DNA of 64,000 bases from Protonemura montana (Eukaryota > Arthropoda > Insecta > Plecoptera > Nemouridae), in the NCBI GenBank assembly GCA_947568835.1, contig OX387604.1:13049076-13113075 (forward strand). Reading direction: 5' to 3'. Positions 1-64,000 of this stretch are shown in pieces. The position numbers and the translations under genes are program-made. The notes under the pieces are model-generated. The model was not told where the DNA came from, made no database searches, and was given only the letters and a program-made list of their open reading frames with translations. Positions within the stretch are counted from its first letter, which is position 1, and each line of letters begins with the position of its first letter.

Positions 1-3000
1 GAGCAGGGCGGTTCACGAACGGACGAGGTGTGTTTCCTTGCGACTCTTGATCAAAAGAAGTTGATATTGCTGGCTTTTCAAATGGAGGTGAAGGCCGTTT
101 AATATTGAGATGTGGCTTCTTCGGGGTCTCTTCGAAGTGAGGTCTGCCTGCTGGTGTAAAAGAAGGTACTCTATTGCCTTGAGATCCCTGATTCAGTACT
201 TCATGTCTTTCATCAAAGTTTGGAACGATTGGTTTTTCATCGAATGGCTTTTCGTCAAAAATCTGCGGCCGTCCAAAGTTCCCTTGAGGTTGTACTACAA
301 CATCAAAGGATGGAGCATTGTTTCCAGGTCTTGTTGGTCGCTTTTCAAACACTTGGTGTACATTTATGTTGGATATAGGAAGCTGTGGCGGTCTCATAAA
401 CACTTCGGGCATCTCTGTGACTACCGTGGGTTTTGAGATTGGCCTTCTAGTCGTTGAGTTTTGAGACCCTTGCCCAACTGTCAGTGGTCGTGAGTTCGAT
501 GCCTGCACCACTTCACCGCCATCTAATTCAAGCGAGTCATAATCACCTTCGTTGTCATCAGGGAAAGAATGGTCTTTGCTTGAGTCCGTGTTCTCTTGAG
601 ACAGGATTGCTTTAAGTGGAATGACATTAGGTGTGTTGGTGAATTGCTTTGGCGGCGCAGGTGGAGGAACCATAAACTCGGTTGGCGACTTTGGATAGTT
701 GTGGATGGTTTGTTCACCTGAACCTTGCTTGTTTCCATGTGGCCCATTATTTCCATGAGGTACTTGATGCCCACCATGGTTTTTATCTTGCAACAACTGA
801 TTATTATTTGTGGGGTGATGTTTATTGTTGGAGCCTGGCCGATAGTTAACTGGTGGGAAGCGAGGTCTTGATAGTCCGTTGGATGGCGATGGGCGCTGAG
901 GTCTTCTGGGTAAATCTTGAGGACTTTCTGGTCTCGAATTTGATGGTCCTGGCTTTCCAAAGGAGATTTCGTTCAACAAAGGCCTGTTATTCAAAGGCTC
1001 ATCCAAGACGATGCCACTCGGTGAGATGTGTTCATTACCGTGCACGTGTCCAGAGGCTGGGCCACCATGGCCATGGTTGGAGGAGACGTCAACGTTTATC
1101 CCCTGCCCGGGGCTGATGTCTACGTTGATTCCAAGCGGACTGATCTCTATGTTTCCTGGCTGGTGTTCGTGTCCTGAGACAGCCAAATCAGCAGCAGGTG
1201 GGTCCATACGAGTTTGATGTACGGACCCGACTGGTACAACATAGTGGTGCTGGTTGTTGCTATCGATGATATCATCACTTCCGAAGTTTGGTCTGTTTTG
1301 CAATCCATGTGATGGGGCGTGGTTGATGTATTCTTCATTCTCACCAAATGGATTGGCCGATGAGCTTCCATCCTTGATAATAACATTGGCAACTTGAGAA
1401 GGTTGAATATCCACCAATAATGGTTGGCCTGCTGATGAGTCTAGAACATGGGATCCCGTTGGAATTTTCCCGAGAATTATGTCGTTTGGCTGAGGTTGGC
1501 CACCGTACACGGCTTGCACGCCTGAGGATACAGGGAATTGGCCAAACTCTTGCGATAGTGGATTGTTTGTAATAATGTAATGGTTCTCGTTTAGAATCGG
1601 TGGATGAACAATGATATCTGCTCCAATTGCTGGAGTATACAGAGGAATATCCTGTTCTGTGTGGAATGATGCAAGGTTGTTGGGAATTGGAGGAGGGTTT
1701 AGATCAGACTCGATGTTAGGATTATTGCGTGATGGAGCATAGCTAGAGAACTGATTTCTGACAGGAGATTGGTTTTGCTGATGATCTCTATTTGGAGGCC
1801 CACCATTGTAGTTTCTTATAGGTTGTTCTCGAATCGGTTGGTGGCCAGAAGATCCCCCGACGTGATTTCTGGTTGGACCGTGGCTCGGAACATGCTCCCT
1901 CTTGGGCGGGGGCGGCGGACTTCCGGAGTGGGAATTCACTGATTGATGACCCACTTGGTCTAGAGCTGGAGGCGGTCCAAAGTACTGATCGTTCGCTGGG
2001 CGTTTTGGCCGCGGAGGGGGTGGGGGTCTCATGCCAGCAGGGATTTCTTTCTCTGAATGAATTTTAGGTGGCCTCGGTCCCAACAAGCCTGGCTTGCCAA
2101 CAATCACGTCGCTGTTAGCTGTTATCACTTGCCCAGGACTGATCGCAATGCCATCGGAGAGAAGAGGACTCTCGTGAGTTGGCCGTCCCAAGGCGACAGA
2201 ATTCTCGACAGAAGGATGTCTGCCGTGTGCGTCACTCCACGACTCCTGGTTCACGCTCTCGGCTGTGTCGGCATCTTCTGCAAGACCACCTACAGGAATG
2301 TAAATCGGGGACCTAGGCGTCGTTCGATCTCCATGCGCAGTAAAAACTGGTCTCGGATTTCCATTTCCATCGAGGTATGAAAGCCCAGGCTTAGCACTGG
2401 TTGCTGTGTCATTTCTTCTGTTGTTATCGTGAAGGTTACTTTGAATCAATCCAGCCATGGCATTAATTACAGGACCTAGAGCATTTAGTCCATTGATTCC
2501 TAACGATCCCAAGCTCAACAAATCACTGACTTGGATTTCGTTACCTCCTGGACCAAACGTTCCTCCGTTTGGTTTTTTATTCGTCGGATCAGAGACAGGA
2601 ATCATCGAGATGTTGCCATTCGCTTGAGTCAGCATGATAACTTCATCCCCAGGAAGAAGAGTATTGCCGGATGATGTGATGGTCGACGCTGCAAGAATCG
2701 ACGTTTCGAATGCGTTAACACCCTGTGGTCTCGGAACATCTTGTTGGATACTCTGGCTGGTCAAAGCTTGTGGACTGACAGCTCCCTGGCTCTCACTGAG
2801 CTGTCCATTTAGAATGGTAGTCTGTGGCGAGTTGATGGCAGATTCCAAGGCAGGTGTTGCTGACTGCGGTGACTGGCTGTCAATTTGGTCGTGCTCATCG
2901 AAGAAAACAATTGTCGAGCCAGTGACAATGCTGTTGGTGTTAGAGTTTTCACTGTCATCTTCCATCGAAGAAGCAAGTCCTAGAGTGGAAGTCATTTCTT

Positions 3001-3868
3001 CACCCTGCATTACTGTCTTGGTGGGTGATAAGTTTTCAACTGATGTGATTTTCATGTTCTCTTCTTGTTCTTGACTTCCAAAAATATCCTGAGATAAAGT
3101 TTCGGTCACAATATTCTGTACGACGCTGGTGTGAGAACTGACTAGCGTTGAAGTTTTCTGATCAGCACCTTCTTGCAAAAGTGTCGTAAAGTATGTAAAA
3201 GTTGTGAGGTATGTTTTAGTTGCAAACAATTTTACAGGTGTTGTTTGTTTCTCAGCATCAGCGACACTTTTAGACGGAACGCTGGTACGTTTTGGATTTA
3301 AATAAAACTTCTCGGTCACGATATCTGTTGAAATCGAAACATCTGAACTGACAACTGTGCTTCCATCTTCTAGATAAGTGTTCAAATAAGTGTAAGTCAC
3401 AAAATAAGTTTTTACTACATCCGTTGTTGAGCCTGTCGGTGGCAGAGCAGTCACAGTTTGTGACTCAATATTCGTTACAACTTTCTGTGTCAAAACATTG
3501 CTGGTACTCAAGACTTGCAGCTTGCCACCTTCAGTGACTGTTTTACTGAATTCCATTGGGTTCAAATAAGTGTTGGTTTCTTTGAGCTCTGTTTGAGTGA
3601 GCTGGTCGATTGATGCAGTGACAGTATTATCAATAAGCTCCGTTGATGAAACTACGAGCGGGACGTCTTCGTCTACCAGGGTGTTGTAGTAGGTGTAAGC
3701 TGTGTGGAATACTCCCGTTGCCAACACCGGACTTGTTGTCAGCGAAATCACTTTGGTCAAATCGGTTGATGCTGGTGCCCTCTCCTCGGTCACGGTGTTC
3801 GACACTACGAGCTCCTCAGAATTGTAGGCATACGTCGTCAAGTAAGTATTCGTGACAAACTCATTGCT
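1..3868 (-). CDS. Exon 4 of giant protein, runs off the left edge
   Basis: An acceptor (taatttcag) precedes AGC AAT GAG at 3868; the frame reads SNEFVTNTYLTTYAYN and carries several more TYTY-TT-like modules down to about 3.1 kb. Below about 2.6 kb the composition changes to a long Pro/Asn/His/Gly/Gln-rich region (for example RPPPPPRPKRP and repeated QPIREQPIRN-type units). I translated it by eye from 3868 to 1 and met no stop. The gene must continue to the left, because neither a stop codon nor a poly(A) signal was reached. The open frames called in other phases over this interval are shadows. Confidence 0.85.
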
Positions 3869-6800
3869 CTGAAATTAAAATAGACACACATGTAAGAAAA
3901 ATGCCAGTAGTTAGTAATAAAAATGTATTAAATTATCTCTTTCAATTGTTTGAATTTTTTTTTTAATGGAATATTTTATCATTAAAAAGCTTTCAAGGAA
4001 ACTGTGCTGGCCAAAAATGGTTGAAGTCTGTAATTATTGTGGAAAGTAAATTATATGACAAGCGTTCAATAACCACTTAATGTGATAACTGTAATGAATG
4101 TATTGCAAATTGCTTTGGAAGTTCAAATTCTAGAAATCACCCATAGCTGTCAATATTGCCATTTGAGCTTCTGAAAATCTCATATCAAGAAAAGTTACTG
4201 ACTAGCCCTCTAGATCCAATTAGCTGAATTAAAACATTAAATTAATAGACAAGTCAAATAGGCAAGTCGAATTTTCCATAATTTGTTCTAGTAACTTTAA
4301 CTTATTCAGCAACAGTAGCAACTATATTTGTTAGCTTCTTGACAACAAGATAGAACTACTAACTATATACTACTATATATATATTTTTTTTTTCGCAGTG
4401 CTTAAGTCAGTACGAAATGGACATGAGTCTGAGCTTAGAGAAAATAATACCCGTATTATTTTCTCTAAGGTCTGAGGAATTTAAGTATGGTGATATTGTT
4501 CTGTATTTGTGCTAAGTTCACCTCGGACGGTTTCTGTGGCAAGAACATCATCATGTGGTCGGTGAGCGTGCTTGCTGGTAGCGTTGTTGGTCTGGTCTGC
4601 GAAGACGTGAGGACGCGGAGGATTTCCGGGTCTCCGGGCAACGTACTCCGATCGCCAGCCACGATCACCTCGACTCCATTGGACATCACCTTCGTTGCCA
4701 AGTTGTACCGGGCCTCAGCCATGTTCAGCACACGATCATCCCTCGCTTTAGAAAAAATAAAACCTTGATATTCCGGTAACAGCATGAAAAAAAATTTGAG
4801 ACTTAAATGAAGGCTTACAAATCTTTTAGGGAATTGTGATCTGATGAAATAATTTTAACCCAGGTAACAATTATTTCAAGGTATACCTTTTTCCTCAAAT
4901 TGTCTCATACATAAGTTGTTTTTATCATTTTTAAAACATATTTTAAACAATCTTTATTAAAATAAAAAAAATTTTTAAATTAACAGTGCCAAACTTTTAA
5001 GATATGTCTACCACACACTGATAGAACAAAATAGTGACAGAATCTGAAGAAATGTTAGAACATCATGAGAACGTTAAAAATAATGGTGTGTTAAAAATGA
5101 GAGAGATAGAGAAGATGTGAAGACAATAAATTAATTCTTACCTGTTAGGTCTTGTACACCATGATCATGAACGACTTGCGTCAATGTTGCTGTAATGACG
5201 TGGGGTTTGACCTCGGTGCTGGATGTAACAACTTCTTCGGTTCCAGATACTCGTGTTACGATGTAAGTGTAAGTCCTTAGTCTTGTGCGTGTTACAAGTC
5301 GGGTCAAATACGATTGTGGTTCCGACTGGTCAGTAGGGATAGTTGGTGTGATGGGCTCATCTATGTTTAGTTTTTGGTCGGCTAAGTGAGCATCAGTGCT
5401 AAAAGTACCCTCCACATTTTTGTCTTCTGTTTTTATCATTTCTGGCTCTACAGAGATTGCAGAAGAATGATGGGGTTTTCCGTAAGTTTTACTCTTACTT
5501 GGTCGGAATGATTTACTAGATTGTTTAAAATTATTTAATGACAGAGACGGCGTTGGGTTCACTTCAGGGAGGCGTGTGGACAGTCGGTTGGGATTGTATT
5601 TATGCGAAGTTGAGCGGTAACTATTTCGTGTTGTACTTGTAGTTTCGCTGGGTGTTACTGATGTCGTAGCATGATGTTCGCTAGTTTTACGTCGTCCCCC
5701 AGGAAATGATGCTTTAGCCCGGCTTGGCTTTCTGGTAATGGAAAATCGGGTTGGTCGAATGAACCGTGGCCCATCAAATGTACTTTCTTCATTCGATGAA
5801 CTGTCTGTCACTGCAGAAACGTCATCCTTTAGGTTAATGTCTTTTTCAGTGACATTAGTAGCTTGATGTTCTTCTTTCTCTATCTCATGCGAAACACTTG
5901 CAATTAAATTTCCATTAGTACTTGAAACAAAACCATCTCCCTCCAACATCTGGGTCATCTCGACAGGGTTTGAGTTTATGGTTTCAGAATCACTAAATGA
6001 AGTCTCAATAGATTGAGACGGCTCAATTTGAGAAATTATTTCAGGTGTTGTTATTTCCTCGGTCTCAGTTGTGACCTCCACCGACTCTTCGATCATCGAG
6101 GAGTTGTCATTTTTTTCTAACTGATTTTCTTCGGGGATGTTTCCTATCATGAAGACCTGAGACACTTTGACCATATTATGTGGTTCATCTTGATCGGTTT
6201 CATCCATTACAGAGTACATGTATGAGTACAAAGTTTTCATTGAATGAGTGGGAGCTATTTCTTCCCGTGCACTCACGAGTCTCTTTTTTGTGACAATCAG
6301 ACGACGTTTATGAGTAGTTGAGGGTGCAACAGAGGACGTTGCCAAAATTGGCCTCTTTTTGGTAATAGTAATCTGCCTCCTATGCGAGGGCATTATTGAC
6401 TGAGAACTGGTGTGGTATGCCAATTCGTGCTCCAATGTGACTGGTAACTTTTGCGGTTCCAAGTGCTGTTCGTGATCACTTGATAACTTTCTGTCCTCTA
6501 ATAAATTATCCACTGGCTTTCGCCTGCGAATTATAATTCTCTTCCTGTGGTGATCTTTGTCATCATCATTATGATGCTCTTTATTTCCTGTCCTTATGAC
6601 TTTAACATTTCGAACTCCAAACTCCTGTTCACCTATCCGCAGATCTTTCGCAATAGCAAGTTCGTCAGGACGCAATTCTTCCGAAATCGGCTGGTCTTTA
6701 TAGTTTCTGTTATCAGAAACACGCCGCGCAATCGGTACGCGAACCCGCACCCTCCGACGCCCAGATACTTGTCGGCTCAAGGCCTGGTCCTCGTCGCTTA

Positions 6801-9800
6801 CCTCCCTTTTAACTCGAAGTGGATACGAATAGTCATTCGGAGATGTCAACGCACGATAATTTTTGTATTCGTAATACGATTTTTCTTGGCCCCTATTTGA
6901 TTCATTTACGACCTTCCGCTTGAGTGGGGCTAACTCAGCGGGGCCTTTGGATAAAAAATGACCGGTAGCTTTATCACTGGTCGTCACAGACTTCTCAACC
7001 ACATCGATTTCGGTAGAAGGCTTGCTGTTTATGGTAGGCGAAAATCGGTCAGCAACGTTGTATTTGCTAACATCACCCACGATGCTCTCAAGACTTTGAG
7101 TCTCTGTCCTACTGCTCTCGATGGCGATATCATTTGATGAAAACAAAAGGGTGTCTTCCAGATCGTTGGCGAAATATCTTTCTAGGTCGGGTGACTTGGA
7201 AGAGTCGACAATGAAAAGGTCAGGGGCCGCAAATTCAGCCTCCCTCTTCTTAATCGTAGCTGAGTTATAGTCGTCGACTACCACTGTGGAGAGGACAGTG
7301 CTGAACTCTCCTGGTCGTCGGCCAGAAACGTAGAGCGTGATCACCGAAGTCGAGGGTGGATTTGGTGGATCTGGAGGTTTCTTATCAGCTATTTGCATCC
7401 TTGAAGGCTTCTTTCGTGACGACTTAAATCTCGGAACAACTGGTTCTACTTCCACGATTTCCAAATCATCGTCATCGTACTCTTTTTCTGAGTCTCGTAC
7501 CTGTCTGTCAGGATCCTCTTGTTTCCGGCGTTTCTGTGATCCCCTACCAATCGACTCTATGTCCAGAACTTCTTCTGCTCTAGCATCTTGGAGCTGCTGT
7601 ATGTTTATTAACGGGCTTTGCGACGCTTGCTGGTTTTGACTTTGCAGCAACTGCGCCTGAAGTAGTGCGGGTAGGAGCAATGAGTTCAATTGCTGTTGAT
7701 TTGGAGGGGAGGCTGCCGTGGGCGTCGTCACGATGGTGTTAGTGATAAACTCGGTTGCAGTTATCGTCTCCAGTGTTGTATCCACGATTGTCGTCAGAAT
7801 TTCTTTCCCTCGGAACGTAAGGGGTAGGATAGTACTAGACCCTTTCGTCACAGTCGTAACATACGTCGTCGCGTGAGTTTTGAATTCAGTCACGGGTGTG
7901 GCTGGAGTCGTCGCGGAATTCAGTCCGAGCAAAGGATTGATATTTGGTTGCGCAAGATTTAGATTTCCTAGGAGTAACTGCGAGAGGAGTATGTTAGCTA
8001 GGGGTGCATTGGGAGAGAGATGGGGCTGAATAGTGCTGACGAGCCGCTCAACATCATACACGGTGCTCGGTACCACATGAGAGAACGAAGTTTTACGCCC
8101 ACGAATTACAGTGGGAGTAAAAGTGATACTCGTCGTTGGTGTCTCGTGCAGAATGTATTGAGTGACTTCGGTGACTCCCCCTGCTAAAGTTCCAGTCACT
8201 TCCGATGTTAAAAGCAATACAGTATTGCCATCCTTGCCGGATGTCGTCGTGTATTGGTGTGGTCCCAGGATTTCTGTGCTAGGACTGGCAGTTATAACAT
8301 TGCGGTATTCGGTTACTTTCCCATTGACGATTGGAATCGTAACTTCTGTCGGGACACGATGGGTGACCGTGATCGTGCCGTCAAAACTCGCCTGCGAGTA
8401 CGTATAGCTGTCTGCCATGTCTCCTCGAGTTCGCGACCGGCTCTGGGGACGGCGTGAGTTAGTATTGGAGCTCGAGTAGCCCCTGCGTCCACTCAGCCGC
8501 GAGTACTGCGAAGAGTCCGTCTGCGAGTTAGACTGAGGGCGTAACCGAGGGGAGCTTGGCGTCTGTCGAGCGGGAGACTCTTTCGTAGTAGGAGGACGTC
8601 GTCTTGGGGCCGGCGTAGGTCTACGAAAATTTGTCCTTGGCGTGGTGTCTTTTTCCCTTAGTGTGAACTGAGAGCGGCCAGCGTTCGAGGACGCCGTCGT
8701 CGATCTGATTTTCTGCTGACTGGGTTGAGATGGCCTGGACCGTGGGGTAAATCTGCTCGTGGTTTTTGCTCGCGGTGCTTCGGTTGAGGGCTCCTCGTCG
8801 ACATAGTCGTTTCTTTCTTGAACTTGCGCTTGCGTTCTAGTGGTAACTGGGCGGCGAAATCGTTGGTTGTAGTTCGATGTTCTAGCGGTTTCACGTCTTG
8901 CTCCGTATTCAGATGTTTGCCTCTTAGAGCGCCGCCGCTGGAAGCCTACAAACGGACGGATTTGAGGACTAAGTGCTTTGCTCTTCCGAAGCGATGCCTC
9001 AGTTTTTGGCTCCTCAACCTCCGCAACCTCTGACCCTTCATAATCGTTGTCAGCAATTTCCTCGTCGACTTCGTCCTTCGAAAGTTCATCCTCTACTTTT
9101 TCAACTTCCTTTCGCACTTCTTTAACTTCTTCCTCTGGTTTTTTCAAAAGTCCTCTCCTTGGAAATAAGCTGTTTGAAGGTCGAGGACGATTGTTGCTTA
9201 AGTTCTTGAACCGACTATTGAAAGAAGGCACCGGTTTTGCAGTTGTCGTCGTCGTTGTAGTGGTCAAACGGTTGTTGTTGTTGTTGTTGTTGGCATCTGA
9301 AGTGCGGCGAAGAGGACTCTTCCTCGGAGCCGGAGTGGTGGATGGTCTCGGTGACGTGGACTGGGTGCGGATCGGAGGTCGGCGGAATCTCAGTAGGGGG
9401 TTAGAACGCCGCGAGGACTCGGTAGTGGTGGAGATAGGTTGAGTCGGCGATTCCTGTTCTTCCTCTGTTTCGTTCGGAGTCTCCTCGGTCACGAAAGTGG
9501 TAACTACGTTGTCTTCTGGGTTGGATGGCTCAGCGGTGCTCGGCGTTGTGTACACCGAGCTGGCTCCTCTTCCAAATCCAGATGACGTTGGTCTGAGTCT
9601 CAGATTCAATCTTGAGCTGCTCGCGCCGCCGCTCGTAGACTTGAGTGGGAAATCAGATGCGCCACTTCTAGTCGACGAGCTCCTGAAGAATCCTGCACGT
9701 CGCGAAGATCCAGGCGCACTCGCTGTCGCTGTAGGGAAAACTCTGGTCGTTGACCGTCCTCGTCCGACTGTAGGTGACAAAGTGCTAGCTACCCCGAGCG

Positions 9801-12800
9801 CCGGAGTCGACCCACGCACTCTGGAGAACCTCCTAGAGCTTGACGATGATGGTCGAACACCTATTTCATTTAATGAGGAGCTCTGACGCCGGTTGCTTGC
9901 AAACCTACCCCTTCCTTCTGTGGTCTTGGCGGCAGGAGTCGCGGTGATCGTCGGCGTCAACGTGGTGCGAGTGATCGTAGTTGCACTGCTCGCGTTGGCT
10001 GTCTTCCTGCGAGGGTTGAACGTAGGTCGGTTCCGAGATGCGAATGGACGGATTACCGGCGTAAATGTTCGTTTTCGTGTCGAGAAAGTCAATCGAGACT
10101 TCTTCGATTTCTTTGCGCCATCGCCATCATCGTCGTCGTCGTCGTCGTCATCTTCGTCATCCTCGTCATCGTCGCCATCTTCATCATTTTCACCATCCTC
10201 ACCTCCAGCATCTCCCAAGGAACTTTCGAGAACACTGGAACTGGGAGACGTCCCATGAGAACTGGTCCCTGTTATGGCTTGATCTAATGTAATAGCTGAT
10301 GTAGGCACTATTACGCCTTCGGGTAGTTTAGTTTTCATGCCAATCTTAAAGCTCGAAGTGCTCTCAATGATCTGAGCATATCGTCCGTCGATAACAGTTC
10401 CAACCACCTTTGATTCGTAGAAAGTAGTAGTGTCATCCTTCACTATCGTTCCTTCAATAAGTCGCACTAATCCAGTTTTTAATTGCTTGTCTTCGTCGAG
10501 CTCGGATGTCAACTGGGTCTTCTTTTCTTCATCCACTTTGACCGAGGAGGTGCTTTCGAGCACTTCGGCGTAAAGCTGTTCAATATATGTCCCAATCGCT
10601 TTGGTTGTAAAGTATGTGGTGCTAATTCCATTCGCATCGACGATGCTTCCTTCATTAAGAGACACAACACCCGTGGGTTTCACCTGAACAGCGTCCGACG
10701 GCAAAATTCCGTCCGTTACTATTTGGGTGGAGCTCTCCAAGATCTTGGCATAGAGTCCATCGATGTAGGTGCCATACACATCAGTGGAAAATAATGTGGT
10801 AGTTCCATCCTCGACTTGGCTGGTTGCTATTGTGGAAAGGAGGCCAGTGGGCAGGGTGGCTGGTTCAGTTTTGGTGATTTGGTCTACGATGAGCTGGTCA
10901 GGAGCCGAGGTACCGATTGCCCGGCCAGTCTGGTCATCAGTCTCGTTCACGATGTTAGTGATGGTTTCTAGTCGGCTGTTCAGCACCGTGTTATTACCGA
11001 TATACGAGGTAGTGAAATACGTATAGGTAGTGTAGTACGTGGTTGGCTCCGTTTTAGTAGGCTCAATCTCTGCAGTTGAAGTCTCGAGACCTGGGGTCGC
11101 CGTTATCAAAACAGGGGGGAGAGTCACCGTTGGTGTAATGATGTTTGACACGGTTTCTTCCCTGCTTGTCACGACAGTGTTACCGTCTCGATAAAGGGTT
11201 GTCCAATACGTGAAAGTAGTAAAATATGTAATCGGGAGTGTTGAGTCTTCTTCAATTACAGCCGAGCTAGTGGGAGACAGGGTCTCAGTAACTACATTAG
11301 TAACAGTTTCAAGTCTACTGATCACTTCAGAAGAAGTGCTACCCTTATACACGGTTGTGAAATATGTGAATGTTGTGAAAGAGGTTTGGAGAAGAAGGAT
11401 AGGAGACGGCTCTATTTCTTCAGTATTGCTTTCGGAACTGATTTGATCGTCAAGAATTTCATTACCCCCAGAACTGCTGCTGGTTATGTCGGTGACCATC
11501 GCCATTGTCTTGACGATCATTGGTTCATTCGTAACGGGCGAGGCATCGATATCTTCACCAGGAGCAAATGTGTCAAGACGCACTTGAATTTGAGGGCTAC
11601 CATTGTCTGCCACGGTTGGAAGTGTTACAGATGATGCGGAAGAATCCTGATCAAATGATCCACGCACATCGATACCGTCTTTTCCAGTTGTTTGTTCTTG
11701 CGTCACTGAGGTTGCCGAGTCCTCGTTTTCCTCTTCGTCGTTCGAAGAAACTGGAGATTTCCTAGTCGTGCCTTCAAATGCAGCTGCAGACACTGCATCG
11801 TTTTGAGGTCTTGAAATAGTTGCATATCTATCGTCGAATTTTGGCGTTGACTTGACTGTAATATCGTTAACGTTAGGGGAACTTCTTACTCCTGATGACA
11901 ACCGATTTCTTGAAATAGTGCTGCTGTAGGCATAATGGGGCGTTGATTTTAATACAGGTGTACGTACGTGAGAGGATTGGATAAATTCCAAGTTATCTGA
12001 TCCGTCAATATCATCTAGGGACGACTCTTCATCATTCGCGTATCCCGCAGCAGCTGTGGGAGTTACTTGGATGTCATCAGTCGCTGTTGTTGCAACGATG
12101 CTTGGAGTCACTACATTGGTGTACACTTCTGTTCTGCTTGAAATAGTTGTCTCTCCATCGACAAATATTGTTGTAAAGTAAGTGTAAGTAGTGAAAAACG
12201 TTTTGGTCGCACCTTCAGTCTCTGAAGAAGGCTGCAAATCCGGAGACTCTACTCCCGATTGTTGATTAGATGCCTCTTCGCCATACGAGTCGCCGATTGC
12301 ATCGATACTGGGGAAATACTGGGTAGTTGGCCGCCCTACTCCCACACTGGTTGGCATCACTTCTGTGCTCAGCAGACTTTCACTTCTTTCAAACAACCCT
12401 GCAACTGGGGATGACTGCAAGAACAGTTTGGTGTCAAGCGTGGACGTAACAATATTTGTAACTACTACTTCACGGCTGGACACGCTGGTTGTCGATTCTT
12501 GGAAGAATGTTGTCAGATATGTGTAAGTGGTAAAAAGAGTTTTGAAAATCAAATCGATTTCTTCTTCGTCATCTTCACTTGATGGCGTAGTTGGAGTCGG
12601 TGTGGTGATGGTGATTTCTTCAGATTCAGTCGTAACGACTTGTTCAGACTGAACTATTCCAGCTTCAGTTGTAACATCTGTTTGCTGTTCTACACCTTCA
12701 GTTGTCGTTTCCATAGGTTCTGAGACGAAATCTGTGCTCTTTTCTTTCTCTGTTGGGAGTTCGGTAGTTGATTTTGTTTCTTCGGTGGTTGCCTCCTTTT

Positions 12801-15800
12801 CCGTGGTCGATAGTTGGTCGCTCTCCTCAGTTGTGATCGGTGTTGAAGTCGTCAGTTTTTCAGGCAGATAGCTTGCAGCAGTGGTTGTCAATTTTGATGG
12901 CTCGACAACATTAGCATTGATCACTTTGGTGACTAAACTTACTTCAGAACTTGTTACTTCTCTCGATCGCACTGACGTGGTAGTTTTATCCCCATCGGGA
13001 ATGAAGAAAGTCGTAAGATATGTAAAGGTCTTATAGGCAGTTGTCGGAACTATCCTGGTCAGATAGTTATCTGTGGAAGAAGTCTTCGCTTTAATTTCAC
13101 TCGGCGATAGTTCCTTCTGCTTGTCACTACTGGAGTTATCGTTGTTGTACGCAATTATCTGATCAACTGGCCGTGTTTTTATTTTCCTGCCAGTCTTCAC
13201 CTGGTCATCCGATGAGTCCTCTGATGAGAGAGTTGTTGATTCGTTAGGAGTAGTGCTGACTGTATCGTCCCCAGTTGTAGTGGTTCCTTCTGTGGTTCCC
13301 TCCGTAGTAGAACTAGGCTGCTCTGCTACGGCTGTCGTTGGAGCTAAATAAAAGGTCGACGACGTTGAATGAATTACTTGTGTGTATGTTCCATCAACTA
13401 TCGTTCCATAAAAGAGTGACGTAAACAGAGTGGTGGTAGCGTTGTATGCACGCGTTCCTCCTAGGACTTTGACGAGTCCAAGGGGCTGTTTCTGGTCGGC
13501 TGCTGCCAAAATCTGCGTTCTAGTGGTAGCAAATGTAGCCAGTGGCTCGGTCGCTGTAGGAAGGAATGACGTGGTAGAACCGATTACCACCGGTGAGTCT
13601 GTAACGACATCTTCAACTGATGGTTCGATCAGAGATGGCTCTATCGCAACGATGGACGGCTTGATTTCAACGTCAGGTGGCGAAATCGAAGAGGCTGAGT
13701 GCAGATCAGCAGTGACCACGTGAACAGGGCCAGCTGGGGGAAATGCCTTCATATGTCGAGTTCCACTTTCCGGGAGTATGAGATGAGTTGGTAAACTCGT
13801 CTGCATACTGAGACTGTGCCCGCTTACTGTTTTCGTCTGCATTCCGGGCGTAACGGAATAGAACGTCTTCATCTTTGTCACGATCTTGTTTGGTTCTTCC
13901 GTCGATGGAACCTGTACAGGAGACGAAGTTGGCTTACTTGCTTCCATTGGCGCAGTATTCGGCATGAAAATTATTACTGTATCACCAACTGTAGTCGTGA
14001 AATCTGCAAAGCCTTTGTAGGTAACCGTATCCAATTTTCGAGAATCAGTTTTCACTCCATTTCGATATAACGCTTTTCCTCCCCTCAAGCTGAGAAGATC
14101 TTTGATTTTCTTTCCCTCTGTAGTTTCTTCTTCCTCAATATCTGCAGAAAACCCACTTGGTGCAAAATCGTGCTTGATCGTGAACGTTGGAAGGCCAAAT
14201 GTAGGTCTAACAACCTGCGCCGGATTAACTTGTGGAGAGTTTTCAGCTGCGTCCACGTTCCTCTTCTTAAACGGATCTGTATTCGGTGACACCAGGAAAT
14301 TGTCTTGCTCGTCGGCGTATTTGTGTTTCCGTTCCACGTGCTTACTGGACGACGACTGGCTGGAGAATCTGACCACTCCATCATTTGCCTCGTCTCCCCC
14401 AGCTTGTTGATGATGTTTTGCCAAAGGGACGAGATCAGGGATGGTTTTTAAAGGTTTGTTGAACAAGGAATCGCCTTTGACTGCCGTCTGATAAACCAAC
14501 CCCGAGCTACTACCGTGGGGTACTCGAGTGTCCTTAGCAGGATAAACTAAATGAGCAGTCGGCTTAATTGTTGACCGCGGATTAGTAGGCAAGATCTGAT
14601 TGTCAATGCTGAGTCGCGGTAGGTGTGTGTCATAATAAACACGGGAACTGGTCCCGACTACCGACGCGTATAGTTTCCCCTTGTCGAGCCTAGTCCCTAT
14701 GACATGTGTAGCGTACTCGGTGGTGGTTCCTTCTTGCACGAACGTCCGAGCAGTGGAGGTGACCACCGGCACGGCGGTAGCCAAATAGCGCCCATTACGC
14801 CCAGAGTTATCCAGGAGCAACACAGTGTTGGCATCTGGTGGAAGTTGATAGAGAGGTCAAGAAAAGAGATACAAAACGATAAGTCAACAAATCGATCTAC
14901 AGATCGATAGATTGAAATAATGAACGTATAGGGAAGACAATAAGAACAATATACCATGTTTGATAGGTTGGCATGTACTCAATATGTATGGGTTCTTGAC
15001 AGAATGCAGAAGAATTGTTTGTTGTTGTGTTGGAAATGATGTTTTTGTTTTTGTCATGGTGATTTACAAGATGAAGACATGTCGTGTATTATCCACATCA
15101 TAGGCATGTATCGTCAGTGACGATTTCAATAATATTGTTTTCACAGCTTTAGGCAATGGCCGGGTATGTGATGAGAAAGTTCTCATCGCTATAGTTGGCG
15201 CTGTGGCTTTTAGTTTCAGACCATAAGTTTCACTATGAATTGCAATAATTAAATACAGAATTGCATTACAGCTTGATCTTGTAACCGAGACCAAATGTTA
15301 TAAGTTTTTCCAGTAATAGATTTCACACAAAGTATTTTTTTTTTTACATCTCCTGGCGATGGGTATTTTCAAATTAGTACACATTAGACCATAACAAGGT
15401 AAAAAGGAAATGACTCGTTTACACTTTAAGTGTTAGCAATTAAAGCAGTGCCACAAAAAGAAAAACAAGAGTAAGTAATACGATGTGTACATTGTGCAAA
15501 TCCTAATTAATTGTTATGTGAGCGTGTAGACACATGTAAGTTTAACAGAAAATCAGGGATCATCAAAGAATGCAACTGCCTCTTCCCTGAGAGAATTCGC
15601 TACTTTCTAAAACTATTGCTGTTAGTGAGCCATAATAATTATAATGATACAATGCCTAAGAATCATAAATCACAAAAAACAAGTGAATTCACCAGGAGTT
15701 CAATTCCTATCATCAATTTAAAATACCTCATAATTGTAGGTGCGCCGATATTGAGTGATAGTGATTGAGTGATAGATTTCTGAGGAATTCGTGGGAGCCT

Positions 15801-18800
15801 GCCAGGGGTGAGGACCCAAGGGCCGGACCGAGACCATGCACAGTACTGGCATAGGCGCCAGCCGTGCCAGGTGATTTGGACCCGCCAAGCCCATCATGAT
15901 AGGTAGGTACTAGGTCAGGGGGGCAAGACAACGATCAAGATGCTTGTCTTGGCATTCGTGATTTCGTTTCATTCGGCTTGGTTAATGAGGGAAACTAACT
16001 TAGTTGACTTACCATTTTCATCTCGTCCCACCCTCTCTGCTCTCACCCTTCCACTGCCAATTCCATCGCTTCCTGAAATTACAAGGAAAATGTTTGTGTC
16101 ACAAAGTGTTCGATTTCGTTTACGAATGAAAAAACAAAATTGAGCTGCAATAAGTTTGCAATCAATTGAGAAAAGACCATTTGTGCCAATTCTGTTCAGC
16201 TTTGCTACCAAAACAGATATTTGCCCGCTGGCTACAAAAAAGTAACCGTTTCCCAATGCGTATTTTTACAGAATATTATAAATTTAACGAACCTGATATC
16301 AGATTTCTTTTTTTTATAAAAAAATCGTAATTCGAAAGAGACTTAAACAAAAAGATGTTCGTACATTTTTGATAATATGTTTTAGATAATATCTGTTGGG
16401 CTAGCTAGGTAGAAAATGGAAACTCTTTCAGTGAAAGTTTTCCTAAAATAACTTTTTGAATATAAAATATTTCCGTGTGAAAATTCTGACGATTGACAAA
16501 CTAAATCATTGAAAAAGTACGCCAATGTGAATCGCATATTCTTTTTTGGTGCGTCTTGTATCGTTCTATCTACAGTCGTAATCGCTTGCGCCAAAGATGC
16601 GTACTGTTTTGTCCATTGGTGTCTTCTATGGTTAGTACGAGAAAATGCGCACCTTTAGCCTGAATACCGACGAGAGGTGAAAGAGCCAAGCAGACAGGTG
16701 TCCGTATTCGGCTGAGTGCAGACTGCCTATCGCTCCTCACTGTCGATTGACCCACATATCTTCATCTCACCATCTAAGAAACCCACCTCCTCAGCCAGCA
16801 TACAACCTACACTGATCCACTAGCTAGCCAAAACTAACACTGATTGAAATTTCAAACATCAATGAAACCCATCTGACATCGGATTATTTTTTTAAAATAA
16901 CTCGCACAGTTTATGCTGTACCACTATATCCCTTATTTCTTTGTGTATGATGTGAATTCGATTTTAGTCTATTTTCACAGGCGCATTTATTTTGTTGTCA
17001 CGAATATTTGTTATCATTATTATTATTGCCTGAAATCTCACGACTTCCTTTGCAAATTAGCCCATTAGAAGATCTTATTTCTAGTCCATTCAAGACGTCT
17101 CAAACTCAATCTGAGATTTCACAATTATCACGGGTTTGTAACGAAAGGTTAAAAGTGAGCGAGTGTGGTAGGTATACGGTATGCGAAAAAATTAGTTACT
17201 TTTTATATAAGAATGTTTGGGCATGTGGGCGTTAAGACATTTGATCATCTCACGAAATAGAATTGCACTATCATTGCAATTGAGTGATGATTGAGTTCTG
17301 ATCTCATGGGTTCGCAGCTAAATCCTACCAAAAAATAATCGCTAAACATTTTTTGAAACTGTTATTAAAATTACCGTGTACCTAGAGCTTTTTAACCAAA
17401 TATTACATACAATGCCGTGTAAATTCGAAGTTAAACGAGTTCAGATAATCTTAGTGTATCAATGCATCCACACATATGCTCCATACTAGCATCATATCAA
17501 CCTGCACTCAAGCGTGGAGAAAGTAACGCGCATTATCTCAATTCTTAATACGTTATTTACTAAAGCAAGCTGAGAAAAAGAAAGTTATATCTGGCAAGTT
17601 TTTCTAAACGGTGAATCGGTAACGTAATGATCACTTCCTGAACGAAGTAGTAGGCATAATTTGAGCGTGGGAGGCTGGCAAGGTGCTAGTCTTTCAACCC
17701 CAGTGGACCATTCAGAATCATGATTGCATTTCAGTCGATGAACACAATTAAGAATCTGCATGATTCAGCTAAAGCAATAATGCGGTAATACCAATTGCAT
17801 TTAGTTTATTGTGTACAGTAAATTCGTTGCAGACTTTACATACAAATTGGTTCTGATCAATTTCGTTATTGGGAGCTTACAACTGAAATGTGGTTGAACC
17901 AAATTTGGTTCATTAAATAATTTTTTAATGAGATACTTTCCTAAGATTTTACTTTGGACAACAATTTCTTGTGATGGTCTACTAGCATGTTCTAAGGTCA
18001 TCATTATCTGTTATGATCAAATTTGAACTTTACAATAGCTTCATCTTCCACGACGGTCACTTGAACAAGTGTGAGCGAGTTTTTTCAGGATGAGCTAAAT
18101 TATTCATGAGGGCAGTCTATGGAGCGGTATCATCAGTGGGTATCACTGCCCACCACCCAGCTACAATTTACACGAGCAAGAGACAACAATAGTCAAGGAA
18201 GTTCTAAACCACACTCGTGTATAAAATAATTAGATCCATTATATGGTAATACAAATTTGTGTGTAACAATTGCGAGCGAATAGTAATCGTCAACGCTAAT
18301 GATGCAGTTGAATACTAGCTTGAAGAAGTGCAGAACTTCAGGCAAAGTTAACAAACTGAAAGAATGAAAATCAACTTGTATAATAATCTCATTGTTCATC
18401 CATCTCTTCACTTGCATGACCTGTAGAACATATGAAATGCGACGGCAGAATGCTATTTTTACATAAAATAAAATAAAATTCAAATTTTTTATCCAATTGA
18501 CGTAAATAACAATGAAATTTTACACCAACTACCATTTGTAGTATACTAATAGTAATATGCAGGTAAATCTGGGAAAGGATAGGCAACGGTATTTCTATAA
18601 AAGCTAAGTCCCTAGTAAGGTTACGATTAATATCAAACAATTCCGCCTCGTCTTGTCTCATTGCTGAAACGGACTCGCAAGACTTTCAAGCAAGCAAGAA
18701 CAATTGTTGTGAATGATCTCCCTTTTTGACATGGAAGATCACCGTAAAGTACAGCCAACAGAGCATTAGCAAGACTTGGAGAGTGCATATCTTATGACTT

Positions 18801-21800
18801 GAAACTAATCACAGTGATTTAAAAGGAGTTTGGCCAATTTGGAATTTTCCTCCCACAATGATCGTATAGTAAACATTATCGTGTACCTGCACACAAAAAA
18901 AATCATTGTCAGATCAAAGAATTTTAAAAAACCGTGCTTAGCCCAGTGAAAACATTCCACAACTTTTGGTAAAAGTTACAGTGTTATCTTGCACGTGACG
19001 ATTGATCGAAGACGTTGTACATTGAATGGCATCGTGACTCCCGTCCTATCGTCCCATCCCAAGACGTGTTTTGCAACGCTGTGCGACTGTGAACCTAGCA
19101 TTATTTGGCTTATGAAACATCAGGTGCTGATGAAACAGTACAGCTATGAGGCGAGTATCTTTTTAACAGTCGTACCTACTTACATACCCATGAGTATAAT
19201 TATTCTCAGTCCGAAGACTCGCTAACTTTCATCCTGTTCTTCCGTGGCTCATCGCACGTTAGTGTCCATTCATAAAACTTACGCTTTTACTCCAACTTAT
19301 GTAATTTATTAACAAGCCAACATGGGTTATGATACTGATAATAATTACGACTACGGGGCTTGATGAGCCGTTGCTTTTAGTCCCGTTCCTATTGTTTTTG
19401 GCAACAATAGTGGTGGTTTTCCAGGCTGCGTCTTGTTGAGCGTGAGACCTTCGAGTCCACGGCGAGACGTCTTATATGCGGCGTGCTCAACGCCATGTTT
19501 CTGCGGTGTATAACCTTTCTCTCAAAGAAGATATTTTGTTCACCTTTGTTATTATTATATTCGCACGATGTTGATAATATGACGACTAGGAGGAAATCTT
19601 TCGTTTACACCAATTAAGGGCTTAGAGCAAATATCTAACTGGAGAAGTTCAAGGCTTCTGACGAAGCTGGCTGAAATTTGCAGACTTTCACCAATTATCA
19701 GCCAATCAGTGACCTCGAGTTTTCGAGACAAGAAGATACTGCATTATGAGCATTTCAGAAACCCGCTGTCTTAAACCTAATGCGAATCTTGCAGTTTGCC
19801 ACCACTTTTCCAGTCTCCAAATGAATACCGCACGAATCATCTCAATGCGAAAATAATTTCGATAGCGTGGTCCAGAGGTTAAAAGATAATGAGGCGGAGT
19901 GAAGGGGGCTTTAGTGTGTTTTCCCCACGCACCTCTTGCATTTACGCACGTGCCATGCGTGTTCAATGAAAATATTCTCGCGTAAAGGAAACTCTCGGGA
20001 AGCGACTTTCCAATCATTAACTAAGCTACGTGAAGAAGGTCTAATCGGCATTTAGTGATCAAGTGACCAAGAACTCTTATCGATCTTTACTTCTATGAGA
20101 AACTTAATTCTGTTCCATCATTATTCAGGTGTGCAGTGTTATTGCGTGTAAACTTCTTTATTCTTACAATCTTATTCGCATTCTGTTTGATTTCCTTCCT
20201 GTTCTCTTCAATGTAAAAACTGAATTGATTGTCAATGAATAAATGATTAATTGATTTATCAGTGAGAAAATTTGCTGCGACTGGCGCCGGGAAATCGCCC
20301 CACTTGCTTTGAAATGGGGTTGGGGGAGGGGAGGCGTCTGGTGTCGAAACAGAGTCCGATTAAAACGCGTAATACTGTTACCCCATCACTAATCACTGCA
20401 CACCCGGCCAGCGCTATCTAATGCCCTTTTGGCAACAGATACTAAATAAATGCTACAGCTTGCCAATTTTAATAAGAGGTCTCGAATACCAAATATACGA
20501 CTCAGTACTCTATTACAGGTAATTATAGGACACCTGAAATATGCCTACTTGTTAATACATGAAGCACAATCATTGAATATTAAGTCTCATCAATATGCAT
20601 CAGTTCATTTAAAACACAGAACACGAGGAACTATTTGCATCATACGCAATGTTATTATCGGCTAGCGGAAGAATATTAATGTAAAAATATGAATAGCACC
20701 AAGTTATCGAATTATTGGGGAAAGTAAAAGAAAGTGTTGTGGAGAGCAAAAGTGCGACAAGTTTCAGCCGCTTAAACAAGGGACACACACATCTAATTAT
20801 TATTTACTACCGATAAAGAGATATTGATAACTTTAAAAATGTGCTTTTATCGAGAAATCAATTAATTTGATGAAATCAAGGCCATGTTCACACAAGGTAA
20901 TTTTACAAGAATAATTCTACCAGCATTAATTTTCCTTGCTTTATTGACAACGTTGTTGACATAACATGGCACCCCCATTAATGTAGTTTGGACTGAGTAG
21001 GAAAACGAACCAGAAATTGTTATATATATTTTTGTTGATAAAACTTCTATTCAATATTCAACTTCTATCGCACTTGCATTGATTGTAAATCGATCGTATA
21101 ACGTGTGTAATCTTTAAAGCCGAGCGTTTCCCCCCAAAAATAAATTAATTCCTCCTGAAATTCCGTAGAAAAACTAAACTGGCATGCAGTAGGAAAACGC
21201 ATCGCCTGAAATTCAGTTCGGGGCTTTCCCGATACGATACCGTGAACATGTGAGCTGGCTGGTTCGGTCGAAGAAATTTTCACGGCGACCTTGGGATTTT
21301 GGAAACGGACATTCCCTCCCCCCCCCCCCCCCCCCCAACGCTCAAATAATACCGAGAAAAATATACACCCTACGAAGACGAAGTGATGAGAAATGAGATG
21401 CATGAATGATATAAGAAAGTAATATGGGAAGAGTTTGTCTATCATCAAAATTAGATAATGCTTTGAAAGTGCGAGTGTGTGAAAGATTTTTGTACCGCAG
21501 CGAAACTCCTGGAGAAAATCAACACCAATGACTTTTTAATAACAACCCAATAATAATCTCCTGCTAAGCAAATCTCATTAGGCGGTTTACTTTGGTAGTA
21601 AGAAGGTCAAGACGAGAAATTCTTGACACCAAAATAGTATGTTTGCGCTGGACATTATGTATGAGAAAACGTATGCGTAGGTAAAGATCAATAGGTAGCA
21701 AGTAACGAGGGAGCGTGACAATGCAATACTGAGGTTCAATGAATGTATCTTCCGAGGTGTTGCAAAGTCGCGGCAGCACCTCGGCATCATTGAGCTGAAT

Positions 21801-24800
21801 TCATCGGCGACACCCGTCACCCGGATATGCCGAACGGGGACAAACTCACTCAAAATATGTTCCACTTTACATAAAGTCAGTCTTCTCCATAACCACTCTC
21901 CCTGAAAGTTATTGCTTTATCTCCATGATACAAAAATGACAGTATTGGCATACCTTACCTCCACGTAGAATTAGAAGTAGTAGTAGTATTAGTAGAAGTA
22001 GTAGTAGTAGTAGTAGTAGTGTGGCATCAGTAGTTGTAGCATAGATTAAAGAGCTGTATCGTAAATCTATGGTAGAAGCATTACAAGAATTTTTATTCGT
22101 GCTAAAAAAAAAAGCCGACATCGATTCAATCTTGATATTTTTGGTTCTCTATGACGAGTATCAAATATAAAATTATATTAAAAAAATTATAAATTAAATC
22201 AAATGATAAATTAAGTGATATTAAAATAGTGTTAAATTATATTTTTATAAGTGTAATACATTCTACAAGCGGGTTTGGCATATTGGCACCATCAAATGTT
22301 TGAACCCAAATCCAATCCCGGATCTCAAGAAACGTGATGTCCATTTCCATTACAAAATGACGATATTGGCACACCCTAGAATTAGGAACTAGGATAGAAT
22401 GTGTGAGCCGGCCAGTCAGCCAGTCAGTCAGCCAGCCAGCCAGCAGGTTCCCACGTCATAACGTCATGCCTGTGTCATACCATACTCCATACACCATTCG
22501 CCGCGGCTCATCGCGTCAAAAGAGCGGATTCGTTTCTAGGGCAAGACAGCCATGGAATGAGCCTGCGCAGTAAACAGTCTGCAGACCAAGCTGCTGAGCC
22601 GTTTGTCCGGGCAACCTAGCGTGGACACTGGTATGAACGTACTGCTCGTATGGGCTTGCACCAGGATACCGTTAAAAGAGGTAACACCAGTGCCCTCAGG
22701 TGAATAATCTAGTAGTCAAGGACGTAACTAAGTAACTGTACTACAAGAAAGGGTCAATTGAACAAAAATCACGGACAACTTCTTTAATGTCCAGGTCCAG
22801 CCAGCTCTATCATTGTCTCGATAACCATTCTGATCACACCGGATCAACGTTGAATTGCTATGTACGACAGTTTTAAAGAGCAAATGGAGCCACCCAAGAA
22901 CTATTCGCTGACTGTTAGTAACCAATAAATATTACTCATTTATATAAATTGTATTGTTTGTATTGACAATTACTAAAAAGATAATTATATATACGTGAGA
23001 TAATTTGTTCAAGTTAGCATCGCAACTTTAAAGTTCGTGGAATTATGAAAATCGACATTCAAGTGAGATTCCTGGCCGATCCTTCGAGGCTTAGGCGGGT
23101 CAGATCATCAGCTGACACCTGAGGCGCATAATCTAAGTTAAATGGAATGCTTGTCTAAGATCCTTGCCCTATACACCCACTGACATAATATCTCGTTCCA
23201 TTATAAGCATTGTGGGGACCGCAGTGACCCTCAACAACGAATAGCGAGCAAATATACAGGTTCGATTAAATATTTTGTTTCAGGTCAGTCTGGCCGATAG
23301 CTAGGAAATAGCTTAGTCAAACAAAAGGTGTGATGCTGTATAAGCCAATGGGAAATAGTACAAAGTGACCAAAATACAGTTTCTGTGGTTTCCTCATGAT
23401 AATCAAACACAGTTTAACTGTTGTGCTTGTGACAATGCAAATAAACTTAAATGATGTTTTACATTTACGTTAAGACAATAATCGTAACGGAAATTACCGA
23501 CTACTATCAGGCGAAGACCGAAATAATGTCATTGTAGAGGCGCTCGACTCACTTCCTGTTAATCGTTTCCTTACCTCATAGATATCTGAGCGCTCATAGC
23601 CTGTAATCCAATCATGCAACTTGAAACGTGATGCAAGAACGAATCTGATGAACTGCATTCCTTTGCTCATCAAAATTTGGTCGATAGTTAGATTTTAGTT
23701 AGCTAGTCGTCCAGGTCCTTCAAATGCATAATACCAGGTACATGTTGGTTTCTCCGCGATTGTTCGCCTATGACTCAATATCTAAACCAAACCATTTATT
23801 TTTTTGAAAATGTTAACGATTGTCGCATGCGTAGGCTGTTACTTATTAGACTGGTCCAAGTCTCATTACAAATGCAATTATTAGTCATTGGTTTCGTCGA
23901 ATCAAATTTTCTTGCCAAGGCTATTATAAAACACCATCCTGTATGTATTCATATGGTATTATAGGTGTGGTCAGCTAATCTAGGATAAGCCAGTGCACAC
24001 ATGCCAGAGTCTGGCTAACCACCGCAATGTTCACGGTCGACCGTACTTAGAAAGTTATTAAGCATTAATTGACATTGGCTTGATTACACGTTTTGGACCA
24101 CATTAATTGTAAATATAATTTCCAAACAGAAGGGGTTACATTTTTGTGCCATTTATGGCGTAGTGCTAACTCGTGACATTTTAACTGTTGAATTATATTT
24201 GTGTACCTTCTATTCTTAAAGAGTTTTATTTCTCTAACACTATGGGAATGATTGTGACAGAATTTGTCTTTATAAACGGATATGAAAAAAAAAATGAAAA
24301 AAATTTCATAAAAAAATAAAAGAGAATAAACAAAACTATAGGAAGCTCACTTTATGTTCGTTTAATCGACCTATTAGGAATACGTTTCCCGCATTTTTAT
24401 ATTTTTTACTCGAATATATTTGTACATGCTTCTTAGGTACAGTAAGTACAGTAGGTACAGTAAGTACAGTAGGTACAGTAAGTACAGTAGGTACAGTAAG
24501 TATCCGCTAACTTGACACTCTACTGCAGCAAGATACACTTTGAGGCTTCGATCAAAACCCCGAGGCAATGTCCTCACCTCATCGAGTACCTACCAGAGTA
24601 AAATGAGTGAAATCTGATTTTCATTTCTGAACCACAAGAGAACGTGAATCCGAACCGCCTAGTATTAAAAGACGTTATGATGTGCCTACATAATAACTCA
24701 ATGCCATAACAACAACAACAATAATCGTACTGTGATATGGTCATTACACTTTGAATAAAATGCATTTCCGAGCGCGCACGGTGTGAAATATTATGTAGAT

Positions 24801-27800
24801 CAAATAAAAGTGTAATTTCTTAGATTATTGTAGAAAATTATCTACCATGCAACTGATATTGGCGATTAGAGCGTAATTTTTACGTTTCATATGATTGTAA
24901 GAAGAAATTATTAAGATTGGAAATTGAGAAAATGTTGGAACGTGGTAAAATAGAACTTTCGAGAAACAATGAAGTTAAACCCGTCGATATCGACGCGTCC
25001 ACGGACCACTAACTTCATGTAAAATAATTATCCATACTTTCTGGAAAGTATACTGTGTGAACTGAACGATATTTAAATATAATTAATGGCTCCTTTCTTA
25101 ATCTAAATAGATAACTTCATGCTGCAATACAAATTTGAAATTATTTAAAATCACAGACCATGGTTAATGAATGTTTTAAACCATGCCACGAGCGATTTGC
25201 AAACTATGCTCTACTATACAATGTACATTGTTTTAAAAATGTTTCCAGTCATTCATTTATCGGGCAAAATCATGGCGATTGGAGACAACCTTTGGAAACC
25301 TGACATACCAAACATTTCAAATCTCCGATTATGTAACCCAACTCCCATGCTATGAAAGTTATTATGGTACGGCATGCTAAGTGCTCTCTGCTAGGGAACA
25401 ATACTTCAATATAATGTCGTGGTTTTATGGGTGTTGCCCGTCAAGTATTCGAAAACTACCTCAATGTGTCAGCAGGGTGCATGCCTATAGAAGAAATTCG
25501 ATCAAGACGGATTATAGTCTTACCATTCTCACCAACTCTTTCCCTAATTTATTGCTGTGATAATTAGCGGAAAACTTGTCGTGGTTTACTCTAATCAAAC
25601 GAATAACCCGCCTGAAAGAAATCACCTAAACCATCGAGTGTGAAGATAATTATATCCGATTAAGCTAGCATTTAGTGTACAAAATAATGCGTGTGCGTAG
25701 GTACTTCATACACCGTGGCCAGCGCATACCATACCGCTAATTAATAACACATTCATTTCAATATCAATTTTAGCTTGATTTTCAATGGCAGTATAAAATC
25801 TAGCACAGCAAAAAGATGAAGAATCGATTATCATACTTTTTTCCTCGGGCCAGCATTCCTAGACGAAGATTTCGACGCTGGTATGGGCATAAAGTGGGCT
25901 ATGCAGCGTTTCGCGGCCCACCTGTAGTCGCTAAGTCTCTCTCTCTAACGAGTTACGACATCACAGATCTGGCCTACTGGGTGGTTGCCTCTACCTGTGC
26001 AATTTGGCTGGCAACACACACACATTTAAATGCTCACACATAATAGATGATGAGTGTATCGAGTAGAGAAAGAAAGAATGATACGGAAGTCCCGCGAAGT
26101 GGGTCTGGAAAGCTCCGTTACTCTCAATAAGTGAGTGTAGGCCACATAATGCCTCTGGCTATCCCCACACTGCACGTTATACGCTATACGCTATACGCTA
26201 TACGCTATACGCTATAGTCACTGCAGTGAACAGTACGTAGTGACTAGTCTATCTAAATTCTAATCATGAGGATCTAGTAATGAAATTCAGTCAGGTCCCA
26301 CGATCCTTGCATTACAACTTTGCAGGATGAACTCAGGATTGGCAATAGATGGGAATTTAGTTTACGTTTAGATATTTAAACTCATTCAATAGTACAGTTT
26401 GGCAATTTCACAGTGTTGAAGTGTGGAATTTGAATCTGCATATTATTATTCTTCGTGTACACTGTACGGGTCCCACGTACAAAATGTATGTACAGCTAAA
26501 CACTGGCAAGATTATGGAATGGCTACAGCTAATGAACTCTTTTCCGCCGCTCAAGGAAGTAGCCAAGCCGCCACAAAATCCACGTTACACACATTACCTG
26601 GCTCATCGCATGCGATTGTTTCCCCGGGCTTGCTGTAACTGTCATAATTACATAGTGTTGGACATTGCGCATGGTCTCTCACTGTTAGTGAGATTCGTGT
26701 TCTGTTCCAAACTCACAGCTATTCCTTCATCATTCTTTAGGTTATGCAAATAGATGTATTTGTATTATTTTTGTGCCAATATGCGTGTTTGATGTGTTTT
26801 CACGCAAATTTTTACTATCACCAATAGCGCTAACCGACGAATTTGAAATTTGGAAGTTTGTGGAGCAATGGCGCATGCGCCTGGGCTGCTAGTGCAAATG
26901 GCCGACTGGTCACTTATCTGAAACGGGGATCTCAAATCGTCACATATACGACACTCTCTCACCCCTTATGTAACCTGTAACTATCGGTCGCCACGTTGCA
27001 GCTGCCACTCACTGGATAATGTGTTAGGTAATTTACTAGGCATTTACATATCTAAGTAGATTGCTCCAGGGTGTCTGGTAAAAATAATTACGAGCGGGGT
27101 ATATAAAGATCGTCTCGGTAATTCGATTGAAATCTGAAGCCAATGAAAGTATGTCTCATGTACCTATGTTATGTATATATCTTAGCTCACTTCCTTTCAC
27201 AGCTAAAAGATGTGTAAGATACTTTAAATACAGAGTTCTTAAAATATATCGGTAATTTTCTTTTTCAGTAAAGAAAACACAATGCGTAATCATTTTAACT
27301 TAAAAGTCCATCCTTCATTTTCCGTGACTCTATCGCCAGGTCTTTAGATTTTCGCTACGCTTGAGTATTATGGTCTGGTGGGGGAATATTTCACATGCCA
27401 CCAGTTTCGTTGCTTTGCGCTCTATTTCAGGGTCGCAAACGTTTTTGATTTCGTTTTCCATTTTGTTCTTGCTGTTTAGGACCCACTTGCGGCACACCAA
27501 ACACGAACATTTTAGTATTAATGCTTATTTGCAAATTCAATACTAGATTAGGGAACAATTAAACTTCGAATATACCTTTTATCTCGTGATTATTTAGAAT
27601 ATCCATAGTCCGCTTAGTTCGCATCACTATGTGGCTTGAAATAAAGAATTAATCACATATACCCATGTGTATTTATCAAATATCTGAATTTCGCTTCCCC
27701 TCCCTCTAGCGGATAAAAACCCCTTTTCAGCGCATGGCGCAAGGCGTCGGTAAATCGAGAACTTCTCAGGCCGGCCAGGTAAATCGAGGATTTGCATCAC

Positions 27801-30800
27801 ATTAAAATGTTTTAATCTTCTACTGACCGCCGAATATTATTAATATTCAACCCGGCAACTTCATAAAGGAAAAGTGTGGCTTTCTTTCTTCGTCGGAAGA
27901 CCCCAAGTGACCTGCAGTCCGAGCGGCCGTTGTTTTAGAAGTGCGGAGTTCGTGACTCTCAATTTGTAAACTATTGCGCGAAATCTCTTATGTCCAAAGA
28001 CAGCTATTTGAGTGAACAGTGCAGCTAAAATCATTGACAATATATCAGCGATTTGTGAATACATTGGCCAAAGAACTGTGCCTCGCACAGAAGAACGAGA
28101 AGCTGCGACCAGTGTGGACGAATGGACATCTTTGAACAAAAGAAAGCGATCCGCCTTTTTTTGTTCCTCCATCGCAGATTGATTCGCTTCTATATAGACG
28201 GTCATTAACATTGAAAATACATCAACCGTTTCTATTGACTTATAAATCTTAGAGCGTAACCTCAACTTGCATTGACTTAATGAGTGAAAATGAGATTGAT
28301 AAAACCACCATTAAACGCATCTAGATATAAAAAGTGAATATACCCTTGATCGAATAGTAAAAGACAGCCCGAGCTGAGACAAATTCTCTGCATCGGCAAT
28401 TCGCCTTGAAAGAGGAACAAAGTACAGACGGGCAAAGCATTAAATGCTATTTTCCCGACTTTGGGTTCTATTGAACCTTTCAGGTTGCATTTTGAACTTA
28501 AAACGCTGATCTCCTTCAGTTCCTCCAGCGCCTTTGTAAGTTAGAGAATATGACATTATTTTCGGATGGCATTAGGAACCGATGAAAGCTGGTCATGAGC
28601 TTTAAACAAAACCTCTCCGAAGTGTTGGACCAATTACTGCTGTTTGTCTGTTTTTGTACTCAAAATAAATCTAGAAAAAAGTACAAAATCCTCAACACAG
28701 GGAAAATTAGCTTAAATCCGAAACAAGCATCCTTACTGACTTCAGTCCTTGGACCAAAGACCTTTTTTCCTTTCCCCGAGTCATCAAATGATTCCAAAAT
28801 AATGCAACTATAAATTTTACCTTGGAATGTCGCTATTTCTGTCAGATCCATCCGAGTAAAGAAACAAGCATTCATTTATATCGTGTTAAACTGTAATTAC
28901 TGCAGCATGCGAGTGTTTAAATGGTAGGTGCTTTCTTGGCACTCGATTTTACATTTTGTTCCGGTAAAGTGGTGGGGTCCAACGTTCCAAATGATGATGT
29001 CGAAAGGGCCAGTGTGGGGCTAGGGAGCAGCCTCTCCGCTTACCAACAGTTTCATTATTAAAATTAGCAGCCATAGCCTCAGTGATAAAGAAAGCGATAG
29101 TTTTTGATATTTGTGATTAAAACCACTTCTCAGTCGTATTACTGCCCATTTGGACACGCATCGTACGTGCCTTTAACTCGATCACATAATTGTATGCTAT
29201 GCAGGTAAACATACATAATTTGCATCTCGCAAGAGCAAGCTGAAAATTTCTGTATTCCTGGTTTTGACTTCTTTATACTGACATAAAGCTCTGAAGGGAA
29301 TGGGTTTTAATTTATTGAAAAATGTAATAAAAATAAATTACCTAAAATAAAACACACGTGATCGAGTGTATAAAAAGTTGTTTACCAAACGGTTTGGCGT
29401 GTTGGAAACACCGGTTCTCGTGAGATCACAGAAGTTAAGCAACTCTGCGCTGAGTCAGGTATTGGATGGGTGACCATCATGCACATAACCAGTTCTGTTC
29501 GGGAGAGAGGTTGGAGGGATAAAAGTTAGTACAGCAACTATATTCGCCTTGCTTATCAGCCTCTCGACAGGATGGATTTGTGGTGGAATCCTGATGTTCG
29601 CGTTGTACCGTCCTTCGGAAGGGACGTTAAGCCGGTGGTCCCCTTGGTGCTATTTGACAGGAGTAGGATACGTCCTGGCATCGGGTTTTCCCTCCTCCCT
29701 TCTAGACTAGGTTAGGTTCATCATCATCCTCATAATCATCCGCTCATTCACCGACGCCATTAGACCAGTGCCGCAGGGCCAGTTGTCAAAACAGTGCGTC
29801 GTTAAACCATTTAACAAAATAAATAAATGTTGTTTGACCCAAAAGACACCCGAAGCTTGGTGCTGAAATTATAAAGAGAACACGTTATACCTTTAGGTAG
29901 CTATCTTCTGTTTTGGATAGGTGGTCTACGCTAAATGGTATGGAAAGGTTGTTGTCTTAAATTTAGCGAAGACTCTTATCTTAGTTCGAGTGCTTGAATA
30001 AGGGAGCCAAGGCCGGTTTATATTGACACGCTGGATGGATCCATGCTGCTAAACATACCACAATATCTCGGCAAAACTTTCATCCATTTCATAAAAACAT
30101 TCTCACATAGCATGCGAGTTTCAGGATATGCATCCGGGCCATTAGCCGTCTTTGATTCCCCAATGATTATCGTTTATTGTTGATGGTCAGGTCAGTTGCA
30201 GGATATTAGCAATACCCGCAAATCGTAATATTTCATTGCATCAGTACCTTCGTCCCATCCGCACATCAATCAGATTTTGTATTTTATTTGACCTACGCAC
30301 TATGTACTTTCACCCCCCCCCCTCCCCCTCCTCTGCCTAAAATTATTTTGTATTATCTCCAATTAACATAGCCGCTAGCCGAGCAAACATTATAAACCTG
30401 ATTTAAATGTTGGGTATTTAATATAAACTCTTGGAGAATATCGCACGCTCGTCCCACGATACCTTAAATATCAAAATATTTCATACTGCGTAAACGAAAT
30501 TCAAAACATTCCTAAACAGGGGGTTATCCAAAGGACGTCTACTTTTAAAGCAAATTGCTTGAAATTTCAAAGAGACGCACAGCTTTACTGGCTTTCTCTC
30601 AGCAAGCAAAGTTCACAGATCTAGGAAACGTAGGGCTACCTGCCCGAAGGCAGGAAAGCTGTTCAAATATCTTAACTTGCAATTGCCACACCCTCAACAC
30701 TGGTGTGTTGACTATTTGAAAAATGAAGTCTTTCAATGATACATTTTTGTATGTTTCCGGTAAATGCTAATTTGGTTTGGCACCAGCGACAGCATTCCAT

Positions 30801-31793
30801 TGCAAAAAGTTAAATATTCATGATCGAAATCTAGACGCAATTTAAGGGGAAGGGAAGTGATCGTGGCCTAGTTAGAGCCATACCATTGACCATCGGGCAA
30901 AGCGTATGGTTCAACAGAATCCCGCACGAAATGAATCCAAAACGGTTCACTCAGTCATTCTTTGCTGCATTCCAGCAGTGTTTTTTATATTTTACTTTTT
31001 TACGTTGATTTAATCAAGAATGATGTTGGTATTGGTATCTTTCGGTAGCGAGTTGTGACTGGTGCCATTTCAACCCCCATAAGACCCTAGTTTACGTCCC
31101 TAAATACTTCGCCGAGCTAGTCCATCGTTGTCGTAATATAGACTGAGATAATAAAATCGCTTCTAAATGCACCTTATTACTTTTCACAAGCCCAGTCAGT
31201 TATTTTTTGCAAAAAGTAAAAAATGCATACGACCGGGGCCTTGTTTACGACCTGCCTTGGAATGGACCTCAGATCCTCACGTATGCCTGTACTGCCAGTC
31301 GGCCCCTTCACCTACTGCCTTAATTTCTTGGAACGTAGGTAACTGACGTATCTTGTTTGTAAATAATCGTGCTTAAACCATTGACATTCCACCGCAATCG
31401 CACCTAAGGTTTGAAAATTAACATGACTTTAACTAACGGGTAGTTATATGTCAATTAACTGAAACCAACGATTTCTTTGCGTCTCATTAGCCAATTTCAA
31501 ATGGTAAAGGTGTGCGTCAATAGCGTTAAATTCCCACTCGTAGCCATGATGGCAGGTGATGTATTGACTTGCCGTAAACCACTTCCTGATCGTTGGTATA
31601 CCGTATAGTAATATTGACACTTATATATATGGAGACCTAAACGCAATACGTTTTGCTACTTTGTAAAGAATATTATGATTAGTAAAATTGTTTTTGTTTA
31701 CTTACCTATATCACATGCTACGTGGTGCAAAAAGAATCCGGCAAGTAACAGCCAAGTGAGCTCCCTTATCTTTTTTCTCCTAGGCTGTAACAT
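1..31793 (-). CDS. Giant secreted Ser/Thr-rich modular repeat protein (DUF4758-like), 3' partial
   Basis: Seen: four phase-compatible coding exons, complement of 31706-31793, 5142-14834, 4522-4745 and 1-3868, give at least 4,624 residues; the frame is still open at the left edge. The order is a signal peptide, then repeats of a module around T[FY]TY[LFW]TT[FVLYS] followed by SRxExVTNxVT, interspersed with a second module around TTxxxGTxxDGxYAxxxxSTSS, long Ser/Thr, Arg-rich and acidic linkers, dibasic proprotein-convertase-like sites, and a Pro/Asn/His/Gly-rich C-terminal half. Known: insects have very large mucin-like proteins of this texture, often called mucin-like or DUF4758 proteins, mostly without assigned function; I recall the DUF4758 link from memory. 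Inferred: an extracellular, probably glycosylated matrix or cuticle-surface protein. Whether it ends in a membrane anchor cannot be seen. The gene model is strong; the family name is tentative. Confidence 0.85.
4427..4476. repeat. Perfect 17-bp palindrome flanked by 7-bp direct repeats
   Basis: Arms 4434-4450 and 4453-4469 are exact reverse complements (CTTAGAGAAAATAATAC and its complement) around a CC loop. They are bordered precisely by GTCTGAG at 4427-4433 and again at 4470-4476. It sits in the intron between exons 3 and 4 of the giant gene, about 50 nt downstream of the exon 3 donor on the minus strand. The exact direct repeats look like a target-site duplication around a minimal foldback insertion. 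Confidence 0.85.
4522..4745 (-). CDS. Exon 3 of giant protein
   Basis: The acceptor (tttctaaag) precedes 4745 and the phase is completed by the G from exon 2 (GCG, Ala). It encodes about 75 residues with the clear sequence MAEARYNLATKVMSNGVEVI, then GDRSTLPGDPEILRVLTSS and a Met-rich stretch DHMMMFLPQKPSE. The donor is GAG|gtgaac at 4521-4520, phase 0, weaker than the gene's other donors. Reading through it would add 18 residues and stop at a TAG (4467-4465) inside the palindrome annotated next door, so a truncated intron-retention isoform is possible. Confidence 0.78.
5142..14834 (-). CDS. Exon 2 of giant protein: 9,693-nt repeat exon
   Basis: An uninterrupted frame of about 3,230 codons lies between an acceptor (ccaccag) before 14834 and the donor G|gtaagaat at 5141-5140. 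It enters with two bases and leaves with one (phase 1). It contains at least six copies of the TYTY-TT module, mostly clustered at about 13.0-10.9 kb, at least five copies of the GTxxDGxYA module (about 14.7, 13.4 and 10.8-10.3 kb), an acidic run near 10.1-10.2 kb, a poly-Asn and poly-Thr patch near 9.24-9.29 kb, an Arg/Ser-rich segment near 9.0-8.4 kb and convertase-like sites RRRSKR (about 8.93 kb) and RVKR (about 6.81 kb). Antisense open frames over this exon are low-complexity shadows. Confidence 0.9.
21318..21336 (+). repeat. Poly(C) run
   Basis: Nineteen consecutive C residues in the first intron of the giant gene. It is likely to be length-variable and error-prone in assembly. Confidence 0.95.
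21975..22020 (+). repeat. Imperfect (AGT/GTA)n microsatellite
   Basis: Trinucleotide repeat with two interruptions in the first intron of the giant gene. The minus-strand frame across it reads as poly-Leu and is spurious. Confidence 0.9.
22411..22445 (+). repeat. GCCAGTCA/GCCA simple repeat
   Basis: Mixed tetramer and octamer repeat of GCCA and GTCA units. Intronic, with no coding signal. Confidence 0.8.
24434..24502 (+). repeat. Alternating 9-mer (18-bp) minisatellite
   Basis: Units AGGTACAGT and AAGTACAGT alternate strictly, giving an 18-bp higher-order period repeated about 3.7 times. The strict alternation implies that the dimer, not the 9-mer, was the unit last amplified. It lies in the first intron of the giant gene. 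Confidence 0.9.
26179..26216 (+). repeat. (CTATACG)n heptamer tandem repeat
   Basis: About five perfect copies of a 7-bp unit in the first intron of the giant gene. Confidence 0.9.
29384..29828 (+). mobile_element. 5S-rRNA-derived SINE (SINE3 type), apparently full length
   Basis: The head matches animal 5S rRNA, including CGGTTCTCG, GATCAC, a box A-like GAAGTTAAGC (29431-29440) and a box C-like GGATGGGTGACC (29464-29475); the spacing from the 5' end to CGGTTCTCG equals that of 5S rRNA (37 nt). The body contains the imperfect palindrome GGGACGTTAAGCCGGTGGTCCC-like core near 29620-29642, and the tail ends in an AAAT-type repeat. GTTGTTT at 29377-29383 and 29829-29835 forms a candidate 7-bp target-site duplication. 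The element is in the first intron of the giant gene, on the opposite strand. Transcription would use the internal Pol III promoter if the boxes are intact. Confidence 0.85.
31706..31793 (-). CDS. Exon 1 of giant protein: start codon and signal peptide
   Basis: ATG at 31793-31791 opens 29 codons plus one base before a donor G|gtaagta at 31705-31704. The peptide is a basic N-region (QPRRKKIRE) followed by the hydrophobic stretch LTWLLLAGFFLHHVA and Cys-Asp, a textbook secretory signal. The exon ends in phase 1 and the next exon begins with the two bases AT, which restores GAT (Asp) and leads into ANTVLLLDNSGRNGRYLAT. The exact phase match across 16.9 kb is the reason for choosing this exon; it is too short to stand out as an open frame on its own. 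Confidence 0.82.
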
Positions 31794-31861
31794 TATGGTG
31801 TCACTAAAAACCGTCTATGATCGCAACCGAATTAATTCAATTGATTAAAACCCCCAATCAC

Positions 31862-31900
31862 TGGCACTAGTAGATCACAACACTTTTTATAGTAATCCAA
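31862..31900 (-). promoter_or_regulatory. TATA-type core promoter of the giant gene
   Basis: On the minus strand CTATAAAAAG occupies 31892-31883, preceded by GATTGG (an inverted CCAAT box, about 31900). An initiator-like CCAGTGA places +1 at about 31862, which is 30 nt from the TATA box, the standard distance. The start codon follows about 70 nt downstream without a visible intervening intron. The start site itself is inferred. Confidence 0.6.
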
Positions 31901-33285
31901 TCGCGTAGAAACTTGTAAAATTGTAAAACTAAAGAAACGTAACAAAAAGCACAATACTTTTAATTATATGGTATTATAATTAAGTATTTGAATGATATCC
32001 TCCATTTCGATGTGAGGTTGTACTTGTGAGGTCTGCAATGGTTGAGTACAGACTGAAAGTCTCTTCAGTTACCTTAGAAAGGTGGACTGGAGGAAAGACT
32101 TTTTCTTGAAACGGGGTCTCCCGCCGCCAATCTAACACGACTCTGCTACTACTCATGGGGTTAACATCTACCTCTGCAGCACAGACACACTAAGCCGGCA
32201 CGGCAAAATAGCTGCTATTTCCCATTCATTCATAACTTTCTTCCGAAGAGATTTCTGGGGATTGAATTATTTGCCCAAAAATGTGAACCATTGAAAGATA
32301 TCCCAACAAAATTGCGTATATTTCTGTGATGCGATTTTTTAATTAGCTTAAAATGCACCATGCATGATCCGTGGGAATTTCGATGGCATGAGGCAATTGG
32401 GACCGATTCAAGAAATTGATGCAAAGACTGATGTACTTTTTCACATAAAAATGCCGACAAAAATGCGGAATAGGTTGATTTTCTTTTACATCACTGTCTT
32501 CAAGTGAATTGACTGAATCATGTAATCCGTCTCGCTGAGGCCAACTCGAATACACGGGATTGTCTGGCTCTCGCACCTGAACTATAATGTTATCCCTCTT
32601 TATAAGGTAAAAGTCAATAGAACCAGCTATTGTAACGGTTTGACACCAGTACACATGTCAATACCGCGAAACGAGGTATTTTAAACAAATAAAACATTAG
32701 CTTCAATTTTCAGACAAGTGCTTCAAATGAAAAACGTATTTGATACGGACGTCTTATCCATTATCCATATTTCGCCTTACAATTCGGGAGTAGAAACAAG
32801 TGACAAGGAAGTGCGTGAGGATGAAAACAAACCAGAAGACATTTTTATGTGTTTTTCTTTATTGCCGTTTTACAAACGCGTCTAGCAAATCGCAGAATAT
32901 CTTAATCCTACCTTTAAGATCCGAGACCGCCACACAGTAACCATCGCTATAAGCTGTTTGTTTAGTGCTTACTTGAACAAGGAGAACGTCCAATATTACT
33001 GAGCCCACTTACCAAAAAGGGCAATCACAGTTTTATAAATAGTTTGAGCCAAATCAATTCATGGGATTGTGGATACCAAACGGGAACAGTTTACAACCTG
33101 GTGGAAATAATTTATTTGATGTTAAAATTCAAACCACTGCACTTGACACTAGAGAGGAAAAATTGTTTAATCCAATTAATTAATTTCACCTGTACAACAC
33201 TAGGAAGTTATTTAACTATTTTCATATATATTAATGATAATATTAACAAACAATTATGACAAGAATTAAAATCCTTCTAAGAGAA
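31901..33285. other. Intergenic spacer between giant gene and FASTK-family gene
   Basis: AT-rich spacer between two minus-strand genes. Two overlapping minus-strand frames (32230-32460 and 32343-32654) read the same DNA in different phases, with no recognised domain. A minus-strand AATAAA (33116-33111) could serve as poly(A) signal for the FASTK-family gene. Confidence 0.6.
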
Positions 33286-35442
33286 CTATCTTATTCTGGC
33301 TAGCACCTTCAGCTGCTGCTCTAGATACTGTACACGTGTCACTAGTTTCTCTCTCGGGTTGAACTCTGTGTATGGAACAGCCAGCACCTTAAACCCTTTT
33401 GCCTCGAGCAAGCGGACGGCTAAGCTCGCAGTTCCGCATGGCTGAGAGCGTGTGCCTCGACACATGTCATTGTAGTCCCAGCAGAGGATGGACACCCTAA
33501 GGAATATGTTACATTAGTGCAATCTTTCTTTTGCATTCTTTTCAGTTTTTCTGAAATTTAGTCGTACCTTGATGCTTTGGTGTTATCCACTGGTTCGGAT
33601 ACTGGTAGTGGATTGCATTTTGCATCGACAACACACTCCCCATCTAAAAAAATCATACTTTATAGATATGTTGTTATTTGAAGGGTCTGGTAGAGAAGAA
33701 TTGTAAACAAATAAAGAAGCATTTAAGGTTACCTAATAGAAATCCCATTCCTGTATCGACTTCCGTTTGCAAGTAAGTAGCGGAGGGCAGGAGATTAGAG
33801 AGTGAGTCTAAAATTGCCGATACCAACAAGTTCTTTTCTTTTGAACGTTTTATGGGAATTTGGTGAACAGCAGATTCGTTTGCCAACATTGGTCCCTTAT
33901 AGCCTGGCATGAGCAACTGTGCATATGCGTTCACATTCAACAGTTTCAGTTTCGATGCTATGTTCATGCCACCCGCATCTGGTGAAGCAAGCTCCAGTTT
34001 CTCAAGGAACTGATCCGACAGTACAGACTCCAAGTGGGCTGGTGTAACCTTGCCAAGGACAACTAATGTCCAAACTAGATCTAGCCAAGCCACTGCATTT
34101 GGCATGTCATCACTTGTCACTTTCAGCACCACTTTCTAAAACACAAAATATTTATATAAATACATAAGGGTAACAAGCCTACATTTAAATAAGAATCTAG
34201 GATAGGTATTTACTAACAAAATTTTCTCTTAGCACTCACTTCAAATAAATGATCTGCATTGGCAGGCAAGTGGTTGACAGTAGCAAGAGTGAGCAACAGT
34301 GCTACTAGATCTTTGGGACGACAAATCTCCCAATTTTTCACAACCCATTCTGAGAGACCATCCAGCAATTCTGTTCATATGGGTAAAACAATCTGTTATA
34401 CCAGGATTTTGTAAAAAGTGCTAATAGTGCCATTATAGTGCCATTATTTTCGTACCAGCGTGTTTGAAGCGAAGAAGGCCAATGCTCACTAGAATAGACC
34501 CAGAAACTGATGATTTTTTGTTGGTATCAATGCCCATGCACAGGTTAGAGCATGTCCGCTCCAACAAAGACTCGTCAGGAAAGTTAAGAATGGCCATTGC
34601 ATACAGCACGTCTGCACCTTGCTTAATGTCTAAAACCTCATCTGAGCGACCAATGTTGAATGCAAGAGATCGTAGAAGTGGCGTAGAACGCTTGCGTTTC
34701 AATGCTAGTGTTGACATAACCCGTATCATTTGATTTAAAGATATTCCAGCAACTAATTTTGCAGCTTCATCATCCCCAGTAACACCGAGAACCTAGAAGA
34801 TAATCACTCTTATAGTTGGAGAGGTGATGACCACCACAAGTTACTTTAATTCAGTTCACAAGCAAAAATATTTACCATAGCAAGGTCTCCAAACCCAGTT
34901 GATTCATGCAGCGCATCTTTGGCATTACGGGTTATGCCACGTCCTAATAATCGGCAAAGCTTCACAAATCGAGGATCAGACTCAAAATCTGCCAACTTTA
35001 TTCTGTTGATAGCTGTCCAATCAGCTAGTATTGAAACAATTCTTAAAGCATGTCGACGAGAAATGTTCACATTTTCAGCAATGGTCAACAGTGAGGCAAC
35101 AGAATCAGCTGATTTAACTTTTTCGTCCAAAGATGATGGATGCCTTCTCCGCAGCTCATTTGTATCTTCGTGCTTTAAGCTAGCAAATGCAGCTGCTACA
35201 ATACTTTTGCTTTTGATATCCTTGTTGCTACTTTCTAGAGGTTTAAGTTTTAGCACGCCTGATACTGATTTCTGATCCCTCTCTACCAATGTTTCTTCTG
35301 TTATTTTATCTATAGTATCTGAATTTGACAGATTTAAACCAATCACTGTAGTTGATGATGATGCAGAGACTGTGGACTGCCGAGTTACTCGAAAAAGTGT
35401 TCGAAAACCAATCCAAGGGACGTAGCGTATCATGGTTATCAT
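33286..35442 (-). CDS. FAST kinase domain-containing mitochondrial RNA-binding protein (FASTKD4/TBRG4-like) with RAP domain
   Basis: Exons are the complement of 34876-35442, 34456-34792, 34240-34370, 33733-34135, 33568-33643 and 33286-33496; phases 0,1,0,1,2 all match, giving 574 residues. The N-terminus (MITMIRYVPWIGFRTLFRVTR) is basic and amphipathic, typical of a mitochondrial presequence. The middle has leucine-rich helical repeats of the FAST_1/FAST_2 type (LYAMAILNFPDESLLER, then WTLVVLGKVTPAHLESVL), and the last 70 residues form a RAP domain (VSILCWDYNDMCRG, FKVLAVPYTEFNP, YLEQQLK; from residue 505). Known: FASTK-family proteins govern processing and stability of mitochondrial mRNAs. 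Length and layout fit FASTKD4 best, but FASTKD1, 2, 3 or 5 orthology is not excluded. The gene is head-to-head with GUF1. Confidence 0.88.
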
Positions 35443-36229
35443 ACAAGTAGTTTAAAGGTTTTCTCGATCTAGAGCAACACCAGGTAAAGTTAAGAAGTCA
35501 ACACACAAAGATTGCAATAAACAGACGAAAAATGAAGGGCCACTATATACTAAACTACACTACTCAGTGTTTTTTATGGGAGTATCCTCCAGCCAAGACT
35601 TTGCAGTTGAAAATGTGACACTTACGTTCGAGGTACACCTTTCTCCAGAAGTCACAGCAATGTGAGTCAGTGTTAAAGATACTTTAAATGTATCATCTAC
35701 TCAAGCAATTATATAAACATTAATACCACATTTGTGAGCTATTTTGCACAAATCGCTTGAGAACATAACCTCTCGGCGAACCACTTGCATGGTGCACAGC
35801 GGCAGCACACATTTGGGGTGAAGTTCGATCAGAGATTCGATGTTGCCAACTTACGATCTCGACCTACCTTGTTCAAAATGTTGCCGCCAAACAACAGCCC
35901 GGAAACTTGGTGAGATTATTCACCGTATAAGTGAAGCGATCTACTTAAATTTCCTAGTTTAAGAACAACACTCAAGAAAGATGCATATGCTGTGTTGTAA
36001 GAAACAACCCGAAATGTTCAACAAATTGAAAAAATATATACTCCGAAACCGAGCGAACGCGCACCGAGTGCTTGACCGAGTGATCGCAGGCTGAACTATT
36101 TTTGACGTGATTGCTTGCTTTTGACATATGTGCGGAGATGTCATGTGAGCTCATGGGCAAAATGAGCATTTCCACCGGGGTTATAAGCATTACATTTAGA
36201 AGAGTTGCAATTTGCTAAAGCGCTTATTA
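35443..36229. promoter_or_regulatory. Shared divergent promoter region, FASTK-family gene / GUF1
   Basis: The start codons of two divergent genes for mitochondrial gene expression are 787 bp apart. I see no third gene. Short frames at 35959-36190 (minus) are unsupported. No TATA box was obvious on either side. Co-regulation is inferred from the arrangement only. Confidence 0.5.
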
Positions 36230-39200
36230 ATGAATACTTCGCTTTTACGAGTTTCTGGCACTTTTGGCCAAATTAATCAATTATTTGGTCTAACTCGACA
36301 CACAACATGTGTGTTACGGAAACCCAACCTCAAAACCTGGTAATTATACCGACATTAAAATTTGACATTAATAAGAGCAAACTTTATTGATTCTGCCTTC
36401 TGCCTCTTAAAATATTGGGTAAAACTGTGCTAAGCCGCCGCATAGGAGACATCCAAGCATTAGGCCAAGCATTTGATAATTATGCCATATTAGGCATCAG
36501 TGGGGACCAAAAAAAAATGCGAACGGTAAGGGCTGCTCGAGAGCACCCTCGGCGAATGATCAAGAAACCATAACAAACGACCACCTGTCAAATAGCTGCA
36601 ATTCCGCACAGTACATCCGGACCGAAAACGCAATAAACCATTGAATTCAGACAACAACTACACCCAAAAAAGATGTCGCTGCAAATGTCTCCAGACCGAT
36701 ATTGACTCGAAATGGCATAAGGAATATAACAATATCTAGGAAAATCAGATCCAGCTAGGATTAACCATGCGGCGGTATAGCACATTATTACCCCATTATA
36801 TATTATTAAAACTTTAACTTTAGACCTTCATATTTTAAAATTTCTACAAAATGTTGACTTCATTCTTGTTCTTCCTTATTTCAGTCACACAAGTAGTATG
36901 AGACAATACACCACAGAAACAACAGATACGAAAGAAGAGATAGACGTTTCAAATATAAGAAACTTCAGCATCATTGCTCACGTTGATCACGGAAAGAGCA
37001 CATTAGCTGATAGAATACTTGAAATGACAGGAGCTATCTCTGAAAATTCAGGACAAAACAAGCAAGTACTAGATCGCTTACAAGTAGAAAGAGAACGTGG
37101 TATAACAGTGAAGGCTCAGACAGCTACATTAAGATACGTTTATAAGGACAATGAGTACTTGTTGAACCTAATCGATACTCCAGGACATGTTGACTTTGCT
37201 AACGAGGTATCACGCTCATTGGCTGCATGCCAAGGTGTAATCCTACTTGTTGACGCCAATTCGGGGGTCCAAGCTCAAACTGTGGCTAACTTTTATCTAG
37301 CATTCTGCAAAGAACTCGTTATAATCCCTGTTTTAAACAAAGTTGATCTGAAAAATGCAGACCCAGATCGGGTAATAGAGCAGCTAAAAACGCTGTTCGA
37401 AATTCCCAAAGATGATATTTTGAAAGTAAGAAACAAACTATCAATAAATTTATAAATTAAGTATTTATTTTACAACAGCTCTTATTCATGATGGACATTT
37501 TTTATAGATATCTGCAAAACTTGGAACTGGAGTTGAATCTGTTCTGAATGCAGTTGTAGAACGCATTCCCCCTCCCCCTGTAAGCCGCAGTGCAACTTTT
37601 AGAGCTCTAGTATTCGATAGTTGGCACGATCGATACCGTGGTGCCATTGCTTTAATATATGTCTGTGATGGAGTTGTTAAATTAGGAGATGAAATCACTT
37701 CGTCCCACACAAAAAAAAACTACGATGTCAGGCATCTTGGGCTTTTAAGGCCACACGAAGAACCAAGAAAGAGTCTGTAAGTGAGGTTACCTGACCATTT
37801 TATATTATTTATTAATGTAAACCATTTAAATGACATAAACGCTAAAATCTCGGCTGCATTATTTAGTTTTGCAGGTCAAGTAGGCTACCTGGCATGCAAT
37901 ATGCGAGCATCAAAGGAAGCAGTAATTGGAGACACTCTACATCTGCGAGATAAGCCTGTCGAACCATTGCAAGGATTTAAACCTACGCAACCAATGGTGT
38001 TTGCAGGGGTTTACCCTATGGACCAATCACAGCATGTAGCGCTACGCAGTGCCATCGAGAGGCTAGTTTTGAACGACTCTGGTGTCACTGTAGCTATTGA
38101 TTCAAGGTAAAAATGATTTTATAATTATAATTAGTAATTATGTGGTTAATTTTGAAACTTTATTTTGAATTTGAATTCAGCCCTGCCCTTGGCCAAGGAT
38201 GGCGACTTGGGTTCCTTGGACTTTTGCACTTAGAGGTATTTAACCAGCGATTGGAACAAGAATATGGTGCTCAAGCAGTTGTAACAGCTCCAAGTGTCAC
38301 ATACAAAGGTATTATCAATTTTCATATAAATTATTTAACTACACCAATGAGCATATTAATTGCTTTGTTGTGAACATTTTATTTTCAGCTACAATCTTAG
38401 GTGAAAAAAACATTCAAAGACTTGGTGGGCCTGATATATTTGTATCAAATCCTGCCAACTTTCCTGAGCCACAGATTGTGTCGGAGCTTTTTGAGCCGAT
38501 GGTTATTGGGACAATCATCACACCAGGTATTTTATCAGTTTCAGAGCTCTGCTAAATATTGTCTGCAATTATTCTAGACATGAAATGAAATTAAACCCAA
38601 AAGTTAAGCTTTCTGGTTTAATTGTGATATTGGTATTCTGTTTCCCATAAACGGAATTTTAAATTATTATTTAAAATTAAATTGTTGTAAATGACCAGGA
38701 TTTAAATGCAATATCAATCTCTAATTAGTGTATTCTTCCGTAGACACATATTTGGGTCCCATTATGACACTTTGTATGGAAAGAAGAGGAGTACAGCGCA
38801 CTGCCACAAATATTGACAACCAACGAGTTATGATACAATTTCTGCTGCCACTTAACGAAATAGTTGTCGACTTTCATGACCTTTTAAAGTCTGTGTCATC
38901 TGGCTATGCCAGTTTTGATTATGAAGACTATGGCTATGTTCCTTCAAATCTTGTTAAGGTGATTATTTTCTAGAAGATCTTTAGTCAGTAACTTTGTTTA
39001 GCTTGCATAATACATGCTTATAACCCCTTGCTTTCTCTTAGCTCAACATTCTCCTAAACGGACTGCAGATCGATGAATTAAGTACTGTAGTGCACGTCAG
39101 CAGAGCAACTTTAATGGGGAAGAGCATGTGCAATAGGCTGAAAGAGATGATTCCCAGACAAATGGTTCAGGTGAGAATCAAACTTATGCAAAAAATTAAA

Positions 39201-39853
39201 TTTCTTGAATGTGCACTCCCAAATCTTAAAATGGTCCAATTGAAAAATGTTATCATTCGGAGTAAGTGGGGTTGCCGTCAGTATAGGGAAGAAAGGTAGG
39301 CACGGAGCACATGGTATGCCATGGCCTGTCTAAGCAACAAATCAGTTTCCCTGTCAGTCCCCTGTCAGTTGGTCTTGTTTTATTACCACGTATTATTATT
39401 ATTATATTATGTGTGAAACGTAATGAGTACTGACTGTCTTATATTTGTGATCGAAGAAGCAATACAATTATTATTATTAATCAAACCGAACAAACATTTT
39501 TCAAGTAAACCTTTTTTATGAATTGAGAGGTGAACAACGCAGGAAACATGCTTTGTTTTGCAGATAGCAATTCAAGCTGCTGTTGGTGGGAAAATTGTAG
39601 CCAGAGAAACTCTGAAAGCATATCGGAAAGATGTCACTGCAAAACTGGTAACCATAGTTAATAACCACCTGCATCCAGCCCATTACACAACATCACTTGT
39701 CTCACTTGGTTTTCATTTCAGTATGGAGGTGACGTAACTAGAAGAATGAAGTTGTTAAAACGGCAAGCAGAAGGCAAGAAAAAAATGAAAATGATTGCGA
39801 ATATCGCTTTACCACGAGAAACATTCATAGACGTGCTGAAGAGCTCAAAATGA
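36230..39853 (+). CDS. GUF1: Mitochondrial translation factor GUF1 (LepA/EF4 GTPase)
   Basis: Exons 36230-36339, 36885-37425, 37508-37776, 37867-38106, 38181-38308, 38389-38526, 38744-38958, 39042-39170, 39564-39647 and 39722-39853 join in phase to 661 residues (human about 669). Exon 1 supplies a Ser/Arg/Leu-rich mitochondrial presequence ([20 protein letters not shown]) and joins in phase 2. GTPase motifs are all present: AHVDHGKS (68-75), [19 protein letters not shown]. They are followed by domain II (AGQVGYL), the LepA-typical [15 protein letters not shown], and the C-terminal domain (YDRL-like [14 protein letters not shown], then [16 protein letters not shown]). Known: EF4 binds mitochondrial ribosomes and promotes back-translocation or remobilisation of stalled complexes. 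An AATAAA lies 15 nt after the stop. Confidence 0.96.
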
Positions 39854-39867
39854 TTGGATAGAATGCT

Positions 39868-39873
39868 AATAAA
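39868..39873 (+). terminator. GUF1: GUF1 poly(A) signal AATAAA
   Basis: Canonical hexamer 15 nt past the TGA, implying a 3' UTR of only about 35-45 nt. Confidence 0.7.
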
Positions 39874-39909
39874 GGTAGGTTTCAACCTTCAGTAAATCAC
39901 AGGAAGCTG

Positions 39910-39915
39910 TTTATT
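39910..39915 (-). terminator. Mat2b: MAT2B poly(A) signal AATAAA
   Basis: Minus-strand AATAAA 100 nt downstream of the MAT2B stop. Cleavage would fall near 39890-39898, next to the expected GUF1 cleavage point. Confidence 0.6.
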
Positions 39916-40015
39916 GTGAAATAACTTTACCCATAAACATTCAATCTCAGTTTTTTGATTATTGCTTGCAATCTCTTTTGAATTGCTAAGAATGGACTGT
40001 GCCATTAATATTGAA

Positions 40016-41405
40016 TCAACGCTGGACCCATTTTTCCAGAGCTGTTCGGATGCCCTCTATAAAAGGCGTGTGCTGGCCGAAGCCCAGATTCTCTAGGCGA
40101 CTAGTGTCCAGTGTTGTATCAAATGGCCGAGCGGTGCCAGATGGCGGTGCTTCATTCACCGGTTCGACATGACTGTGCGGCAGATTGAATACGCTAGAAA
40201 TAGCGACGATCATCGTGTATTTAGTGAACATTTCCTTACCACACCAGTGAAATACACCACTTGTGCTTGGATCCTGGAATAGAACAAATTGAACCAATGA
40301 AACATGTAACATTTACAATGTTTTTTTTTTGTTTTTCAATAAAGTGATTTGTTTTGAAATAATTTGATTCTATTGCAGTTTCCCATCCCTTCCCTACCTC
40401 CAATCGTTTGACTGCCAATCTGTGGCAAATGTAGGCAATGTCATTAACGTTTGAAGGGCAGCGTCGCTCGTAATTGGAAACTTTTGATGGTATGGAACGG
40501 TTCAGCAGGTTCTCCAACAGTACGGTGATCGCACTCTCTCCCAGATACTCCACACTGCCATAAATAACAGGAATCCGTAGTACCAAGTTGCCTGATGACA
40601 AAAAGTTGGTACAAAAATCCTGCTTTGTACACAGAAGTTCAATAAGTTGTACCAAAAAAGGCATTGCCTTCGACAGAATGACGAAATATACTAAAAATGA
40701 TATACCTCCATTGACTTCCAACGTCACCTCCTCCCCCTGCAGTTTGGTTTTCCCATACATATTTATTGGGCTAGGCACATCAGTTACCATGTAAGGAGGC
40801 TTTTGCCCATCAAATACATAATCAGTACTTATATACAAAAATGGAATTCCAGAAGCATCACAGATTTCAGCCAGCTGTTTGGTAACTTTAACATTTAGGT
40901 TTAAAGCTGCTTTGGGATCTGCGTCAACTTTATCAGGAAATCTCTGAGCCGCACAATGAATAAAAAAGCTCGGCTTAAATTCAAGAATGGCTCTTTTTAC
41001 TTCATCAGCGTCTGTGAGATCTAGTCTGTGAAGAGATGATGCGACCCTGCAATTGAATATTTTGTTAGTTGGTACACAATTGTAAAGCAACTGACATTGA
41101 TTTGGTACCTACACAAGCCAAATACACTGTAAATGGTGCTATATAACTTGACTTCTACATGCACAGATGGGTTCAAATGTAGATTTTAATCTGTTTTCAA
41201 CATATTAACCTTTCATTCACTCACAACTTAAATGCTGCATGAAATAAGTTAGGTTATGCAAGTTTTAACCATTGGTTCATAGTTACCTGCTCAATGCAGT
41301 TCCATATACTTCCCAACAATTAGATGAAAATAAAGTATAAATGGCTCTACCAAGCAATCCCGAAGCACCAGTCAAGAATAGCCGGCGCTGACTGGAATCC
41401 GACAT
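40016..41405 (-). CDS. Mat2b: Methionine adenosyltransferase 2 subunit beta (regulatory subunit)
   Basis: Exons are the complement of 41287-41405, 40706-41046, 40398-40591 and 40016-40273; phases 2,1,0 match and the product has 303 residues (human MAT2B about 334, with a longer N-terminus). It is an extended short-chain dehydrogenase fold related to dTDP-4-dehydrorhamnose reductase: nucleotide-binding TGASGLLGR (12-20), LDLTDADEVKRAI, HCAAQRFPDKVDADP, STDYVFDG (113-120), and the Tyr137-x3-Lys141 pair in YGKTK. The C-terminal part has GLENLGF-like RLENLGFGQHTPFIEGI. Known: the subunit binds NADP(H) and modulates the catalytic MAT II enzyme that makes S-adenosylmethionine. The gene converges on GUF1, with 162 bp between stop codons. 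A frame reading through the intron after 40706 is an intron artefact. Confidence 0.95.
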
Positions 41406-42028
41406 ACTTAGCACTTTGGTTCTAGTATCCAGCAACAGTTTTCCACACACTGATGTGGCTCTCTCAAGTTACCTACTTTAAGTGAGTATTAACAGGCAAC
41501 AATCTATGTAAATGACCTGTTGACCCAATAAGACTTGAAATACTATTACAACTTTGTCATGCCCAAAATATTCTGCACCTGAAACCAGATAGTTCAAGTA
41601 TTTTTGGTTCAGATGTATAAAAAATGTGGTTGTCTATAAACAGGGATAAAATTGGGGAAAAATGTAATTCCAAAGTGGATATAGGGTAGACAAAAATAAA
41701 TACATCTCATAACATAGGCATGAGACGTATCTGATTTAATTTAAATGCAAAAACAAATATAATTTACATTACAGCTTTTCTGACTGTCTGAACTTGTGCT
41801 AAAATGAGCTGACCAAAAATATCAATGTACATATTAATTATCAAATTTCATGATCTGAAGGTCCAAATGACAATGTGGAAAAAGTTGAAGGTTAAATCTC
41901 TTTCATACATTAATTTCTGCATTGGCTGTAGGTATAAATTTACATTCTAATTCAAAAATATATAACTTCTAAGATATTTGTAGTTTCACTGCAAGTTCAA
42001 GTGTGATGATGATGATGCATCAGTAAGA
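41406..42028. other. Spacer between MAT2B and mARC genes
   Basis: 623 bp of AT-rich sequence upstream of MAT2B and downstream of the mARC stop. It must hold the MAT2B promoter and the mARC 3' UTR; I see no coding signal. Confidence 0.6.
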
Positions 42029-43683
42029 TTACTGAATGAATACTTCGTCCCCAACAGAAATCGTTCCCGGACCTATCAGTGCCAGATGTATTCCCAAGAC
42101 AGGAGAATTTCCCGCAAAACGTGCAATTGCTGGATCAGTTACTTTCCGATAGCTAGAAAAACAAGTTTATTTAGTTTTAAGTCATCAATTGAACGGCCAA
42201 TAAAATATCCACCAATCAACTGAAAATTGACATACGTTTCCAATGTTTTTAACGGCTCTCTGTCCTGGCTTTTAATACCTGTGTCTGGATCTACTGTTGT
42301 AAACAAACATCTGAAATAATGTACAATCAAAAGTCAAATATTGTGAAAAAAATAAATTTGAGAGTAAACTTCCACAGTGATTTAGTATGCACCCCTACCG
42401 TGTACAAGGTTTGATGTTTTGAAATAGTACTTCCCCAATTCGTACCCAGTCCCAACTATCTTCAGCAAATGGTCTCTCACTGTCAACAAGAAAATTTCCG
42501 CGGAATTGTCGGGCTGGGACAGGCACAACTAGTCGGCTGTTCAAGTCATTTATCGATCCTTGAGTTAGCAAACTGTATGAAGTAGCATCAGTTAATGCAC
42601 CCTTAAAAAGAAATGCTAGTTGGTACTGGAGGTTCTATTAAGTCTTAAGCATCAATTAAAAGTAAAAACTAGCTGATTTAAGTATCACAAGAGAAACTAA
42701 ATGTGTACCTGAAAAGACTAAGAGTACCAATATAGTAAAACTTATCCATACCACATCTTTGGATGTACACTTATTAAAGGCCTGGTTCTTAGGACGAACC
42801 AGACGAGTTGAATGGTCCTTAGGGTAATAAACTAGCCTCAATCCTGGTTCTATTCCCTCTAAAAGAGCCTTTGTGAGCCACTTGGCAACCTGATTTCCAC
42901 AATCCACCGTCTCTACCACTTGATCCCAAACACTTAAAAAAAGGAATTCAATTATTTTAAACAAATTATCAAAATGTATTTGAAAAACTAGATGTACTGT
43001 ATCTACAGATTATAATACAAGTTATTAAGTACCTAGTTTTTGTTGTAGTGCGACTTTGCAAATCTAAAATATTGATGGTTATATCTTCAATGCCCTCTGC
43101 TTTTAGAGTCATTAATGACCCCTCCAAAGAGGGTCGTATTTGAGTAAGTTGGGGAAGAGTTCTACCTGTGACGAACTGCCCCTCGTTATTTATCACCATA
43201 AATATCCTAAAATGCATAACACAAAATATTAGAGAGATTGTCACTCTGGAAATATATGTTTCCGCCATTATTTCGGTTGAGAAAAATCACGCCTACCGAT
43301 CCCTGAGAAATCCATCTTTTAATCCAAGGATGGAGCATTCACTCTTTAGCATCTTCACCCCTCCACAAGATTTTATAGGATAACACATTACAGCAGTCAG
43401 AGTGCCAGCTTTTTTCCATGCTTTTGAGCTAGGCTTTTTGGCTTTTTCCTTGATGTTTCTTCGAGTGGCGTAAAGAGTCGCCGCAAAAACCACCACAGAC
43501 GTAACGATCATGACAATCTGGTTTGCTACAAAAAATATTTTTTCAAATATGGCAGCATTGACTTCAATACAATGACAAAAGGAAATTTAATGGATATTTT
43601 ATCAATTAAAATAAGAAAAGAGCACAAGCAGGGATCGAAAAAGGATTACCAGTCAATGCACCAAAAATGCTGCCTAGACCCAT
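42029..43683 (-). CDS. mARC: Mitochondrial amidoxime-reducing component (mARC), MOSC-domain molybdenum enzyme
   Basis: Exons are the complement of 43650-43683, 43297-43525, 43033-43206, 42752-42932, 42399-42601, 42236-42310 and 42029-42152; every phase matches, giving 339 residues (human mARC1 337). The short first exon (MGLGSIFGALT) joins in phase 1 to ANQ and a membrane segment IVMIVTSVVVFAATLYA, which would anchor the protein to the outer mitochondrial membrane. Then come the MOSC N-terminal beta-barrel (YPIKSCGGVKM) and the MOSC core (LVVPVPARQFRGNFLV, then PFAEDSWDWVRIG) with the PCTRC motif (271-275), which includes the Cys position that ligates molybdenum in the family. Known: it reduces N-hydroxylated substrates with cytochrome b5 and its reductase. 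One copy is seen, whereas mammals have two. Confidence 0.95.
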
Positions 43684-44634
43684 TCTATTGAAGTGATGAT
43701 CTCTCTGGTAAAAAATACTGTAATGTTAAAAAATATTGATAGGTATTTATGTACACAGTAGAAAATTGTTCTGTCAGAGCTGTTGAGCAAAGTCCGATGG
43801 ATCAAACACTGGACTTAGGATGCTGAGTGACTGGTTACAAATTTATCTAGACCTTGGTATGGTCATAGGTCTGGCAATATTTGCCAGGTAGCGATAACGC
43901 ATTGTAACCGCATTGTTTGCGGTCCTACAGTAATACTATATTACCCGTCCCGTCAAACAAGATCAACTTTGTTCAATTCAAACTTTAAGCTAACCTTCCT
44001 TTACCAACAACAACAATGAAGTAGACGCTAATTTAGACAGTTGATCCTGCTCCGCGTACGGAGGTATAGGCAATAGATCAAATTTAAAATACAAACTTGC
44101 ACTTTGTTAATATTATTTTAAAACAAAAAAATAGTTTATAAATAATTTCATAAAAATTTGTGTTGTTATGTGACTGCTTGCTCAAATAAAAGTGAAATTT
44201 ATCCACAAATCTCAATTTCAGGATTTAGTCGCGACGTTTTTGCTGCGGCTGTTGATTGGCCACAAGGCCATCTTCACTTTGGTGAATAATCCGATTAATC
44301 GTTCCATTCTTCGACTGTCATTCTTTTGTCCTCAAATTGCTGTCATCAAGAATCAGAGGAAGGGATCGAAGGGTGTTGGTACGCAAATTGGTATTTACAA
44401 ACATCGCAATTATTTATTTATTGTGTAGATCAAAAAGCAGAGGCAAGAACAGCCAAATAGTGCATAAACTTATAAAATACCATATTGATAAGAACATAGG
44501 GGCCAATAAAAGGAGAAACTTAAAAAACTAGGCTGGCTAATTTTCTCTCAGCGAAAACAAAAGACAAACGTAATGACAATGTATCTTTTCTTCAGGAATT
44601 TTGGCGACAGCTGGCAAACGACCAAGAAGTCACG
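43684..44634. promoter_or_regulatory. Divergent promoter region, mARC / VAMP7
   Basis: The start codons of mARC (-) and VAMP7 (+) are 951 bp apart, head to head. The VAMP7 coding exon is preceded by an acceptor-like pyrimidine stretch and cag near 44595, so an upstream 5' UTR exon is possible. An ATTGGCC (CCAAT-type) motif lies near 44255. Short frames at 44192-44531 lack support. Confidence 0.45.
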
Positions 44635-47600
44635 ATGCCTATTCTTTATAGCGTGGTTTCCCGTGGTACGACAGTGCTGACAAAGTATGCTTCTTGTGCT
44701 GGGAACTTTGCCGAGGTTACGGAGCAGATAGTAGCGAAAATAAGCCCTGAAAATTCCAAATTAACATATTCGCATGGAAGTTACCTGTTCCACTACATCT
44801 GTGAAAATCGCATCATCTACATGTGCATAACAGACGATGTGAGTAAAGTGTAGGAAATAGTCCAGTTTTGGTTGGTTCTCCCTGAACCTGTATTACATTA
44901 TTTATCTTAGTAATTTTAACAGCCTGTTTTCTAAGAAACCAAGGCAAGCTTTTTCGTAGAAATCTAAAAATATTAAACAGTATGGAGCCAGTATGAAAAG
45001 AGATAGGAAATACCAACTAAATTTTACAATCTTTCAGGAGTTTGAGCGGTCGCGAGCATTCTTGTATCTGAATGAAATAAAGCGCAGGTTCCAGACATCC
45101 TATGGAACACGTGCTGATACAGCCCTCGCATATGCAATGAATACTGAGTTTGCGCAAGTAATGGCCAACGAAATGAAGCATTATTCAGAATCCAGAGATA
45201 TTGATGCCATTTCACGAGTCCATGGTGAACTTGATGAACTTAAGGACATAATGGTAAAGAATATTGGTATGTCAGAGCTTCTAGTACATTATATTTGAAA
45301 TATACTCGGTTTGCAATTTGAATATGGTAGTTAACAGTTCAAATATAGATTCTGAGTTTGAGCGTGTTGTTTAGGCACTGGAGGTTGATGTGCGATTTTT
45401 TTTCTAGACAATGTTGCTATGCGAGGAGAACGTCTGGAGCTGTTGGTGAACAAAGCAGATAATCTAACAGCTAATGTAAGTTGGGATTTTCTTGTAGTAT
45501 CTTCATAGAGCTTTAACTTATTGTTGGTAATATTTTCCAGTGTTCTGTTAATAAAATCAATTTCCTTTCTGTTCTTTTAGTCTGTCACATTCCGCAAGAC
45601 GAGCAGAAATCTGGCCCGTTCCATGTTCTGGAAAAATGTGAAACTCTATGTCATCATTGGTGTTGTAATCATTGTAAGTTTTATAATATAATTATAGAAA
45701 TATGCCTAGGCAACCCAAGCAACTTGGAGTTGCTAGAAATTGCCATACACTAACTATTTAATTTGACTTTTATCTGGCACCAATAACTGCTTGGTAACTT
45801 TAACTGTATTGCAATTATTTGGTTGAGTCAGTTGAACTTTCTCAATGTTATTGGCTACCGATAATAAGAATTGTTGGTAATGCTGATTGCAAGACTGCCA
45901 TTATCTGTGTTTTTTTTAATCAAATTCACGCAGGTAATTAAATATATCAGTTATTCACTTTCAGTGACGCTTTATTTATAGCAACATGGCAATCTATTAG
46001 TTTAGCAGAAATCTTAAATTGGAAAATGTCATCAGGGTCAGTGTTCCCTGTCCCTAGGCTACTGCAGTACCTTTTGACTTGTGCCAGGATCATTTATGTA
46101 TTAAATTTTGCAGTGAGATGTTCACTTTATTATTATTATGAACACCAATCACCCTTTTCAAAAGTTTATATCCAATCACGGAATTGGACCCGGGGTCCGA
46201 GCTCCACTCGCGAAAGATAAAGACTGGGGTTCAATTCCCTGACTAGATTCAAATTACAAGAATTAAAAAAAAGAAGAATTAATGATTAAATTGTTTAATG
46301 TGTTAAACTGATGTTGAAAGCTAGTTATATAGTCATGTTATAATAATGCACTATACTTTTGTTGACAAGACATTGCATGCGGTACGTTTGTAAAGGCTTG
46401 ACGCGCCAAGCTTTCTGACCCGACTATTACTCCCAGCCAAGAGGTACCTACCCCCAAGCTATTTTGGAAAACACGTAATTGGATCGTCGAAATCGTTAAA
46501 TCCGGGTACTGTCAAATAGTTATGAGCAGTACATTTTTCCAACTCATGAAATGTCTAATATATACTTCAGAAAGAAAAGGAAGAAGTGCAATTTTGCACT
46601 ACAAGCAGAAGAATTTTTTTTTTTTATTGGTGTCAGAACTAAAAACCTTCGTTTACCTAGTTCCAATGCACAAATATTGCCAATTAACCAAAATGAAGGA
46701 CACTTCAAAAATAATACCATCTTTAATTGTGACATATAAATTTTGCAAAATGACTAATGTTTGATCACTCTCGTTATAGAATTAGTATAAAACAACTTAT
46801 TTACTACCCTAAACTTCTAAAATGCATACCTTTCAATAGTGATGGTCTTTGAAAGATGTACCTGGCATTAGTATCTCTGCACAATTTGGCTTTGCAATTA
46901 CAAGATAAAGACGGAGCAAATCTTGAATTATATTGCTCAACGCTTGGCAGTGGCGAAACCAGAATTTTACCTTTGGAGAGGAGTGCCAAACATTTCTCAT
47001 TAATACATATTTGTTCTGTCTCGCTTGACCACAGCATGAAACAGCTTGAACACTATGTTTGTTCACTTTAACCACTGCTTAGGTTTTATTTTAAGGTAAG
47101 GGCTGTAGTCAGGCAATGTAAATCTGAAGATTCCCATTATTTTTGAGCGCCCAGCATAAAAGTGCTCAGCCATTTTTTTTAAATAGTAAATGTAAAAGAG
47201 GCACCAGGCATTTTTGCTGCTTGCATTTTTTCCTGTACTGAAACTTGAAAGCTAAGTATGTGCGACGAATCCCTCCCCCCCTCCCCCTCCCTCTTCCTGA
47301 CTATGCTGCTGACAGTTGGTATGGGAAGGAGAAAGAAAGAAGGAGAACGCAACCTACCAGAAACTCCCAAAATTTCCATTACGTGGTACTTAAACCAAGG
47401 TCCCGTTATGTTGCGCTCCCACTCTTTTTTTCTCCTTCCCACACCAATAACCCAGCCTTTAGTAGTCGAACTATAAAGCTTAAGACTAGAAAGTTAAGTG
47501 CATTGTACCTTATTTTACTCAGAACATGTAAACAAACTGGACTTTGGGAGCGCTCGAGATGCTCTTAGTCAGCCCAAGCCCATGATTGCTGGGTATTTGT

Positions 47601-47694
47601 TCTAACAGGCTTAAAAATGTGTTCACAGATCCTTCTTTACTTCATTGTTTCCATGGCCTGTGGTGGACTCGCTTGGCAGAGCTGCGTCGGCTAG
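44635..47694 (+). CDS. Vamp7: Vesicle-associated membrane protein 7 (longin R-SNARE)
   Basis: Exons 44635-44838, 45038-45266, 45408-45475, 45581-45673 and 47629-47694 (phases 0,1,0,0) give 219 residues (human 220). Longin domain about 1-110 (MPILYSVVSRGTTVLTKYA, then SRAFLYLNEIKRRFQ). R-SNARE motif about 125-180 with the zero-layer Arg150 in MRGERLELL. Membrane anchor about 189-208. The lumenal tail (CGGLAWQSCVG) matches the family's CGGFTWPSC-type end. Known: it drives fusion of late endosomes and lysosomes with target membranes and some exocytosis. The last intron (45674-47628, 1.95 kb) is by far the longest and holds an inverted-repeat element. Confidence 0.96.
47316..47447. mobile_element. 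Short element with 38-bp imperfect terminal inverted repeats (MITE-like)
   Basis: 47316-47353 and 47410-47447 are inverted copies with few mismatches, both starting TTGGT(A/G)TGGGAAGGAG and ending GCAAC when read inward. The same peptide MGRRKKE-x-ERN therefore opens on both strands. The interior is 56 bp. It lies in VAMP7 intron 4, next to a CT-rich tract (47267-47295). No clear target-site duplication was seen, so it may be a foldback remnant and not a recent insertion. Confidence 0.6.
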
Positions 47695-49201
47695 ATCGTC
47701 TCGTCTCCATATGCTAAGATCTGTGTTTGAATGGTCCACTTTTTATTTTAGTTGATTTCAAGTTTGGAACAAAAAGCTAGGTACTGAAGTTGGTCTACAA
47801 GCTTTTTGTTATTATTTTATCACTTCTTTCGAGTCAATATCGCTAGGCAGCGTTACAGGAGATGGAATTTGACGTGCTCTGTATCTTGGTGGAGATTTTC
47901 TGATTCCAAATAAAATTATCAATGAAGTGAAATATAACCATTATTCCTAAGCACAGGTAAATAATTGTATTTTGAAAGTTATGTGTTGAGGGCTTACAAG
48001 AATATATTGCTAAGTCAGTTCTGTGCTTGGATATGAGTCTTTTCACTCTCGATATTCTTTTGCTTTTATCTGCAAAGCTTAATTTTCGTTTTTAGGAAAT
48101 TTTGTAAGATACTGAAGGAAAGTATTTCTGTGGTATAAATAAATAACCAGCCATGATCAATTATATAAATATCATGTATGCTGTTATTTTAATGTGGCAT
48201 GTAAGCATAGTTAATGCAGTTCTTAATATGTTTTATTTTGATTTTCAATTTATAAATACAGATTTGTAATACCAAAGTCTATTTGAAACTTAACTGTCTT
48301 ACATTCGACCCTACCCAGACAAATTTCCTAAAATCTAATCATCTCATACATCCTGTTATCAATAAATCAATTAATTGTTTCTGCCATGCCATACGCGACC
48401 ACGGACTATTCATATTAAGTTTGCCCCCAAAAACTCGTTCGGAATTATCCCAAAATCTACATTGACCACGATATTACTACAAACTGCCATACTGTCAGTG
48501 CATCTGTTTACTGCTGCTACACCCTGATTTATTTTGTTGATTGTCATTCATAAAACCATCTAGTTGCTTCTCTGGACAATGTATTATATAGCACTGGCAT
48601 TGCAGCAGAAAAATGCTGAAACGCCAGTGCTTCGAGTCCCACATAAATTCATGGATCACGTTGGTCCATATTGGTGGGTCTGACACTGCTCCCAAATCCA
48701 GTAGAGCGAGCCAGCTCTGTTCGGAAGAGGGTGCGTAGCTATGGGAGTCGGTAAAACATGGTAGGACGGCCCACTGCTACTGCCAAGCCAACCCTATCGG
48801 GAGTCGGGGGGTAGTTTCCAAGCACATCGTGATCGTGTCGTAGGGCGTGAATCCCACAGGACAGTGAAGAGAGTAGAGACGGCCTGAATGGAGACCAAAA
48901 GCACTCTTAAAATATATTCAAATATGTTTATTACGAGGTAAAATAAGCACGGGAAATTAAGGACAGGCGAATGTAAGAATTATTGAGCTCCTAGAGTGAA
49001 TATGTTCGCGTAGATTTTTGTATCGAGCTAGTAGTACGCTGTATAGTAACCCTCGTGTGCCGGCAGTGCATTCATTCATCGGTGAAGCAACCCTGGCTGC
49101 AGGCGGAGCATTGGACCAGTGTCAGTGAGCAGGCTGAGAGGCACAGGTGAAGAACTCTAGCACAAATAAGAAATAAATACATTATTTTTATATCAATCGA
49201 A
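47695..49201. other. VAMP7 3' region and spacer before the first otopetrin gene
   Basis: Contains the VAMP7 3' UTR. A GC-richer patch (about 48680-48900) has a CCAGCTCTGTTCGGAAGAG stretch resembling part of the 5S-type SINE body at about 29490, perhaps a decayed SINE. The 5' leader of the first otopetrin gene follows; a TCAGT initiator-like motif near 49125 is the only promoter hint. Confidence 0.45.
48138..48143 (+). terminator. Vamp7: Candidate VAMP7 poly(A) signal AATAAA
   Basis: First plausible canonical signal found downstream of VAMP7, 444 nt after the stop, within AAATAAATAA. Confidence 0.4.
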
Positions 49202-52200
49202 ATGGATGATAGTTCTCCAGACTTGAGTTTGAAATTACGGCGTCGTTCCAGCGATTCTCGAGATTCCTTTTACATGGACTTTGCTCAAGGTATTGACTCA
49301 GATATAGAAGAAGTAACGTCTGGGACGGCCCTCGATGACGACCTGACAGCTAGAGATGACACCCTGTGGTAGGTACCATATTCTTTATAAAATATATGTG
49401 CCGGGAATTGTACTTCTCCCATGTGGCTTGTGTTAATTTTAAAGAAAATAAATAGCTGCATATAAAATTCCTGTTTTTTTCCGTTCGGTTTAGTTGCTGG
49501 GTACTTAATTTGAAGAGCATGATTACAAATCAGTATTGCATAAAGCTTATTAAATTGATTGCTCAATGTGTCCGCCTTGCCCACCTCCGCCACTTCCCCG
49601 TCGCCCCCGCGTCCCTGCCGCCCCCACCCACCCGTCTCACACTACACCCCCAACGCAGAGCGGGACGCGTGAAAAGCCATCACAGTTTAACAGAGTGCAG
49701 TGTTGACAATCTTGCTTTGGTACAGAAAACGCAAACATTACAAGTCTTCTTCGTAGTGTCTGTTCAGAACTAGCTAGTATAAGTGAACATATTTTTGTGC
49801 CAAATTGTTAACGAGGTTGCATTCACATTGAATCCTGATATAAATAGTAAAACATTTAATTCAAAATAGCAATTAATTGCAAGCCATGTGATTTTTATTT
49901 TTGTTGGGAACGGGGGTCAAACACATTAATTAAACATCCAACTATAATATTTAAAAAAAAAATGTATTTACCAACGCTAAACCATCGGTTGTTCCACCGT
50001 GTTTGCCTTGAGAAGGGATCTCGTGACAGGGATGAAATTCTATACAGTTCACCTGTTTCTAAATACACAGGTTGGCCAGTGAAGCACATAATCAACCTTT
50101 CCCTAAATCCGTCTAACATCCAGCGAACCAAACGGTGCCTTTTGACCAGTTCTGTTCCCTATCCTTCAGACCAGTTCATTCGATTAGATAATGAACTTTG
50201 CAAGTTTACCAAAAATATTCATAACCTCGGCAGTTTCTATATTAGAGCCTGTTCAAATTTACCCGGCTAATATTAACCATTCGCAGCCTCGCTACGGGAG
50301 CTGCAACTCCAGATAATATGTTGATTCGAGAAACAACCGAGAGGTTAGTTCAAATTTGTGTTTCACTGGTTTTATGTCTTAACGTTACTTAGTTGGGCAT
50401 CATCTGTAAACTCTAGTCATGGAATGTGGTTTCGCTTATAATTAAGTAGCTCAACCTTATTTGCCAATACTTTTTATATCTCTTATGCTTATCAAAATAT
50501 CGAGACATTTGTAGACAGTCTCTCTCTACCTTTCATTATGTTACACGCACTTGATCTACATAACTCAAATTTTCCTACAATTATCATTTAAAATAGTGTT
50601 TGTCATTGCACAAGTCTATTCTCGTTTTTACGACTGATTTAATAGAAGTTACTGCATGGCAAGTATGACCGTCAATGCATGTATTATCACGGAGACCGCA
50701 CACCTTTTGTCAATCCCACTGATGGTGATAATCGATTGAAATTACCCAGTCGTAGGGGAAGCAAATGCTCTACGATGGTTGCATTTCTGGATCACAGCTC
50801 TCCTACATCGCAACCGAAGGCCATTTGGAAATTGGTTCTATCCGTTCTCTAAAGCTTAACAGTAATTGATTTGTTCCTGTTTCAATATAAATAATTTAGT
50901 AATTAAACAATGGTTTCAATTATAACTATTTAATTGGTAGATACGTTCAAAAATCTTCATAACTACCCGATTTCACTCGCATCTGAAATCTAAATTATAT
51001 CAATCAATCGATGGATGTCTATTTTAAGTCGCTGATCAGCCCTCCCAAACACTTGCTTTCATAAACGTAAACTGGTATTTTTATTCCTGCGGTAAAACCA
51101 TCGATAAAAGAGCCTATGGAAGCCTATCGATGGTACTACTTGTATTACGAGGTTTGTTAAATGTTACAGTTTTTCGGTCTGTGATTCTGGTTTTGGTTAC
51201 CTTAGGTATCTTCATGTTGTGCGTATAACGTCATTGTACCAAAAAAAATGAAGATTGACAACTAAAACATACACTCAAAGGTACTTTAGAGAAAGGAATG
51301 GTATTTTTATCTCCAGATTCACTATTTCTTATGTCAGCAAAAGTTATGCCCCAGAAAGTAGAGCTACCCTGTTTGCTGATTTAATGTGTGCAAGTTCAGT
51401 AATGGTCATTTGGTAAGTGAATTTACTTAGTAAGACCGTGTCCGATCACGGAAAACGATACACGCATTCCATAAACAAGTGTTTTTACATAAACATAAAA
51501 CATAAACATAAAAAATAAATTACATTGTGGTTGAGAGGGAAATTGGCGACAAATTTATTTTGCCAGGTTTTGACGTAGCTCCACTGCCCCTCCCCCCCCC
51601 CCTCACAAAAAAATCATTGCGTACACGTTGACATGACTTGACTCTTGACTCGTTTCTGTCACATTCGTCTAGTTGGCCTGGAATGGCAAACGGGCCCGGA
51701 AGTGGGGGAGAGCCTCTTCAGCTGCCGTCACCTGCGAGTCCTAGTGCCGTGATTGCCAGTCCTGAAAGTCTTTCGCATCAATCAACGCCTGCGAGACAAG
51801 CGAGCAGTCGACGTCAATCTCCAACCTCGAGACCTAGCTCAAGTCGGCTGCACCAGACACCGTCAGCCATGGGGTAGGTGTCGTCCAAAGATAGTGTAGG
51901 CCAAATAAAGAACTAGGGAGACTTAGTTCTTCGTTACACTTGGGCTTCCATATTATTGTGCGATCACGTATGTTATATTGAATCTTCTCTTTTCCTAGAA
52001 ATAAGAGCTGATGAAGTTGATATTATCTATAAAAAATAATTGTTGATAAGTATAAAAATTGTACATATCTAAAAATATCTGCACAAAATTGCTCTTGTTT
52101 CTAGAAAATATTTGTGTTATATCCATGGGTGTAGGTTATTTAAATGTTCACTACTTCGCCTTGGAAGCTTAGTACAGATTGGCGACGAGATTTGGCTGAA

Positions 52201-54922
52201 ATAATACGAAAAAACTAATTTCTGTCATTAATCTATTAATCTCTCATAATATTTTTCATAGGAATCCAACTGCCTTTGCTGCCATTGACCTTAAAAATGT
52301 CGGTACCCTTCCGGGGTGGAAGGGTCTCACCTTTTCTGCAACTCTTTTTAACACTCCACCTCCTCGTGTATTTTCCAGCCTGAGGCCAGCATCATCAACC
52401 ATGATGGCACCTTATCACGGTCATCATGCCTCATTCCCGGCCTTCAAAAGGCCTTCTAGGATTGAAGAAATGCAAGTTAATTGGAGAAAACTGGGAACGT
52501 AAGTGTGTAATGTCTTAAATCCCATTTCCAAATCTCCGAGAGGATTATTATAATATACATTGCAATAATTAATCGGATTTCTGGATTCTCTGTCAGCAGG
52601 GAGGCACTTACAACTACTCTCTCGGCACTGTACGGCAAGCTGCTAGTAGTGATGGGGATTGCATTTCCGATGGCTGAAGTGATTTCCACATACATCCCCC
52701 CCTCCTTTTATGAGGTAATATAATTTGTGTGCAGTTTCTTCATGTATTTATGAATAATCCACTCTCGCAGTTGAGAACTAACCGCAATTTTTTTTTCGCA
52801 GGGATTTTACTTATATCTTTATTTTGGAAGTATGCTCTTCCTTGTTTACATGTACGTAATGCTCCTACGCGAGAAGGCTTCATTGTCGGTGGCAAACTCA
52901 TTCAGTATGTATCCAGTTCCTTTTTTTTTAATTTGGAAACACCCACATTTAACAGAGGTCACTGGACTGAGGAACTTTTGCAATGAGGATTACAAAATTT
53001 CCTTCTTGCGTTTCTTCCAGAACGGCCACGATCTTCAGTTTCGATGCATTCCGACGGGAATGCGCCAAGCCAAGACGGGAACCAAACGGATACAGAGTTG
53101 AGCACCGTTACAGAATGTAATTTCGAAAACGACGGTAGCCTAGGTAGGGCACCGCGGTACCAACGGTACAATTACGGCAGTTTCTACCTGCGAATGGGGG
53201 CTGTGGGTAAGACACCAAACAAACAAAGATATCCCTCTTTGGCTCACTTCTGCTGTCATAACATTATGTAAGAGACATATTGACCCTCTTAAGCTCAACT
53301 GTAATCTTTTTTGTTGTTGTATAGCATTCGGTATTGGCAGCATGATCTACTCCGGTCTTGAGTTTGGTCAGTATTTCGAACTCGAACGGGACACCCAATG
53401 TCACAACGTTCTCCTGGCGTTGACACCAGCTACTCGGATGGCGTTTATATTCGTACAGATGTACTTCATCTTTCTTAACAACGAGGCAAGAAGAACGGAT
53501 TTTCATTTGATTTTGGAAATATACGATTATGACCATTCAATCTGATAGTTTAAAATAGCGTTTCGTTCCTCTTGTGCAGCAAATGAAAGTCTGGAGACAT
53601 CGTGCCTTAGCCAGGTTTGGACTAATGCACATGATTGGGACCAACTTATCTGTTTGGCTGAACGTATTGGTGCAAGAAACCAAACACGAAATACTTACAT
53701 TCTACAATCCTGAGAACAACACTCTTGGCATATCGCACCGACTATGTGAGTATCAAAAGGAAACAATCTCACAAATCCTCCCAGTTAATAAGAACCCCAC
53801 TGACGTGGTTTCGTGATTTTACATGCATTTCACGACTGTCGAAATCTCTTTCAGCGCTCAAGCCGTTCACATTGAGTAACTCAAGTGCTCATTCCCGACC
53901 AGCGAGAGGACTCAAAGGACCACACAAACTCTACGAATGCCGCCGAACGAACATCATGGGCTCACTAGTGCAAGACGCCAGCCCGTTCTTATTCCCTTGT
54001 ACCATCGAGTACTCTCTCATCTGTGCTGCCATCCTATACGTGATGTGGAAGAACATCTCCCGGGCGTCGGTCTCGGCGTCTTCGGACGTCACCACGACCG
54101 GTGGTCATGTGGGCGCCGCCGGTTCCCACGCTTCATACAAGAGGTCCCCTCACTTGTACTCGGTGGACTGCGCCCGTGCCCACAAGGGGCTCTTTGTGGG
54201 CATCCTCGTCTTAGTGCTAACCATAATTTCTCTCATTTTATTCTTTGTTTTGATCGCAAGACCCGAATTCGTTAACTTGGCGGTGATGGAAGTGAACATT
54301 TGCGAGCTCACTCTGTATGCTATGACCACTCTCGCAACTCTCATTGGGATGCTACAGGTGGGTGACCTTTGCCAAGTAACGAATTGACATCGAGGGATGG
54401 TTGTAGGGATACCATAATTATTTTTTGTTACAGGTGCGCCAGTTGAAATACGACGGTGGACGCAATTTGGAACTGGATAACATCCTTCTTGTGGGGGCCC
54501 AAACAGGAATGTTCATCTACAGCACATTCACTATCATTGGAGGTCACTTCACTATCGAAAAAAACACTATTTTAGTATTAATAACGGCTCTTGCATCTCT
54601 TGTACAGACCACTTGCCAGACGATGTTTGTACTGGATGCGTCTCGAAGGTCCTGTGTCACTCCAGGACAGATCAGACGTAAGCCAGGACGCGAGCTAGTC
54701 ACTTTTCTGTTGGTCACCAACCTGGCTATGTGGGCCATTAACACGCTGGAGAAGTCTAGGGCAGAATCTCACCCCATTCAATTACACTTTTATGGACTCT
54801 GGGCGTGGACTATCATTACCCATGTGTCCATGCCTTTAGCTATTTTTTACCGGTTCCACTCCACAGTTTGCCTGTGTGAAATTTGGAAGCGAGCCTACAA
54901 AATCAAACCAACTTATATGTGA
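49202..54922 (+). CDS. Otop: Otopetrin-family proton channel, first tandem copy (Otop A)
   Basis: Exons 49202-49368, 50287-50343, 51673-51873, 52262-52498, 52597-52714, 52802-52904, 53021-53206, 53325-53485, 53580-53745, 53855-54357 and 54434-54922 join in phase to 795 residues. Residues 1 to about 220 are a cytosolic Ser/Pro-rich tail. The first membrane segments follow (LYGKLLVVMGIAFPMAEVI, then GFYLYLYFGSMLFLVYMYVM). Diagnostic family blocks include YGSFYLRMGAVAFGIGSMIY, ALARFGLMHMIGTNLSVW, YAMTTLATLIGMLQVRQLKY and, at the end, HFYGLWAWTIITHVSMP and IFYRFHSTVCLCEIWKRAYK. Known: otopetrins are about 12-segment proton-selective channels; fly OtopLa is needed for acid taste. Odd: intron 8 uses a GC donor (53486-53487) and exon 5 has a NAGNAG acceptor. 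The N-terminal exons are less certain than the membrane core. Confidence 0.93.
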
Positions 54923-57543
54923 GATAGGGGTAAGCATCTGGACCGGCACTACTTTACAGAGAGTGGCTCTATAAGTCCCACGAGTCAGATGCTATCAGTC
55001 AACTGAGGGACCTGGAAGATACATTGGGTTACTAACTGTTAACCATGTTGATAGCCTACTGGTTTGAAAAACCATATCTGTACGAATTACGAAATTACAA
55101 CTACTTTTAAAGCAAGCAACCAAGTAACCAAGTAACCAAACATAATAGCGTACTCTAGTCGTCGTCTTTGTGTGTATCGATGTCTTTTTAAACAGTTTCA
55201 GCCCGCAAAGTTAGGCCCAAAACTTACCAAGATTGTTCCAAATTTAACTTTATTTTAAACCTAATTGTTTTTAATATAATTATAGTCTTCCCAATTCGCA
55301 CGTCGTCGCTCAAGCTGAGTGCGATGAACCGTAACAATAAACCAAATCATGTTCATTGTAATTAAGACTGACTAGCCATATAATGTTAAAAAAACAAACA
55401 AATTAAGTTAGAAAATCTAATTTTCTACTTCATTTCCAAAATATATTGACCAACTGTATGTCCTTGTAGAACGTACTCGTAGCATGAGATCGTATTTTCG
55501 TTATTAATCTTGCATTTCCCTTGCACTAAATGTGCGTATCCAATTTACAAAACTTAACACAAAATGCTTTTGTATGTCGGCTAAGATTTTTAGCATAAGT
55601 TTAATGGTACAAACTAAAATTACGATTTATAAGACAATTTAAGGAAATGCAGAACAATGCATACCAATGTACGATATTTTTTAGCTGCATACTTTCACAT
55701 ATATAGCTCGATGTACCTTATACCCTTATTGTAAAGCAAATTGTGGTTACTGCATGTACGTGTTACCGCCCGACGGGCAGATTTCTCGGTTCAGCACAAA
55801 AATTAACTAAAAGTATTATCGATGTACAAAGAAAACTGGCGTTCATACTCAAACGACAATACTTATAGTTATTGCGCTATTAATAACCCAATAACGAATT
55901 GAATTTTTACGCCCTTTCTTACTCTGTACTATATTATACCATATAAATATTGTTTATGTTTTCATGTTTTGATATTGATGTTTTGCAAGAACTATTACGA
56001 TTAAATAGATTACGTTAGAGGAACGGTGGCGTATAATTACAATTAATTAGTTTTAGCATGGAGATTCTGGTAGCCTTCCTCGCAGCTGAACGGCTAGCAC
56101 TAAATAAGCGGTATGCATTTAGGGGATGCAGTTGCATTGCGAGTGGCCCAAAACGCACTGCATCTGCCTGTCTCACTCTCCTGTCTCCAGATCCTGATCC
56201 AACTTCGTCTTCACTAGGGGAGGCTCGGCCGGCTACCATGTTGCCAGTCCAAGCTAGTAGCTGTGCTAGTAGGACGTAAATAACAGGACGTGTGAACAAC
56301 CCTGTATATGGTCTGTGGTGTTTACAATCCCTTCGGTAACCAAGAAGAGCACACACCAATACATTCCCCATATCAATAAGAACACAATTAAATATCTTCT
56401 CTGATTTAAAGAATCGTAACGCAGACATTTCATTATTACAGCATGTACAGAAATGGACAAGTCAAGAAACCTATATTTTCCAAAACGGGCATGCGATGCG
56501 GATGACAATACTTAATCGCCTTTAGGGCCTGGCACGCAAAGGTACGATCATAGTACGACATAGGATGGAATTCCACTAGTTGCAACGGTGACCATCGTTA
56601 CGATCGATGAATGGTGCATGGCAGTCGTGGCTCGATGCAACTTAATAATCTTTGCCCAAGAGTACGCGCCGCACTATACCGCGCCGGTTCAATGTTAGTC
56701 TACAGTTCGCGGTGCGTGAGAGTAGCACGCACAGCACCACACGCATTTGTTGCCATAGCAACCCCCGTGCTTTGTGCGTGAGGGGTGCTGGTCCGTCGTA
56801 TTGATTGGAAGCTCTGTTCTAGGGGATGAACGATGGAAGGTAGGGGTGGATTTATGGTAAATAACATGGGGTTTCAAATATCGAAGCGAATGATGGCCGA
56901 TCCCTACTCTTCACAACATTACAAATTGGTTCTTGCTCTGCTTCTGCGTAACTAACAAGTCGATTACTCCTCACGGATTGACGGTTGCATTTCGGTCACA
57001 GTTACGCACCTTCCGCTTAGCTTTAAGACGGACAATGAAATAAACTTGCCGCGGAAAGTGCGTATTCTTTGATCCCCCATCAGAACTAGTGCGGTAAATT
57101 TTGGATAGATGGTGCGTAGTGCGTGCCGTAACCTGTCTATGGCAAGGAGTGAACTGTGTGTGAGCTGTGAGGACGAGGACCAAGAAGCAACGTGCGTGCG
57201 GAGCTGTGCGTGCGTTATTTGTGTCTGTGCGTACTGCGTTGACTAGCGTCGACTGGCCGTGGCTGAGGTGGTGTCGTTTCCGATCCGAACTCTAAGTTAG
57301 TAAGCGGCGGCGTGCAAGGGAGGAAGGTTGCGTCGGTTCGTGATCCTAGACATCCAAACAGTAAACATTAGAGCACGCATCTCGTTCACTTATACTCGTC
57401 CTGTCAGTGCAAAGTTAAAGTGTCAGGAGCGGAGGAAACTCAAGGTGGCATCTTCATTAACTACATTGTCAGTGATTGTATTTACCTGGAACTCGCATAG
57501 ACAGGTTTCGTGAAGAATACATAATCACACAAATGCGTTAAAA
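54923..57543. other. Otop A 3' UTR and promoter/leader of Otop B
   Basis: The left part is AT-rich 3' UTR with AATAAA at 55336-55341. The right part (about 56600-57540) is richer in GC and CpG with many GTGCGTGC-type words, fitting a CpG-rich promoter and 5' leader for the next otopetrin gene. No other coding region was supported; a frame at 56015-56428 (minus) has no family motif. Confidence 0.5.
55336..55341 (+). terminator. Otop: Candidate Otop A poly(A) signal AATAAA
   Basis: Canonical hexamer 413 nt past the stop codon. Other weaker signals follow. Confidence 0.45.
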
Positions 57544-59468
57544 ATGGCTAGGTAAGAATTTATTTCAAGACACGATTTCAAAATTATTGAGGAAATACAA
57601 TGTTTTCAAGGAAACTAATTCCTGTATTTAAAAGTGGAGTGTGTGAATAGTTCGTTGTTTTGGGTTCTGTTTGGGGGAGGGGGGTGTTTTGATCAGAAAC
57701 AGGTGGTTGGCGGGGGGGAGGGAGGGGGGGGGGGGGCGCCGCGGCGTCTAGCCTGATGTCGTGACGGCTGGTATGTTTATGTCAGGTGTATGACTCAGTA
57801 CGTCTTTACGAACAAAGTAGATCGATGCATTTATGCTAGCGGACTTGGAGGGTGCGAGGGAACCGCATTTAAATATGTAATTCTTTCATTACCCTGCTGC
57901 ATTTTCAATGCGTCGACTCTCAGCGTGTCGTGCGTGTTTTTGGCGTCGAGATATATGTGTCGTATCATAGCATGCGCACGATAGGGGTGCTTGCGGGTGT
58001 CCAAATAAATTACTCCCGTAAGACATGAGACTAGCTGGCACACTTATTCGGTGTAATGTTGTTTTATTGTTACCTTCCTGGTTTAATCAATTTTGAGCTC
58101 CCATGAGCTACCAAATACAATCCGAGCACAAGCAACAAAAGAAAAATTTATAAAATTACTGTATTACATTTATTTATTGATCGTATAAAATAACTACATT
58201 TGATGGAAAGCAAGAAAACGTTATCCTTGCTTTCTACAGTAGCTTGTCAAAGAGTTGTAGATGTCCCCAGTCCTTTGTGGTAAAAGTTTTGATTCATGAG
58301 GCTGTTGTTATTTCGGAGCTATGAACAAGTAATAAGGATATTTTTACAAGGACCAGAACGGTAAAGTGTCGCGTATGAAGCAGGCGTCGTGGCGCTCGAC
58401 GTCGGGACGCTAGGCCAAGGCGTCACCTACGCAACAGTCAACACGGGGTACACATTTCCAACTGCTCACCCCCCCCCCCTTTTTTTCCTCCACGAGTCAC
58501 GACGCTTCTATATTTAGATCAATTCACGACTCCTCGCGACCTGACGCGAATCTCAGTGCCATTGTAATGGGGAGGGACGCCGACGCCGACGCCTACACGA
58601 AAGCTAAATAAATATATGCGTATTTAGTGGCGAATCAATTTATGATTGGTGTCAAGTTCTGTGTATTCGTTGAAATTAGATAGGTACCTACTACCACAGG
58701 TACTACCTTAGGTACCACATTTGCAGTCAACCTCTTATGCATTAACCCATGGCTGGATTTCTTCAGTTCGGAGTTTGTCAGATGTCATGTTCGTTTTGCA
58801 ATAGTTCTCTTCAAATTAAAAAATATTTATTTTAAGTCTTAAATCCGTTTGAGCTCGATTAAAAACAAATATAAAAAATGGTCGTAAAGCACAGTTTGTT
58901 GTTTTTTCCACACTTTATGCTTTTTATGATTGTACAAGGGTGTTAACTTCTGATCCAGTAGCAATTGGTATAAAACACAAGTTGTTTCATGATGATGACT
59001 GTTGGTTTTGTGGAGGACATGTTTGTTCCTGACAAACAACAGAGGATGTAAGGGTACATAATAAATAAAGGATGTTGTTTGATTAATGTTTCAGAGTTTC
59101 CTCGGCATGCGGCGTTGTCCTTATATCCTCGAGATGAAGGAGCGATTGCTGAGCCAGGGATCGAACCCGGAACAGTTGTTATTGGAACCCATGGACAAGG
59201 ATATCATGGAGATGCACGGGGATTCTGCCGTCGGTACAGTTGTCAAGGTAACCATGGCGACGCTCGACGCCCTGAAATCGGTGTCGTTTTGGAAAGAATC
59301 ATATTCTGGCTCTCGATGATCACTCCAGCTTGAATCACGCTGAAAACATGACCAATTGTTATTTTTCTAGCTGAATCCCGACGGGTATGGGTCTCATACA
59401 TCCCCCACCCACCAGCCTTTGATCGCAAATGAACCTTACTGCGATGAGTCCACGCCGAAGAATGCGAA
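57544..59468 (+). CDS. N-terminal exons of Otop B, or a separate small gene
   Basis: Three pieces join without a stop: 57544-57551 (ATG GCT AG|gtaaga), 59097-59247 (acceptor tttcagag) and 59371-59468. They encode a polar 85-residue segment beginning MASFLGMRRCPYILEMKERL and including HGDSAVGTVVK and PTHQPLIANEPYCDE. I do not recognise a domain. The phase-2 end fits 60691 (Otop B) and also 59589, where a short exon would end the protein. Two acceptors two bases apart precede 59097; only the second keeps a long frame. Confidence 0.5.
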
Positions 59469-62400
59469 GTAAGAACTTCATTTCCAGATTCGATTTCGTT
59501 CGCTTCATGACTGAAAAGCCATGACTAAAAGACTGTTGTTATCTGTCATATCCTTAGCGTAATTTCCTGGCGCTATCATTGCATGCAGGTATGGGTGTGT
59601 GGCACGGGCGATACCAGCTCCAACAGGACCTCTGGATCAATAGAGATTCCATGTTTCCTCCACCCAAGCTCGACGATAGCTGACATGACACACATGACAC
59701 TCAGTTGTAATCTAACTTCAGTTAGTAATCACATTAGCAGCTTCATAACTTCGCATTGTAACGCAATGTGAAGAGAACAACCACGAGCATTCACGATAAG
59801 CAAATTAATTTAGGAATTCAGATTCGTAAAAAAGATATCATAGATCAATGAAATGCTGAGGGCGTCTCATCTGACGCTGTTTTTCGTTCGCGGAAAAGTC
59901 TAATGAACTGGCTCATTCACATCAAGTCAAATCAAATCTGATCAAATGGGTGCCGCGTTGCTCAGATAATTTAAACACGTTTCTTAGCTGGAAGTCGACA
60001 GGGCAAATGAGGCTGTGGAGGCTGGGGTTGGCGGGGAAAGGGTGTGTTGAGCAACTTGACCGAGCATCGGCGGTATTAACGCTGCGCGGAGTGAGCTTGG
60101 GAGCTACTCGGCGCGGTGTGGCAAGTTCGGGTACTCGTTCGGGAACCGAGGGTCTGGAGCAAAGCATCCCTGCCGCTGCCCGTGCCGTAGCCGGGTCCTC
60201 ATCGGATCCCTGCCTTGCGCTGGGCCGTCCAATCCAGGCGCTAGCACGCGTCACGTGCCGGTTGCAGAGATGCTGCTCTCCAGCCACCGGATAAGCACAG
60301 GGAGTGTTCCTCTTGGTGTGCGTCGGGTTGCTTGCTTTTTGGTGAACGGGGGCATTCACGACGCGTTTCTCAATTCAACCTAGTCAATGCGGGACACTGA
60401 CTATTATTGTCATTATTATTAACGCACGGGTTTGGTAACACAGTGGATGAATCGGTGATATCGAAAAAATAATTAAAATATTTAATACTTTAGTCCCGGT
60501 AACTCAGTTGAATGCCAATTGTGGATTAGGAAATTTACAACGAATTTAGTAATAACTTTTTTTTAAGTGTAACGTAAATATATGTTCAAAGCAGAGTATT
60601 TCGTCGAAGAATACAACGAATATAGTTATAGTTCTAATGCAATATTGCAAGTGCTTTCTATAGATGAAAGTACTTCTTAGTGATAAGCAGTAGGCACGAG
60701 ATGGTGGGAGGGGGCGAGGTAAAGGTAGCTACTGTGGATGTAGAATCGGCTGATAACATGGCCACCTTACCTGTAAGGGTTCATGGGGGTGCCGGTAGCG
60801 ATGCTACAATAGAGAAGAACAATCACGCTAATAAAGAAATGGAACTGAAGAAAGTCCGACCACAGCCGTTGAAAAGGTAGTCACCGTAGTGTCCCATTAG
60901 AACGTCTTGAAAACGTCTTGAAAAAATGATGGACCTTTTTACGCGCAAATCCAAGGAATGCTTTCAGTTCCTGCTTGCGTTTAAATATCCCACTAATTGA
61001 ACGTTTTGTATGCATAAGCAGTATATAAAACGGATTGCTTACGTTGATTAAATTATTCACCTTCCTACCAAATCTCTTTATTTTCCAGGACATCTTTATT
61101 CATTATCATGAGCTTCATCTACGCTAAGCTATTGGTGGTGATATGTATAGCATATGTCATCTCTGAAGTGGTCACGCACAATCTACCACTTCATTATTAC
61201 GAGGTGAACATCAATCCTTGTTTCTTTAAGTGTTTTCCATATTATCTAGATATATATATTTTACACTTGTAGCTTCTCGCTAAATCTTTCTTCTCAAATG
61301 TGCTTGTTTTCCCTAGAATGTCTCTACCGTGCTTAACATGTGATTATTCGGAACGCATGACCCCCTTGACACCTGAATGCAAACCTCGTGTATCCAACTA
61401 GCTACCCAAGCTGTCAGATAGTGTCACTGCACGCTCGTTTTCAACTCATTATTGTAGACCATGTCCTGTATGAACCTCGTCGCACTAATTCGCTGGCTAC
61501 TTTCTCACAACGCATCACGAATTAAATGAATTGCTGTCAAATACCTATTCCAGTCGTTATAAATACGCCTATTTTCATTGTTTGTTTCTTTGCGTGTGAA
61601 TGCATTTCTGGTATGCTGCTTTATTACTACACATATTATAATACACCAAAATAATAAAGTGGTATAATAAAAGTCTGTGGGGAGGTTTCGGATGGGTCAC
61701 TCGCTAGTTGTTACATAAAACCCTGTTAGTAGCGTGCTTAGAATCGGTTCATTTCACTCAATAGTTTCGACAATATTTCTTTGGGCGACTGAATCAGGAC
61801 TTGGTGCTTTGTACGCTCGGGCTTGGGGGTTGAATGGGGCAAGCGAGGTCCCGCCGCCGCTGCCTGCCCCGGCCTGTTCCTGGTGTATACAGTATTGATT
61901 TTGCCAGTGCCTCTGTGTTGGGCAGGGCTTTGCTTGGGCTTGTGGGGTCCCTGCCAAGCGGTCTGCTAGAGTTGGTAGTTGGTACGATCATTGGTTCCTT
62001 CAGGTGTAGCTCCCGCGCCGCCACCTCGTTTAATATTTGATTCTGCTTGACACTCTTCTGAATCTAAAAAACCATAACATAGATGAAGAGACGAGAAAAA
62101 TGAACTGCTCCTCCTACCATGACAAATTAGGTCGATCCTTTGTTTATTTAATAGTTCATTGTTTGACTGCCAATATAACACATAGGTACATTTTTTTTAA
62201 AGAATTAAGCAAAAAAAAAAATATCCAAGAATGATTGTCCAATACAACAAACTAAGCTCTCCCATAAAAAATATTTTATTTTTTTCCAGGGATTTTTCAC
62301 GTACCTTTACGGGACCAGTATACTATTCCTTCTCTACGTGTTCTGCTTCTTGCTGCAAGAAAGTTCTTGTTGCAATTCCGGTCCTGATCCTCCTAAAAAG

Positions 62401-63969
62401 CAGAAAAAGAAAGAAGTGAAGAAAAAGAAGGAGAAGGAGAAGGAAAAAGAGAAAGAGAAAGAAAAGGACAAGAGTAAGGACAAGGACAAGAAGAAGAAGG
62501 GAGCTGCAACTGAGAAGCCTACCAGTGCGCCGCCCCCTCCACCCCCACCAGAAGCCGGCGCGGGAAACAAAGGCTTTCAGGTCAGACCTCTTCACTGATC
62601 CATCCTTTATAATAAAAATAATTACCCATTTTTTAACACTCAACAGTCTACCGAAATATGCTAAGAGTACAAAAAAAAGTGGCACTCAATTGAACTAAAA
62701 GCGATTCACATGCTCACTGGTTCCTTCTAAATCTTATCAGATAAAATTTACGGATGTGATGGTTTAATAGCACGTAAATTTTGTCTTCCCAATTTCTAAC
62801 ATATTTACCCAATGTCTTCAGCATATCTGATCAGAAGTAAAATTAACTAATTTCGTGTTTTGATCACCACTTGTCACCTGTGAAACAAAATTTCGTACAA
62901 ACTCTTTAAAAAACCTTTTCCTCGTGATTGATGAAACCAGTGTTTGATTCGCTCCACTAAAATATCTTTGGATTAAAATTATTCACCACCTTAATGCTTA
63001 CCAAAATTCTCACTGATAATGTCAAAACAAGACATTTGCAGCAGTAAAATTAATCTTTCTACTCTAGGGAGTGCTGCGAAATATCCGGGGCAGCAAGGAT
63101 ATGGGCCTGGATGGGTCAGGAGAAAGTCCCTCGCAGGAAAAACTGGCAGACAGTGATGTGGAAGCCAGCGGAGGAGGAGGACGTCAGATTCGCAGAAAGA
63201 CCTCGCAGAACATGTACAGCCATGGGAGCTTCTTTCTTCGAGTTGGAGCGATTGGTATGTCCATTAAATTCTCTTGTAATTCAAGTGCTACCTATCTTGC
63301 AGAAAGTTGAGGAAAATTGCAAAGGCAGCACATCACATATTTAATGTTAATGTATGGGTGAACCGCTTGGATAAACCTAGGGATTTCTGAGGAAATCCAC
63401 AAAAACTTATCAATTAATTAATGTGAGCTGCAAAAAGTCAAATTTTCAAATGCAAAAAGATAAGAGTTTCCTTTCTTTAATTTCCAATAAAAAAAACTAC
63501 AGAATTGCTTAAATAAAGAAATCTTATTTTCATTTAATTTATTTTTTAAGGTTTTGGTCTATGCACCATGATCTACAACGGACTGGAATGCGGGCAGTTC
63601 TTCGAGATCCCTTTCACATCCCCATGTTATCAGATTCTGCGTGGAGTAAACCCTGTGCTACAGATGGTTTTCACCTTCATGCAAATGTACTTCATTTTCA
63701 TGAATTCGCGGGTAAGCACCTCAGACTCAACAAGAAAAACTTTACATGTATTTTACTGATCATCTGTTAATTAAGATTGTTCTCTTGTCTTCAGCTAAAC
63801 ATCCACCGCTTCAAAGTGGTGGCACGCTTTGGTCTGATGCACATTGTAGCCACAAACTTGTGCGTATGGATTCGCACTTTAGTCCTGGAGAGCTTAAAGG
63901 AAATCAAAGCTTATCAGTATCGCAGACTTGGAGAGGTCTTGTCTTCAGTGGAGGAAGTAAATGTTCTGG
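57544..63969 (+). CDS. Otop: Otopetrin-family proton channel, second tandem copy (Otop B), 3' partial
   Basis: Well-supported exons: 61089-61203, 62290-62580, 63068-63254, 63551-63711 and 63795-63969, then off the window. They encode IYAKLLVVICIAYVISEVV, GFFTYLYGTSILFLLYVFCF, SHGSFFLRVGAIGFGLCTMIYNG and VVARFGLMHIVATNLCVWI, parallel to Otop A. Upstream, exon 60691-60876 (or a start at ATG 60701) joins in phase 2. Exons 57544-57551 (ATG GCT AG), 59097-59247 and 59371-59468 join each other and then 60691 in phase (AA|T AGG CAC GAG ATG), so I infer a long cytosolic N-terminus starting at 57544. If 60691 is not an acceptor, the protein starts at 60701 and the upstream exons belong elsewhere. Odd: a Lys/Glu/Asp tract (222-256) and seven prolines (267-273) follow the second membrane segment. 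Confidence 0.85.
57672..57740 (+). repeat. G-rich tract
   Basis: Multiple runs of 5-16 G on the plus strand in the first intron of the Otop B model. The strand asymmetry allows G-quadruplex formation. Confidence 0.8.
59589..59643 (+). CDS. Possible alternative terminal exon
   Basis: After acceptor tgcatgcag the phase-2 frame from exon 59371-59468 continues as KYGCVARAIPAPTGPLDQ and stops at TAG 59641-59643, giving a protein of about 103 residues. It is unsupported beyond phase and a reasonable acceptor. Confidence 0.3.
59950..60300. other. GC-rich island upstream of the main Otop B exons
   Basis: A locally GC- and CpG-rich stretch, open on both strands, with no protein motif in either reading. 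It lies before the exon at 60691 and could be a second promoter for a shorter Otop B transcript. The same compositional rise occurs at about 61800-62030 in the next intron but one. Confidence 0.4.
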
Positions 63970-64000
63970 GTGAGTCTACAATTTCTTCCTATTTTGCATT

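Follow-up and report, generated by a model that had tools for sequence, protein, structure and literature searches.

The window analysed here, a 64,000-nucleotide stretch (C16:13049076-13113075) of a 258-Mb genome comprising 34 contigs, contains two very long minus-strand open frames: one at positions 5131-14856 (3,241 codons) and one at positions 2-3874 (1,291 codons, open at the left edge). The longest frame across 30 dinucleotide Markov windows of equal size reaches only 196 codons, and we therefore consider both frames to be coding. With 10 kb to the left of the window added to the analysis, they become parts of a single gene model, C16:13042866-13080868 on the minus strand, in which 14 predicted coding exons are joined in frame through 13 GT-AG introns, giving 17,016 nt (including one terminal stop) and a giant product of 5,671 residues. 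Splice sites were picked by eye from GT-AG dinucleotides and frame. Past exon 10 the grounds are weaker, and confidence is lower for the last three exons, an alternative being that exon 10 is read through to a stop. The exons are as follows, in window positions unless marked otherwise:

31706-31793, minus strand: exon 1, start codon and signal-peptide-like sequence, 29 codons plus 1 nt, donor GTAAGT
5142-14834, minus strand: exon 2, 9,693 nt, with DUF4758 modules, an acidic run, an Arg-rich stretch, candidate furin-type sites and no cysteine
4522-4745, minus strand: exon 2b, 224 nt, needed for frame between exons 2 and 3
1-3868, minus strand: in-window part of exon 3, where four of the five A modules in the second block precede a Pro-rich stretch
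C16:13042866-13047671, minus strand, outside the window: ten predicted exons encoding an EGF-like domain, a SEA domain, two EGF-like domains, a transmembrane segment and a tail

Several elements of the original prediction for this locus are borne out by this model. The 9,693-nt exon it described (14834-5142) lies inside the 3,241-codon frame, and its signal peptide corresponds to a signal-peptide-like exon (31793-31706) with a hydropathy (KD) peak of 1.26 at residues 11-29. Its figure of 4,624 in-window residues is exact once exon 2b is counted, the coding sum being 88 + 9,693 + 224 + 3,868 nt = 13,873 nt, or 4,624 whole codons; a direct join of exon 2 to exon 3 breaks the frame, and the 224-nt exon restores it. 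The 3.9-kb terminal exon of that prediction, in contrast, is really an internal exon of 5,011 nt cut by the window edge. It ends at C16:13047933, 1,143 nt outside the left border of the window, at the donor GAGAAAG/GTACTT, and is followed, after an intron of 261 nt with matching phases, by the ten further predicted exons, all in phase and bounded by GT-AG. Within the 17-kb first intron, 60 nt at window positions 16013-16072 (minus strand) lie between TTTCAG and GTAAGT in a phase that fits exons 1 and 2, and could represent a cassette exon.

Pfam matches identify further genes in the window:

33677-34135, minus strand: FAST-kinase-like
36781-37777, plus strand: elongation-factor GTPase, which we take to be GUF1; a second piece is below cut-off
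40239-41108, minus strand: RmlD-type protein, by our assumption probably MAT2B
42972-43586, minus strand: MOSC_N protein; a second piece is below cut-off
44524-45295, plus strand: Longin protein
53662-54919, plus strand: otopetrin

Two minus-strand frames, 34433-34789 and 34849-35451, have no Pfam match.

The giant is an additional member of DUF4758 (PF15950), a known family of unknown function that Pfam describes as 'Putative sperm flagellar membrane protein'. Its 3,241-codon frame matches the family profile in nine stretches (E=7.8e-83, 275.8 bits against a cut-off of 27), in keeping with the earlier description of a giant modular extracellular protein of this texture, for which 'DUF4758 or no hit' had been expected; the in-window part of exon 3 alone scores 22.7 bits, below the same cut-off. 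A profile search of the genome gave nine scored places, eight of them above cut-off in exon 2 of the giant and one at C4:1840425-1840562. The term DUF4758 was not found in any of the 5.39 million papers searched. Self-trained profiles detect two kinds of module, set in S/T-rich linkers, in the extracellular region. There are 11 copies of the A type, each about 37 residues long with the core T-Y-T-Y-x-T-T, and 5 copies of the B type, each about 47 residues long, given here in window positions:

14581-14733, minus strand: B module 1, residues 64-114
13309-13443, minus strand: B module 2, residues 494-538
12928-13047, minus strand: A module 1, residues 626-665
12436-12546, minus strand: A module 2, residues 793-829
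12097-12207, minus strand: A module 3, residues 906-942
11278-11391, minus strand: A module 4, residues 1178-1215
11125-11235, minus strand: A module 5, residues 1230-1266, predicted beta-hairpin, mean pLDDT 91.7
10936-11046, minus strand: A module 6, residues 1293-1329
10669-10809, minus strand: B module 3, residues 1372-1418
10501-10629, minus strand: B module 4, residues 1432-1474
10297-10437, minus strand: B module 5, residues 1496-1542
5182-5292, minus strand: A module 7, residues 3211-3247
3782-3868, minus strand: A module 8, partial, residues 3336-3364
3608-3718, minus strand: A module 9, residues 3386-3422
3305-3415, minus strand: A module 10, residues 3487-3523
3095-3220, minus strand: A module 11, residues 3552-3593

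Two module types had been predicted, and two are found; that they are interleaved is true only of blocks, which alternate in the order BB-AAAAAA-BBB-(long gap)-AAAAA. Fifty shuffles of the first 5,100 residues yielded no B hits and five weak A hits, the best at 5.7 bits against 22.4-55.9 for the real copies; the profiles were trained on this same protein, and the control speaks against composition as the cause of the hits and does not show outside homology. When the 11 copies are supplied as an alignment, structure prediction gives the A module as a two-strand hairpin with a mean pLDDT of 91.7, and a 365-residue A/B stretch predicted without relatives was discarded at a mean pLDDT of 30.8. A Foldseek search with the hairpin returned 374 matches at E<=10, and among the matches listed (the best 50 of 374) none reaches E<=0.001, the best being 0.62. 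Profile comparisons with solved structures produced one weak row each for the A module (a DUF4183 protein, E 0.0096) and the B module (Cj0977, E 0.72), neither of which we retain; the 3,241-codon frame gave nothing at E 0.1 or better. At residues 1591-1599 (window 10126-10152, minus strand) a run of nine aspartates sits in an acidic stretch that is followed by an Arg/Ser-rich one, and the two might pair by charge within the ectodomain.

Cysteine is absent from residue 28 to residue 5102 (5,075 cysteine-free residues), the 18 later extracellular cysteines falling into three groups of six. Four of the ten Pfam rows obtained for the C-terminal 681 residues exceed their curated cut-offs: EGF_CA (E=2.3e-9, 37.8 bits against 27), SEA (E=7.8e-7, 29.6 bits against 26.4, near the predicted membrane helix), the EGF-type model Plasmod_Pvs28 (2.1e-6) and EGF (1.4e-4); EGF_3, TNFR_nem, cEGF, CD34_antigen, Cadherin_C_2 and hEGF are below cut-off. 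The above-cut-off EGF matches all correspond to the middle cysteine group; for the first (5103-5139) and third (5312-5349) groups, the EGF-like label comes from the spacing of their cysteines and from weak matches. The SEA domain was recovered again by a whole-genome search at C16:13046463-13046651; a sequence search of it against solved structures gave one meaningless row (exportin-T, E=1.4). The sole strong hydrophobic segment of the protein, VLLIALVTIGALLLALLLVCAVL, scores KD 3.16 over 19 residues (5355-5373), with the next best at 1.37, and is followed by basic residues and then by a 294-residue tail. This combination of a lone strong hydrophobic segment, basic residues and tail leads us to predict a type I single-pass membrane protein of 5,671 residues, a prediction that is well supported at the level of sequence. 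The earlier view of the product as secreted is thus not supported for the full-length protein, as the hydrophobic segment is encoded to the left of the window: the gene seems secreted only when reading stops at the window edge. The predicted tail ends in FDSL (residues 5668-5671, near C16:13042866) if exon 13 is right, an ending that may be of PDZ type.

The chromosomal context suggests that this gene is distinct from the conserved insect member of the family. The single DUF4758 place found outside the giant lies on C4 among the following features:

C4:1773857-1775407: SIKE family match, the family to which we take FGFR1OP2 to belong
C4:1777484-1778358: SPCS3 (SPC22 family)
about C4:1838160-1845650: DUF4758 matches and frames
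C4:1869665-1869865: tetraspanin exon, 29.6 bits and so below the cut-off of 32.1, one of 59 such rows in the genome

In Aedes, Monomorium and Blattella, the insect SFMP gene is reported in the linear order FGFR1OP2-SPCS3-SFMP-tetraspanin (PMC7544147), an order that fits the C4 locus and not the giant on C16. Neither SPCS3 nor FGFR1OP2 was found among the scanned neighbours of the giant, which include the FAST-kinase-like and elongation-factor GTPase genes, an A20 zinc finger gene and LRR genes. With the C4 locus in the published SFMP order, it is most likely that the conserved SFMP is the C4 gene and that the giant is a separate, second gene. What the giant shares with the insect SFMP/DUF4758 family is the DUF4758 profile, far above cut-off. 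Three of its B modules match the 20-kb C4 region at 45-50% identity (best E 9.2e-9), as do its residues 294-333 (42.5%, E 2.4e-4). Relaxing the threshold brings in the remaining two B modules at that C4 place as well (E 0.013 and 0.019). It also adds two collinear matches that are individually insignificant (giant 2356, E 0.50, and 2069, E 1.4) and four seemingly unrelated rows (giant 3975, which at E 0.031 is better than the collinear two, and 5027, 1565 and 4847). The reversed protein gave three rows against C4, at E 0.11-4.6, so that together with the loose-threshold rows we count only the B-module and N-terminal matches.

The two loci also differ: the giant carries 11 A modules and the EGF-like/SEA/transmembrane/tail end, whereas no A modules are found in the 20-kb C4 region, and the last large frame of the C4 gene, considered by itself, stops without a visible membrane segment. 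A genome search with the giant's EGF-SEA-transmembrane-tail portion returned seven rows. Six fall on the gene itself, with a best E of 1e-60, and the seventh is a weak match on C11 (E 1.4e-6), so this search found no comparable second copy. SEA domains occur in at least two places in the genome, in this gene and at C1:11898383, introns making the count a lower bound. A tetraspanin-like match also lies about 52 kb from the 5' end of the giant (C16:13133410-13134072, plus strand), so that each DUF4758 locus has a tetraspanin match no more than about 55 kb away; with 59 rows in the genome, this may be coincidence.

We propose that the gene encodes a huge DUF4758 cell-surface protein that tethers an epithelial surface to the apical matrix or cuticle in the manner of MUP-4 and MUA-3, a reading to which we give roughly an even chance. 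The architecture has good support in the sequence; splicing, tissue and function we infer. Among the three possibilities originally raised (a cuticle or apical matrix polymer, a tracheal or eggshell component, and a sperm surface protein), the first appears to fit this architecture best. The ectodomain would form an extended, partly O-glycosylated strand that starts at the apical membrane of an epithelium secreting cuticle or matrix and reaches into the matrix above it. Its hairpins could act as sticky units or stack with one another or with matrix polymers, while the EGF-SEA unit would keep the strand away from the membrane and the tail would connect it to the cytoskeleton. Furin-type cleavage at candidate RSKR or RVKR sites could free N-terminal parts into the matrix. 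With some 5,300 extracellular residues, such a protein could span a long distance, making it a candidate link between epithelium and cuticle. Two results weigh against this reading. Pfam scans of every exon piece from exon 2 onward reported no chitin-binding, VWA or ZP domain up to E=1. The motif ACHGTTAK, given for Shavenbaby in PMC4053989 and used here as an indicator of epidermal control, shows no enrichment in the window, with 7 occurrences against 13.1 expected. The name CG13188 has no occurrence in PMC4053989.

In C. elegans, MUP-4 and MUA-3 also carry EGF and SEA domains. They are large transmembrane proteins proposed to link the cuticle to the plasma membrane, and are related to matrilins, a group of proteins with VWA and EGF domains (PMC11304992). 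The giant has EGF domains and a membrane helix but, unlike these matrilin-like proteins, no VWA domain in scans from exon 2 onward, and its ectodomain consists mostly of DUF4758 and low-complexity sequence. By analogy, it may work like MUP-4 and MUA-3 without being a member of their family. IMPG2 (PMC9478142) offers a further precedent. We tentatively suggest, as a possible though rather less probable extension of the tether model, that arthropods have a giant transmembrane tether joining epithelium to cuticle, which arose when a DUF4758 head, similar to the one in SFMP (a separate gene with an apparently soluble product), gained a membrane-anchored EGF-SEA unit. It would be an independently built functional counterpart of nematode MUP-4 and MUA-3. 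The combination of DUF4758, EGF, SEA and anchor is expected to be present in sequence databases already. Discussion of how arthropod epithelia attach to their cuticle and apical matrix centres mostly on ZP-domain proteins, for example in PMC4883753, and in one analysis Drosophila appears to be without transmembrane mucins (PMC2515642), a statement that the tether reading, if true, would qualify. Drosophila Dsx-c73A (Dsc73), described as a secreted protein proposed to belong to the apical extracellular matrix of cuticle-forming cells, resembles the giant by description only, with no sequence link made between them.

The strongest competitor, which we regard as possible at perhaps half the weight given to the tether, is a secreted apical-matrix or cuticle polymer, released through a transcript ending after exon 3 or through furin-type cleavage, with the membrane stub serving as a delivery device. 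Candidate R-X-[KR]-R sites would permit the latter: residues 30-5100 hold five where shuffling predicts 1.33 (as many as five turn up in 5 of 500 shuffles), although the sites lie partly inside the Arg-rich stretch, for which whole-ectodomain shuffles do not control. Reading through the exon 3 donor adds about 29 codons before a stop (ORF L002:8769-9998, L002 being the added 10 kb to the left) and would give a soluble form, and the last large frame of the C4 paralogue likewise ends without a visible membrane segment. Against this, the exon 3 donor is in phase with exon 4, and by eye the intervening intron offers neither a start nor a signal peptide for a separate EGF-SEA-transmembrane part. 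The probabilities given to the preferred and rival readings overlap, as with two genes and a secreted product, and together exceed one.

Somewhat less probable is a barrier function in a lumen or glycocalyx, in which the protein would line gut or trachea as a mucin-like transmembrane layer and not serve as a mechanical tether. To our knowledge, IMPG2 and the transmembrane mucins lack DUF4758. The giant does share with IMPG2 and MUC1-type mucins an S/T-rich extracellular region, a SEA domain near the membrane and one membrane helix, and its SEA-EGF-transmembrane end resembles that of transmembrane mucins. IMPG2, an extracellular-matrix proteoglycan with a transmembrane segment, has two SEA domains where the giant has one (PMC9478142). 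Transmembrane mucins are marked by a PTS region with abundant Pro, Thr and Ser. Serine and threonine average 23.5% in 100-residue windows across residues 30-5100, with 27% of windows reaching 30% and none reaching 40%, a threshold of our own choosing; this speaks against the barrier reading, and on this basis we reject a classical mucin. The self-cleaving SEA motif is described as GSxxV, with x being V or I (PMC9478142), and the whole 5,671-residue protein has no match to GS[VIAL][VIAL]V, in further contrast to transmembrane mucins. By eye, the SEA strand at the corresponding position seems to read DGIQV, and from the missing motif SEA self-cleavage is unlikely.

We consider it improbable that the giant belongs to the sperm surface or flagellum, the role implied by the Pfam description and by some database names. 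In a damselfly, transcripts so named are male-biased (PMC5131402), which lends the idea weak support. The SEA domain is itself named after a sea-urchin sperm protein (PMC3886910), and best-hit naming through SEA or EGF domains could label genes of any tissue in this way; the Pfam description of DUF4758 may have arisen via SEA homology, and the family's 'sperm flagellar' name may thus derive from SEA naming and not from a tested function. Two further occurrences of the name point away from sperm and are not decisive: a protein so called falls after fungal treatment in whitefly (PMC9727895), and a 'putative sperm flagellar membrane protein' is among candidate genes for an ant cuticular hydrocarbon, at q 0.280 (PMC12723442). 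Least probable of all is a pair of neighbouring genes, one for a giant secreted DUF4758 protein and the other for a small EGF-SEA-transmembrane protein: the join of exons 3 and 4 is a prediction only, but the 261-nt intron has matching phases and, by eye, no second-gene start with a signal peptide.

Elsewhere on C4 lies a copy of the mitochondrial COI region (C4:5760925-5762262) that scores equally to the match on the mitochondrial contig C34; it could have entered the nuclear genome recently or reflect a join made during assembly. In keeping with an invertebrate, COI on C34 (15,885 bp) is stop-free under table 5.
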